Part shown: positions 1 through 64,000 of the stretch, in pieces
How the letters are laid out: the number at the start of each line of letters is the position of its first letter
Numbering within the stretch: position 1 is the first letter of the stretch
NCBI GenBank assembly: GCA_020055645.1
Contig: CM034546.1
Span: 27,094,001 to 27,158,000, forward strand
DNA from: Tomocerus qinae
Lineage: Eukaryota; Arthropoda; Collembola; Entomobryomorpha; Tomoceridae
Length of the DNA: 64,000 nucleotides
Reading direction: 5' to 3'
Notes under the pieces: generated by a model
Told to the model about the DNA's origin: nothing
Database searches by the model: none
The model's input: only the letters and a program-made list of their open reading frames with translations
Translations under genes and position numbers: made by a program

Positions 1-170
1 CATAGAATTTTTAGAAATGTGCTAAAAATACTATACTTTTTAGATTAAAATGTTGAGAAAATAATAATTCTCGTGTTGTGATTGCAAAAATGATACCATC
101 TTATTGTTGAAGATATTGTCATATTGTAGCTATTTTCTTAAATTTAAGGAAGTGATGGAAAGAAACTTAC

Positions 171-302
171 TATGATTTGTTTAGTAGACTTAGAGATTAT
201 TTCTCTGGAGTATAATGAGGCAAGCAGAACGGGGAGATTCGATGTCCCATTTATGAGTTTCATAAGGTTTCGTCTTATGTGGTCTTTCTGACACTTTTCC
301 AT
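171..302 (-). CDS. CARD-only protein, exon 1 (copy 1; exon 2 lies off the left edge)
   Basis: This 44-codon exon starts at the ATG at 302 and ends at a GTAAG donor (170-166). An in-frame TAA lies just upstream of the ATG, so the protein begins here and is not the tail of a larger one. It encodes the first half of a death-fold domain of CARD type: an N-terminal MEKCQKDHIRRNLMKLI helix, then LPVLLASLYSREII. The pattern fits Apaf-1-type CARDs, where a first amphipathic helix is followed by hydrophobic helix 2/3 positions. The same exon occurs at 31139-31270 and 55127-55258. CARDs assemble caspase or NLR-type complexes by homotypic contact; a free-standing CARD would be an adaptor or a decoy. Bases 1-170 are intron, alignable with introns of the other copies. 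The CARD assignment rests on pattern reading only. Confidence 0.6.
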
Positions 303-873
303 TATATGATGGAATTAATATTCAAAATGAAAATAATAATATGGATATAAATAATAAAAAAGTATAAAATTATACTGTAGTACAACAGCTCTCTAGGGGG
401 AATGAATTTGTGTAATGATTGTGATCTTTGTATATACTGAAAACCAGTAGTCCCGTCAACGAGAAATAAATGTTATATTATATTCCTTATCCTTCCACGT
501 AAGTGATAATATTATCTACTTGATTACGCACACAATACACAATACACACTTAATATTTGCATCCCAATCCCATCCCATGTATGGTCAGTTGATCATCTAT
601 ACATCAGCATGCTGTTCATACGTCATCAATTTACTTTATAATTTGTTCCTTGCACCTGCATATCATGTAGCATGTATTGTTACATTCCAGTATAGTTTCG
701 TAAGAATGTTTTTTACCGATACTTATTGTAAGAATTCTATTCTTTTCTAACACTGGTTTTAATCTTTTTCGAGCAATACATTATGAATCATCCATCCATT
801 ATTTACAAGTGTTTGTAATAGAAACCAGTAGGGTAATTTGGTTGAATTGCAGTCCATTATCCACTTTCTTCGT

Positions 874-960
874 TCAGTTTGTGACAAAAGGGCAATAAGA
901 GACTGAATGAACGGAAAAGTCATTTTTTAAAATTTGGTAGCCTGTTACTGACACTGACAC
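874..960 (-). CDS. Conserved terminal exon of an unidentified gene (copy 1)
   Basis: A 29-codon terminal exon preceded by a TTAG acceptor; it ends in a TGA at 876-874. The C-terminus reads VHSVSYCPFVTN. The same ending recurs upstream of the other two CARD genes: VHSVSHYPFVTN at 32290 and VHSVSHHHFVKN at 55699. The repeated stop position and peptide ending suggest real coding sequence, but I do not recognise the family and cannot trace earlier exons. It lies about 570 bp upstream of the CARD ATG on the same strand. Confidence 0.35.
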   Translation of the reverse strand: MSVSVTGYQILKNDFSVHSVSYCPFVTN

Positions 961-1254
961 CTAATATTTTAACTACATGTTAAGCCTTAAGGCTGCTTCG
1001 ATGATACGGTTTCTTAGCGACTAGCAGAAATGAGTAATTTTACTACGGAGATTGATTATTAACAAACCAAGTCAGTAGGATAATATGACATAATTATTAA
1101 ATTGGCACCGTTCCTCCACTTATTAAATTGCCACAATCTAGTGTAACCGAAAGGAATGATATAAGAAAATCGTAGAAAATTGATTATGGGAAACCCTATT
1201 TGGGGCAAGAAAAAATAAAACACAAAGTCTTATGGTAGCCCTATTTCTTTTAAA

Positions 1255-1428
1255 TCAGAAGCTTTTTGAGAGAAAGGACAACAATAAATCCTCAGAAAAT
1301 ATATCGTACATATGTTTCAAGTGTGACAACTTTTTATTTCCTTCAGTGGACGTGTTATCAATATTCTGCTCATCGACGGATAGCCTTAAAACCTTTCCAA
1401 TAAATGAAATTTCGTCAAAAATGCCCAA
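1255..1428 (-). CDS. Possible exon of unknown protein
   Basis: A 57-codon open stretch follows an ACTCAGCAG acceptor-like site and ends at TGA. It begins LGIFDEISFIGKVLRLSVD and ends with an amphipathic MYDIFSEDLLLSFLSKSF. The composition looks protein-like rather than random AT-rich sequence. The aligned part of the copy near 55.9 kb carries stops, so this is either an exon kept only here or chance. No function can be assigned. Confidence 0.25.
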   Translation of the reverse strand: MGIFDEISFIGKVLRLSVDEQNIDNTSTEGNKKLSHLKHMYDIFSEDLLLSFLSKSF

Positions 1429-1889
1429 CTGCTGAGTTTGACTAGGTCATTGAGAATTCAACTTTTAAGGCTATGTAAAGAACGTTTAAAAATCAAACTC
1501 CTGAACGTTGGAGAACAAGGGTTAAAACATCTGTGAAATTTCTTACGGAAAATCCCAAATAAGAAATTTATAAATTTGATTTCAGTTGTAAAGTCCCGTG
1601 AGGTTAAACTTTACAACTCGTATTGAGTATCACGGAAGCTGTGGATAAGCAAAACCGTGAAAGGCAGTCTTCTCCCCACTCTATTACCCTAAACTTCTCC
1701 TTAATCCTAAGATATCCTTAATTACAATTACATTTAAATTACATGCTATATTTATATGATTCTATTGTTATATCGTCTGCTTAATATTACAAGGTAACAA
1801 GCCATTTTATTATGGCTGCTACAAATTAACAAACCATTTTATCATGGCTGAGACAAGGTAACAAACCACTGTATCAAGAGAGGTGAGAA

Positions 1890-2880
1890 CCAAATCTGAG
1901 AAGTGTCTCCATGTTTCGAAATCTGAAAATAAAATTTGATAACTTAAACGTATGAATATTAGAAAATAGATAGGCTGGCCCCACACACTTCTCAGATTTG
2001 GTTAAATTTTCTAATTTATTCGAAATCAGCATGTTCCACAACCTCAAAATAGAATTTGACAGTTTAATTGTATAGATATTAAAAAATGGGTGGAGTCGGC
2101 ACACCCAGTTTCAAATTTCGTTAAAATGACTAATTTATTCGAAATTTCTATGTTTCGAAAGCTTAAAATAAAATTTGACAACTTAATTGTATAAATATTA
2201 GAAAATAGGTAGGCTGGCCCCACCCACTTCTCAGATTTGGTTTAATTGACTAATTTATTCGAAATTAGCATGTTCCACAACGTCAAACTAGAATTTGACA
2301 GCTTAATTGTATAGATATTAGAAAATGGGTGGAGTCGTTCCACCCAGTTTTCAAGTGTCGTTAAAATGACTAATTTATTCGAAATTTCCATGTTTCAAAA
2401 GCTTAAAATAAAATTTGACAACTTAATTGTATAAATATTAGAAAATAGGTAGGCTGGCCCCACCCACTTCTCAGATTTGGTTAAATTGACTAATTTATTC
2501 GAAATCAGCATGTTCCACAACGTCAAAATAGAATTTGACAGCTTAATTGTATAGATATTAGAAAATGGGTGGAGTCGTTCCACCCAGTTTTCAAGTGTCG
2601 TTAAAATGACTAATTTATTCGAAATTTCCATGTTTCAAAAGCTTAAAATAAAATTTGACAACTTAATTGTATAAATATTAGAAAATAGGTAGGCTGGCCC
2701 CACCCACTTCTCAGATTTGGTTAAATTGACTAATTTATTCGAAATCAGCATGTTCCACAACGTCAAAATAGAATTTGACAGCTTAATTGTGTAAATATTA
2801 GAAAATGGGTGGAGTCGCTCCACCCAGTTTTCAAATTTCGTTAAAATGTCCAATTTATTCGAAATAAGCTAGTTTTGAAA
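1890..2880. repeat. Dimeric 240-bp tandem satellite, about four units
   Basis: Four consecutive 240-bp units, best seen at 2161-2400, 2401-2640 and 2641-2880, repeat at exactly 240 bp. Each unit is itself two diverged 120-bp halves: one with 'aggtaggctggccccaccca', the other with 'gggtggagtcg..ccaccca'. Both end in 'actaatttattcgaaat'. The two inner dimers are nearly identical and the outer ones more diverged, typical of unequal exchange. Just before it (about 1795-1870) sits a ragged 30-bp repeat containing 'aacaaaccattttat'. The minus-strand open frames across the array exist because 240 is a multiple of three. Confidence 0.9.
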
Positions 2881-3882
2881 CTTCAAAATCCAAATTGGTT
2901 GTAAAATACAACTGTATTTACCAAGTGGGTGTGGTTGCCCCTCCCACTAAACACACCCACTTGACTGTTTAGAAATGTTTTCTAAGTGCTTGGAAATGGT
3001 GTCTAACTCAATGGAAGTAGTTGGAAAAACTTCGGACAATCATGTGTAGGACGTTTACATAACTATTAGTTTCATAAACGTCTAAAATACTGAGAGGTTA
3101 GATTGATGTGGTTGCCTTGTATTCCTCTTTACTCAATATCATAGTTTTCACCTTAAGGTTCTAAGTTGCTGGAAACGGTACATATATCCTGCCTGCTCAT
3201 AGAGTATTACACTCATACTTGCCTATTTCCTGTACTATACCTATACCACCATTATACAGTGGTTGTTTCTAGTTAGTTGGGTTGGGATTACTGAATCCGC
3301 ACATCGTTTTAAGTTGTAGGCATTTATTAATTTATCAAAATATAAAGTTTATGAATCAAGTCAAAAAATGAACAAATAAATCGAGGTTATAATGAAATAA
3401 CAAGCTTGAAAATGAAATATTTAAATTTAAACTTTAAGGTCACCGCACCAACTTATTACTCACATAAGCCCACATATCAATTTAAATTTAGTCACTTTCT
3501 GTTTGCAGTTTTTGAAGCTTTGTAAATAATAGGGACCCATATAGCCAAAGAATTATCTAATCACCAACAAAAATAATCCAATAAGCCAACCTATGATTTA
3601 GCAAAACTAATCTAACATGAATTAAATCTATAGCCAGTCTTTTCTGTCACATCTTTTTTCGCGTCGGCCACCGTGCGTATATAGTGATGCATATCTGTAA
3701 GATTTTTCTCCGGTAAATAATAGTTAAAATGCAAAGTAATTTGATTAATCATCATCAAATAATTATGCGCTAATACTTTAATCACAACTACAGATACGGA
3801 GAGTTTTGTACATGATTTATAAAATAATATTGATGAATGAAATTCACAGAGATTAACATGAGAAATATAGTTACATACCGCC
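2881..3882. other. Intergenic, no gene seen
   Basis: AT-rich sequence without a convincing ORF or splice-flanked exon. It starts with a decaying edge of the 240-bp satellite containing a short inverted repeat (gtgggtgtggttgcccctcccac). The last 8 bases are the left target duplication of the next element. Confidence 0.5.
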
Positions 3883-4120
3883 CAGGCATACAGAAAATGT
3901 TTGCAATGAAACTATTTTAGGCTTCCCTTTTCGGACAGGCATTGCCCGGTAACTACGTTAGGACTTGCGTCCGCAAGTTGAGGTGGGCTGTCCGTTTTTA
4001 TAAAATTACGAGCGCTTCCTGCCCGATTTCACAAAATTACTGCCCGCCCGGTAACCGAATTTATTTTTTGCTTGCCAGGGTAACGAGGTTACCAAAAAAT
4101 TATATTTTCTGTATGCCTGG
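3883..4120. mobile_element. hAT-type MITE with 8-bp target duplication
   Basis: A 238-bp insertion with inverted ends (caggcatacagaaaat and its complement attttctgtatgcctgg). It is flanked by the 8-bp direct repeat 'ataccgcc' at 3875-3882 and 4121-4128. Eight-base duplications are characteristic of hAT transposase. The interior holds short GC-richer repeats (gcccggtaac) and no transposase. Confidence 0.8.
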
Positions 4121-4207
4121 ATACCGCCATATTTAAGTTTAACAAGAAATAGATTGGGTTGAAGTTAGTTATGGGGGCACAATTTATTACGAAATTATGT
4201 ATATACT

Positions 4208-4440
4208 AGTTGAATCCTAGCACACAAAGTGTGCTAGAAAATGTTGCAATCAGTAAATTTCTAGCGACTGCGCATTGGCCCGAATTTCATAGACCGTTGA
4301 TTGGACTCAGTAGTCTAGGCTTTGCTCATTTACAAAATATTACCCTTGCTCATTAGTTACAAAATATTACGGACATAGATACAAACATTTATTCAAGAAT
4401 AGTGAAAGAATCCCATGCGCATGCCCCAGTTTATCTTTAT
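4208..4440 (+). repeat. Dispersed repeat, inverted copy at 38880-39105
   Basis: This ~230-bp block begins near 'agttgaatcctagcacac' and ends near 'catgcgcatg'. It recurs in the opposite orientation inside intron 2 of the serine protease gene. Both copies share 'gaatcctagcacac', 'gcgcattggcccgaatttcat' and 'caaacatttattcaagaatag'-like stretches. It carries no coding sequence and looks like a non-autonomous mobile repeat; target duplications were not resolved. Confidence 0.6.
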
Positions 4441-4476
4441 GTAGAGTAAAGATTGTAATGTTGCAAACATTTTATT

Positions 4477-5908
4477 CAGTGTTGTACTAATGACCACTTT
4501 TTTGCATTTTGACCAGGCCACTGGTCAAAATGGTCAAAATGGTCATAATGGTCAAAATGGTCAAAATGCGCGTCATCACTTGCACATGCGTACTAGACCC
4601 GCGCCTGTTTTAAATACTTAAACTGTTATCATATGTTTTGAATAACAAATCGTACCTAACTATATAGAATATCAAATATTTTCAATAGAAATACGATCTT
4701 TAGCATAATTCAGTCAAATAAATACTCAACTTTAAGCATATTTAGGATAATAATAATGAATATTATGACTGGATGGTTATATCTGCACTGCATGTCCTCT
4801 TAAATTGGCTACGAAATATTAACTTATGTAACCTTCTACTACAGAAATCCTACGTCGGAGTCAGAAATAGGTATTTTAAATTTCTCTAGATACATCACAG
4901 GTACGATGTAAGAATTATGTTGCCTTACAATCGAGAATATATACTTCTGAGAATGTAATTTTTATTATTTAATGTGCCCGTCATGAATTTAATCTGAAAT
5001 TTTAAATACCGAATGCTACAAAATGAAATTATTGTCATACTGGGACGACATTCTGAACCCCTTAGCAAGGGGAAATCGCAAGCAAATATTGAGTTACCAC
5101 AGGAGTTGCTATTGTCCATATTCTCATCATTGTCGTAGATTTAACTTTGCTATCGTTGTCGTAGGAATAGGGAAATTCCATAGCGCTGCTACAAAACACG
5201 ATTCTCATCCCATAATTTTGCCACAGCATAGCAAACATCTGTCGCAAAGTTAGCGCAAACTGAGAGCTACCGCAACTTTGCGATCACATTGTTGAAGGCA
5301 CTTGGAGATTGGAGACACTTGTGATCCCTATGGTTACTTTGACAATATCAATTGCAATTTGATAATCTCCGGTCTCGGACTCCGTAGTACGACTGTCAAG
5401 TGCCATGCATATTGAAGTGCAAGACATTAGGCAACTGTAATTTCCATGACTACAGTCACTCGTAAAGTAGTACCTCAATCAATGCCTAACACCCTTCCCA
5501 CACTACTCCATACCTTGGAGTTGGAACATCCATGCCGATAAGTACCGTTACCTAGGACAACTTATCAAAAACTGCTACAACGTCGCAAACTTGCTAGGAC
5601 GCTGCTAACTGACATGAGAATATGGATTTATTTTGACATCGCAAGTAGACATAGCAACTCTTGCGATATCGCAAATTTACCACAAAAGTTCAGAATACCG
5701 TCCCTGGTCATAAAAAGTACTTGTAAAATGTAAACAGCAATTCGTACATCTGCGGAACTACGTAGCCTCCTTGGCTTTAATGTAGTTTCACAGTGCCCCA
5801 AATTACATTTTGACCATTTTGACCACTTTTCAATTTCATTTTGACCAGGCCATTTTGACCATTATGGCCATTATGACCACTAGTGGTTTTAACCACTGCA
5901 CAACACTG
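4477..5908. mobile_element. Non-autonomous hAT element, 1.43 kb, 8-bp target duplication
   Basis: Ends are cagtgttgta... and ...caacactg, flanked by an exact 8-bp direct repeat 'attttatt' (4469-4476 and 5909-5916). Subterminal regions are packed with 'tggtcaaaa' motifs on the left and their complements on the right, a common arrangement for transposase-binding subterminal repeats of hAT elements. No transposase ORF is present. The middle is occupied by a second inverted-repeat element (5040-5707). Confidence 0.88.
5040..5707. mobile_element. Nested DNA transposon remnant inside the hAT element
   Basis: About 20-bp inverted ends: ctgggacgacattctgaac on the left pairs with the complement of gttcagaataccgtccctgg on the right. 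Both are flanked by 'tcata' (5035-5039 and 5708-5712). The ORFs within it on either strand are short and resemble no family I know. It inserted after the surrounding hAT element. Confidence 0.65.
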
Positions 5909-5916
5909 ATTTTATT

Positions 5917-6766
5917 ACTTGTCACATTATATAAGAACGATTAAGGAGGTTCTTCGGAGGTATATTAGCGTATTGTTGAGAATATTGGTAAAGTTTCTCG
6001 AATGTACATGAAAAATAAGAATGAAAGGGGACACATAAAAGAAAAACAAGAATGTAAATAGTGGGTGGACACTTGTCGGAAACGCAAATTGAAAGCACAA
6101 AATTTGTATTAACTGAATTCACTTTCCCCAGTTTTTCAACCACCTGTGATTGAATACCCAATTTGTCGAAGAATAGTTGGGGCCTCGGAGCAACCAACGC
6201 ACATACATACATGTATTATGGCATGACTGATATTATATGATATACCCTTATCACAGAATGCTCATTTTTTGAACTCCGTACTCTGTACACACTTTTAAAC
6301 ATCACACAGTGTCACAGCTGACAGTGGTTAACTGATCAGCGCATTAGTCAATAGGATCATAACTATTAATTTCAAATAGCCAATACACACCATTTTGTTA
6401 AAGCAGATATGCGGATGTCACCGACCTTAGCATACAGCAGTTTATCAATATTATAGACAGCGATATACATGAATTGCACTTCAAACTTTATATCCTATAG
6501 ACATTTTGCATGCGTTCTGTCTGTACAACTTCCTGTAAAATACATGCACGTCATATAACGACATGTCATGATGATATGAATTTGTTTTGATAAAGGCGTT
6601 ACGACATATAGACTTTTATCATTTATTCTACATGTATATATGATAAGAGGCAGGAAATTGTAATCCCTAAATGACAAAATGATAAGCACAGTTCCACAAA
6701 AAGTATTAGTTAGACATAGGTCAACAATTTTGTTGACGTATACTATGGCAAAAATTCTATATAAAT
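5917..6766. other. Intergenic, one weak ORF
   Basis: No recognised gene. A 96-codon minus-strand ORF at 5922-6212 has a hydrophobic middle (IYILVFLLCVPF) but no family resemblance and no splice or promoter support; I regard it as unproven. The last five bases before the retrotransposon (6767-6771, gtgat) are its target duplication. Confidence 0.4.
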
Positions 6767-6771
6767 GTGAT

Positions 6772-7299
6772 TGTTGTAACCAACAGACAAATTAAGTTCA
6801 AACGCTAGGACCAGGGAGGATAGATGACATGATATGAGGTCAAAATAATTGTGACACAAAACTAGGTGAAATTGCATTCACACAAAAGACAGTCACACTA
6901 TTTATTTAATTCAATTTTGATACTGAAGAAGCCCAAAAATTCTCTTCTCGCAGCACAAAGAAAAAGACCTCCGATCAGGAGCACGGTCGAACAAGTATTC
7001 TAAGATTCTACAGAAAAAACGCTCCTCGATCGACTCTTATTTTCTAACGGCCAAAGCTTATCGGCTATTGGCTCATTCAACAATTTAGCTTCACAAACAC
7101 TAGTTACATCTAGTGGAAAACACAAATTATATCATAGGTGGCACTTGCTGCCCTAACCTATATTATACACTACTTTGTATTAGCTGAAATGAGCCTTACC
7201 GACCAAAGACCACGTGCTCAGTAAATTACTGACCACGTCACTACACAGTAATCGGCAAGCTACTAATACAACTACATAATATTTCTAGCAGTTCCAACA
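6772..7299 (-). repeat. 3' LTR of the BEL/Pao element
   Basis: A 528-bp LTR with TGTTG...CAACA ends. By eye it matches the other LTR base for base. It contains 'aaccaacagacaaatt' at one edge and 'ctagcagttccaaca' at the other. Confidence 0.95.
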
Positions 7300-7311
7300 T
7301 TACTCCCACCA
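7300..7311 (-). other. Polypurine tract of the BEL/Pao element
   Basis: On the minus strand a short purine-rich run, ggtgggagtaa, directly abuts the 3' LTR. This is the position used to prime plus-strand synthesis. The tract is short and contains two thymines, so the call rests mostly on position. Confidence 0.5.
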
Positions 7312-7447
7312 TTAAGTTCTTAACATACTTCAGAACTTAATCTAATTAATCTAGGAACATGTTACATAGAAAGAACTTAACTAAACACGCATAAGCGTTT
7401 ACCAGACACGTAAATTCAATCAAAATCATACATACAAGCAATAAATT

Positions 7448-8641
7448 TCATGCAATGCCATATCTCTTTGGCGTCTTCACCTTGCGGCCACTCTTGGTCA
7501 CAAATTCGGATTTCTCAGTCGAGTCTTCGTGATCCGTTCCCAACATTTCCTTTCTGTCTTCAACAGAAACCTCCAAAGGGTACAGTCGTTGCACAGGACG
7601 AGTCACTTCCCCTTTAGACGTCTTCAAACGAGCCACACGAACTACTCCGTCACGTCCGGGATACACTTCTTTCACCATCGCCAGAGTCCAATCAATCCGT
7701 TTTGAATGGTCATCACCAATCAAGACAATGTCTCCGGGAACTATGGTGTCGATCCTTTTCTTCTTCTCAGCTCCTACTAGCAATCCAAGATACTCCGTCC
7801 TGAAACGCCTTCGCAGATCATCACTAAGTCTCTGCTGATAGGTAGCTCTTCGGTTGAGGCCTTTTCCATCCAATGCGTCCACATCTGCCACTCGAAACTC
7901 TTTCACCTCTTGAAGAAACATCGATGGCGTCAAAGGCATGAGATCCTCAACATCTTCTGATACATAAGTCAGGGGCCGACTGTTTACTACACTCTCACAG
8001 TCACAAAGTATAGTCAAGAGCTCTTCATAAGTAAGGGCAGCCCTTCCAAGAACTCTTCTTAATAATTTCTTCACTGACTGGACCAGCCGCTCCCAAAAAC
8101 CGCCCCACCAAGCCCCAGTGGGGGGTATGAACTTCCACTGGATTCTCTGGATCGCTGCAGTCTCTTCCACAACTTTCCAGTCCAATCCCCGAAACAGATT
8201 AACGGCCCCCACAAAATTGGTACCATTATCACTAAAAATGGTAGTGGGTCGTCCTCTTCTCGAAACAAATCTTCGTAACGCCTGGAGAAATGCCTCCGTG
8301 GAAAGAGACGTCACGAGCTCCAAATGTACGGCTCTATAAACCGCACAGGTAAATAAGACAATCCAAGTCTTTGTACCTCCTTTCAAGATCAACGGTCCAG
8401 CCAAGTCCACTCCTGTGACTTCAAATACAGCCGCATCTCTGATTCTGTCAACAGGCAAGGGTGCTGGGATAGTTTCTATCTTCTGGGCATCAAATCGGCG
8501 ACAACGGACACATTTTCGTATGACATCACGAATGGTCTTCTTCGCACGAATAATCCAAAAATTTTCTCGCAGGGTACACTGAACAGTTTGTACACCTGCA
8601 TGGCACATTTCAATATGCTTCGCTTTTATCATGAGCTTCAC
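7448..8641 (-). CDS. BEL/Pao integrase region
   Basis: A 397-residue open stretch. It begins in the HHCC zinc-binding region (KHIEMCHAG, then KCVRCRRF). The catalytic core follows, with the first Asp in GVDLAGPL, the second in FSDNGTNF, and the Glu in GGFWERLVQS. A C-terminal domain typical of BEL integrases (ending near RRLYPLEV) completes it. Integrase inserts the cDNA into chromosomes, matching the 5-bp duplication seen. A TAG at 8675-8677 separates it from the RNase H part; the frame continues across that stop, so a single substitution or sequence error cuts the polyprotein. Confidence 0.93.
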   Translation of the reverse strand: MKLMIKAKHIEMCHAGVQTVQCTLRENFWIIRAKKTIRDVIRKCVRCRRFDAQKIETIPAPLPVDRIRDAAVFEVTGVDLAGPLILKGGTKTWIVLFTCAVYRAVHLELVTSLSTEAFLQALRRFVSRRGRPTTIFSDNGTNFVGAVNLFRGLDWKVVEETAAIQRIQWKFIPPTGAWWGGFWERLVQSVKKLLRRVLGRAALTYEELLTILCDCESVVNSRPLTYVSEDVEDLMPLTPSMFLQEVKEFRVADVDALDGKGLNRRATYQQRLSDDLRRRFRTEYLGLLVGAEKKKRIDTIVPGDIVLIGDDHSKRIDWTLAMVKEVYPGRDGVVRVARLKTSKGEVTRPVQRLYPLEVSVEDRKEMLGTDHEDSTEKSEFVTKSGRKVKTPKRYGIA

Positions 8642-8674
8642 TAATCCATGCTCCGCAGGGAGAACTATAGGATG

Positions 8675-10147
8675 CTACAAATCTTCAGAGTCTTTTCTTA
8701 ACTGTAGCTTAGTCTTAACTCGGTAGACTCCAGCTTCATCTCTGGAAACACAGATCCCTTTCGCGACATCCTCTTTTCCTCCAAAAGACTCCATCTGAAT
8801 TAACTTTACAAGAGACATCTCAGCCCCTTCTAAGTCTTGAACGTCTAATAGGCCCAACTTTCTGTCTCGAACTCTTTTCTTACAGTTGTTGATGAACCGA
8901 CGCATATATCCAACAGTCTTTAGGATTCTTCGATAATTGGAGAAACTCTTCAACAATTCTCCCGAAAGACAACCATCTGCTGGAATTACTAAATGAGCTG
9001 CTACAGTTTTTCTCTTCTCAGCACTCACAATATCTTCATCCGGAACAAACTTACTTTTTGGCCACATTTCCTCCGGTCCTCTCAGCCAGTCAGGTCCCTC
9101 CCACCATGCAGACTCTAATAACTGCTTCGGGTTACAACCTCTTGAGGGTAAGTCTGCTGGATTTAGGCTTCCGGGAATATGGTCCCACATTTTGTAGTCA
9201 CTCAATGTCCGGATCTCTTTAACACGATTGGCCACGAATGTAGCCCACTGCTCATCCTTTCTTATCCAGCACAATGCATTAGCTGAATCTGTCCAATAGT
9301 GAGTGGGAAAATCCATTCGGCCCAAAATCTTCTTCACGGAGAAAGCCAAACGAGCACCGATACAGCAAGCCAAAAGTTCCATGCGGGGAATGGAGACACT
9401 TTTCACCGGAGCAACTCTAGTCTTAGCCAAGACCAACTGAAGAGAAACTCCATTCTCACTTTCACCTCGCATGAAAACACATGCTGCGTAGGCCTCCTTG
9501 CTTGCATCTACGAAAACGTGAAGACTTTTACTTTCTTCACCACAATCTGATCCGAAGAGCCATCGGGGGATTTTCACTTCCTTCAACAGCGGCAGCATCT
9601 CCAACCACTTCACGAACTTAGTTGAGATCTCCTCCGGCAGTTCCTTATCCCATCCGATTTTCAACTTCCAAATTTCTTGCAAAAGTCTCTTCGGGACTAA
9701 CGTCACAGGACATGAGAATCCAATTGGGTCGAACACTCCATGAGCAGCAGAAAGAATCTTCCTCTTAGTGACTGGCAACTTTACTTCTGGACATAATCCT
9801 CTTGCATCACAACTGAGTGTGTCATCCTCCAGATTCCAAGTAAATCCCAACACAGGGCAAGATTTCTGCTCACAGTCATAACTAGTGACCCAACCTCTTA
9901 AGTCAAACTTTGCTGTTGACATCAATTCAATGGCCTCCTTCTGAAAAACTTGAACATCTTGTTGACTGCTACAGCTCGTCACACAATTGTCCACATAAAA
10001 GGACGGCTTCAACTTTTCTGCGGTACACTGTAATGTAGGAGTTGCTTGATCTAAGTGAAAGTTAATTGTTGCACCCAGTAAGAACGGACTGGATGACACT
10101 CCAAAAACGACACGACGATGCCGATACACTTTCACTTTCTCACACAA
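8675..10147 (-). CDS. BEL/Pao reverse transcriptase (second half) and RNase H
   Basis: A 490-residue open stretch. It starts within the reverse transcriptase palm (RRVVFGVSSSPFLL) and contains the catalytic box as FYVDNCVTS, the YVDN variant found in some BEL/Pao elements. An RNase H-like domain follows (HVFVDASKEAYAACVF, then MELLACCIGA and WTDSANALCWI). It ends before the integrase zinc region. A TAA at 10163-10165, in the same frame as both neighbours, interrupts the polymerase just upstream. Confidence 0.93.
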   Translation of the reverse strand: MCEKVKVYRHRRVVFGVSSSPFLLGATINFHLDQATPTLQCTAEKLKPSFYVDNCVTSCSSQQDVQVFQKEAIELMSTAKFDLRGWVTSYDCEQKSCPVLGFTWNLEDDTLSCDARGLCPEVKLPVTKRKILSAAHGVFDPIGFSCPVTLVPKRLLQEIWKLKIGWDKELPEEISTKFVKWLEMLPLLKEVKIPRWLFGSDCGEESKSLHVFVDASKEAYAACVFMRGESENGVSLQLVLAKTRVAPVKSVSIPRMELLACCIGARLAFSVKKILGRMDFPTHYWTDSANALCWIRKDEQWATFVANRVKEIRTLSDYKMWDHIPGSLNPADLPSRGCNPKQLLESAWWEGPDWLRGPEEMWPKSKFVPDEDIVSAEKRKTVAAHLVIPADGCLSGELLKSFSNYRRILKTVGYMRRFINNCKKRVRDRKLGLLDVQDLEGAEMSLVKLIQMESFGGKEDVAKGICVSRDEAGVYRVKTKLQLRKDSEDL

Positions 10148-10162
10148 GCTCGAATCCTCCCA

Positions 10163-11017
10163 TTATAAAAACCGAAGAAAGTCTCTATCTATTTCTCGAA
10201 TCCCGATCTGGAGAAAAGCTTTCTTCACATCCGCAACTACTCCTACTTTTTCCAAACGAAAGCGGGTTAAAACATCTGGGATTAATTCCAACAGGTTCGG
10301 CCCTTTCTCCAGACAATCGTTCAGCGACACTGAAAACTTTTCTTTCGCTGAAGCGTCAAAAACTGGACGAACTGGGGTCGTTTCACTATTAGGCTTCAGA
10401 ACAGCCCTATGTGGCAAGTAATGACCAAACGCACTTACTTCCTCCGGGGGTACTGTCTCGATGATGCCTTCCTCTTCCCATGTATCAAAAATCTTCTGAT
10501 ATGCTGAAATCATTCCTTCAGCTTGAATTTTCTTGGTGGCAGACAGCAACCGCTTCTCCGCCAAGAATCTATTACTTGCTAGTTCTCCATGTCCACTGAT
10601 CCACGGCAAAGACACTTCGTAGCGACCATCTGCTTCACGAGTAACTGTCTCCAGGAAGTGATCCATTGCTGCCTGCTGCAGCTCTTCTCTGGTTTTACTC
10701 TCTGCTGGATCCGTAATACCAATAGTGTCCAGCTTCCACAAATCCTGTAAATCAGCATCCTTCACGAACATGTTTGTCACTAGCAAAGTACTGTCAGCTT
10801 TTCCTCCAGGGGCTTTGCCACACAAGGTCCATCCGAGGTGGGTTTCCACAGCTGAAGGTCCACAAGCAAAATCATATTTTTTGCCAGTCTCTAACTTCTT
10901 GCAGACGTCGACTCCCAACAATAACTTTATGTCCGGACAGTCACTCACACAATCAGCCAGAGGAATACACAATTTCTTTAATTCTTGCATCCATGGTCCA
11001 TTCGTCGCCTTCGGCAA
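10163..11017 (-). CDS. BEL/Pao protease-RT linker and reverse transcriptase (first half)
   Basis: A 284-residue open stretch. It contains the pre-RT segment typical of the family (LLLGVDVCKKLE, HLGWTLCGKAPG) and the start of the polymerase (HYLPHRAVLKPN, PVRPVFDASAKE, VVADVKKAFLQIGI, where the Asp of ADVKKAF is the first catalytic aspartate). It ends at the internal TAA at 10163. The frame is shared with the segments on both sides. Confidence 0.92.
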   Translation of the reverse strand: MPKATNGPWMQELKKLCIPLADCVSDCPDIKLLLGVDVCKKLETGKKYDFACGPSAVETHLGWTLCGKAPGGKADSTLLVTNMFVKDADLQDLWKLDTIGITDPAESKTREELQQAAMDHFLETVTREADGRYEVSLPWISGHGELASNRFLAEKRLLSATKKIQAEGMISAYQKIFDTWEEEGIIETVPPEEVSAFGHYLPHRAVLKPNSETTPVRPVFDASAKEKFSVSLNDCLEKGPNLLELIPDVLTRFRLEKVGVVADVKKAFLQIGIREIDRDFLRFL

Positions 11018-11083
11018 ATTTCCACAGATCTCATTTTCATCCAGAACAGCAAAAAGTACAACGATATTTTCTATCCATACTAC

Positions 11084-12415
11084 TTACTCTGATCTGGTAC
11101 TTCTTATGCACTCTGACCTTTGATACAGCCCTCCGAAAAGATTGTGTGCGATTTTCTCTTCACCTTGGCATGGATATCCGAGTGCCCTCGCCGCATCTTC
11201 CCTTATGTAAGATCGTTGAGACCCCGAATCCATCACTGCACGCACAACGACTTCTTTTCCTTCATGGAGTAACCTCACCATCAAAGTCTGCATCAAAACT
11301 TCAGCAGTGCACGTCTGATTGGCCAAGTTGGTTTCTTCAGTCTCCTTTCCATCAGTACTGTTCTTCCCATGCTTGGCACTTAATTCACAGTTGCACATGA
11401 CATCGGCATGTAAGTCATCACACTTTCTACACTTATAGGTAGACTTACAGTTCTTAGCCATGTGTCCAAACTTCAAACAGCGTAAACAGCATTTATTCTT
11501 GCAAACAAGCTTACGTTTATCATCGTAAGACATTTGTTTCGCACTATAACAATTATAACTTGAATGATTTTTGTCACAAAACACACAGGACCTCTTTTTC
11601 TTTGTATCACTATTACCAGAAAAAAGTCCAGCTGCTGTAGGGACATCAGAAAAAATCTCTTCAGTTTTCAGTCTTACTTTCTTTGACTTGTCTTCTTTCT
11701 CTAATCCAAATCCTTTACGAGCCATGGAAATTCTTTCTTCGCCTTCCACTTCGGTACGGAGAAACGACATTAACACTGTCAACTGGTTAAATTGATTTCC
11801 ACTAACTCCATAGACACTAGTAAGCTGCGCTCGACTTCTTTCCCAGGCTCTCATGACGTCTTCAGGTAAGCACGATTCCACCAAGGGATACAGCATAGCA
11901 GCATATTTGTCACTAGTGACACTTAAACTTTCAAGAGCCCTTAAATACGTCTCCAGTTTATCATACAGACTTGATAAAACTATTTTCTGCTTAGTATTTA
12001 AGGCATTTTGAAGCACTAACCGCAACAGTTCACGTACGTAGACTTCGACTAAGATGTCCTCTCGTCCAAAACGATTCTTCAGGCTCTCTACGGCCTTCGG
12101 GTAACACGTTGCACTTGGGGGGAAACTTTCCACCAACTCACCGGCTCTGGAACCCTTCTCAACGGCCTGAAGCAAATATTGGAACTTATCGGCACCATCT
12201 ATACTCTTGTCGTCGTCTATCTTCTGGAATTGGCCCCCAAATCCTAGCCATTCCTTAGGGTCACCCGCAAACTTCTTCCATTCAAGTTTCGGCAGCTTGA
12301 ATTTTCTTTTCAAATTGGGTGATCCTACTTGACTTACTGAACTTCCTGCATCCACCTCCTCAGTAGATTTGCTCGCGTTCAGTTCACCTTCCAGCAGCAC
12401 ACGACATCGATCCAT
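11084..12415 (-). CDS. BEL/Pao Gag with zinc knuckles, and aspartic protease
   Basis: A 443-residue open stretch. The N-terminal half is the Gag region of BEL elements (LPKLEWKKFAGDPKEWLGF). Three Cys/His clusters follow (CVFCDKNHSSYNC, CCLRCLKFGHMAKNC, CRKCDDLHADVMC), which would bind RNA. The C-terminal part carries the A17-type protease active site MDSGSQRSYI. After LFGG the frame is wrong: a different frame is protein-like between about 11135 and 11055, and the original frame returns before 11017. A compensating pair of small indels is therefore likely. Confidence 0.92.
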   Translation of the reverse strand: MDRCRVLLEGELNASKSTEEVDAGSSVSQVGSPNLKRKFKLPKLEWKKFAGDPKEWLGFGGQFQKIDDDKSIDGADKFQYLLQAVEKGSRAGELVESFPPSATCYPKAVESLKNRFGREDILVEVYVRELLRLVLQNALNTKQKIVLSSLYDKLETYLRALESLSVTSDKYAAMLYPLVESCLPEDVMRAWERSRAQLTSVYGVSGNQFNQLTVLMSFLRTEVEGEERISMARKGFGLEKEDKSKKVRLKTEEIFSDVPTAAGLFSGNSDTKKKRSCVFCDKNHSSYNCYSAKQMSYDDKRKLVCKNKCCLRCLKFGHMAKNCKSTYKCRKCDDLHADVMCNCELSAKHGKNSTDGKETEETNLANQTCTAEVLMQTLMVRLLHEGKEVVVRAVMDSGSQRSYIREDAARALGYPCQGEEKIAHNLFGGLYQRSECIRSTRSE

Positions 12416-12441
12416 TCGGTCACGATCGTCTTCGGCCTGGA

Positions 12442-12672
12442 TTAGAATTGAATTTCATATTCATCCTGATCAAAATCTGGATCTGTCTTCATACTTGCAA
12501 GAATGGTATTATTTAAAAGATCAATCTGCAAAAATTTTCTTTCCATCTGGGCGAATTTGGCCTTCAGGTCCCGAAGCACGTGGTCTTCCTTCGCCAACTC
12601 GTCCACGATGGTTAACCCCAAAGCGGTAAACTTCGCCCTCAAAAGGTCACGATCTAATTTTACTTTTTCCAT
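12442..12672 (-). CDS. BEL/Pao Gag N-terminus
   Basis: An open stretch beginning MEKVKLDRDLLRAKFTAL, the usual start of BEL Gag proteins. I take the ATG at 12672 rather than the earlier in-frame ATG at 12777, because the residues before it are not family-like. The frame stops at 12442. The next Gag part is open in a different frame from about 12454 (reading QAEDDRDRMDR), indicating a one-base shift near 12445-12455. Confidence 0.85.
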   Translation of the reverse strand: MEKVKLDRDLLRAKFTALGLTIVDELAKEDHVLRDLKAKFAQMERKFLQIDLLNNTILASMKTDPDFDQDEYEIQF

Positions 12673-12908
12673 TGTGAAAATCCCCTCACCAAATGACAAA
12701 CGACAGTTCTGGTGGACACAACGGACTTCAACAAACAATGAAACAATGTCAAATATCGGAATACTTGCACCACTCACTCAACGTAGAACGACAGCTGCCT
12801 CTTGACTTGAAGTGTCCAATTCTTCAACCTTCCGTTGACGACAAATCTTCAAAAACCGAGCACTGTCTTCTAGTTGACGATCTTGTCACTTATCACCTTC
12901 CCCTGCAG

Positions 12909-12926
12909 TCCTAACCAGGGGCGCCA
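12909..12926 (-). other. Primer-binding site of the BEL/Pao element
   Basis: On the minus strand, three bases after the 5' LTR, the sequence tggcgcccctggttagga begins with TGG, the complement of a tRNA CCA end. Its position is standard for initiating reverse transcription. I cannot name the tRNA with confidence. Confidence 0.75.
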
Positions 12927-12929
12927 GAA

Positions 12930-13457
12930 TGTTGTAACCAACAGACAAATTAAGTTCAAACGCTAGGACCAGGGAGGATAGATGACATGATATGAGGTCA
13001 AAATAATTGTGACACAAAACTAGGTGAAATTGCATTCACACAAAAGACAGTCACACTATTTATTTAATTCAATTTTGATACTGAAGAAGCCCAAAAATTC
13101 TCTTCTCGCAGCACAAAGAAAAAGACCTCCGATCAGGAGCACGGTCGAACAAGTATTCTAAGATTCTACAGAAAAAACGCTCCTCGATCGACTCTTATTT
13201 TCTAACGGCCAAAGCTTATCGGCTATTGGCTCATTCAACAATTTAGCTTCACAAACACTAGTTACATCTAGTGGAAAACACAAATTATATCATAGGTGGC
13301 ACTTGCTGCCCTAACCTATATTATACACTACTTTGTATTAGCTGAAATGAGCCTTACCGACCAAAGACCACGTGCTCAGTAAATTACTGACCACGTCACT
13401 ACACAGTAATCGGCAAGCTACTAATACAACTACATAATATTTCTAGCAGTTCCAACA
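12930..13457 (-). repeat. 5' LTR of the BEL/Pao element
   Basis: A 528-bp LTR, identical by eye to 6772-7299. The right target duplication gtgat follows at 13458-13462. Confidence 0.95.
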
Positions 13458-13981
13458 GTGATTGTAACACTGAGATCTACAAGGTATTCGGCCGGCGACA
13501 GGACAGGTACATATAGTTGTTCACCATTCTTTTTACCTATTTCGTACATTATTTCAACAAATTTTGGAGAAATCCTCCAAACCATTAATATTTCTCAGAA
13601 CTCTATCGACTCACAAGCGAGGCGATAGAATTTTGAAGAATATGCTGCGCGGATCCCAAAGAGTAAAAATACTAGAACATATTATGTATTAATTAATCCG
13701 ATTTTTATTGCCGTGTGAAATACTCTTTAGGAATCATCACCTTTACCTTTATATAATTTAGTGCAAATAAAATTTTGTTGAAGTATTTGAGAAAAAAATA
13801 GAGCCAGTTTATTTTTTGGAATATTAGAACTGCGCGTGAAAGATACTCAGTCGTTTAAAATTGAGCATTAAAAGAAAAAACCTTTAGCTGACCAGTTCAA
13901 GAGACCACGAAGTCAACCAAATATTAACTAGATATACAAAAGGTTTAATTAAACCTCAGTTTTTCCATTGGTCGACTTAAT

Positions 13982-14936
13982 CTACTTAAATGAAAGATTT
14001 AAAAGTTGGTTCTTGAAATTGCGGATTATCTTGATGCCGAAAAAGATGGTAATGAACAACAGGATAATCCCTCCTCCTACTCCAAAAATTGTGTAGTAAG
14101 TGGGTGGTACGTCCACGCTATTACTAGGTAATATTTTCTCTTTGAACAATATGTTTTCGGTTGACAGTTCTAGATCTGCGGGGGTAGGCGATTTTGATTC
14201 AATAGTACTTGGAGAAGTTGGAGCATTGGCTTCAGATGCGGTATCATAAACGTCCTTTTTACTGACATCGGATGCTTGTATTTGTATTACACTGTAATAT
14301 ATTTTTAGTAATTAATAAACCTGTAGTTAAAATACATTATGGAGTAAATAGATTTACAAAATGACTTAAAACACATAATACAGAATGTTTTTTTAAATCG
14401 TTCCATTTAGGAGTTACATTAATAAAATTAAATACAAATTTAAAATATCATTAAAATATACATCAAAAAACCGTTGGGAGTGAAATTATGATAATTTCCA
14501 CTTTGGATTTCGATTTTGCAGAAAAGTAAAAATTCAATTCAGAAACAATATTTTATCCTTCTAATTATTAACAAACATATATTTAGAATTATTTTTTTTA
14601 AATTAAGAGGTTATTATAAATATGTACCTGCAAAAAAGTCCTGGGAATTTTCCGTTAGGCCATAAACATGTATTGTCAGTCCAGGACCATGAACAGTGAG
14701 CTGCTAAACAGGCATCACAATTATCATGGTCATTGCACCCTGAAATCAAATAAAATCAGAGCAAAAATCGTAATGAAAATCAAAATTACACTTCTTTTTG
14801 AAACACGTAAAGTTTTTTCTATTTAGTAATAATCAATTTTCTTACCCAGACCCACAGTTTTTTCAACTTCCCCACCAAAACAACACGGATTTAATAACAA
14901 CACAATTAGAAAAACAAATAATTCCATTTTTAACAT
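13982..14936 (-). CDS. PSI-domain single-pass membrane protein (PTTG1IP-like layout), three exons
   Basis: The exons join in frame into a 170-residue protein. Exon 1 is 14936-14846 (donor GTAAG), exon 2 is 14739-14628 (acceptor TTTCAG, donor GTACA) and exon 3 is 14291-13982 (acceptor TTACAG, stop TAG). Residues 1-20 form a signal peptide (MELFVFLIVLLL core; a second in-frame ATG at 14927 is possible). A cysteine cluster at 32-67 (CNDHDNCDACLAAHC...C...C) resembles a PSI domain. Residues 70-132 are a Ser/Thr/Pro-rich stalk, 134-156 a transmembrane helix, and a short basic tail ends at 170. Layout and size are like the PTTG1IP/PBF family, but the identification rests on architecture, not on close sequence. 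Minus-strand AATAAA lies at 13813-13808. The gene appears intact. Confidence 0.75.
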
Positions 14937-15999
14937 TTTAATATATCAATTCAAGTGTAATAATGTCTATGCTTGTTCAGACGTGTGTAGACATTCCGAT
15001 TAAATAAAAAGTAAAATGTGTAGATATTGACTTGGATCAAGATGAGAAATTGCACTAAATAAGTATATTACATTTTTTTGTGCATGAAACAGAAATGCTT
15101 ATTTAAAAGTATTTATTTTACTGTATTTGCAAACAGTTGTTGAAAGGCGTAATGAGAATACGCAGATTTTTCTTAAGGGGAAGAGCTTCACCAAAAACAA
15201 TAGTGAGCATAAAAAGTTTACATGCATAAGTACCTAATGCACAGCGGTGCCATTAAATAGTGCAATGAGGAAATGAAATTTCTAGAAATGCCATTGTAAT
15301 AAAAATTTGTAAACGTCATAAAGTAGAACAAGAAATGGCAGTAGTATTGATTCATGTAATGTCACATAAACTTCCATTTCTACAGTTGTCCTAGGCTATC
15401 TTAACAATTACTTTTCATTTATCCTAGGACATGTGCACATGTCCGAGGATAAGTGCACATGTCCTAGGATAATTCAAATATCCGACTTCAGGACAGGCCG
15501 TGTACACATGTCCTGCCGGACCTATGCAAACGTCCGGTCTGTACAAATTTCCTGTAACACCTATACTATGTAGTGTTTTTGGAAGAGTAAGTCTATGCAA
15601 CCTTTTACATTTACACCGATTTACCCCGTAATTTGAAACCGTCGTCGAAAGTTATATCGGGAAAAATACTATCTCAATCTTAATGGATATTGTTGCATTC
15701 TCCACTAAGTAACTAAATTAATTTCTAGATTTTCGTTAGGTTCAAAAAAACTAGCTAGCTAGAGGATCATGATTTTGATACATGTATTTAGGACCAAATC
15801 TACATTCATACACAAAGTTGAATTTGGAATGACGTTTATTGTTTATAACAAAACATATTATATTCCTAATGCTAATACCTAAACTTGATTGAAATAATTA
15901 ATTATTGTAGGAAGTTTTCATGTGCTTTTCTAAGACATTCCAATTGTTAATATATTTTTACTTAGCTTTCATTATCTCTCAAACATATCAAAGGACTAG
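14937..15999. other. Intergenic with a hairpin at 15419-15472
   Basis: No ORF or exon recognised. Around 15420-15550 there is a cluster of 'aggacatgtgcacatgtcc'-type direct and inverted copies and 'ccgg' palindromes. These are probably the core of a small foldback element. Confidence 0.45.
15419..15472. repeat. Perfect 20-bp inverted repeat, 14-nt loop
   Basis: The arm ttatcctaggacatgtgcac (15419-15438) is followed 14 bases later by its exact complement (15453-15472). The arms themselves contain the self-complementary cores cctagg and gtgcac. A weaker copy of the motif continues to 15550. Confidence 0.85.
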
Positions 16000-17345
16000 T
16001 CAGAGACCAAAGCGCAAAGTACTTTGAGAGCTGACATTTCTTTCCAAGTTGTAAATTTGTTTCAACTGTTCGGATATTTCTTTTCGTCTATGTTCATTCA
16101 TATTATAGGTTTGTTCAGTCACAAATATTTCTTCTTTGCCCTCGCCAGTCAATATAAACCCTTTGGTAGTTAAGAGTCCCGAGCGATCGAACATAAAATG
16201 TATTTGTCCAATACTGCAACCATTGGTTTTGTGACCCGCATCGATGGAATAATTTCCCAATGGAATTTTATTGCCCTGAAGCTTGACTAAATTAGCACAA
16301 ACAGGAGTCCCACCTGCTGATACCCCAAATGAGTCGAGCTCCTTAGTAGTTGGTAATGGTGTGTTTCTTTCAATCGTCAAGTTATTCGATTTGTCTTGAA
16401 ATTCAATAGCAACTCCGTACTGTAAGGCTTCTGTAACAACAAATTGTTCTCCTCTTTGCATTGACACTGCATAGTAAATCGTTCCCAATACAATCGCATT
16501 GGTAAAAGTAGCAGAGGAAATCTCATTGCAAAATTTCTTCACTTAATTCTCATCTGGAGTGAATTCTTTACTACACTTCCCGGATTTTATTAACATGCAA
16601 TACCCACCACTTACCTTTTGGGTAACATCGGCTAAAATAATGTCCAGATCTTCAGGCTGAGTGCGATTAGTTGAATTTAAAAAATTTGATATATATCCAG
16701 AATTTTTTAATTCCTTTACAAACGTTGGACTGCAAGAGAATAGCATAGTGATTTTTCGAGCTGTGACTTTGAATACAGATGAAGTATCATTTTCAGTTTC
16801 AGATGAGTAGGAATGGATCAACAGGTTGACGTTTCCTCTTTGACTATTATAATCTGGAGAAAAGTCATCGCGGCTGCACCGTTTTCACTCAAGATCTGCA
16901 ACACTTCAAATCCAGCCAAACTGGCGCTGTCTTTTATCATTTTTCGTTGTACGTGGTCGAAAGCATTCGGGACGCTTATTACGCATCTATCGTTGAAATA
17001 TTCTGAAGCTGCTGATTTTATGTAGCCAAAAACCAAAGACACTATTACTTCCTGCTGAAGTGATTTTACATTTCCCATCACCACTTTTTCATAAATGGAA
17101 CCTACTTTATCCAACAAAACTGTTTCCATTTTAAACCCAGATTTTTGATATGCTTCTTTAGCTTCATTTCCAACAGAAATATCTTCAGACAAATTAATGA
17201 AGTTTGGTATTGCTGCATTATTAGATATTTCAAAGAGTTTAGGGCTTCTTTCTTTGTATATTCCAAATTTGATTTCCGCCAGGCCGAATTGGATTCCCAA
17301 AATAGAAGATCCAGCCGCTTTGGATTCTGTGTGAGAGACATGCAT
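16000..17345 (-). pseudogene. Divergent Hsp70-like protein, decayed
   Basis: Three consecutive minus-strand stretches cover most of an Hsp70. 17345-16858 is the start of the ATPase domain (ILGIQFGLAEIKFGIYKE, VGNEAKEAYQKS, CVISVPNAFDHVQRKMIKDSA, ENGAAAMTF). After a one-base frame change near 16855 the second ATPase part continues to 16543. Beyond a TAA at 16543-16545, the substrate-binding domain runs to 16000 (ALQYGVAIEFQDK, ERNTPLPTTKE, GLLTTKGFILTGEG). The loop where Hsp70s carry the phosphate-binding DLGGGTFD motif reads HSYSSETENDT. Even an unbroken protein would therefore lack that ATP-handling site. The protein is shorter than canonical Hsp70 and ends without a full lid. It adjoins an atlastin/GBP-like exon upstream. 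Confidence 0.8.
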
Positions 17346-17369
17346 TACGAATTCTGCAGTACTCTTCTA

Positions 17370-17913
17370 CACTCTTAAAAATAAACGTCAAATTGTGCTA
17401 ACGTGGTCTCCACAATGTCATTTGTAACATTAATGAATGTAAAAATGACATTAAAATAATGTTAAACGATTTTAAAATGACAACTTTATCGATGTCAAAA
17501 TATTGACAAAATTGACTGTTAAAATAACAAGAAATATTAATGTAGATATTTTGGAAGCTGCGAACAGAATATATATCGTCAAAAGTCTACCCTCAGTGCA
17601 TAGAGCATTGGTAGCAGAGTGGCTTTAGATGGGATTGAAATGGATGGATACACAAGTGTACGTATGTGGTTCAAACCTCTGTCACGGTACAAATTTTTGC
17701 TTTGATGACATTTTGTCACGTTATTTTTTCACATGAGTTCATGTTATGGATACGTGATCTACTGTTAAAAGCTGACATTAAGTAAAGTTAGAAAATTGAC
17801 AGTCTTGAATCATGTCATTTTAACGGGAAAAAATGTAAGTCCAAAAAAACAGGATAAATAACTGGGAATAATGTTAAAAATGACAGGAATGACTGTTGTC
17901 ATTTTTAAGAGTG
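17370..17913. mobile_element. TA-flanked MITE (Tc1/mariner type) containing a tRNA-like stretch
   Basis: A 544-bp element with inverted ends cactcttaaaaat...atttttaagagtg, flanked by TA on both sides (17368-17369, 17914-17915). Subterminal DNA is full of 'tgacatt' and its complement. It inserted inside the atlastin/GBP-like exon: the TAA that ends that reading frame lies in the MITE's own terminal repeat, and the reading frame continues for some 14 codons beyond the element when the insertion is ignored. Confidence 0.85.
17591..17678 (+). other. tRNA-like Pol III promoter-like boxes within the MITE
   Basis: The stretch 'cctcagtgcatagagcattgg' resembles a tRNA 5' half (A-box region, compare the common CTCAGTGG-TTAGAGCA pattern). 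The stretch 'ggttcaaacc' at 17668-17677 matches a B box. Spacing of about 60 bases fits a Pol III internal promoter. No cloverleaf with a paired acceptor stem is evident, so this is not called a tRNA gene. Confidence 0.45.
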
Positions 17914-17915
17914 TA

Positions 17916-18261
17916 CTATATTTTCTGAAAGATTCTCAGAAAAAGGCTCTATTAATTCCTTTGGGAAAGACGACAACTCATTGTAAAATATGTCTAAAGC
18001 ACTATTTCTGGCCTGAACATGAAACTCGTACAGATTTGTGACTTTATTTGGTTCAATATCTCCGATATTGCCTTGTAATTGATTCTGGTAAGCCTTAAAT
18101 GCCTTAGTTGCAGCTTTATTTGCATTTTCTACGATGGTTGTGTTTTGGTTTTGCATAAATTCCGTTTTGAGACCACACTGTATCCAATTGGCCTTTTGTC
18201 CAAGTTCTATTGAAATGGCTTCATCTACAGCATTTATTTGTTGATTTAAGAAGCCCCCCTG
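17916..18261 (-). pseudogene. Atlastin/GBP-like helical-domain exon, cut by the MITE
   Basis: The exon begins after a TCACACAG acceptor at about 18262 and stays open to the MITE junction. Its sequence matches the helical middle domain of atlastin/guanylate-binding GTPases: ENANKAATKAFKAYQNQL, then NLYEFHVQARNSALDIFYNEL, then LIEPFSENLSENI. In that family this domain follows the GTPase domain and drives dimer-dependent membrane or pathogen-vacuole activity. I see no GTPase domain (no GxxxxGKS exon) upstream within 18.3-19.2 kb. This is therefore a stranded exon or a gene whose other exons are lost. The Hsp70-like frame starts about 20 bases past the MITE in another frame; a former fusion cannot be excluded. 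Confidence 0.6.
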
Positions 18262-18279
18262 TGTGAGTAATATATTCAA

Positions 18280-19272
18280 ATAAGATTCAAACCATTTTCA
18301 CAGCTGCTATTTTCCTCTGCCCAAAAATGCCTTTTTTTCATTGGAAAACAGTAATTTCCTGATTTTATCATTTGGAAATAAAAAATATTTTGTCCAGATC
18401 TATATCCAATAAAAATGTGGATATAATTTTCATGAACAGAAAGTCAGTGGTTAGTTGAACGTATTTAACTTGTTTTATCACCTAGCACCTATTAAAATGT
18501 TTGGTATATGGTATATGTTGCTAAAAAATTATTTAATTCCTTAAATTCAAATTTAATTATTAATTTGAAATATTTTAGACAAAATAGAGAGACAGGCAAA
18601 CATTAAATTGTGAAAATCAATGAGCCTTCTGTGCACTCTGTGCGAGTCTCAATGGGACATGGGACTTTTGTGCACTTTACATCCTACTAGTTCATTCTCA
18701 TTCTTGTATTAATACACGGTACACACATTAAACCAGGTTGCGCCGCGGTTGCCAAATATACTATGTTAATCCACCAGCGCGAGCGATATCAAAGAAAACT
18801 TTGACAGCCATGGTCAGCAATTATATAATACATATTTAATTTCCTAGCTTTTTTTATGGCTGTACCTGGAGAAATTTGAAAATACTTGACAACATAGTTC
18901 TGATTTGTTTTAGCTATATAACATAAAAGTCTTATTTTTGCATGTGATTCTTACTGTGGCTTTATTACGGGCATGCACTAAGTCATCTATTAGCGGAATA
19001 AAAAAGAATAAGACTTTTTCTTAGCTTTGTGTTTTTCATACATTTGACCTACACTTTTGCCATCTACGTTAATTTGACTGAATAATATTATATATAAATA
19101 TTAAACACAAAAACCACAAGGTTATACATTATTCCTGCTGTGAAATTTGCTAGCTTTGAAAGCCTAGTCCTATTTATATATAAGATGTACTCCTACGATG
19201 CATGAGGCGAAATTTTCAAATTAAAAAATAATTATTATGGCCCGAATCATCTACCACCCGAAAGAATAAAAT
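18280..19272. other. Intergenic, no gene seen
   Basis: AT-rich sequence with no ORF over 50 codons that looks coding. The stretch was read specifically for a GTPase-domain exon belonging to the downstream helical exon and none was found. Confidence 0.5.
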
Positions 19273-20738
19273 TTATAGAAATTTACAGACCTGTGAAGTA
19301 AAACGAATTTTTATTGGCATTTCTTTTTCATAGTCTCCTGACTGAATCCGTTTATTTGGTTCTTCCTCCGTCAGTTGCAATATTAGCGAATTCAGCCAGC
19401 TTACATTCTGAAGTCTACTTCCTGTATTCCTGTGATATTTTATTTTCTCGAATTTTTTGGCCAAATTGATTTCCTTTGTGGGATCAAAGATTTCAGATAA
19501 AATCAATCCAAATGAAAATAAATCCGCGTGTTGACCATACTTCGCCTTGCCATCTTTATGTTCTTCATCCATCTCAGGTGCCCGATATCGAGTATTCCAT
19601 TCCGCAAGTGTCATTGTTTCCTTCTCGTAACTTTTGCTTTGTATTGAAAGACCAAAGTCACCGATTTTGACAGGGGTAACGAAGTTAAGGGCTGCAAAGT
19701 ATATATTGTCTGGTCTTAGGTCTCGATGAGTTATTCCTTTTCCGTGTATGTAAATTAAACCATCAGCTATTGCCTGTCCAATTTCTTCGCTAGTAGACAT
19801 TTTTGGCTCGTTACCGTCTTTTGAAATTTTATTCAACCATTCCCTCAAAGTTTCGCCACAAATTTCCATTTTTATGTAAAATCCAGTGACTAGGCCATTA
19901 CTAGCAGAATCAAAGCATCCTCCAAAAAACTCCTGAGCATTGGCTGAAATTTTGTCAGTGGGGTTATCCCATTGAAGTATTTTCTTCATCTTATCCGTCG
20001 ATAATGAAAATCTGTCCGCGAGGATTTATACTTAACAACATTTTGGTGATCTAGTTTTGCTTGAATCCTCAATTCCCTTAAAATGCTAAATTCATCAGTG
20101 TTACCAAAGCGTTTTCGGTTTGGAATGATTTTGATAGCATAAATCTGATGGTCTACTGTGTGCGATGCGGCAATAACAACTCCAAAAGATCCGCTGCCTA
20201 ATACTTTGCTTGTTGTGTAATTCCAATGTGTTTGTTGGAGAGCATACGCTAGTCTTTTTTTGTCTGCAAATACTCGATTTGTAGCATCTTCAATTATCTT
20301 TAAAATTGTTGTTGGGTCAGCTCCAAGAATTAGCAAAGCCGTTTCGACCGTTGCGCAGTGTTCTTCAAATTCAAATTGTGTAGCATCTTTCGGTTTTGCA
20401 TAATGTTTCGTTCGATTTCGAATATCACGAAGCTTTATCAAAGCATTTTTTTCATCGTCGTTTAGTTTTGTTTCATGTGGCTCCCAACGAAATTCCAATG
20501 ACCATTTAACACTAAGTGGAGTATCCCATTTTGTAATGTCCCGAGAGTTAATCTTCTCTTGCTCTTGTACGTTCCATTTTTTATGGGGGTGAGTATTGAA
20601 GAAATCCTCTTCCGAACTTTTTTCCCATTTCTGACTTCTTTCCGCTAAATGGTTTTGAAAATATTCAGTAAATCCCTCCACTAAGGCATCTATTTTTACT
20701 CCATACTTGTCATCAACATCTAAAATGTTTATTTTCAC
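19273..20738 (-). CDS. HEPN-like domain fused to an eIF2alpha-kinase-like protein kinase (frame change in the N-lobe)
   Basis: The first part (20738-19986, 250 codons) starts with an ATG. At residues 71-150 it has a segment like the DZIP3-type HEPN domain: WDTPLSVKW, LRDIRNRTKHYAKPKDATQFEFEEH, LLILGAD. R107-N-R-T-K-H112 forms the RNxxxH motif of HEPN ribonucleases. The kinase N-lobe follows (GSGSFGVV at 181-188, YAIKII with K203, E222 in helix C). The second part (19989-19273) supplies the C-lobe: HRDLRPDN, with Arg where Ser/Thr kinases have Lys, then GDFGLS, RAPEM and ADLFSFGLILSE. The C-lobe resembles PEK/eIF2alpha kinases. The parts are in different frames and overlap at ATGA near 19988, so there is a small indel or sequence error between 19986 and 20030. 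No KEN domain is seen. Confidence 0.72.
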
Positions 20739-21455
20739 ATATAATTGAAACTCGAAACCAAAAAATGGTATTTTTGACTTAGTAAAACGAAATTTAATAT
20801 GGTCATATTAATTGATTTATAAATATTCTTCAATTTATGAACGATCAAAAATTAATTTAAGAGCTTATCCAAATTTGCATCCATTCTCTTAAATATATTA
20901 GGCCCTGTAGTTAGTATTTCTCAACGTATTATGAATGAAGAAATTTGACGTGTTCTTATTCTTCAGCTTTTTATTGTGGGTAAAGGTATTTACTTAAAAT
21001 CTCCACAAAATGACACTATTATTATTTATAAAAATGTATATATTACAAGTCTAAATATTTGAATGATTTTAGTAAATTTCCCTTTTGTTACAATACAGAC
21101 TACAAAAATGATGATCTAATATTTTTAAGAACGTATAATAATAAAGTGCATACCTCTTACATTTTGTCATTAGATTTATTTTTATCCCGATCGGTAATAC
21201 TCTGAGATGGCAATTAAAATACTAAAATCAATGAACAATCAAATATAAACTGTAAGACAAAAATTACAGAAGGTTGTTAGAATTTGAAACTTACCCAAAC
21301 TACCCACCAATATGCTTCCCGATTATTCGATTGGTTTAAACTAAATTTGTCTTATCTCTGTGAAACATTTATCTGCCAGCTAGATAAGCCGACCAGATTT
21401 ACTGAAGCAAAAATTATGATCATTTTATAATAAATAATATAAAATGGTTTAGATT
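20739..21455. other. Intergenic, no gene seen
   Basis: Very AT-rich; no exon recognised. It may include the promoter of the HEPN-kinase gene, but no motif can be singled out. Confidence 0.45.
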
Positions 21456-22028
21456 TTAATGACAAAGTGGCATAGATTGACAAGTGAATATTACATATAA
21501 TATTAATATTACAGCAAGTGAATCAAGCGTGAGAGCAATCGGGTACACGATTAATAAAATGCTGTCTTGGATCAAAATGAAGAGAACATTCAATCTGTTG
21601 TAGAGTTTTATTTTATAATGCAGATTGCATTTCGTAATCCTGTTTTCCATGAAAATTGTCAATATATATAATATTAATTAAGTAATTAAGTATTTTTAAA
21701 AAAATTACAGATAGTTAAATAAATCAATTTGTGTTAACCTGATTTGATGTAGCCAATAAAAAATGCGGACAAATGTTATGAGACTGTAGACCCACAGTAT
21801 AAACGTTGGAAATAGTAAATTAAACATAATTAAGACATGAAGGACTCGCAGTACATAGTCCAAAATTCCACCAGCGATGAAAATAATCTTCAAAAATTTA
21901 TTATTTTGATGGAAAGAAATGACGTAAATCAAGCCCAAAATATCCGGTACCACCATTACTGGGATAATAAACGTCAATATCCAATTCTCGACCCTTTTGT
22001 GATTCTTTCTTTTAGTGCCGGATTTCAC
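21456..22028 (-). pseudogene. Multi-pass membrane (chemoreceptor-like) protein, two internal exons, copy A
   Basis: The 22028-21705 stretch encodes three hydrophobic helices (WILTFIIPVMVVPDILGLIYVI, then VLRVLHVLIMFNLLFPTFILW, then FVRIFYWLHQIRL). 21662-21456 encodes a further segment (RLNVLFILIQDSILLIVYPIALTLDSLAVI). Both have counterparts in the copy at 40.6-44.9 kb. The architecture resembles arthropod seven-helix chemoreceptors (Gr/Or type), but no diagnostic motif is visible. The exons lie downstream of the start exon at 24850 on the same strand. No complete coding path can be drawn, so I treat this copy as incomplete or decayed. Confidence 0.45.
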
Positions 22029-22029
22029 G

Positions 22030-23640
22030 ATAACCTCATCTTGTACATAATAAATATATTAAAGCCAATTAATTTAATTTCAGTTTTAAGTTTAAAAGTC
22101 TCTTCATTCCAGACATAGATTTTAAATTACAAAAACTATATTATAACGTTGGCAAAAAACATCTTCGATTTAAATTATTGACAATGCTTTGACTAGGTCT
22201 GAAGTTAAATTATAAATTTTTTCGAAGTATTGTAAATTTTTTGTTTTTTGATATACTATTCCGAAAATACTTAACATACAGAAATAATTATTAATACCAT
22301 CATAAAAATATTCAAAGAAACATTGGAATTTAAATAAATTGTCTTTATGCTTAATAACTAATTGTAGTTACACACAAGTTTGCATATTATTAGTACCTAT
22401 ATATAGAATCGATTGGTCGATATAAGGAAAACTTTTTATTTAAAACTCAAAAATAGTCCCACAATGTAATTTATGACAATTTAGAAAACGACTAAAAATA
22501 AATATTTAAAAACAAATTTAAGTTTTAGAATATGAATGTCTCAATTTTGGCAAAATTATTTAAGTGCAAAATATAAAAACACATACCTTTTGGGCTTGGG
22601 TAGCAAATACTTTGTGAAAGTAAGGAATTTAAAATCGTCTGCACTAGTTGCCCTCTAGTCGAAATGCTCAGGCCACAACTGTAGAAATGATTTGAAGATT
22701 TAAGACTACAAACATTTGAGATAGCGAGGCGACGTCGTTAAGTTTAAGATCACTGCTTCCAATTGAATATACGAGCCCGTCCATAAACCCTAGCCGTCAC
22801 AACAATGTGAAAAAATTCACACAAAGGAATCTAGCTTATTTCGATTGGAGTACAATGATATTGAACCACTAAAAGATAATTTTTTGCTAATAAAAGCAGC
22901 GTCGTAAGCATCCCGCATTCCAAAACCTTTTACCTTTCATTTTCTTTTTGACGTACAAAGTGATACCTCATTAGAAAGTACAGTGAAATACATAGCTGGT
23001 TTAAAATCAAGAGAAAAAGAAAGAGACTGTGACCTAAAAATTGGTTGACAGAGCTTTTCTACTTTCACAAAGCATTTTCAGTGTAATATTTCTTCTTTAA
23101 GGTATAAATGTCTAATATACACAGTGTACAAAATTTACCACCTTTTGGCCTTATCACAGTGGTAAAAATGCATTTAATGGTGAAAACTACAAATGGTAGT
23201 GAATAATTACCAGAGATACAAAAAATACATATTAAAATAAGGTGTTATGCTCTAGTTCCTCTAAAATAAGATTTATATTTAAAAGAACAATTTAAGTATT
23301 AAAAAAATGTCATTCAAATGTCATTTATGCGCTAGGTAATGGTAACTTAAATGCTGATTTAACTCATAAGTCAATTTTTGACAAAAATCGTCAGATACGA
23401 CGGCGTTTTATGTATAAGCGGCTAATTTTAGTAAAACTTCTGTACGAAAATTAAATAAAAGTAATTTTTACAATTTCTTAACAACACTAATATTTAGGTG
23501 GTAGAAATAACAGTAAATACTATTAAAAACTACTTGCCACTGGAAATGGTAAATGGTATTTTGTACACTTAAAATACATCTTCAGCATAACACCAAAAGT
23601 GCACAATTTTTAGCATGGATTTTCTTTCCAGATTTCATAG
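22030..23640. other. Intron/intergenic; left part duplicated at 59.3-59.67 kb
   Basis: No coding sequence recognised. From about 22310 to 22775 it aligns with 59260-59670 (shared 'tgggtagcaaatactttgtgaaag' type sequence and 'aagatcactgcttccaattgaat'). The alignment then breaks: 59.67 kb jumps to the equivalent of 24610. About 1.84 kb (22775-24610), including the 20-bp array, is therefore extra in this copy. Confidence 0.5.
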
Positions 23641-24340
23641 ATGGTCGAATTTATTCGAAGATGGTCGAATTCATTCGAAGATGGTCGAATTCATTCGAAG
23701 ATGGTCGAATTCATTCGAAGATGGTCGAATTCATTCGAAGATGGTCGAATTCATTCGAAGATGGTCGAATTCATTCGAAGATGGTCGAATTCATTCGAAG
23801 ATGGTCGAATTCATTCGAAGATGGTCGAATTCATTCGAAGATGGTCGAATTCATTCGAAGATGGTCGAATTCATTCGAAGATGGTCGAAATTATTCGAAG
23901 ATGGTCGAATTTATTCGAAGATGGTCGAATTTATTCGAAGATGGTCGAATTTATTCGAAGATGGTCGAATTTATTCGAAGATGGTCGAATTTATTCGAAG
24001 ATGGTCGAATTTATTCGAAGATGGTCGAATTTATTCGAAGATGGTCGAATTTATTCGAAGATGGTCGAATTTATTCGAAGATGGTCGAATTTATTCGAAG
24101 ATGGTCGAATTTATTCGAAGATGGTCGAATTTATTCGAAGATGGTCGAATTTATTCGAAGATGGTCGAATTTATTCGAAGATGGTCGAATTTATTCGAAG
24201 ATGGTCGAATTTATTCGAAGATGGTCGAATTTATTCGAAGATGGTCGAATTTATTCGAAGATGGTCGAATTTATTCGAAGATGGTCGAATTTATTCGAAG
24301 ATGGTCGAATTTATTCGAAGATGGTCGAATTTATTCGAAT
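23641..24340. repeat. 20-bp tandem array, 35 units, two homogeneous variant blocks
   Basis: Thirty-five head-to-tail copies of atggtcgaat-t(c/t)attcgaag with almost no other variation. Unit 1 is the T form, units 2-12 the C form (creating GAATTC), unit 13 is a unique 'gaaattattc' unit, and units 14-35 are the T form. Because 20 leaves a remainder of 2 on division by 3, all three plus frames cycle through the same 20-residue peptide and stay open. The long ORFs here are a by-product of the repeat, not a gene. Confidence 0.97.
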
Positions 24341-24659
24341 TCTCATTGATTGACATTCTCGATAGTGGCTGTTGGTTGAATGTTGAATGTCAGCTGTTGG
24401 TTGTATCTACTTCCGAGTAATTCGGTAGTGCAATAATAGTATGTCGGGTCTTAGCTTTTGTGGCCGCCGGGTCAAACAGTCACTGACTTAGTGCTTTGGC
24501 TCCGGCTTGTGTGAGTGTGTGAGTGAAAGGAAAGCGAAGCAAGCGATGCGATGAGTCATCGACATCGAGCTACACCAGGACAGGACATTGAAAGTCCCAA
24601 TAGAAGTAGTAATAATTAGGTGCAAAACTGTTAGAATAACAAACACGCAGCTCAAGACT

Positions 24660-24850
24660 CCTGAGACTTTGGATCCATTGCAGGAATTCACAAACACAAA
24701 TATTCCTTCCTCAGAATTCCAATAAAATGGAATGCATCCAATACTGTGGGCGAAGTTGACATAATTCGAGAACCAATGAAAATGGTTGCTTTTCTCATTA
24801 GGTTTTATTTTTACTGCCTGCTGAATGCTATTTAAAATATTTCTACCCAT
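24660..24850 (-). pseudogene. Start exon of the multi-pass membrane protein, copy A
   Basis: It begins with ATG at 24850 (MGRNILNSIQQAVKIKPNEK...) and reads through IGCIPFYWNSEEGIFVF to NSCNGSK. The equivalent exon at 44919 is 85-90% alike in protein, and a broken one lies at about 59900-59700. After NSCNGSK the copies diverge, marking the exon end near 24660. The short hydrophilic N-terminus before the first hydrophobic run suits a cytosolic N-terminus, as in Gr/Or receptors. Downstream exons are at 22028-21456. Confidence 0.45.
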
Positions 24851-25323
24851 ATCTTACAAGCAATGAATAATCTTCTTATTATAAAATATACAGTTCAGTG
24901 GAAACTTATATATGGCCTTATTTTCTCTATTTTACTTTCTAAATACTCCATAATAGACACAGAAAAGTGTTTTAATCAAGGTTTTATTTTTCCTTTTATA
25001 CAGTAATCCCGGAAACAATTAGAGAATGTCAAGGTGAAATCTAGTATGGTACGTTTGCTTTCCCATAGAAATGCAGTGGTCATTAATTACTCTTAATTAA
25101 TGCTGGTGAATTATCGATAATTACTCAAGCTCACCTATTCTACTGAATATTCTTCCGAACACTCATTATGCAATTATTTCCCTTTCGGATGGGCAGTATA
25201 GCTAGAATGCCGACAGTGTTTACGTTTGTTTGTCTATAGAAAGAGAAATGAGTTGCAATTCGGTAGACAGCAAGATATTTGTATTTTGTAAAAGTAAATA
25301 GGACAATGTAGAACAATTTATCC

Positions 25324-25521
25324 CTATGCAGTGGTGTACATTGGCCCCTTACTATTTATATTACGAGCTTCTAAAATTAGCATATACTCCCCAGTAAACA
25401 ACAATGTTAATTGTTCCCCATAATTTGATAACCACAGGAGGAGGCACATTAAACTAATATCGCCCCCCAAGTCTCTAGAACTTAGGATATTAGTAATAGA
25501 GGCAGGAGGTATAAACAGCAT
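25324..25521 (-). pseudogene. Hydrophobic exon of a duplicated membrane gene, copy A
   Basis: 65 codons containing DISLMCLLLWLSNYGEQLTLLF, then TGEYMLILEAR, open and preceded by an ATG. The counterpart near 47400-47230 contains a TAG and frameshifts. It may be an end exon of another paralogue lying upstream of the start exon at 24850. Confidence 0.3.
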
Positions 25522-25548
25522 TTAGAAGACCATCCAAAGGTAAATTAA

Positions 25549-25831
25549 TTAGTAGTCTTTATAATCCATATCACTTGACTTTAAGTGTTTCGAAAAATCA
25601 TCAAAAATAAAAAAGTTAAAAATCCTGGTCGATTTCAACGTTTCTGGATTTTTCCTGGCCATAATACATTTGGTTTTTAAAAAGGGGCGCTTCATCCTTC
25701 TTTGGAGGGGAACGTTTTTTGCATTGATCATTTTTCATCAAAATCAGAGGTGAACAATTTTCAAAATTTGATAATATTGCAATAAAATTAAACCACCGCC
25801 GCGAATGGTTAAGACTATTATAGAAAATCAA
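25549..25831 (-). pseudogene. Decayed exon, copy A of 47398-47652
   Basis: Two overlapping minus frames each hold half of the sequence that is continuous at 47398-47652: NDQCKKRSPPKKDEAP in one, FNFFIFDDFSKHLKSSDMDY in the other. A one-base shift near 25630 separates them. The function is unknown; the sequence is Lys-rich and then acidic, with no domain I recognise. Confidence 0.35.
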
Positions 25832-26468
25832 ACTTGCAAATTCATGAAACTCTATTTTTTTATTTACATCGGTTTTATAATATCAGATTATACTGGAATA
25901 AATGAGCCAACAAATGTTGGAGTTTCGACAATAAGCAAACTTTTGAAACTTTTTGTTAGTATACTAACCGTTTAATGCACTTCCTCCTCGTCCATAGGCA
26001 TCCTATTATGTGTTTATTCATATATATTATAACTGTCAACTGTACTAGGTATACAAAATTCTAGTTAATTTGTTAATTACTAGTGAAGTTTTAGTCCGAT
26101 GTAATGGCTTAATTGCCCGATGTACCTGAATTGTACCTGAATGTACCCGATTGCTACCTGAATTGTAATTAAATGCATATACGTCATGCTGCTATTAAGT
26201 TGTTTAGAAGCAGGAATTACCATATTGATTTTTATCGATTATTTCACATTACGATAAATAAGAAGCAAGAAATAGCAATTTAACCCCTGAGAGACAAAAT
26301 ATCACGCAGAGTCCAAAACAATTAGTGACAAATAAGTAAACAACTTTGTTACTCCGGCCAGCAAATTGTGTATAATATAAATGGGATTGAAAATCTAGAA
26401 TCCTCCTAGAAACGCGGAAGAGATAGGCACAGAGTCGTTTGTTTATTTCCCCCTACTTCATAATACAT

Positions 26469-27130
26469 TGAGGGATATGATTTAAACGAAGCGAAAGCTC
26501 CGGAGTTAGAAATCAAAGCTAAAGGTTTAGCTACGTATTTAAAGCTTATAGAGAGAGTGTTTGCTTCAAATCGTATGAATAAGCAAAAACTTTTGCTACG
26601 AAGCAATTGCTTTGCAATTTTAGCAATTGCTTCGCTATTTTTTCTGTTCACAAATTAAACACTATGGTTCCACCAATCAGAGCCCACTGTATTGGCATTT
26701 TGTAAAGTCTCATAATCTACCCATCCTCTCGTCAGACAATTGGGAGTTGGTGGTCATGGTTGCTAACGGACAGTAGTTATTGCTATTGAACTTTAAAAAA
26801 ATTCCTACTCTTTAACATAGTCGGATCAACTTCCTGAAGTGATCCTCATTTTCGTAGCTTTAACTATGAATTAGAAGCTTTCGCGTTGGTTTTATTCATG
26901 TCGAAATAAAGCATTTGCTTCGAATTGGAGCCAAAGTCACACGGTAAAACACACGCCTACGGTAAATTTTACTTTTGGCTTGGATCCAGGCAGTAGCTAA
27001 ATCGGAAAGTCTTTCGGAAATATAAATCGAAGGGAAAGATTCTTTCCCTTCGATTTTTATTCATAAACTTTAAAGCTTTCCCTTCAAAAATTGAAAGGAA
27101 GGCAAAGGCTTCGTTTTAATCATGTCGCCC
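26469..27130. mobile_element. Insertion absent from the paralogous segment, with inverted ends
   Basis: The aligned copy at 49.96 kb runs straight from 'aatacatt' to 'atttcatga', whereas here about 660 bp intervene. The ends 'gggatatgatttaaacgaagc' and 'gcttcgttttaatcatgtcgccc' are imperfect inverted repeats. Inside are many 'gaagc'/'gcttcg' and 'agcaattgct' palindromic motifs. It is probably a non-autonomous DNA transposon; the superfamily is not determined. Confidence 0.6.
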
Positions 27131-27758
27131 ATTATTTCATGAGCTACCACAGAAATCCCAAAATTATTAATCATTTCCACGACAAAATAAGATAAGACAA
27201 GTTGAATTTACAAAGCTCGAAAGAAAACAAAGCAAAACAAAGAAACAAGCACGAAAAGGGATAGTTGAATTTAAAAATTTATATTATATGGCTTACAGTA
27301 TTTACAGCTTATGGCTTCTAAATGCCAACTTAGGCCTAGTAAAAGTGGGGTTTCAATGGTTTGAATAAAAAGCTTCGTTTTTATCACATATCGGTACGCT
27401 TAAAGGTTTTCATAATTCAGGTTGTAAAAACCCAAGGTCACGAAAACCATTTTTAGGTTAAAAAGAAGCCGTATATTTTTGTTTCGAAATTGATCTGGCG
27501 TTTGAAATTCTCTAGTGCCACCGTTGAGTGACTTTCTTATATATGTATGAAACTAGTCCACTGCAACAACGAAATCTCACTACCATTACGGAAATAATCT
27601 CACTACGGAAATACAATACACTATACAAAATGTTACCACATGGGTTTATAAAACTGTACTGTCCATATTTACGAACTTTGTATGAAATTAATGCTCTTAA
27701 AAATTCAGCATAAATGTATGACCCTATTGATAGGACGAGATTTTAGAATTTTTAAATT

Positions 27759-27941
27759 ATGGAAGAATCTGATTCTCAAGCAATACGTTTTGAGGAAAAA
27801 ATAATTTGTGAACTTTGTATGGAATGTAGTGATATTTTAGTATTGAATACAGATAGCTTTGAGGATACAGGACAACTGATGGGCTCCACCAGAAATACCT
27901 TTTTGAAAAACTGCCTTAAAAAATTTGGACTAAAGATTTAG
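27759..27941 (+). pseudogene. ZAD-like zinc-finger start exon fragment
   Basis: 60 codons: after an ATG and an acidic leader, IICELCMECSD...FEDTGQ...FLKNCLKKFGLKI resembles the first half of the ZAD zinc-finger-associated domain (C-x2-C, then a helix) found at the start of arthropod C2H2 proteins. It stops at TAG with no donor site and no C2H2 fingers nearby. The corresponding sequence at 50555-50610 has stops and is split from the rest, near 54385, by 3.8 kb of inserted DNA. It is therefore a duplicated relic. Confidence in the domain is modest. Confidence 0.3.
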
Positions 27942-28078
27942 TTCTGAATTTGAAGTTAAAGAATCACATACCTTGTTTCGTTAATATTTAAAACTTCATT
28001 CGTATAATTTATTAAACTGAAATACATATTTTATCAAAAATTTCAGCATAAACAGTTACTTAAAGTTTGTACTACGTG

Positions 28079-31000
28079 CTACGCAGTTATATAAGGTAAT
28101 GGCGTCTGAAGGATAGCTGCAGCCTTAGGATTCTCTGTTTCGATTAAGGATTCAATAATCTGATTGTATTTACTTGTTTTCATCAGTGAAGTATACAGCT
28201 CGTAACCTTTTGAACACTCGTCGGGGTAACTTTCCTATAAAACAAGAAAGCAATTAATATTAAAATCGTGAAAAATCATAAAATAATGTCAATATTTGGA
28301 ACATTCTCGAGTTAATCATGAGATTCATGTCAAATACAATAATTTTACATGTTTCTAATAGTTTATCAGGAGAAATAAATACGCTAAATGAACAGAATTC
28401 AAGATATAGATACTGGCAGCTAAAATGCGTTAAAATTAAATGCTATACCTTTAGGATTAAAAATTAAAATGTTGGAAAAATATTAACCCTTCAGAGCCTA
28501 CGGTATCATATAAGATATACAACTAAATTCTGTTATCACTCTCACATTGCGGCAATGCAAAATAGTAAGTTTACGCGGGTAGTACAAGACACTTTCTAGA
28601 TATATACCAAAAATTTCAGATTTGAGTTTTGACTTCCCGTTTCCGAGATATCGGATTTCGGAATTCGGACCCACGAAAAAATATGTCAGCGCGGAGCAGG
28701 TAAATTTTTGAAATTTTTTTAAATACTTTCAAAAAATTTTGCACTTTAATTTTTTGTTTTATTTCAGTACAAAATTGGTTGAAGACTGCCATAAAACTGT
28801 CGTGTTTGTCCCAATGTTATACTCCTCCGTTCCGGAAGTGAAAATCCACTTCCGTATCATATATAATACGGTAGGAATGACCCGATAATAATTATTTCAC
28901 AATTACTTGCTCTAGGGTCCTAATGGTGGCTGAATTAGTTGACATGCTCGAAAATGATGATTTTCCAGACATAGATAGAATTTACATTGAACTCCTGACC
29001 CAAATGTGGACTCTGAAGAAGACTCTGCTGATGAAGATGGAGGGGGACTTATTGACAACTTGTCCAGTAACCAGCTGAGAGCCATGGGACAAATTGAACA
29101 GATATACTGATGATCCGGTTGATGATATAATGAAGATATTGATGACCTATCATCAACAGTCACTGTACCACAGCCAGTTGTCACTGTTTCGCCTAGCTCC
29201 TCCTCCAAAAGACCAGGGAAAATCCCCCCAGCTAAAAAAGCCGCACAAACTCCAGCAAAAAACCCAAGAAACCTCCGAATCCAAAAATATCACAAAAAGG
29301 AATTACAACGGCTGCCTTGCCTTCTGTCTGGAATGTAACTGACTTGTCCCAAATTAGCTCTGGGGTTACTTTCCCCCCTCAGACTACAGTTCGTATAATA
29401 ATCTAAGTGCTGTTCAATTATTCGAACAGTTTTTTGATTCAGAGGTAATAATACTCATCAAAACCGAACCCAAGAGTTACTCTGTCTTCAAAATGGAATA
29501 GGACCCCTACATAACTACTGAAGATATCAAAGTATTGATAGCAATTATGCTTACTATATCTGGTTGTAATTGTTTACCTGGCAAATGATGATGTGAAGAA
29601 GTTGCCATTTCAATTTTTTGTGGACAATTTATTCAACAGCATTAGTTTACTATCCGAAATGAAAATCCGAAGTTATGGATGTACTGCATCTCTACGAAAA
29701 GATCGAATACCCAAAGAATGTTCATTGGGGGGTAGTACTTAGCTTATAGATGCATGTTTACAAAATGCCTGGATTTTGCACAAATCTTCCGGTGGAAGCA
29801 TGACCTAACTGGATTTCCGTCGAGCAATTGTGGATGAATATTTGATTTTTGGTGTGTAATCAAGAGGTCCAGGAAGAAAACTGTAACAAAACTGCGGATT
29901 TCAGATGGCATTAGATACGACAGAATGGACCACACTGTCAAATACCGAATGGTAAAAGGAGAAGATGCGCAGCGGAAAATTGTGTAACACTGGCAAGGTC
30001 ATCTTGTAAAAAATGTTACGTTGGACTCTGTGTCAAGTGTTTTGACACATTTTATTATCGCTAACAAGGACGTATCCAGAAATTTTGTCGAGGGGGGGCG
30101 CAACCAAAAATAATGTTAAAAATAGGACATATTTGCGGGAAGCGCGAAAATTTTTTGCAATTTTTGGCCTTTTTTGGAAAAAATCCTCTCTCTTTCTCAG
30201 ATTTGGGGGGGCACTGCGCCCCCCCCGACCCCCTACTGGATACGTGCTTGATCGCTAATATGTGTTGTTCTGTAATTGCATCATAAAACTTACATTTTCA
30301 CAAAAGTCAATTAAATAATTAAATATCTCCACCCTAGTGTATCATATATGATACGGGTAGTATCTTCGGTACCCGTGAATTTAAAAATTTAAAACTCGGT
30401 TGGCACACTAATAAAATTCTGATATTACCACCCTGAGATTTTGGTTACAATAGCATGGTTACTTTTTTCTGGGCTCTGAAGGGTTAAATATCGTGATACC
30501 AGATTAAATATGAAATTGAAAAAACAATATCCAATTATATAATCGTAGATATGGCTAGATTTAGGCAGCGGGATATCGTTGCCTCAATTGCCCCGTTGCC
30601 CCTGTTGCCTCCGTTGCCCCCTCCCCCGTTGCCCCTAGTTTAGCCACTTAACCTATTATCTTTGCCATTTGCTTCCCATTACTATTTCTGCCTCTTTTTT
30701 GACCTAACTTAATTAAAAATAAGCATATTACTTGCTTGTTAGGCTTTAACAATAAAACAGTTTATTTTTTATTAGGTTAGGTCAAAAAAGAGGCGAAAAT
30801 TGTAGCTTGGTTGGATTGGACGAACTGAAGTTCACATTTCCACCCTCCCCGCACACCCGACGGGGGTATGGGGCAAAATGACTTTCCACCGGTTTTACAC
30901 CTAAAATTGGTCATTATTTTTATTTCATTTAGGTAAGGTTGGGTTAGGTTAGGGGGTGGGGAGGGTGGAAACGTGACCTTTAGGTCATGTCCGATAAAGA

Positions 31001-31270
31001 TCCGATGAAACATTGCGGAGGGTCACGTCTAAATTTACCGAGATATAGTGGTGCTGTGGGACTTAGAAATTTGCGCACCGTTATGTCCAATCCCACTCTA
31101 TTTTTTTATATTCAAGGAGGTGATTGAAAGAAACTTACTATGATTTGTTTGGTAGACTTACAAATTATTTCTCTGGAGTATAATGAGGCGAGCAGAACGG
31201 GGAGATTCGAAGTCCCATTTATGAGTTTCATAAGGTTTCGTCTTATGTGGTCTTTCTGACATTTTTCCAT
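28079..31270 (-). CDS. CARD-only protein, two exons (copy A)
   Basis: Exon 1 is 31270-31139 (44 codons, donor GTAAG) and exon 2 is 28234-28079 (51 codons plus TAG, acceptor TTTATAG); they join in phase 0 into 95 residues. Together they read as a complete six-helix CARD: KDHIRRNLMKLI, LPVLLASLYSREII, then YELYTSLMKTSKYNQIIESLIE and PKAAAILQTPLP, which line up well with Apaf-1-type CARDs. A stop lies upstream of the ATG, so there is no other domain. A poly(A) signal (AATAAA, minus) lies at 28013-28008, matching the position in the other copy. The 2.9-kb intron is swollen by a piggyBac remnant (28487-30483) and GC-rich filler. One residue in exon 1 differs from the other copies (Ser to Cys after EII). 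Confidence 0.65.
28487..30483 (+). mobile_element. Degenerate piggyBac element in the CARD intron
   Basis: Flanked by TTAA at 28483-28486 and 30484-30487, with ends cccttcagagcc...gggctctgaaggg. Plus-strand remnants of the transposase can be read: an acidic leader (VDSEEDSADEDGGGLIDNL), a piece with the conserved Asp-Asn box (FFVDNLFNSISLL), then a Cys-rich C-terminal part (CKKCYVGLCVKCF). Frameshifts and stops occur throughout, so it is inactive. Because it sits in an intron it need not harm the host gene. Confidence 0.85.
30065..30250. mobile_element. hAT MITE nested in the piggyBac remnant
   Basis: A 186-bp insertion with ends caaggacgtatccag...ctggatacgtgcttg and the 8-bp duplication 'atcgctaa' (30057-30064, 30251-30258). 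G- and C-runs (gaggggggg, cgccccccccg) lie just inside each end. A 5'-truncated copy is at about 57449-57571. Confidence 0.85.
30545..31115. other. Intron filler with C-rich repeats
   Basis: Within the CARD intron. It contains a 'gttgccccn' repeat run (about 30590-30645) and an imperfect inverted pair 'aggttaggtcaaaaaagaggc' / 'gcctcttttttgacctaactt' (30690-30800). The shorter introns of the other copies lack it, so it is another insertion. No coding sequence. Confidence 0.5.
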
Positions 31271-31432
31271 TATATGATGGAATTAATATTCAATGATACT
31301 ATGAATATAAATAGTAAAAAAGTATAAAAATATTCTGTAGTAAAACAGAACTCGCAGTGCGGTGTAATGAATTTGTTAATGATGATGAGCTTACTTGAAA
31401 ATGGGCGCCATGTAGACGGCAAAAACAATTTA

Positions 31433-31937
31433 ATAATAATAATAATAATAATAATTTTATTCATTGTGTTTCACGGAAGCCAGCCCATAACACAACATTC
31501 AGTTTTCATGATCATGTTTTATATACATTTGATTTAGTAAATTAACACTTCCTTTTAAAATAATCATAAGTTTTTTACATGTCATTCCTTAAGAAAGCCC
31601 TTAATCTAAGAGATCGTGTCACATAGTTGTTAATATTATACAGTTTCGTTATATCATCTATATTTAATAATTCGTAATAAGAATACCAAGTAGGATACGT
31701 AATGTCGTATTGCTTAAGATAGTGCTTACGATACGGAGCGTAATGAATACATTCGAAAATGAAATGGAACATATCTTCATTTACAGGCAACGAACACAAA
31801 TCGCAAAGTTCATTAGTGTTTAATTCGTATTTGTATGTCTTTATATTAAACGTACCATTTCCTAACCTTACCTGTGCAATTGTTCTCAGCTTATCTATAC
31901 TGCACGTGTATTTAAGATATTTCGCTGTGCCCCAAGA
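31433..31937 (-). mobile_element. 5'-truncated LINE 3' end with 17-bp target duplication
   Basis: On the minus strand the final part of a LINE ORF2 is readable: LRTIAQVRLGNGTFN, then the Cys/His motif CDLCSLPVNEDMFHFIFEC, ending LRLRAFLRNDM and a stop. An (ATT)n tail follows. The 17-bp direct repeat acggcaaaaacaattta flanks it (31416-31432 and 31938-31954). Truncation and target duplication are the hallmark of target-primed reverse transcription. The clade is not determined. Confidence 0.85.
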
Positions 31938-32289
31938 ACGGCAAAAACAATTTAACGAATATCACAACTTCCTTTCACGTCGGCAAATTATCTATTTGTT
32001 TGCCCACAATATACATACTTCATATCTGCATCCCATGCATGATCATTAATCATCGGCCAACTTGCTACCACTATATGTACGTGTATCACGCTCTGTTCCT
32101 GGCACCTTTGATAGGGCATAATCCAATTTCATAAGAATTATTTATTTATCATTTTATTGCATTGATATGATTTCTTATTCTGAGAAATGTTTACACGGGG
32201 TTTAAATATTTCTCAGCCATAAACGATGAATTAATGATTCATTATGAATGAATTGCTCTGTTTGCGTCTGCTATCTTCACATTCTTTGT

Positions 32290-32595
32290 TCAGTTTGTGA
32301 CAAAAGGGTAATGCGAGACTGAATGAACTTTTACGTTAAAAAGTTTCAAGAACTTTTTAATGGTGATATCAATGGTTGTTTCATTTTCGAATTTCATTTT
32401 AAATCTTCGGATTTTAGGCATTTCTTGTCTTAAAAGGAAAACAAACATAAATCCATTTTTGGGAATTATGTCAAAAACTGAACAAAGAAATTGGACATAG
32501 CTTGGATTTGAAATATTTGGAAAGACTGGTGTTTCAATTTGAATTCGGACTTCAGAGTTGTGAGTCGTTATACCAACGTAACACAATGAACACAA
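32290..32595 (-). CDS. Terminal exon of an unidentified gene (copy A)
   Basis: 101 codons ending VKVHSVSHYPFVTN, the same C-terminus as 874-960 and 55699-55791. Upstream residues include FLCSVFDIIPKNGFMFVFLL and FKMKFENETTIDITIKKFLKLF. They do not align with the other copies, so the true exon start is probably inside this stretch. It lies upstream of the CARD gene on the same strand. Confidence 0.35.
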   Translation of the reverse strand: MCSLCYVGITTHNSEVRIQIETPVFPNISNPSYVQFLCSVFDIIPKNGFMFVFLLRQEMPKIRRFKMKFENETTIDITIKKFLKLFNVKVHSVSHYPFVTN

Positions 32596-33272
32596 CTAAG
32601 TGATTTACACAAAAATAACAAAAAGTATAGGAGAAAAATCAGAAACGCTGTTGTATATGAAATTCTTTGTATTATCTCATTTTTTCAGTTCTATAAACAG
32701 CATCCAAGTCCAAATTATTGCTTTAAGGTACTTCTTCGCATCGTTCGGGACACTCCATCCGCTGTGGCCGACTATGAGCCACTGTGACTATAGTTCAGGA
32801 TTCAAGCAAAACAAGTATCCTCCGCAGTTCTCCAATGGCTCACGGTCAATACCTTTTACGTTCGTGTCGCACTGATCGCTTAAATTATCATTTGCTATCA
32901 AACATTTCAATTTCCAATTCAGCTGGAGTTGGAAATGATAGAATGGGAATGGAATTGGTGTGTGGTGTGAGTTGTTGTGATTATCAGTGTTTCATTTTAG
33001 CCGGCTAAAAATGATTTTGACCAGCCAGCCGGCTAAAGTGGCTGAAATGGCTAGTGGCCAAAATAGCCAAAAATCATGGTTTTTTAAATTTACCGACAAA
33101 TCAGGGATGATTTTCTCCGCCCCATTTGACTATTTTTGGCCTTTTTAGCCACTGGCTAACAAAGAATTTCAACCAGCCGGCCGGCCATTTTAACAAACCA
33201 GCCGGCTGGTCACCGAATACTGGTTTATGTGGTAACTAGCCGGTCGCAGGATTCGCGATCTAGGTCCTGTTA

Positions 33273-33553
33273 TTGTGGGCCCAGCTCAACGTCTAAGTAC
33301 AGGGCAAGACAGGATCCATTATCGTCATGCAAACAGTAAAATTATTGACTTTTGTCGAAGTCAGAGCTGTCCGCCGTAAGGCCTATGTTAAATTGAAAAC
33401 AACGTATGTGAAGCTGTCACAACGTCCTGCCCTGTGAGAAAGTCATTTTGGATATCATCTCTAGGCTGTTTCCATAGGGGTGTAAAAAACAGATTAAATT
33501 GCAATAATGGATCCTGTTTTGCCCTGTACTTAGACGTTGAGCTGGGCCCACAA
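33273..33553. mobile_element. TA-flanked MITE with ~50-bp inverted ends
   Basis: A 281-bp element. The left end (33273-33325, starting ttgtgggcccagctcaacg) and right end (33500-33553) are near-perfect complements over about 50 bp. TA lies at both flanks (33271-33272, 33554-33555), as for Tc1/mariner-type insertions. No ORF of interest. Confidence 0.88.
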
Positions 33554-33610
33554 TACAATAACGCTATTGAATATTCTGGTGTCTGGGGCAATATTGTTCG
33601 ATGGAAAGAA

Positions 33611-33804
33611 CAGGGTTGCGGTATCCGGATAGGAAGGTGTGGACAAAAGTAGTTTTATCCAGGGCAAAACTAGTTTTATCCAGGGCAAAACTAGTTTTAT
33701 CCAGGAAGAAATTAGTTTTGTCCACTTTTGTCCTGGATAGAAAGTGGACAAAACTAATTTCATCCTGGACAGTAATAGTTTTGTCCGGACAAAACGCAAC
33801 CCTG
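33611..33804. mobile_element. hAT MITE with internal 23-bp repeats
   Basis: A 194-bp element with ends cagggttgcg...cgcaaccctg and the exact 8-bp duplication 'ggaaagaa' (33603-33610, 33805-33812). The interior is made of direct and inverted copies of a 'ttttatccagggcaaaacta' unit, about 23 bp. Overlapping short ORFs on both strands come from this repeat. Confidence 0.9.
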
Positions 33805-33812
33805 GGAAAGAA

Positions 33813-36800
33813 TAAAATTGAAAAATATAATTTCAAAATGTCAATGTCATTTGTCTAATTCCGTTTCCAGCTTTACTGTCCGAATTATCCCAAGGAGATA
33901 ATTTTCAAATCGAAACGGACATAAATCTCGCTTCTCATTAGTCGATGCATTTTTGAAATATGATTTTCATAAAGCATTTATTACGTTTTTATTACTATTC
34001 GAATAGAAAGTTAATTGCATTATTTCATAGGATTGAGTACGCAATGCAATTGTATTAAAGCTTATAGGATGAGGATGATGTTATGCTAAAATGTAAGTCT
34101 TTTTGTACAATTACGATGGTGGTAATGGTATTCATACATGCTAAAAAAAGTTAGTCCGCATTTCTTTATAATATCATAAGTCTGTAATGCAAAGTTATCT
34201 ACTAGCTAATTTTAATCTAAAATCCCTCCCCTTCCCCTTAGGATAAAACTGAACACTGTAGGTACCAAAGGCATCACTTCGACTCTTGATTCTCTTATGA
34301 AATAATAAGAATAATACAGGAAGCATTGATTACGTATTACTACAAAAATATTGACTAAATGTGTCAAAATTTAAATTTCCCTCGCAAGAAATAACCTTTG
34401 GCCTGGTTGTGGTTTGTGTGTTATTTTAGGAATGGGAGTTGTAATGTAAAATGACGGCTGTGAGTGAGTGAGGATGAGGATAGACGATAGACAACAAACT
34501 TCAATAATGAAACACATTTTCATATTGTCCCGCTCACAATCCTACGTTATTGTAACGGTTACACTAGTGTGGCACCTATGTACGGATGGTCGAACTGGCA
34601 GGGGTAGTCAGTTGTACTAAATTACATGCAAAATTTTTCGAAATTTATTTGCAGTGGATCTCCAGTTCTACTATATAGCCACAGTCTTAATGAAGGGCTC
34701 AAAAAAAAGAGAATATCTTAACTTGATTACTCATCGAGGAAAAATTTCAAATTTTTTTTTGTGGTAGCCGTACTGATGACCATTGCAAATACTTTCATAA
34801 TTTTTTATAGAAATAAAATTTTGAATTTTTTCCTCGATGAGTAACCAAGTTAGAAAGTCCTCTTTTTTAAGCCATTACTTGTCTTCGTAGCTATCGTAGA
34901 ATTTTGTATCTATCGACACAAAGTTGAGCACAATATTTATATGCTTGTGGAACGTTCTTAAGAGGTCTATTCACTCAATTAGTTGAAATCTTGGAAAAAT
35001 TACATGATATACCTACTCTAAAGGTTAGAAAGATTTCTCAATAATAATATTAGGATTGTTGCATGGAATACTAGATGATAACCCAGAGATGAAATTTATT
35101 TAAACTTACTTAAATCTAACATGTAATATGTTTTTTATAATCGTGGAAACTAACACAACTATATACAATATTGAACTGCGTTTTAGGGTTTGGGGAACTG
35201 ACAATCATAAAATTATTGACGACTGTGAAGAGAAGATTAGATATCATTAAAAAAGATTAACATATTTTGAAAATTGATCTACTGCATTCAAACAGTATAT
35301 AGCTTAAAAGTTCCCTTTGTCAATAAAGATTATCTGTTTCACCTGAGTAATCGTGTTTACAATTATTTTTATTCAAACGATATTTTTCAAAAGGCGAAAC
35401 TAATGATGTTCTTTATCTACTAATAAAAATAGAGTATTGGTGTTTGGTGCACAATGACAATTACTCAACCAGGATGTCCACAGATTCAAGATTCAAATAC
35501 ACATTTGTACTTTGCAACGACAACGATGGAATCGAATGCAATTAATAGCAATGAAATTGCATTGCGCAGCGATTTCTTTGAGTAGCAAAAATAATGGAAA
35601 ACTAATTGAATTTGCAAAAACATAAACTTTTTTGTGCAGTATATTATCCATTAATAAAGACATAGTAACCGGAGTACCTACTAACTACAAATTCACCTTG
35701 TAAACAATGACCATCTGTTTCACCTGAGCAAACAGATGGTCATTATTCAGATGGCTCAAAAGGTATAACTAATAATGTTCTTAAAATTATAATCTATAAA
35801 AAATATAGAGTATTGGATTGGAGCACGATGGCAATTATGGCGACAACAACGTTGCCTGGAAGTCCAATAGAATTAGTATGAATGCGTTTATGGCACTGCT
35901 GCGATTTCACTGAGTAGCAAAAACAATGGAAAACGAATTGGTTTTGTAACTACATAAACTTTTGTGCAGTATATTATCCATTAATAAAGCATAGTTAACG
36001 GATTTCTTTTTGGTAGAATGGATCTTTAGAATGGATTACTAATTCTTGCAGCAGATCATTTTGTGCTTGAGCCTACTAAACAAACGTCAACCAAAAATTC
36101 ACTAATCAAAAGTCACCACGCATAGTTGTTTGAATGACAAAAACAGTACAACAGGAAAATACGATGATAAAGCATTAATATTTTAATATTGCATTATCAT
36201 TTTATGTAATAACAATTACCATTCTCAGTGCTGCGCGTACCAAAGGAGAATTTATTAAAAGCCGTTGAAGAAAAGAGAAGGAGATTTGAAGAGAATTTAA
36301 AACAGCTATATTTGCTTCCCCTCAATATATACTTCATATTTTCTAATCATGCATGATCAAAAAATAAGGTATCATGCAACATAATTAATTGGAGCACCAA
36401 CTGATAACATGTGTAAAAAATAACATTCCTTGAGTATTTTATCAATTGCATTCTGTCGACCTAGATAATATGCTTTATACCAGGTAATCACCATTATACT
36501 AAATGTCTCATTCCACTTTGGATTATTTTATGAAGTCACAAAGCTATTTTAATTTACTATTATCAATTTTATTATGTTATATATTGCTTAAAGTAAGGTT
36601 GAGTGAATGGATTGACTTTGTTTCAGTATATGAAAGTTCGGTCAGTATGTTGACATGGCTTTTTGCCCAAGAGTAGGCTATAGTAGTAAGTAAGGAAATT
36701 GTATGTTAAGCATGGTTTGTCATATAAGGTGAGACATTTTCCTGACAATGTCCTCAAACCCAGATCTAAAGTTATCAGTATTTTCACTTACGCATAAATC

Positions 36801-36897
36801 TAGCGGATAAATAATTTTAGCTCAGGAATCTCATCTCAGCAAACTTCAATTATTATTATTAATGTTATTATTATTAGTCAAGAATGATGTGAAAGAT
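33813..36897. other. Intergenic; foldback element and a tandem duplication
   Basis: No gene recognised. 34695-34874 is a foldback: 'ttgattactcatcgaggaaaaa' is mirrored by 'tttttcctcgatgagtaacc', and the outer arms 'gggctcaaaaaaaagag' and 'ctcttttttaagcc' also pair. 35330-35670 and 35700-36005 are diverged direct copies of one ~340-bp unit (shared 'tctgtttcacctgag', 'agagtattgg' and 'gtgcagtatattatccattaataaag'). Confidence 0.6.
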
Positions 36898-37080
36898 TTA
36901 TAATCCGATAATTTTTTTGATTTTGGCCAGGTTGAACCCCAATGCTGTCAATTTCATTATACAATCTAACTCTGAAAAAAGGTTTACTTCATTTGTATTA
37001 TTTGTGCACAGAATGTTTGCAAAATTCTTTACTTTGAAGGAAGTAGCAAACGTAAATAAAAATACGTGAAAGAAGAACAT
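36898..37080 (-). CDS. Possible small secreted peptide ORF
   Basis: A 60-codon ORF starting MFFFHVFLFTFATSF, a plausible signal peptide, followed by a polar stretch with two cysteines. There is no homology I recognise, no splice support and no poly(A) signal close by. In AT-rich DNA a hydrophobic N-terminus can arise by chance. Confidence 0.2.
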   Translation of the reverse strand: MFFFHVFLFTFATSFKVKNFANILCTNNTNEVNLFSELDCIMKLTALGFNLAKIKKIIGL

Positions 37081-38133
37081 CCTGTATTAGGAGGAACAAA
37101 TTATGGGGAGAGCAAACGCAAAGTAATATTCATTATAATATTTTTGATATTTCGTTGTTGTAAGTTACAACCATAACTTTTTTTATTACGCCGAAATGCT
37201 ATTTTATTATATTTTCAGCATCGTAGAGAAAAGTATGGCTTTAAGTTATTAGCTTTAACAATAAGTCAAAAAAACTCAAACTATATTAAGACATCATAAT
37301 TATTGTTCAACTATCTAATGCTACCTCATCATATAGTTCACAATTCATGTTGAGAAATATTATGCATTCATTACTTACCTATATATGTAATGTAAATAAA
37401 GAATTAAATTAACACAAATATATATAAAGTGCATTGGAATACATGTTGCGATCGATGAATCCATGTTTTTGTTAATGTTGTTGTGAATACACCATGCTAT
37501 AGAATCCGTTCTAATATAATGTAAGTGTGATAACGTTTAAATGATAAGTATACATGACAGCCAATTTTGTGTAAAGGTTTCCAATAAAATCTTTTGACTT
37601 CTGAAAGTGAAAATTTACATGTAATCTATGGTATGGATGCTACCTTTGGTTTTATTTGTAGTAGGATCTACTGTAAGAAGATTTGGCAGATAAACATCCT
37701 TTCTTCCATCTATAGAAAACGACTGTTGGTATTATGTTTGTTTGTTGTATGTTTGTCTTTTCTTTTTGATGTATTTTAAGGCAATGAATTCAAAAAATAA
37801 ATTTTTAATGTAAGTAATAAATTGGAAAACCAAAATAATTGAACATTAAGGCTTATAACTGATTTCTTTTGAAAACAGCAAGATATAAGTCTGTTGAAAG
37901 TATATTTCCAGGATTTAACACTATCAAGTCTTCTATCAAATCATGTCCTAAATTGACCATATTGAATAATTTTTGCCATTTTTAAATATATTTAAAATTT
38001 TGGTTGTCACTATTGATTTTTTTGGTGTATTCGATTGTGTCCATCTTTCAACACAGATTAACCTATCCCATTCCAGCCAGGTCTCTCTCTTTTCCATTAT
38101 GTTTTCTTTGCCCTATTTTGTTCTTTTGTACCT
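37081..38133. other. Intergenic, no gene seen
   Basis: AT-rich with scattered short ORFs on the plus strand that look random (Phe/Leu-rich). It contains the 3' flank of the protease gene. Confidence 0.45.
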
Positions 38134-39915
38134 TTACCTGGTGACATGTTGGTAAACAACAATGGCTAAAAAGATTACAACGACTACTGGTAGGATTACG
38201 CTCGTAATTGCAAAGTGATTCTCAGTCATTGGAGATTCTTTGAAACATGTTTTCCGTATCCACTTTATAATATTAGGATCCGTCAGAATAGTAAATACAG
38301 CAGGTGGAGATTGTTGACAGTCGACGTTGTATGATAGAATTCCGCACAACACGTTAGTAGTTCCATTCCAGCAAAAGGCACCACCTCCGCTATCAGCCGC
38401 GCATACGGAGGCGTATTTTAAATGACTCCGCCCACACAAAACTCCTTCAAAAGATTGGTTTACTTCAGTGGCATCTGTATATTCCTTGTAGCAAGTATCT
38501 TTGTCAATTATTTCGAGAGTAATAGTTTGCAGGACATCCGCATAAACAAATTCTCCATCTTTTGAAGTAGTACCCCATCCAGCAAATGTCATGTTTCCTT
38601 AATGTTTTAAAGCAAATTAAAAATAATTTTTACGGCCAATAACGAGTAAACTATAAATAAGAAGTTGGAATAAGTATTTTATGACTAAGGTCATGACTAT
38701 TACAAACACAAACTGTCAGTGGCAATAATATAAATATACATGCTAGAAGGTATACGTACATATATATAATACACGCAAAGATATCCCATGTATTATCTTA
38801 TTTAAACAATGATTTGATATCAAAATTGTGTAGAAAGCCTTCGGAAATTGCATGATAATACTCTACATAAACGTAAAGTGGGACATGCGCATGGAATTCT
38901 TTCACTATTCTTGTACAAATGTTTGTATACATGTCCATAATATTTTGTAATTAATGAGCAAGGAGTAGACTATCAGTACTGAGTTCAATCAACGGTTAAC
39001 GACGATTTCACTGAAGCAACTATGAAATTCGGGCCAATGCGCAGTAGCTAGAAAACTGATTTTAACATTTTCTAGCACACTCTATGTGCTAGGATTCAAC
39101 TAGTAACTATATATATATATTACACCATTTGCAAAGCCAGATATGCTAAAGAGTATCGAGGATGTCGCCTCAGAGGTAGCACTTACACTTTTACTGACAC
39201 AATATGATAAAGATTCATAGGATGTATGTTATTCTGATTGTCGAAGACTTAATCACTAATCAGTAGTTGTCACTAACCAAAATGTGAAACCAAGTCAAAC
39301 AAACACAATTTCAAAAAATGTTCCATGTTCTGTTACGTTAAATCAAATGGGCTCACCTTTCCTAATGTTATTTCCGTAATGTAAGAACACAGGGCTAATT
39401 GATTCATCAAATGACAATGGCGTTGTTAAATGCAGGAGAACTAAATCGTAGGTGACAGACTTCCTGTAAATTAGAAGGTAAGTTGTAGTTACATCCGATA
39501 ACATTTCTCTACCGGTCACTTGACCAAATTCCAGCATTTTCTTAGAATACAACAAAGGAAAGCGTTTTTCTTACCCTATATCCATTCGAGGATGGAAAAT
39601 TCTTTTGTCGATTCGTCTAATTTGCTGAGTTTTGTCGTTTTTACGAATATCTTTAACCCCAGCAACTACTTTAAGAGCACTCAAAGTGATTTGATGTTGT
39701 GCACAGTGACCAGCTGTAAGAATCCAGTCTTTAGTGACGATTACACCAGAACAATGTGTTTTATAATTGTAATTGTCCATTGTTATGATTATTCTCACTG
39801 TAGAAGTAAAAGAATTTTTGTCTGCATCCTTGCCGTTGATAATTCCTTCACAATTGTGAAAAGGATTTAAAAATACTAGAACAAAAATAATAAACAATAA
39901 ACACTTTTGCACCAT
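38134..39915 (-). CDS. Membrane-anchored S1 (chymotrypsin-fold) serine protease, three exons
   Basis: Exons 39915-39575 (donor GTAAG), 39463-39357 (acceptor TTTACAG, donor GTGAG) and 38597-38134 join in frame to about 303 residues. Residues 1-23 form a signal peptide. The mature-type N-terminus IINGKDAD follows it directly, with no Arg/Lys-containing propeptide. The catalytic residues are present: H70 in LTAGHC, D120 in YDLVLLHL, S219 in AADSGGGAF. The residue two before the active Ser is Ala where most S1 proteases have the oxyanion-hole Gly. Ser at the specificity-pocket base predicts chymotrypsin/elastase-like preference. A hydrophobic helix at about 279-299 near the C-terminus (SVILPVVVVIFLAIVVY) would anchor it facing outward. 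The gene appears intact. Intron 2 holds a dispersed repeat. Confidence 0.85.
38880..39105 (-). repeat. Dispersed repeat in protease intron 2
   Basis: Inverted copy of 4208-4440. Shared blocks include 'gcatgcgcatgg', 'aaattcgggccaatgcgcagt' and 'ttttctagcacactctatgtgc' with small differences. It is spliced out with the intron. Confidence 0.6.
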
Positions 39916-40395
39916 GGTATTTACTGTGGTAATATTATTACTACTCCTGACTATTTGTATTTGACTCGCTGTCCTCTACTGGAACCAGTTTCAAGTAACG
40001 ACGAATTTGCAATAGTGTCTGACAATGTGACAATAAAGCCTTTACAATACAATGCAATACAATGGTGTATGATTTTAAATTATCGACAGTATGGAATAAT
40101 ATAAATTGAAAATAACTCTAAGCGGAATGAATTTGTTTAAGATGCTAGATGGTGAGCTTCATTTTATTATATACTACTGCGGAATTACCATGTTTTATAT
40201 CTTCCTTCCACATAATCGATAATAATATTATCTATGGACAATAATAGATTATGCACAATGTACACTTAAAATTTACATACCAATCTCATGTATGGTCAGT
40301 CGATCATCTATCGGCATGCTACTTTTATGTTGTTCTTACGTTATCTAAACGTTATCAATTTATTTCATACTTCGGACTTCGCCTCTTGCTGTTGC

Positions 40396-41280
40396 AGCAG
40401 AGTGAGATCAAAGACAAACAATTACGATGAGATGAGCCATTGACATTAAATTTAAATGCTACATATACATATGCAGGTGACAATGTTACAAGTATTTAAA
40501 TCATTTTATTCCCATGCATGAATTCCTAGGCATACATTATTTACACAGAAAACATGTGTCCCCTTATCTCCCTACTCAAAAATTATCAAAAACGTTACAA
40601 TAGAATTAACAAGACAGTTGTAGTATTCGGTGGTTTTTTCATGCCTAACATTGCTTATGGGGCCGAGTCGCATTTCAATTGGTTTGAGGGACATAACGAC
40701 TTTTCGATAAAAGAGTTTATTCTTATCCCCTTGAGGTAGAGCCGCACTCTGTAACTTCAATACTCTCAATGTCATTACTGAAGTTTTCCACAGATTCCCA
40801 AAGAATCACAGCACTAAAGTCAGTACCACGCTTCAGCAGAGTGAGATAAATGACAAACAATGACGTTGAGCCAATTGCGTCGTTAAAGTTGTAACATGGT
40901 ACCTACATGCATGCAAGTTTACAAGTATTCCCATGAACTACTCTGACATATATTATTTACACTGAACCATATTTCATTTATCTCCCTCCAGTACTAAAAC
41001 ATAATCAAATCCGTGACACACGAATTAAAGAGACAGTTGTAGCTTGTTATGGTATTCAATGGTTGTTTCATGTCTAACTTATCGGGCCGAGTCGTATTTC
41101 AATTAATTTGAGGGACATAAGTGGCATAGAAACTTCTTGATAAAAGAGTTTATTCTTATCCCTTGAGGTAGAGTCGCACTCCCTAATTTAAATACTCCCA
41201 ATATGTCATTAGTCATTACTGAACTTTTCCACATATTCTCAAAGAATGACAGCACTAAAGTTAGTACCACGACCACAATG
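40396..41280. repeat. Tandem duplication of ~440 bp covering a receptor 3' exon
   Basis: Bases 40396-40837 and 40836-41270 are direct copies. Both contain 'cagcagagtgagat..a.gacaaacaa', 'aaagagtttattcttatcccc' and 'ttgaggtagag.cgcactc'. The exon at 40775 is repeated, in decayed form, at 41190. Confidence 0.7.
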
Positions 41281-41450
41281 TTTTTCAATCCAATTATACG
41301 GAAAGCATCGTAAGTTGCAAAATCCATAACGTGGTAAAGTTTTATCGTTGCCGACGTGCAAAAAATTACTGCGAGTGAATCAATCGTTAGATCAAATGGG
41401 TACGTGATTGATAAAATGCTGTCTTGGGTCAAAATGAAGAGAACATTCAT
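40572..41450 (-). pseudogene. Multi-pass membrane (chemoreceptor-like) protein, 3' exons, copy B
   Basis: The 41450-41103 stretch contains NVLFILTQDSILSITYPFDL, homologous to 21662-21456, then LKNIVVVVLTLVLSFFENMW. The 40775-40572 stretch carries the presumed C-terminus: SAALPQGDKNKLFYRKVVMS, MRLGPISNVRHEKTTEYY and a last hydrophobic helix NSIVTFLIIF before the stop. The last-helix-then-stop arrangement fits Gr/Or-type receptors. The tandem duplication in this region and the 3-kb insertion at 41470-44463 split the gene, so it is unlikely to be functional. Confidence 0.42.
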
Positions 41451-41469
41451 TCTGTTGTAGAGTTTTATT

Positions 41470-44463
41470 AATAAGAGGTTCGCTCTTATTATTAACTAGT
41501 GAACCCAGCAAAGGAACGAACCTAGCAAACCCATCATATACACCAAATTTTTGGTGCATATCTATACTTTTTACATTATATTATATGTAATTATAATATG
41601 TAATTATTATATACATAATTATTCGATAATTTGTTGGAAAGTCATTAGCCAATAGTAAACACATTGAATCTTTATTGTGCAGAAAATACACTACGACTTT
41701 TAAATGCAGAAAATATTATTCAAATACAATGGAAATTATTAAAAGCTAAAATTACAAATAACAATTGGTTTTAAATAAATAACATGAAACCTACTTTTTC
41801 AGATCTTATTTAATGTGTACAAATTAAATTTTACCATACGTTTAATCTGTTTCAGCAGCAGTTTCAGTCTTCAGGACGTGTAAGTATGAATACGCAGTTG
41901 ATAATTTTCAGATTAAAAAATGAGTATTTCTTTTGATAGGCATACGGAAGTGAATTCGGTAGTTTGTGTTTTCGTCAAAACTCACCAAAGAATGAATTGA
42001 AAGTGCAAAATGTAAACAGTGTATGCAGTAAAAAACACTTCACAACAAAGCAAAACACTTTTAACTCAGCTGATACTTCTGAAAGTTGCATTGTACAAAA
42101 TGTGCATATTATGAAACAATTCTGTTTTAATTTTGGTATACTGCTAGAGCCTCGGCTTATTCTACTTTCAACACCCATTTCCAAATTTCATGACATGCAA
42201 ATTTTACTTTTACGATCGCCCTACCAGACATACATACAAACATACATACATAGATACATAGGTAGGTAAATTTATTGCTTTATCAAGTCTACGATTATAA
42301 AATAGAGATAAGAGGTTCGCTCTTATTATTGCGAGTAGTTTGTGTTTCTGTCTGTCTGTCTGTCTGTGCCCCACCCCTCCATGCATAAGCTGTGTGCTCA
42401 ATAACTTTTGACAGAAGTAATATTTTTAAATTCTGTCTTCGGATCCTGAAACCAGATGTATGACTTAAGGTCAAGTTCGTTAATGGGCCACATCGGTCAC
42501 ACCCACAGGTCATGGCGAGTGACTTAATGTCGATGACCGTTACATTCCATTCTAGTTACAATATGATGCAATATGATGCGATATTCCAGTTTCCCGCAGA
42601 CCCGCCACATGTTTTACTTCTTCCTCTCATTCCACCGTGACTTAAATTTTCGTATATCCACTGCGTATTCTGCTTAACGTCCCTATCAAACGTCACTTTA
42701 CAATTCGTACTTCAATTTTCGCGTATTTTACATTTCGTTCAAACCTATTTAACGTTGATTTCGTCATTACATTTACCTTCACAATTCAACAATTATCTCA
42801 ATCGTCGTGAAATTATTTGTTTAATTTCGTTTGTTACACGTATCACACGTCAAAGGTACTTTTCTTTAGCGATTTTTACATTACATTTCCTTCACACATA
42901 TTCTACGTCGATTTCATCATTAAATTTTACTTCCACATTTCAACAGTTCTCTCCGCCCCATTATGTTGGTTATTTCACCACTCATCGAAGGTACATCCCT
43001 TTGGGTACTTCATTTTGACTAAACTAAACCTTTGAAGTAATCACGAGCTACCATTTATGACGAATTCGTCTTACACGTAAGTAATACCCCTTATTTTATT
43101 TTACTTTTCACATATTTTACATTTCGGTCCTCCCATTGACGTTATCAGTTTTACTCAACGGTAAAATTCGTCAATTATTTTATTTCAGTTGTTATTACAT
43201 TACTCATCATCATTATCATACTCTACCTTGACTCACCTTGAATTACAAAATTAAATTTTACTTTTGAATGCAGATCATGCCCAAATTAAAAAAGATAGTG
43301 TACAAGAAAACCTGCAAGAAGACCGAGAGAGAAAGAAACAAATGTGAAAACAGAAAAAGGATAGTGATTACTTCAAGTCTCAATTACTGGGGAAGACGTA
43401 TCAAAACAAAAGGCTATAGATCTGCGTGATTATCACCGAAAAAATAATGTTTGATGTATGCCGACATGTAGAGGTGATGCAGTAATGCGAACACAAGAAA
43501 AACAATAGGATGCAATGGCTCATCAAATAGCAAGACTAGATCTAGCAATCCGTTCACCAGAAAAGCAGATGGATGCAATAGCTCATAAAATAGATCAAGA
43601 CTGGATTCCCTAGTGCGCACATCGGAGAAGCAGAAGGATGCCCTTGATATGTTTTCCAAGATAAAAACATTGACTATACAGTACCTGACAAAATACAGTA
43701 AATCAAAAGCGTGTGAAGGGCAGCGTTTCCATCATTTTGCTATGTTGCCACATTGACATCACATCAGCCGTACAATTTAACGGTCATCGTAATATTATTT
43801 TCGTGAATCGTGTGAAAATCAGCTGCCCACTTATTTATTTTCCATAAGAAAGTCACAAACACGGCGGGAATAACTATGACTCTCTTATGGGTACCAAATG
43901 AATTCCCATTGTCCCTGTCTACTGTCTATCGAAACCACAGTCAAAAGGGAATGATTGATGTGGGCGGTGGGGAAACTAATGAACTGTAATTTAGTTCGGC
44001 ATTATGGGGAAACATGAGAGGTGTAAAAAAGGGGAACAGCTAGGTCAACTTTGAAATATTAGTACTACACTGCCGTTTTCGTCACTCACTCAGTGAGGTG
44101 GAATGCAGCTAGATTTCCTTCGGGTCTTTTAATTCAATAGCGTCTGCTTTCAAAATTCAAACAATGTCGTGTAATAGTTCTTCTAAAAAAGCTCCTTAAA
44201 CAACTTTTTAAATACTATATGACAAATACCTTAATCTCCCGTCTTGGGAAGTGGGTAACTTTCATTCTGTACATTCTAACCACTTCTTTTGACTCCTAAA
44301 CACTTATCATGTTACCGAATGCAATCAAAATACATTTCAGGGCCGGTCTGTCGTGGGGGTAAATGGGCGGCCGCCTGGGGCCATAAGGCCCCACGATGTT
44401 TAACACAAAATTTTACCATCTTTTTTAACCTTTGACATTTTATGAACCTCTTATTGCCTACAC
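41470..44463. mobile_element. Composite ~3-kb insertion with Helitron-like parts
   Basis: Copy A reads 'gagttttattttataatgc' without a break. Here the sequence is interrupted after 'gagttttatt' and resumes at 'tttattttataatgc'. The insert has 'ataagaggttcgctcttatta' twice (41468 and 42308). It contains 'actagtgaacccagcaaaggaacgaacctagc' near 41493, the complement of a Helitron 3' end like that at 48800. It also holds (taca)n and (tgtc)n microsatellites (42225-42265, 42345-42370) and a Helitron-like short ORF at 43277. It probably combines several insertions. Confidence 0.55.
43277..43429 (+). pseudogene. Short basic ORF resembling the start of a Helitron-encoded protein
   Basis: 50 codons, MPKLKKIVYKKTCKKTERER onward, highly basic, followed by a stop. 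Arthropod Helitron proteins often begin with a similar Lys/Arg-rich segment after a TCTGTCTG-rich leader such as the one at 42345. It is only a fragment. Confidence 0.25.
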
Positions 44464-44589
44464 CCTGTGTGTAACACAGTTTATTTTATAATGCGGATTG
44501 CATTTGGTAACCCTGTTTGCAATGAAAAATGACAATATATAATATTAATTAAGTAATTAAGTATTATTTTTTTTAAAATAAAGCAATTT

Positions 44590-44919
44590 GTGTTAACCTG
44601 ATTTGATGTAGTCAATAAAAAATTCGGACAAATGTTATGAGATTGTAGACCCACAGTATAAACGTTGCAAACAACAAATTAAACATAATTAAGACATGAA
44701 AGTCACTCGCAGTCCATAGTCCAAAATTACTGAGATTTTGGATCCATTGCAGGAATTCACAAACACGAATATTCCTTCCTTAGAATTCCAATAAAATGGA
44801 ATGCATCCAATACTATGGGCGAAGTTAACATAATTCGCGAACCAATGAAAATGGTTGCTTTTTTCATTAGGTTTTATTTTTATTGTCTGCTGTATACTAT
44901 TTAAAATATTTCTACCCAT
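44590..44919 (-). pseudogene. Start and first membrane exons of the receptor-like gene, copy B
   Basis: It starts at the ATG at 44919 (MGRNILNSIQQTIKIKPNEK, IGCIPFYWNSKEGIFVFVNS) and runs into the sequence that in copy A is the 22.0-kb exon (LDYGLRVTF, then LIMFNLLFATFILWVYNLIT in another frame). A frameshift near 44700 and a stop in place of Trp near 44625 break it. The intron that separates these exons in copy A appears to be missing here. Confidence 0.45.
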
Positions 44920-44959
44920 ATCTTCACAAGCAATGAATAATCTTATTATAAAAAATACA

Positions 44960-46862
44960 GTTCAGTGAAAACGTATATGGCCTTATTTTCCCTATTTTAC
45001 TTTCTAAATACTCCATAGATATATAGAGAAAAGTGATTCAATCAAGGTTTTGCTTTTTCTTTTATACAGTAATCCCGGAAGCAATTAGAGAATGTCAAGG
45101 GGAAATTTAATAAGTTACGTTTGATTTCTCATAAAATATAGTAGTTCATTAATCATTAATTACCAGACATTGGAATTTTATTTAAGTAAAATTTTTACAG
45201 CCTTCTCATAGAGTTCTGAGACTTCGTATCTACACGAATCGTGCACTGAGGATTTCAAAAATGTAAAAGTGTTAGTAAACTTTTTTACACTTTTGAGTTA
45301 TAAAAAAGATTAAAGTTTTAGTAAATTTTTTTTATATAAAAAAAGTTTACGTAAAATTTTCGACATAAAAAAATCTTAAGAAAATATTTTGGCAATTTCC
45401 AGAATATTGTATATTCAATTTTTTTTCAAAATTCTCAAAATGAAACTGTTACAGTAAAATAAATGCATTTGCATAAATTATGTTTTCAATAAGCCTACAG
45501 TGACCAAGATTATCCAAGGTTAATCGGGGCGTTCAAGCATTACTTTAGTGTCGCTGTAGTTAGAGTTGAATTACAAGAAAAATTGCAATATGCAGAAAGT
45601 AAAACTGACAATTTCCGTCTTTATTTCTTGTTAATTGAATTTATTCTATTATACCAATTATTGTTATAATGTTGTAGTATGCACAAGGCATTTTTAAGTC
45701 CACGGCGACAAAAAATGAGTATGGAAAATATTGAAATGTCAATGGTTTCACGTTATTATTATTTATCCATATGATTTTGCCATGGGTGTAATTTTGCCCG
45801 TTTTGTTGACTTTATTTAATTTCAATTTTAAAAATTTAATTTAAGAATTAAGATAATATTGACGATATTACGTTTGGATTGAATTTTAACGTATTAATAT
45901 CCGATTTTAAATTGGTTTGGAATTTAGGAAGTTAAGATTTGATTTTAAGTTTAGATTAAATTTTAATACTAATATGATTTTAAGATGGCAAGCTTGGACA
46001 ACATTTTAATATTGCAATATGTTTTAAGATGTTAACTTTGGATTTTAAAATTGAAGATTAAATGTTCAATAATGAAATGATATTCTTATTTACCACCTGA
46101 TTATTTAGGTAGGTAGAGTTTCTGGCTTTTGATTTTTCAATGTTATATTATAGATAATATTTTTGCCGAAATCGAAAGAAAACTGTTTAGAGAAAATTTT
46201 TGCCGAAATCGAAAGAAAACTGTTTAGAGAAAATTTTTGCCATGTTGGTAAATTTTTATAAAAAATTTTTTGCCATTTTTGGTAAAATTTTATAAAAAAT
46301 TTTTACCATTTTTTGGTAAATTTTCGTGTAAATTTTTTGCGATTTTAAATAAATAAAATCCCGACGTATGCTCATTACTGAAATCGCATATCAAATCTCG
46401 CCATTCTTGGGTATCATTGGAAACCTAGGAAACGAATCGGCATTGGTGATATTATATTTGTTTATTTAAATTAATATTTTTATTGTACATTTTTTTTACA
46501 TTTTAAACAGATAACACCAAAACAGCATAATAATATACATCTTGGAAAGCCTCTATCAATAGATAACCAAACTATTTTATCAATCAGCAGAAATGTAATA
46601 ATATATATAGGCGTCTCCATACACTAAGATCAACAATGAAAACCTTAGGAATTCTACTGTTATTTGATGTGAATTGAACAAAAACGCAACCCAAAAACCC
46701 AGCTTATTTTGCTTTTCATGCTCTGATCCAAATCGCTATTTTTTTATTTATTTCTAGACAACTAATATTTAGGAATACTTAAACTTGTTTATTTACTATT
46801 GTCTGCAATTGTCGTATAGGTGCCCCGGTCCATGAGTATGGATGTAGTATGTAACCGTTCCA
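44960..46862. other. Intergenic, AT-rich, small tandem repeats
   Basis: No gene seen. 44960-45180 aligns with 24900-25100 of copy A. 46150-46240 holds two copies of a 38-bp unit ('gccgaaatcgaaagaaaactg'). 46240-46330 holds 'atttttgccatttt.ggtaaa' repeats. Confidence 0.5.
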
Positions 46863-47195
46863 TTATGTTGAGTACATTGCATTCATTTGATTTAGTATTT
46901 CCTTTGGAGCAAGATAACCCATATAACAAGTGATGTCGTTGATAGGGCTATTCATTTGAGAGCATTTGACGTTGGTGTTTTGTTCAAACACTTCATTTGT
47001 TAGCTTTAATGTCTCCTTTGGATTAAGATAACGGCTGCGAAGTTTTATAGCCTCGAGTTTTTTTGTTATTACAATATCTTTGTTGGTTAAATCGTATTGC
47101 AAATGTTGAACATATGCTGAAGCCTTCCCGTCATTTCCATGAACGAATACGACACTTTCCCCAAATTTTGTTGCCACTGGTTGACTCGGGCACGC
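46863..47195 (-). CDS. Terminal exon of an unknown protein
   Basis: 110 codons after a TTTTTTAG acceptor at 47197-47196, ending in TAA. It is open throughout and well balanced in composition: it starts ACPSQPVATKFGESVVFVHG, has a charged middle (KKLEAIKLRSRYLNPKE) and ends LAPKEILNQMNAMYST. Three cysteines after the first residues and alternating hydrophobic positions suggest a folded domain, but I do not recognise it. It has no counterpart in copy A. It may belong with 47398-47652 upstream. Confidence 0.45.
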   Translation of the reverse strand, partial: ACPSQPVATKFGESVVFVHGNDGKASAYVQHLQYDLTNKDIVITKKLEAIKLRSRYLNPKETLKLTNEVFEQNTNVKCSQMNSPINDITCYMGYLAPKEILNQMNAMYST

Positions 47196-47397
47196 CTAAA
47201 AAATTAAATAAAAACATAAATCTATACTTCCATGTACGAGCTTCTAAAATTTGCATATACTCTCTTGTAAACAACAATGTTAATTGTTCCCCATAATTTA
47301 ATAAGCACAGGAGGAAGGCACATAAAAACTAATTTCGCCCCCCCATGTCTCTGGAACTTAGAGTTTTAGTAATGGAGACAAGAGGTATAAACATCAT

Positions 47398-47652
47398 TTA
47401 GAAGACCGTCCAAAGGTCAATTAATAAGTTGTCGTCATAGTCAATATCACTAGACTCTAAGTGTTTCGAAAAATCATTAAAAATAAAAAAGTCAAAAACA
47501 CTGGCCGATATCAAAATTTCTGGATTTTTCTGGCCATAATAATTTTGGTTTTTTAAAACAGGCGTTTCAACCTTCTTTGGAGGTGAACATTTTTTGCATT
47601 GATCATTTTTCATCAAAATCAGAGCAATTTTCAAAATTTGACAATACTGCAA
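47398..47652 (-). CDS. Exon-like ORF of unknown function, copy B
   Basis: 84 codons, with NDQCKKCSPPKKVETPVLKN followed by an acidic FNDFSKHLESSDIDYDDN. It is the unbroken version of the frameshifted sequence at 25549-25831. Exon boundaries are not clear: no strong acceptor precedes it and no donor precedes the stop. Confidence 0.35.
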   Translation of the reverse strand: MQYCQILKIALILMKNDQCKKCSPPKKVETPVLKNQNYYGQKNPEILISASVFDFFIFNDFSKHLESSDIDYDDNLLIDLWTVF

Positions 47653-47895
47653 TAAAATTAAACCACCGTGAATGGTTAAGACTATTATAGAAAATCAAAC
47701 TTGCAAATTCATGGAACTATAATTTTTTATGTACACCAGTTTTATAATATCAGATTATATACTGGAATAATTGGGTAAACAAATGTTGGAGTTTCGACAA
47801 TTAGCAAAGTTTTGAAACTTTTTGTTAGTAAACTAACCGTTTAAAGCACTTTCTTCTCGTCCATATGTATCCTATTATGTGTTTATTCATATATA

Positions 47896-48800
47896 TCTCT
47901 ATATAATAAAATTAATTATTCCTATGTCGCAGGTATCTATGTATCTATCTATGCAATGGACAATGCGGCATTTTGTTGCAATGCACATGCGCGTATACAA
48001 CCCATGTTTCATAAAACAAGGAAGTCCAATATGAGTAAACATTAGCTTATTTCGAAATTAGACAATGTTAATATTATGCATAATAATTTTGAAATTCAGC
48101 AATGATACTGGGGGACTATATTATTATAACATCAAAACAAAAATAGAAATTTACATAAAATGATTATTTTGTGATGGAAATGACTGGCGAAAGGGAAGAT
48201 TTCGTAATGATCGTAATGTCCGTATTATAATTAGCATTTCAAAACTCCTAATCCAAATTGTGTATGCTAAATCGGCAAACTTATTTAGCATTTTTTAGTA
48301 GAGCTGGTTTTATTTTTTATTATCCCCCTGATTCCTTTGCGTCAGTTTGCACAACGTTTTGTAGAATTAATATAATAACAGTACTGGGGGACACTATTTA
48401 TCCTTTAAAAATATTTATTCGTAAGTTGTTCTCATGGAATTTGTACGTTTTTCCAAAATCCCAGGGGGAATCTTATTTTTCTGATTTTAAATGGTAGCAT
48501 TTTGGTAACTTTTTGAGCTGTTTATTAAAAATGGTGACTTTCATTGTCCCCTGTATTTGATGCTACAATCAACAATTATTGTTGGGGCTTAGTAAATCCG
48601 TTTTTATCAGGAAGTTGGAACTGCAGATAATTTTTCTAAACGCTGTAGAAAATAAAAGTATATTTAAATTATTGTATTTACAACTTTAATATAATAACCT
48701 AAAGGAAATAAAGATGATTTTTTCGGAATTTATCACTGAGGTGGGTGGTCTGCTGAATGTCTCTTGAGTGCTAGGTTCGCCCCTTAGCTGGTTTCACTAG
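47896..48800 (+). mobile_element. Non-autonomous Helitron, delimited by an empty site
   Basis: It starts TCTCTATATAATAAAATTA and ends ...GGTTTCACTAG, inserted between A and T with no target duplication: 5'-TC, CTAG-3', target AT. Copy A has the uninterrupted 'tcatatatattataactgtc' at about 26019-26038. No Rep/helicase coding. Decayed relatives of its 3' end are near 41493. Confidence 0.85.
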
Positions 48801-49046
48801 TATTATATAACTGTCAACTAAACTGTACAAAGTATACAAAATTCTAGTTAATTTGTTAATTACTAGTGAAATTTTAGTACGATGTAATGGCTTAATTGCC
48901 CGATGCAAGCCCTACACGAATTGCAATTAAATGGATATACATCATGCTGCTATGAATTTGTTTAGAAGCATGAATAACCATATCGATTTTTATCGATTAT
49001 TCCACTTCACGATAAATAAGAAGCAAGAAATAGCATAACCCCTGAG

Positions 49047-49765
49047 CAAGGTATCGAAAAACCCGGGTTTTTAGGAAAAAACTCACGACCCCGGGTTTTT
49101 TGGGTTTAAGGGTTTTTTATATAACTATAGGCATAAATTCAAGCCTATACTATACCTTATAGAAAAACTACAGCTGATAATAACAACATCTGTGTGTAAT
49201 CTTGCAACTAGTAGTACTTACGCATATAAAAACAAAAATTAAAACACAAAAAGTTTAATTGTTAACATATTTTAACACACAAATATGCAATTTTTTTGAG
49301 CATCTATACTATTATTACTTTTTGATAACAACTTCTAAATAACTAGTCATTGTAATATTTTACTGATTAAATTGACTTCATGAAATTCCTTCATTAATTT
49401 GGAGCTTTAATTGTGAAGCAGTGCAGCAATGAATTGAAAAAGTAAGGAGTTAATTAAAATTGAGCATAATTATGTATACAACAATATAATTTTCCAAAAC
49501 GATTAAGACTTGCAAACTTAAAACTAATATATAGCAAACCTAGTCATCTCGATATGACGCATATTTTGCACGTAAAAGTGTAGAAGCTACAATTTGTTTC
49601 CGCCTGATTGTATATTTGTTTAGATTTTTAGTGCACATTTTTGTATGTTGTGTAAAAAACCCAAAAAACCCAATAAACCCGGGGCTTTTTAAGTGAAGCG
49701 GGGTGGGTTTTTTGCCAAAAAACCCAAAAAACCCCAGCCCATAAAAAACCCGACCCACAACCCTG
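49047..49765. mobile_element. hAT element rich in 'aacccgggtttt' motifs
   Basis: A 719-bp insertion absent from copy A, where 'aacccctgagagacaaaa' is continuous at about 26284. It is flanked by cccctgag (49039-49046) and tccctgag (49766-49773), an 8-bp duplication with one change. The subterminal regions contain many 'aacccgggttt', 'ttttttggg' and 'aaaacccaaaa' motifs in both orientations. Ends caaggtatcg... and ...acaaccctg are imperfect inverts. No transposase. Confidence 0.8.
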
Positions 49766-51634
49766 TCCCTGAGAGACAAAACATCATGCAGAGTCTAAAA
49801 CAATTAGCGACAAATAAGTAAACAACTTTGTTGATATACTCCGGCCGGCATATTGTGTGATATAAATGGGATTGAAAATCTTGGATCCTACTTCCTACTA
49901 GAAATTCGGAAGAGATGTAGGCACGTAATGTTTTGTTTCGTTTCACCTTCTTCATAATATAATACATTATTTCATGATTTATCACAGAAATTTCAAAACC
50001 ATTAATCCTTCCTACGACGAAATAAGATAAGACAAGTTGGCAAAGAAAGAAAGTTCTATGCGGGATAGTTGGACTTAAAAATTTAAATTAAGTGCTTATC
50101 AAAGTAATTACAGCCTACGTCTTCTAAATACTAACAAGGGTTTCTTAAGCGGGGTTTCAATGGTTTTGAGAAGGTTTTCGTTTTTATCGCATACCATGAC
50201 GGTTAAAGGTTTTCGTTATCAGGTTGTAAAAACCTTTTGTAAAGTCACGAAAACTATTTTTATATTAAAAAGAAGCCGTATTATTTGTTTCCAAATTAAT
50301 TTGACTAGGGTTTGAAATGCCCTTGTACCAGCGTTGTGTAACTTTCCCTGATTTAAGAAACTTGTCTAGCGCAACAACAAAATCTCAACACCCATGTACG
50401 GAAATACAAAACACTACACAAAATGTCGCTGCATGCGTTTATAAAACTGTACTGTCTATAATTAAGAACTTAAAACTTCGTACGAATGTTCTCAAAAATT
50501 CATCGAAAATATATGAGAGTATACAGATAAGACAAGACTTTAGAATTTTTTAATTATGGACGAATTTTGAGGACGAAAGAATTTATGAAATTTGTACGGA
50601 ATGTAGTTACTTGTCCATGTATAGTATGTATGTTATGTGATTTACGGTGTGCTGTCTCATTACAGAGTGATAATACTGGGCGCAGGCCTCTTTACGGGCC
50701 TATTCAGGGTTAACAGATTTTCTTCGACGAATTTAAGTATCCTGGCCAACAGTGACCATTTACCAACCCGCGCCCTTCGGGCGCGTCTTGGTAAATGCTT
50801 TCAAATGTCATACAGCCGTATTTGCCGCTATCATATGAGCGCAGCTATCAAATGTACAGTTTTGTGATAAACAAGAAGCAAAAATAAGTAAATCACGCAT
50901 CTTGAAATAAATATTCTTTTGCATATTAATTCATAAATGAAGGAAAAAATCAAGAGAAAATACTGATTCGCGCTAAGCGCGAGAAATTTTTGAAATTCAA
51001 CTTCAAAACTGATAAATAAAGACAACGAATTTTGATTAATATAGTTTTAACGGTTTAGTGACATCTTAGCTGAGGAAGAGAGGTTTGTTATTTATACCCC
51101 ACTGATTAGTTATTAATGCATTTCCTTCGAAATTGTAAGACAAATTTGACTATTAAACTGGATTAAAAAACAAAAAATACTTAAATTCGCGCGAAGCGCC
51201 AGAAAATTTTAATTAGTCAACGTTTATGAACGATAACAAAGTGTGTTCTAATATTAAAGGAGTTCAAGTTATTTCACCGTTTTCGATTTTAGCTGATTTA
51301 AGTGTATTTAAGTATGATTTAAGTATTTTAAAACACTTGCAAGTATTTTAAGTATAGGGCCCAATTTAATTATTATACCTGCCATTTAAGTACTAGTAAT
51401 AGGCCCGTTCTCTGAACGGGAAATGGGTAACCCTTTAATGGGGACGGTAGATCATGAGTATGCATTATGCATTTAAAAAAGTATGAAAATTAACAGATTA
51501 AAATGTTTAAAAAATTGTTTGCTGCATTGCTACAACATCCTACGGACGGGGAACCAAATACAATACTTATCGAATCAACATAATAATAGTGAACCAAATT
51601 CAACATCATTTAACTAAACAGCGAAATTAAAGTA

Positions 51635-52030
51635 ACCCCGTCATTTTAAATAACCCCGTCGTCATTTTAAATAACCCCGTCGTCATTTTAAATAACCATG
51701 TCGTCATTTTAAATAACCCCGTCATTTTAAAAAGACGTAATTGTAAATAGACTTCATTGTAAATGACAGTGTTGCAGCCAGGGGGCAGGGTGAAGCATCG
51801 AGGCAGAGCCCCATTGAAATCAAAGAAAAAAAAGCAATTTTTGCCTTAAAACCAAAAAGAATTTTCATATTTTCACTGATAATTATAAATAGACGTCATT
51901 GTAAATGACCCCGTCATATTAAATAGACTTCATTGTAAATGACCTCGTCATTTTAAATAGACGTCATTGTAAATGACCCCATCATTTTAAATAGACGTCA
52001 TAGTAAATGACCCCACATTTTAAATAATTT
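51635..52030. repeat. Irregular 'gtcattttaaata' repeat
   Basis: About a dozen copies of an 18-22-bp motif, '(c)cgtcattttaaataaccc' or 'gtaaatgac...', spaced irregularly and broken by unrelated sequence at 51770-51890. Confidence 0.75.
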
Positions 52031-52204
52031 CGTCGTTTAGAATCAGCCCTTCATTTTGAAAATCTATAAACATTATTTTAATAAATCTCGTCATTATTAA
52101 TAACCTCGTCATTTTAAACATTCCTGTCATTTTAAATAATCTCTTTATTTTAAATATTCCTGTAATCTTAAATATCCAAGTCTTTTTTCACCTCTTCATT
52201 TTAA

Positions 52205-52445
52205 GTAGCTCTGTTTTAGCTCGCCTGAGGAAGCGAGCTTATAGAACCGCACAGTCTGTCCGTACGTCCGTCCGTCCCCACGATAACTTTCGAAAGCAAT
52301 GACGGATATTTACTAAATTGGCAAAAACAATGCCTATGGACCACTGACGATCCCTATTGAATTGGGGGTAAATCGGTCCATTGGTTGCCGAGATACCGCG
52401 CGCTCACTTTGTCTTCATTTTGATAGTCAAAGTGATAATTTGGCA
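52205..52445. repeat. Dispersed 240-bp repeat, second copy at 57020-57250
   Basis: Both copies start 'ttttagctc', share 'gaggaagcgagcttatagaaccgcacagtctgt', 'ccccacgataactttcgaa' and 'gagataccgcgcgctcactttgt', and are in the same orientation. They are probably ends of a larger non-autonomous transposon; partial 'agctcgcctga' pieces also occur at 53248 and 53402. Confidence 0.75.
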
Positions 52446-52599
52446 TTAAATGGACATTACAAAGTTCAATGGCGTTTCCTATAAATTGTTAGCGTGATAG
52501 TATAAAATATTTCATTACGCTTCTACCAAATTTGAGATTTTATAATAAAGCAAATAAAACCGGAAAATAACTGTTATACGATGGATATAAATCTATTTT

Positions 52600-53205
52600 G
52601 GATTTATATTCAATTTTATAGTCAAATTACCATTTTTCGATTTCCTTTCAATTTTTATAGTCATTATTAGCCGAATTTTATTTTCTGTCGATTTTAATAC
52701 TCATCAATCAAAGTTGAATATCTGTTGATTTTCATAGTCAACATTAATTTACTTTGATTTTCTGTTGATTTTTATAGTCAACGTTAATGTAATTTGATTT
52801 TCTGTTGATTTATATAGTTAACATTAATGTAATTTGATTTTCTGTAGATTTTTATAGTCAATATTAATCAATTTTGATTTTCGGTTGATTTTCATAGTCA
52901 ACATTAATCAATTTTGACTTTCTGTTGATTTTTATAGTCGGCATTAATCTACTTTGATTTTGTGTTGATTTTTATAGTCAGCATTAATCAGTTTTGATTT
53001 TCTGTTGATTTTCACTGTCAACATTAATCAATTTTGATTTTCACTATCGGCATTAATCAATTTTGATTTTCGGTTGATTTTCACTGTCAACATTAATCAA
53101 TTTTGATTTTCTGTTGATTTTCATGGTCAACATTAATCAATTTTGATTTTCAGTTGATTTTCATTGTCAACAATCATCAATTTTGATTTTTTGTTGATGT
53201 TTAAA
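52600..53205. repeat. ~44-bp minisatellite
   Basis: About a dozen copies of 'ttttgattttctgttgatttt-atagtcaacattaatcaa' with substitutions and small length changes, strongly strand-asymmetric (T-rich on the plus strand). Confidence 0.88.
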
Positions 53206-54640
53206 TTATATAGCTTCGTTTCCTTATGGTATCAATGTCTGAATTTTAGCTCGCCTGAATAAGGCAGCTTATTTAATATGTTGTAGCTACATACATAAAG
53301 ACTCAATTCTGAAAGTTTGATCAAAATCCGTACGCTCGGTTTTGTGTTACCTACTTGTGGGTACTTTTCGTTTACCAAAATGTGTACACGGTAACCTTTA
53401 CTCAGGCGAGCTTCTGTTACGGCTTGCTGTGGGTTTTTTTAATTAGCTACCAATATTTTAATCGTCCTTGTTACTTCTATCTATTTTCTATCTACCCCGT
53501 CACTTTTATTGACCAATCCTATGTCAAGTCAAGTCATGGCATATTCAATCCACAACCAATCGATACTACCTATATAAACGTTGTCTTGCTATTAATAGTT
53601 TGACTCCGCTGCGGTCGCCCCGTTCGAGGTGAAAGGGACACTAATCTCTTCACATGGCGGAGGCCTGCCTGCTTAAAGAGTAGGACTTTGTCAAATTTTC
53701 GAAATTCACTGGCAAAATATTTTCTACTAAAAAATAATGGAGTGGCTACCGTCTTCATTATTAAGTCGAGTAGCTCAGGAAGAAGTTTGGTAAAGATCGG
53801 ATAAAAACTGTAGGAGGAGTATTTGAACAAAGCGTGACAGATCGGAGCGTTTTCTCCCACTCCTTCAATGTTAAAATTCGAAATTCAAAAAATCGTAAAA
53901 CGATTTATATGAAAGATATCGTTTTGAAACTCGAAGTTTGGGGTTCTGACTATGATGTGCCCATGCAGTAAAAATTTGAAAGTCGTAAGTTGATGTTAAA
54001 GGACATTTGTGCAGCTATTATTATATAGATACCTGGTAACTCTGGGCCTATTGCCAACTTCCTCAACGCTGTATTATTGTTAATTAATCCCCGAGAAACT
54101 TAAAGGCTGTCATTACGAGTCAGTGCATTTTGTGGGACTTTTGTCGGAAGTCTACTAGCCCAATAAAGACAGGTGATCCAAGCTACTCTCGTACGCTCAC
54201 ACCTTCGTGTTAATTCCACATGCAAATTTACAACTCAAACATACTCGCCTTTAAACAGATAAATCTCGGCCATTTCACCTAGTCAAAGACTCGAACTGGC
54301 AGTGAAAGCACACATTGATTAATCAGACCGACGACAGATAAGACATATGTGGCTGGGCTGACTTTTTATACCAAATCTCAGTACAGAATATAGATAGCTT
54401 TCAGGTTACAGGACTATTGATAGGCTTCGCCATCAGAGAAACCTTTTAAGAAAGCTTCCGAACAGTTTCAATTTGGACTACTAAAGATCTAGTTCTGAAT
54501 TTAAAGATTTACAGTAATATACCTTGTTTCGTTAACATTTAAAATTAATATCTTTAATTTATTACGTTATTGAAATACATGTTTGGTCACTAGCATTAAA
54601 AACTTTTGAAGCATAAACGAAGTTTGGAAAAAAGTTTGGA

Positions 54641-55258
54641 CTATGTGCTATACGCAGTTATAGGTAATGGCGTCTGAAGGATAGCTGCAGCCTTAGGATT
54701 CTCTGTTTCGATTAAGGAATCAATAATCTGATTGTATTTACTTGTTTTCATCAGTGAAGTATACAGCTCATAACCTTTTGAACACTCGTCTGGGTAACTT
54801 TCCTATAATAAAGACAGTATATTAAATATTGGGATCATGGAAAATCATAAAATAATATCCGGAGTATTCTGGACCCAATCATGATATTCAGTTATGTAAG
54901 ATACAATATTTGACGTAATTCTAATTATTTAAGAGGAGAAATTAAGGTAAATAAAACAAAATGTGGTTACTACAGCGGTTAAAATAGCGAAACAAATAAA
55001 TACTATACGGTTAAAATGTTGGGAAAATATCAAATCTCGTGATAGGGGTTTGCAAAAATTATAAACGTAGATAATGTCATATTGGAGGTATTTTCTTATT
55101 TAAGGAGATGATGAAAAGAAACTTACTATGATTTGTTTTGTGGACTTAGAAATTATTTCTCTGGAGTAAAGTGAAGCGAGCAGAACGGGGAGATTCGAAG
55201 TGCCATTTATGAGTTTCATAAGATTCCGTCTTATGTGGTCCTTCTGACACTTTTCCAT
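54641..55258 (-). CDS. CARD-only protein, two exons (copy B)
   Basis: Exon 1 is 55258-55127 (44 codons, donor GTAAG) and exon 2 is 54802-54641 (53 codons plus TAG, acceptor TTATTATAG), giving 97 residues with a 324-bp intron. The sequence is a whole CARD-type six-helix domain and nothing else; an in-frame TAA precedes the ATG. Exon 1 encodes exactly the same 44 residues as the copy at 171-302 although 11 codons differ. Exon 2 differs from copy A by one residue (Glu to Asp), one missing Tyr codon and a few added C-terminal residues. AATAAA (minus) at 54563-54558, about 80 bases past the stop, matches copy A. This is the most compact copy and is likely functional. CARD is inferred from pattern; other death-fold classes fit less well. 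Confidence 0.68.
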
Positions 55259-55698
55259 TATATGATGGAATTAATATTTAAAATCCAACAATATGATAAA
55301 TAATAAAAAATATACAATTATTCTGTATTACAACAGCTATCTAGGCGGAATGCAATTGTTAATGATAATGGTGATCTTTATATATGATGACTTTTTGAAC
55401 TTGAACTTTAAAAACTTTCGTCATGTGGGCGTCGAAAACGATTCATCTGATGGTACAGCTTATCTATTTGCTTGGTGCAGTGCAGTACATAGTACATTGA
55501 ACAATGTGTACTTCATATTATATCAACAACTTTATCCATTTATATGATAATCTGGTCGTTGCTCCTACATAGTAATTCCATGAAGAATTTTAATTATATA
55601 AACTAATGATTCATTACTACTTTTATTGACAAGTGTATATAAAGCTTAGATAATTAGTCTCGCTGAATTGCACTGTGTCCATTCTCCACTTTCTTTGT

Positions 55699-55791
55699 TC
55701 AGTTTTTGACAAAATGGTGATGTGAGACTGAATGAACTTTTACGTTAAGAACGTCATTATTTTTTAAAGCTGTTATAGCCTGTTGCGACAC
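55699..55791 (-). CDS. Conserved terminal exon of an unidentified gene (copy B)
   Basis: 31 codons after a TTTTAG acceptor: VSQQAITALKNNDVLNVKVH..., ending VHSVSHHHFVKN and TGA. Same position relative to the CARD gene and same C-terminal pattern as 874-960 and 32290. No upstream exon was traced. Confidence 0.38.
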   Translation of the reverse strand: MSQQAITALKNNDVLNVKVHSVSHHHFVKN

Positions 55792-55899
55792 CTAAAATAT
55801 TTCGAATTCAACTAAATGTGGTGTTTAGCCTTAAGATTTTTCAATACATGAAATTTAGTCAAAAGTGTCCCACTGATGAGTTTGGCTATTGAGAAACCA

Positions 55900-57600
55900 A
55901 CTTTTAAGGTTATGTAACACAACGTCTGATTAAATGCAGTAAAATTTTCATAAAAAATTCATCAGGATGTCATTTACTTTCTGTTTACAAATCAGGCTCC
56001 TAACCTTTGGAGACTGTAGACACATTGACCCATAGTATAAACGTTGCAAACAGCAAATTAAACATAATGAAGACATGAAAGACTCACAGTCCAATGTCCA
56101 AAATTTTAGTCTTTTGACGCACTGTTTCAAAAATAATTTACATATACACATAAATATTTAACCCCATTATAAAATACTAGGCGGTCACAGGGCCCAGGCC
56201 CTGTTAGAAATAAAGTTAGTGTGTATTCCGGGGCAGTATTGTACGATTTAAGTAGAATGCAATTCAGATGCATAGATGTTTTACATTAATTCCAATTGAC
56301 CGTTTCACGGTTTCTAATTTAGTAGGCCAAAGATAGAGATTAACGTTGATAGAGAGTCAAAAATTATTCCAAAACTACGCCTTACTAAGACCGAATCAAC
56401 TTTTTGGGTTGAAGTAAGAAAGTGACTGTGATAGGTATTTGTGCAACCACTGTCGTACTTCAACCAACTTTTGTTTTTAAATTGAAATGTGGGCATGATA
56501 TGTTCTCTGGGCACCCACCATGATCACTTGGCTAAGGGTCTGCGTCACCCAATTGACAATAGGCGGTCACAGGACCCAGGTCCTGTAGGACATGAGGCTA
56601 GTGCATCTACAAACAATTTTGTAAGAATTATGGTTTCTAATAGACCAATTACACCGGCATTCAATTGGGTTCATCACTAATATAATGTACCGGTCACATG
56701 ACCCAAGTCCTGTTTTAAATAAAGCTAGTGTGTATTCCGGGGCAATATTGTACGATGGGTAGAATGTATTTGATGTAGTCAAAAAATATTCCAAAACTTC
56801 GCCTTAGTACGGCCTAGGGTCAACCTTTTTTTAGAAAGAGAATTTGACTATTGGCAAATCACTCCGGTTACCCACCACATTTTTGACTCGGATACTTTTA
56901 ATCACCATTATACATACTGCCATCACTGGACAATGGACCATTTTAAGGCCGAGTTAGCCTTAATTAGCAATGTAGCGCCAAGCGATTAATTAAAATATTG
57001 AGTGTTTTTTATTGTAATTTTAGCTCATCGCTTGAGGAAGCGAGCTTATAGAACCGCACAGTCTGTGCGTACGTCCCTCCTTCTGTCCCCACGATAACTT
57101 TCGAATGCAAAGACGGATATTGACCAAACTTGGCAAAAACGATGCCTAAATGGACCAGTAACGATCCCTATTGATTTTGGGACAAATCGGTCCATTGGTT
57201 GCTGAGATACCGCGCGCTCACTTTGTTTCATTTTGATAGTCAAAGTAGAAAATGGGTATTAAAACGTTCAATTACGTTTACTATAAATTGTTTGCGAAAA
57301 ATATTTCACCCCGCTCCTACCAAATTAAAGATTTATTTTGATAGTGAAATATACCTTATTTTAAAACTTTTTGATTTTGATAGTCAATTATGATCCATAT
57401 TGATCTAATTTGAATTACTGTAGAATTTAGTAATCAACAGATAAGTATATAGAAATTTGGTCAAGGAGGGGGGGCGCAACCAAAAATGATGTTAAAAATA
57501 ATAAATCCTCTTTTTCTCAGATTTAGGGGGCGCTGCGCTCCCCCCTCCACCCCCTACTGGATACGTGCTTGGTAATCAATCCTATTTCTACTATCATTCT
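55900..57600. other. Repeat-rich stretch, no intact gene
   Basis: 56010-56110 is a remnant of the receptor-like membrane exon (matching 44650-44740). 56185-56270, 56560-56630 and 56690-56790 are three copies of a 'ggtcacaggacccaggtcctgt..agtgtgtattccggggca' repeat. 57020-57250 is the dispersed repeat also at 52205. 57449-57571 is a truncated copy of the hAT MITE at 30065. Confidence 0.6.
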
Positions 57601-58254
57601 ACCAAAAATGTGTACATGGTCGCCTTTACTCAGGTTAAAAATGTGACCCTAGTGGGTGGGCAGAGTATGTTACCGATCGCCAATATGCTATTTTAATACA
57701 AACATATTGACTCAGGCATCGAAAATCTCTTGCAACCTGCATGGTTGCTGTGGAAATCGGCCCTCGCCCCGCCCCCAAGGTAGGAGGAGCTTACTTGTTC
57801 TCAGCCAATAGAATGTCAAGATCCATTCGGGGGCGTGGCTAATTGGCGGAGCTTAAGTGTGGAAATCAGCCAGTGAGCGGGGCCTATTACACTGGAAATT
57901 AAAAATTTTTCGATGCCTATTGACCCTACGCCTACGTAGTAGTAAGAGGAAATTTTAGAATATTTTTTGACTGTTGGAGTAAGTCATTGAGCATACTATT
58001 ATACCATTAATGTATATCATATATATTATACATTGTGATGGTCGACATTATATTCAGGATTCCAAAAATGTATCTCACAAGAAAATCGGGTAAGAACTTT
58101 AGACAGAATTCCAAGAATTGTAAAGCAATTTTTACATGTATTTATATTTTGATGATCATCAGAGATTTCTAAATCTGAGGTACTGGGAGCTTAAGGTCCT
58201 GGTGCATACAAACGTAAATGATCTCTTGACTATCATATTCCTTTAATTCCTTAT
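57601..58254. other. Intergenic with a locally GC-rich island
   Basis: 57740-57890 is conspicuously GC-rich for this window (ggccctcgccccgcccccaag, cattcgggggcgtggc). No ORF or exon recognised; it probably comes from a mobile element. Confidence 0.4.
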
Positions 58255-58586
58255 TAACTTTTTTGGGAAAGTGCTAAAAGATCCGAGATTACTGATCCAA
58301 CACCCATAAAGTTAATTCAATAAAGATTCATCGGAACTTATTCTAGAGGTTATATTTTAACAATTTCACATCTTTGATTGGAAGATACACGGATCACAAA
58401 ATGAAAATACAGGAATATGTATCAATTTCAAGTTTCAAACGATGATATCTTCAAGTCAGAGACCAAAATGTGAAATTTTCAAAGTATAATCTTTAGAATA
58501 AGTTTTAAAGAATCTTTTTTGCGCTTACTACATGGGTGTAGGACCAGTAATCTCAGATCCTTTAGGACTTTCCCAAAAAAGTACGA
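58255..58586. mobile_element. Foldback element with ~120-bp inverted arms
   Basis: The left arm from 58255 (ttttgggaaagtgctaaaag, gatccgagattactg..cc, ACACCCAT) is mirrored by the right arm ending at about 58586 (cccatgggtgta-like, cagtaatctcagatcc, tttaggactttcccaaaaaa) at roughly 80% identity, around a centre near 58415. Neither arm is coding. Confidence 0.78.
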
Positions 58587-59259
58587 ATTTTCGCGATTCC
58601 CATTCACCGTCAATGATAATTTTTGCTGGTTACCTAGCAGCGTCCCTATTTGTGGCAAAAACAGTCTTTTGAAATCTGCACCACTGCCTTAAACGGTTCA
58701 AGTTGCTTTACAGAATCGAAAACTGACTCACCTTTTTGGGAATGTAACTTTTATTAAAACCAATTCAAAATTCAAAACATCAATGTAAATGGCCAAATTG
58801 AATTTTCCCGCACATGAAGTAACAGAAATCTTGAGCGCACTTAAAGCTGGAAATTTTTTATACAGAATGCATGCATTGTTCCTGTTATGAAATTTTTTGT
58901 GCCTTGCAAGTCGTAGGAGACTATAGACCGCGCAGTGCATAATTGTGTACTGCCACCAATAATTGTTCTGCTTTGGACGTGTTGGAATTTGCCTCATTAT
59001 GTAAGTTATTATGTGCTTGACTGCGTTTTAGAATTACGGCAAATCAACACACGGAAGTACAAACATACAAACGGAATTGTCACGTGACTGACTTTTGCCG
59101 TTTATCTAATAGTAGTGATAGTGATAAGTAGCTCCCAGCATACGCGACTCGATTTCGAAAGGCATTATATTATAATAAAAATGACTTCTTGGATCAACGC
59201 GGTAAAATTTAAATGTGCTCTACTAACCATACATAGATATATAGGTAGGTAAAGTTTTT

Positions 59260-60200
59260 CAAGTTTACGATTATATTACAGAATTTTCTAAAACATTTCA
59301 ACTTAAATAAGTGGTCTAAAGCTAGTTCTTCATTTCATTACTAATTACATACCAGTTTGCAAATACAATCGAGTTTTCAATTTAATAGGAAATAATCCCC
59401 GAGTGTAATTTATGAAAATTTAGAAAACCACTAAAATAAATGTTTTTAAAAAGAATTTAAGTTTTATAAAACAAATGTCTCAATTCATACAAAATAACTT
59501 ACATCCAAAATACAGATTCTCCTAACCTAAATCTTAAAGACTACAAGACTGATCTTTTGGGTAGCAAATACTTTCTGAAAGTAAGCAATTTAAAATCGTC
59601 TGCACAATGTTACGTCTGGTCGAAATTTCAAGTCGTTTATTTTAAGATCACTGCTTCCAATTGAATAAATTAGTTGCTAAACTGTTAGAATTACAAACGC
59701 GCAGCTCAATACTCCTGAGACTTTGGATCCATTGCAGGAATTCACAAACACAAATATTCCTTCCTCAGAATTCCAATAAAATGGAATGCATCCAATATTG
59801 TAAGCCAAGTTGACATAATTCGCGAAGCAAGAATGAAATGAATTCTTTCCATTTGCTTTTATTTCAATTGTCTGCTATTTAAAATATTTTTATTCATATC
59901 TTTACAATCAAGGAATAAAGGATATTTTGTCAAAAATGATCAAAATTTTCAGATTTTTATACTTTTTTGACAAAAAATCCTCTTTTGCTTGGAATTTAGG
60001 CGAGTTCTGCTTCTGGTTGGTATGTACAAATCCATCTTTCTTTCACTGAAATTCTCAAATGCCTGTCCTGTCAGGGCATGAAAAACCCAAAACCCTCACC
60101 AAAAGCAAAAACCCATGGATTTTTCATACCCTGTGCCTGTGGTTTATATGCATACCAGTTTTACAACATTAGATTACACTGAAATAAATGAGCTGACAAA
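59260..60200 (-). pseudogene. Third copy of the receptor-like segment, decayed (copy C)
   Basis: 59260-59670 matches 22310-22775. 59670-59905 matches 24610-24850, including the start exon: IGCIPFYWNSEEGIFVF is still readable, but the N-terminus has an in-frame stop. 60140-60240 matches 25860-25975. The 1.84-kb stretch with the 20-bp array in copy A is absent here. No functional gene. Confidence 0.6.
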
Positions 60201-60565
60201 TATTGAAGTTTTTCACAGTTAATAAAGTTTTGGAATTTCTGGTTAACTTACTATCAAGGTTTCGACTATGAAATACCACTATCGGGAAGTTTCCCATTTC
60301 CCACTGGGAAATGTGGGTATCAAAATGGAGTGGGAAATGAGTAGTGTGGGAAATAGTAGGAAATAGAGAAAAAATTGCGCCAAAATTCAAATTTTTTGGC
60401 TTTATTTCCCATATTTCCCACTATTAACTAACATTAACCACAATTTCCCGCATTTCCCGGACGTCCAACAAACAGAGGTGGGAAATGGGAATATTCGCAA
60501 CTCTGCTTACTATCCATTTTAATTACTTCCGCTTCCTTCTCGTGTATAGGTAATAGGCAGGACGG

Positions 60566-60596
60566 CAGAATACTATAGATTAGGGTGGTCCCATTC
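60566..60596 (+). repeat. Putative P-element terminal inverted repeat
   Basis: Position and content match the 31-bp terminal repeat of Drosophila P elements: CA at the outer end and GGTGGTCCC ending at base 27. The partner repeat must lie beyond 64000. Confidence 0.55.
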
Positions 60597-60872
60597 CCAT
60601 GTAAACACGATGCCCCAAAAGCAAAAAATCAGGTTCGAGTTACCCTTGCAAATGAAATGACGTCATTATTTCACAGATTCTCAGGTTCACATACATACTC
60701 AGCGGACTTTATTACAGAAATGAAATCATACATCCCTAAAATTCCAATTTCATATCATGCATATTATTATGAATATGAATATTTAGTATTTAGGCACAAG
60801 TTTTAAGTTATACTATAAAATACCAGAGTAAATACATATTTTGAGAAGCCTAATAATTAATTTTCATTTTTC

Positions 60873-63800
60873 TCAAAACTTATATGTATTTTTACAGACA
60901 TAGTATAAAGTTTTTTTACCTACTCTTGAGGAACTGTTAGATTTTTTCACATTTTTTCGTTCAGAGCTACTTATATCTGCACAATCCAAAGACATTCTTC
61001 TAACATTATTCGACGGGTTTTGGTTCAGATAATTTATTCTAATGCAAAGTCGAACTTTGGTAAACTCTTTGACAACAAATTCATCAATATGGGGATATTT
61101 TAGTAGCAACCCTTTGGTAATAATGCTAGAGATCCCCCTAACATGTTTAATCTTTTCATCCGAAAAGTGAGACCTGAAATACATTTCACAGTTTTTTACC
61201 CATTCCATCAGCAAATCACTAGGAACCATAAGCCCACCTCTTGAGAGTTCTTTAATCCAAGAAGATCCTATAGACGTATCATATCCTTCTCCAGGTTGAT
61301 TTTTATTGGCATAATAACATCTGCTGATGCTACCGTAGTTCAAATTGTACTTTCTTTTGGAAGCAGAAGCTATGTACCCTGCCAAGTAATGCAAGGCTGC
61401 TTTTGCAACTTCAGTGTCTTCCTCAAGATTGCACAGTGGAATATCATCGTTCAGTAGTCCATAGGTTTCTAATTCAGCGATATCATGCGCAGTGTTATGA
61501 TCTTCTTGAGACAACTCTAACAGGCGACGGCTGATGTAATACATATCTTCTTCAAAATAGTTGACATTAGATCCTCGAGGTGCTTTCACCTTTGATCCCA
61601 GGAGTACAAGCTTCAGTCGATTTTTGAAATCCACAGGCGACAGGGAATCATGGTATCTTTCAATTGATCTTATTACTGAAAATAAACTTTCCAATGGATC
61701 CTGATTCAATCTTCGCGTCAAAATATATGTAACATTAAACTTTTCTTTCAGTTCCTTGTATGGACCTTGAAGCGAAAGTATAGATATTAGTATTCCCATC
61801 TGAAAGGGAAGTAGCGTTTTTCTTGGAACCATTTCCTGTGATTTTTTATTAAACATTCTCACTCTCATTGATTCAGTCATCTCATAAACTCTTCTCAGTG
61901 CTAAGTCTTGCTTCTCTATTTTCATTCCATATCCACTATGAATTTCATTGTCATTATCTACTGGAAACTGAGAATTCAATATGTCAAAATATTCGTCAAA
62001 AGTTTTAAAAAACTCTGATATTTCCGGTTCGTCCTCAAAACAAAACTTACTTAAAGTTGCTGAGTGGTTGGATAGCACTTTGGCAGCTTTAGAAACGTTC
62101 ATGCGTTCCGCACCCCTAACTTCAATAAGATCTTGAGTTAATCTTGGGGCGACTTGAAGCTCACTATTGTCGTAGTTGACTAGAGTTTGCAAAGTATCTT
62201 TTGTAATTAGCGTTCCAGACTTTAACATTATTCCATGATCAACAGTGTGGTTACGCAACAGTTTTATCATATGGGGACCATCAGGAAATATAAAGATATT
62301 TCTATCCATACATTGTGGGTTTGTAAAACTATACTTTGTAAGAGATATTCCCAGTTCATTATGGAGATCTCTGTTTGATCCTCCCAAATCGCTTATTAAA
62401 CCACACACTTTAAAATTAATCTGTTCTAATTTACATATAATTTCTATGATCAAGGGTTTTGTTACTTCCTGATCAAATTCAAAGTAGAAGGGCTGTTCCC
62501 AAGGCTTACCACAAAGGCCTCTAAGAAATATCACTTGAACTTTCTTACATGGTCCAATTACCATGTCTAGAGATGTACCCATTACCACTGATGAGTCCAG
62601 AGACATTTCATCACAACAAATTGCACAAAGTCGTTGAAAGTCATCCATAGATTCTCCCTCTCCTTTCATAACAGTCAGTACATCATGCAATATCCCGTTT
62701 TCGCAAGAAAACTTTTGTGCCCACCGTTTCAATGTACTTGCTCCGGGGAGGGGGATCTTCCAAACCTCTCTAATGGTCTCGTACGCCTTTCGAGATATTG
62801 CAAATAGAGACAAGCTTTTTGCGATATCGTCAGGTTCCCAATTTACTTTCTTAGATCCAGAAAATTTTGATAGTTGCATTGGAGAAAATATAGATTTAAC
62901 TGAAGTTAATAAGCGACTGTCCGTTGAAGAATTCTTGGTTTGCATCGACGATTGGATTTTAATGTTTGCAATTGCAATCTTCTTTTTAAGGCGTCCTTCC
63001 AAAATTTTTATAATTGATAATTTTCTCTTAAGATACTGTTCCTTTTTTTGAACATTTAGCAATTTAACTGTCAGATTCCTCTTTTGATAGTAAAATTGTT
63101 GATGCTGGTTTTTTTCATATAACTTGATTGAATTCTGAGTTTCTGTAATTAATTATTAAAAACAGTAAATGTAATGGTTAAGGATAACGGGCAAACCGTT
63201 CTGGCTACCATATTACATTTTTTATAAGTCGACTTAAATCTCACAAACAACCAGGCTGGCATTAAAGTGTAGATTCTGCTCCGAAAGAGTATTTCATTTT
63301 TTTCGAATCTAGTGGTATAGTGTAATTTCAATTTTACTCGGAACTTCCTGTGTAAAGTTTTACATTTTCTTTCGGAATGGGGATGTAAGGAAATGGGATT
63401 TATTTAATTCGAATCTATCCTTTTTTAAGTCCTGGTTGTTTCTGAGGTTTTATAGGGATTTAAAAGTTTTAAGGAAATGCTATTAGTTTCGTTTATTAGT
63501 GGAATAGTTTTACTGCAACCTGTGGAAAAGTCACAACTGAGAGTACTTATAGAATTTGATTCATCATCTGTAAAAGGCTCCAAACAGACAGGTGCAGAAA
63601 CGGACATATCTGGTGGTCCCATGCTGTCGACAAGAGGATGAACGATTGAATCTAAAAAATCGGTTGAAAATATTTATTAAAAATCGATCAGTTTAATTTT
63701 AAAAGCAGAAAAGCCTGTATGTATTATTAATTAATATATTATTCATATTTTAGATCATTACCACAAGTTTTTGAATTACCGTTTTCAGACATGGAATCAT

Positions 63801-64000
63801 GCGAAGTCCTCCTCGACACATTAGTTGTTCTAACGACTGATAATTTTTGCAATGGAAGATTTAAAGTGGGTACGACTCCAGGTTTTAAAATCTTTCTTTC
63901 CTTCAAATTAAGCATCTTGTTCATTTTGTCTTTAATAAAGTCATTTTTGTGAAAATGGCGAGAACACACTACAGCAGTTTTTGTATTAATTCGATCTGCC
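60873..64000 (-). CDS. P-element/THAP9-like transposase, partial at the N-terminus
   Basis: The THAP-domain exon runs from the window edge to the donor TGTG|GTAATG near 63764 (AVVCSRHFHKNDF, then LKPGVVPTLNLP, the Cys-x2-His end and PxxxVPT-like box). A second exon starts at about 63651 after TTTTTTAG. The main exon is 63142 (acceptor TTACAG) to 60873. The main exon opens with a Leu/Lys coiled coil. It keeps likely catalytic carboxylates D151 (CCDEMSLDSS), D225 (ISDLGG) and E458 (NQDPLESLFSVIRS), plus the FPDGPHMIKLLRN box at 260-271 (numbered from the TTG at 63062). More than 720 codons are uninterrupted, so activity is plausible. The exon 2 donor was not pinned down. Confidence 0.88.

What the first reader, a model, noticed from the sequence alone, without database searches (positions are those of the whole stretch)
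171..55258. A family of free-standing CARD proteins kept intact by purifying selection inside decaying duplications
Seen: three minus-strand copies (171-302; 31270-28079; 55258-54641) with the same ATG, an upstream in-frame stop, an identical splice phase and, in the two complete copies, the same AATAAA position. Between copies 171-302 and 55127-55258 all 11 differing codons (12 substitutions) are synonymous, and copy A has a single amino-acid change. Flanking introns and neighbouring exons have drifted or broken. Known: CARDs recruit caspases or build immune scaffolds, and CARD-only proteins in vertebrates act as decoys. Inference: a selected multi-copy CARD-only family that could tune an apoptosome- or NLR-like pathway. 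The exons are too short for default gene finders.
Basis: partly seen in the sequence, partly recalled or inferred. Interest (0 to 1): 0.88.

Follow-up and report, generated by a model that had tools for sequence, protein, structure and literature searches.

The report
CARD-only gene family under purifying selection
An insect- or crustacean-like animal carries at least fifteen intact copies of a tiny gene that encodes nothing but a CARD, a docking module of cell-death and immune signalling, and selection has kept the protein nearly unchanged while the surrounding DNA decayed; the same genome holds over a hundred NB-ARC sensor-like domains, many with a CARD beside them, that these small proteins may regulate.

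Summary
The third copy's second exon lies just left of the window. The genome (334 Mb) holds 15 loci of the family, all with start, GT donor, AG acceptor and stop. Codon ML gives omega 0.138 for 15 copies (2dlnL 218), 0.160 for seven copies with one array member. Between array and dispersed copies, introns and most flanks are near shuffled baseline while coding DNA is 86-87% identical. It is a CARD: one member passes Pfam's cut-off, and a profile of 12 other CARDs of the genome finds 15 of 15. The genome also has at least 126 NB-ARC domains, 46 with a CARD exon upstream, and a CARD-caspase. Mitochondrial gene order suggests Pancrustacea. Most likely these are soluble CARD regulators (decoys or caps) of a CARD-NB-ARC/caspase pathway; their charge pattern is opposite to the other CARDs' average. 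Binding, fold and expression were not tested. New variant of a known kind (primate CARD-only proteins).

The parts
171..302 (-). Copy A, exon 1 (44 codons, ATG to GTAAGT donor); its exon 2 lies outside the window at G000:C1:27092170-27092304
31139..31270 (-). Copy B, CARD exon 1 (44 codons)
28235..31138 (-). Copy B intron, 2904 bp, phase 0; about its first 36 and last 250 bp align with copy C's 324-bp intron, the middle has no counterpart there
28079..28234 (-). Copy B, CARD exon 2 with TAG stop
28008..28013 (-). Copy B AATAAA, 65 nt after the stop
55127..55258 (-). Copy C, CARD exon 1 (44 codons)
54803..55126 (-). Copy C intron, 324 bp, phase 0
54641..54802 (-). Copy C, CARD exon 2 with TAG stop
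54558..54563 (-). Copy C AATAAA, 77 nt after the stop
21505..31387 (-). Duplicated unit B (CARD gene plus exons of a gene without a Pfam match over a cut-off), colinear with unit C
41362..55370 (-). Duplicated unit C, colinear with unit B; several non-CARD exons carry in-frame stops
56027..60253 (-). Partial further unit D; by its order, its CARD gene is probably the copy right of the window at G000:C1:27160627-27161217 (inferred)

Best explanation
A family of at least 15 two-exon genes, each encoding one CARD of about 90 residues and a short variable tail. Shown: the genes are intact, the CARD is kept by purifying selection, and the genome has many CARD-NB-ARC genes and a CARD-caspase. Inferred: the proteins are soluble CARDs that dock on CARDs of the CARD-NB-ARC sensors (or of the caspase) and compete with or cap the CARD-CARD assembly that recruits the initiator caspase, setting a threshold for cell death or an immune response. 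The opposite charge layout (first half basic, second half acidic, against acidic and, on average, slightly basic in the other CARDs) favours docking on sensor CARDs.
For: 15 of 15 loci have ATG, GT donor, AG acceptor and stop, with the CARD frame open. Omega 0.138 for 15 copies, lnL -1633.69 vs -1742.76 for omega 1; 0.160 for seven copies with one array member. Introns and flanks beyond about 120 bp within 0.03 of the shuffled baseline between the six array copies and five dispersed ones (G, H, K, M, N). CARD identity: 6 of 10 members scanned hit Pfam CARD at E <= 1, member O at 24.8 bits against a cut-off of 23.9; 15 of 15 found by a profile of 12 other CARDs, E 2e-11 to 4.5e-6, best of 1200 shuffles 11.2 bits; those 12 hit Pfam CARD 12 of 12, best 3.7e-14. 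Pathway: 126 of 126 scored NB-ARC matches over the cut-off, 46 of 126 with a CARD-exon match upstream (0 strand-flipped, mean 1.1 shifted); caspase frame with SHG and QACRG beside a CARD exon. Charge: family first half +3 to +5 (9 unique), other CARDs -6 to +1 (24 unique of 27; the three dropped for length are -1, +1, +2); second half -3 to -5 (11) vs -4 to +8, mean +1.3 (27 of 28; the dropped one is -3).
Against: No expression, fold or binding evidence. Family sequences share one ancestor, so the charge contrast may be one event and its p values are not independent; second-half ranges overlap. Most members tested score below Pfam's CARD cut-off (window copy C 14.0 bits, copy B no match), and no PDB CARD is found by sequence except ASC at E 1.8, below nine non-CARD rows. 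Human CARD-only proteins are closer copies of their target's CARD (PMC3775265, passages), whereas this family sits on a long branch and no particular sensor or caspase CARD is its nearest kin.
Confidence: 0.5

Rival explanations
1. The CARD-only proteins are positive adaptors: they bridge sensor CARDs to the caspase CARD or seed a CARD filament, rather than block it.
For: Opposite charge layout would suit bridging as well as blocking; many positions, charged ones included, are invariant in the 10 copies aligned, which fits conserved binding faces; one CARD-caspase was found against at least 46 CARD-NB-ARC loci, so a shared adaptor is plausible.
Against: Single-domain adaptors are unusual; the vertebrate adaptor ASC has a PYD and a CARD (PMC11508797, passages). 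No binding data.
Confidence: 0.27
2. The CARD works outside the caspase pathway, for example with a CARD kinase or an NF-kB-like branch.
For: CARDs serve several pathways (general knowledge); the family is not close to the caspase CARD.
Against: 46 of 126 NB-ARC matches and one caspase locus have a CARD exon beside them; CARD-kinases were not searched for.
Confidence: 0.12
3. The copies are dead fragments of CARD-NB-ARC sensors or carry no function.
For: Neighbouring exons of the duplicated unit are broken; the array exon 2 may owe its uniformity to gene conversion; 4 of 15 loci (H, J, M, N) show no AATAAA within 300 nt of the stop.
Against: Omega 0.128 to 0.205 in the four sets tested, each 2dlnL at least 17.8; 15 of 15 loci open, AATAAA in 11 of 15; long separate branch from the other CARDs.
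Confidence: 0.05
4. The gene is cargo of a transposable element, which explains the many dispersed copies.
For: Copies at five places of C1 and one of C4; the window holds P-element-like and Pao-type frames.
Against: No shared flank beyond about 120 bp upstream or past the stop between array and five dispersed copies; introns kept; local copies are parts of segmental duplications. Terminal repeats and target-site duplications were not searched for around the dispersed copies.
Confidence: 0.04

Closest known systems
Human CARD-only proteins CARD16 (COP/Pseudo-ICE), CARD17 (INCA), CARD18 (ICEBERG)
   Same: A free-standing CARD of about 90-97 aa, multi-exon gene, local gene cluster, genome also holding CARD sensors and CARD-caspases (PMC3775265, passages).
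   Different: Those are primate copies related to the caspase-1 CARD (97% identity quoted for CARD16, 53% for ICEBERG); this is a separate subfamily in a pancrustacean, 15 loci, with an intron inside the CARD and no near kin among the other CARDs examined.
CARD-NB-ARC sensors of the Apaf-1/CED-4/Dark type
   Same: Homologous CARD with an intron at the same place.
   Different: No NB-ARC or repeat domain in the family; charge layout reversed on average.
Caspase-9/Dronc CARD
   Same: CARD family; this genome has one such CARD-caspase.
   Different: Family has no protease domain and is not closest to that CARD.
Ranavirus CARD proteins
   Same: CARD-only, 91 aa in grouper iridovirus (PMC4457926, abstract in search listing).
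   Different: Viral; no relative of this family found in IMG/VR by pattern scan. Not aligned with ranavirus CARDs here.

Membership tests
CARD domain (Pfam PF00619) | Score over the curated cut-off of 23.9 bits | tested here: inconclusive
   Of five members with printed scores only O passes (24.8 bits, E 2.2e-5); P 18.1, C 14.0, N 12.9 bits, B no match. 6 of 10 scanned members hit at E <= 1.
CARD domain (Pfam PF00619) | Homology over the full domain to accepted CARDs | tested here: met
   Profile of 12 other CARDs finds 15 of 15 members, 1200 shuffles stay at or under 11.2 bits; hhalign of 10 members against the 12: 96%, 79 columns; O matches profile positions 2-84 of 85.
CARD domain (Pfam PF00619) | Six-helix death fold | not tested
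   The spliced product is not a contiguous translation of the window, so it was not sent to the structure tool.
CARD-only proteins (COPs) | Single CARD without a partner domain, own start and stop | tested here: met
   15 of 15 loci; no NB-ARC match within 70 kb of any copy in the list (126 of 253 candidates scored). Caveat: copies A and D have a 128-aa frame with an 81-nt insertion.
CARD-only proteins (COPs) | Binds and inhibits a CARD-caspase or CARD sensor | not testable with these tools
   Needs binding and activity assays.
CARD-only proteins (COPs) | Recent descent from the CARD of its target | tested here: not met
   Branches of 1.95 (family) and 0.7 (12 other CARDs) part the two groups, support 100/100; no sensor or caspase CARD stands out. 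Only 12 other CARDs were in the tree. So it may work like a COP; it is not a member of the primate set.
CARD-NB-ARC sensor (Apaf-1/NLR-like) | NB-ARC domain in the same gene | tested here: not met
   None of the 126 matches listed lies in or within 70 kb of the 15 loci.
Functional gene under selection | omega well below 1 | tested here: met
   0.138 (15 copies), 0.160 (7), 0.128 (9), 0.205 (6 array copies).

The most novel reading that the evidence does not exclude
A pancrustacean has a sensor repertoire of plant or vertebrate scale: at least 126 NB-ARC domains, many with a CARD exon just upstream and some with TPR repeats, feeding few CARD-caspases, and policed by its own old family of charge-reversed CARD-only proteins. 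That would be an NLR-like inflammasome or apoptosome system, with built-in decoys, in a phylum said to lack it.
Probability: 0.5. Interest if true: 0.82.

Novelty: new variant of a known kind. Interest (0 to 1): 0.62.

Why it matters
[quoted passage not shown] abstract), and a survey of metazoan NLRs says that arthropod NLRs lack the N-terminal effector domain and doubts arthropod inflammasomes (PMC11508797, passages). Table 1 of PMC2246300 (section 5 part 1) lists one CARD and one NB-ARC each in fly and worm (the fly CARD not confirmed by Pfam there), 84 and 16 in amphioxus. Fifteen conserved CARD-only genes beside at least 126 NB-ARC domains in a pancrustacean would be an independent origin of CARD-only regulation and a testable system for how CARD decoys and sensors co-evolve.

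Tried and rejected
Protein database search with copy C: 2 candidates shared words, none scored E <= 10. PDB by sequence with copy C, with the 10-member profile and with member O: no CARD except ASC at E 1.8. Viral contigs: 61 pattern matches, none a relative. Naming the source CARD of the family by exon profiles: exon-2 scores not above shuffles, exon-1 winners spread over several sensors. Organism naming: the springtail guess came from recall; paper searches with springtail or Collembola terms gave no paper on CARD or NB-ARC (0 papers; Folsomia genome paper without CARD, NB-ARC or Apaf, passages), and the transposase search gave one protein with an organism name, a crab, at 31%, so only Pancrustacea is claimed, from mitochondrial gene order (the protein genes were named by eye, and the diagnostic value of trnL2 between cox1 and cox2 is recalled). 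That stretch lies inside contig C1 and may be a nuclear copy. Counting CARDs: 141 matches at E <= 10 include weak ones (16 of 141 marked over the cut-off; on the face of the E-value about 10 chance matches), so I rest on the exon pattern and the adjacency test, not on the number; the adjacency test itself uses all 141. Tree of 27 CARDs: 2 of 22 inner branches starred, 14 open. For the CARD-caspase the top PDB row is a designed TIM barrel without a passing stretch (E 0.0023), above caspase-9; its two CARD exons were joined by eye.
Full report
OBSERVATION. Exon 1 is 132 nt in each; exon 2 is 156 nt (copy B) and 162 nt (copy C); translation gives 95 and 97 aa. Between 171-302 and 55127-55258, 12 substitutions fall in 11 codons and all are synonymous; Nei-Gojobori dN/dS 0.019, Fisher p 1e-7; B against C over both exons 0.066, p 4.6e-6, while exon 2 alone (3 differing codons) gives p 0.11. 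The unit 21505-31387 is colinear with 41362-55370, and pieces of it recur at 26-1485 and 56027-60253. Other exons of the unit contain in-frame stops in copies C and D, so the contrast of intact CARD and broken neighbours is real.

THE FAMILY IN THE GENOME. The window is G000:C1:27094001-27158000 of a 334-Mb genome in 115 contigs. A search with copy C gave 50 matches; the best 30 pair into 15 loci with both exons, the other 20, weaker, were not pursued. Six loci form an array at C1:27081534-27161217 (three of them in or touching the window), four lie at C1:27458050-27631738, one each at C1:18.90, 65.48 and 124.53 Mb, two on C4 at 8.557-8.560 Mb. All 15 have ATG, GT donor (GTAAGT in 14 of 15), AG acceptor, and a stop after the CARD; an in-frame stop lies 15-18 nt upstream of ATG in 11 of 15, 36 nt in P, 147 nt in H, J and K; AATAAA occurs within 300 nt of the stop in 11 of 15, not in H, J, M and N. 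Over the 88-residue CARD part 13 of 15 proteins are distinct, and 14 of 15 coding sequences.

SELECTION. Codon ML (MGK+F1X4, 91 codons) gives omega 0.138 for 15 copies, lnL -1633.69, against -1742.76 with omega 1. Subsets: 0.160 (7 copies with one array member, 2dlnL 104.5), 0.128 (9, 208.8), 0.205 (6 array copies, 17.8). Mean identity between array and seven dispersed copies (O and P left out) is 0.87 in exon 1 and 0.86 in exon 2. Against five dispersed copies (G, H, K, M, N), introns (0.78), downstream DNA (0.74-0.77) and upstream DNA beyond 120 bp (0.74) are within 0.03 of the shuffled baseline (0.75-0.77); the last 120 bp before ATG stands a little above it (0.81 vs 0.76). Within the array exon 2 has dS 0.058 against 0.252 in exon 1, which points to short-tract gene conversion; the exon-1 result and the set with one array member do not rest on it.

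IT IS A CARD. Pfam CARD hits copy C weakly (14.0 bits, positions 3-82 of 85) and copy B not at all; 6 of the 10 members scanned hit it at E <= 1 (10 of the 15 were put in that alignment), and member O passes the cut-off (24.8 vs 23.9 bits). A profile built from 12 other CARDs of the same genome, family left out, finds 15 of 15 members at E 2e-11 to 4.5e-6; the best of 1200 shuffled members scores 11.2 bits. Those 12 hit Pfam CARD 12 of 12 (best 3.7e-14). hhalign of 10 members against the 12: 96% probability, E 3e-9, 79 columns. The intron sits at the same place: of 141 CARD matches in the genome (E <= 10) 113 are first-half matches, 99 of which end at profile position 39-41, 22 are second-half matches starting at 34-43, and 6 are neither.

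THE PATHWAY AROUND IT. Twelve of the 22 second-half CARD matches lie in frames of at least 400 aa. Four of these (L061-L064) and one first-half match in a 640-aa frame (L065) were read: five of five have NB-ARC over the cut-off; a CARD row appears for L061, L062, L063 and, at its far end, L065, not for L064 at E <= 0.05. Two more loci chosen from the NB-ARC list: L069 has NB-ARC; L070 has TPR families over their cut-offs but no NB-ARC row, although its place was matched by NB-ARC in the genome search. Genome-wide, 126 of 253 NB-ARC candidates were scored and 126 of 126 are over the cut-off, 116 on C1. 46 of 126 have a CARD-exon match upstream on the same strand within 8 kb; flipping strands gives 0, downstream 2, 500 random shifts mean 1.1, maximum 5. 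Caspase domain: 46 exon matches at E <= 0.01 from 54 scored, in 22 clusters, some with in-frame stops. Beside C4:17649210-17649970 lies a CARD exon (C4:17648602); that CARD scores 36.6 bits, finds caspase-9, Dronc and CED-3 chains in the PDB at E 0.003-0.015, and the downstream frame has SHG and QACRG and hits Peptidase_C14 at 1.2e-24. No other caspase match was found within 19 kb of a CARD match (14 nearest-looking CARD rows picked by eye from the 141).

CHARGE. Net charge of the first CARD half is +3 to +5 in 9 unique family sequences and -6 to +1 in 24 unique others (mean -2.3; 3 of 27 dropped as too short, charges -1, +1, +2); second half -3 to -5 in 11 and -4 to +8, mean +1.3, in 27 others (1 of 28 dropped, -3); the CARD-caspase has 0 and +2. 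CARD-CARD contacts of the Apaf-1/caspase-9 kind pair a basic with an acidic face (recalled). The contrast suggests docking on sensor CARDs but is one evolutionary contrast, not independent points.

ORGANISM. A mitochondrial stretch in C1 (36.67 Mb) reads through with the invertebrate code over cox1, and its order is I, -Q, M, nad2, W, -C, -Y, cox1, L(UAA), cox2, K, D, atp8, atp6 (tRNAs by ARAGORN, protein genes other than cox1 named by eye; two further ARAGORN calls inside nad2 are taken as false). L(UAA) between cox1 and cox2 marks Pancrustacea (recalled). Within that, no name.

MECHANISM. Shown: genes, selection, CARD, context. Inferred: the product is made, folds, and binds other CARDs. The most likely role is a decoy or cap on CARD assembly; an adaptor role is the main rival.

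KNOWN KINDS. It works, if at all, like primate COPs, which a 2013 review restricts to higher primates (PMC3775265, passages), but shows no recent descent from a target CARD. Trichoplax has 39 NB-ARC genes (PMC6321704, passages); amphioxus 84 CARDs and 16 NB-ARC (PMC2246300, section 5 part 1). My ten paper searches listed no paper whose title or abstract start names a CARD or NB-ARC repertoire of this kind in an arthropod; lists were capped (for example 10 of 546 papers) and cover only the held open library.

Noticed in passing
G000:C1, 126 places; L061-L065, L069, L070: NLR-scale repertoire: at least 126 NB-ARC domains, 46 with a CARD exon upstream; of seven loci read, six show NB-ARC in Pfam and one shows TPR repeats.
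   Followed up: partly
array copies E, F, A, B, C, D (C1:27081534-27161217): Exon 2 is four times less diverged at synonymous sites than exon 1 (dS 0.058 vs 0.252), as if gene conversion had copied exon 2 alone.
   Followed up: partly
L043 and L040, end of exon 2 of copies A and D: An 81-nt in-frame insertion after the CARD that begins GAG-GTAGGA and ends CAG; it may be a new intron or a 27-residue extension.
   Followed up: no
L065:279-2198: One open frame holds CARD second half, NB-ARC and, at its end, a CARD first half: a second CARD at the far end, or fusion with the next gene.
   Followed up: no
L066 (G000:C1:36670928-36672268 and flanks): A long intact mitochondrial stretch sits inside contig C1; further cox1 pieces, some with stops, lie near C1:139 Mb and on C81.
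   Followed up: partly
23553-24420, + strand: A tandem repeat with a 20-bp step is open in all three frames over about 250 codons (FEDGRIHSKMVEFIRRWSNS).
   Followed up: no
20807-19273, - strand: Swt1-like HEPN match (below its cut-off) joined to a protein kinase, in two overlapping frames.
   Followed up: no
17366-16818, - strand: Hsp70-like fragment, followed by frames down to 16000 that gave no Pfam match where scanned.
   Followed up: no
63152-60873, - strand: P-element-like transposase with an open frame of 759 aa; closest database protein 52% identical, unnamed.
   Followed up: partly
12454-7448, - strand: Pao-type retroelement in four abutting frames separated by stops (two of the four scanned).
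   Followed up: no
120 bp upstream of the ATGs (array copies against G, H, K, M, N): Slightly above baseline similarity between array and dispersed copies, a possible promoter element.
   Followed up: no
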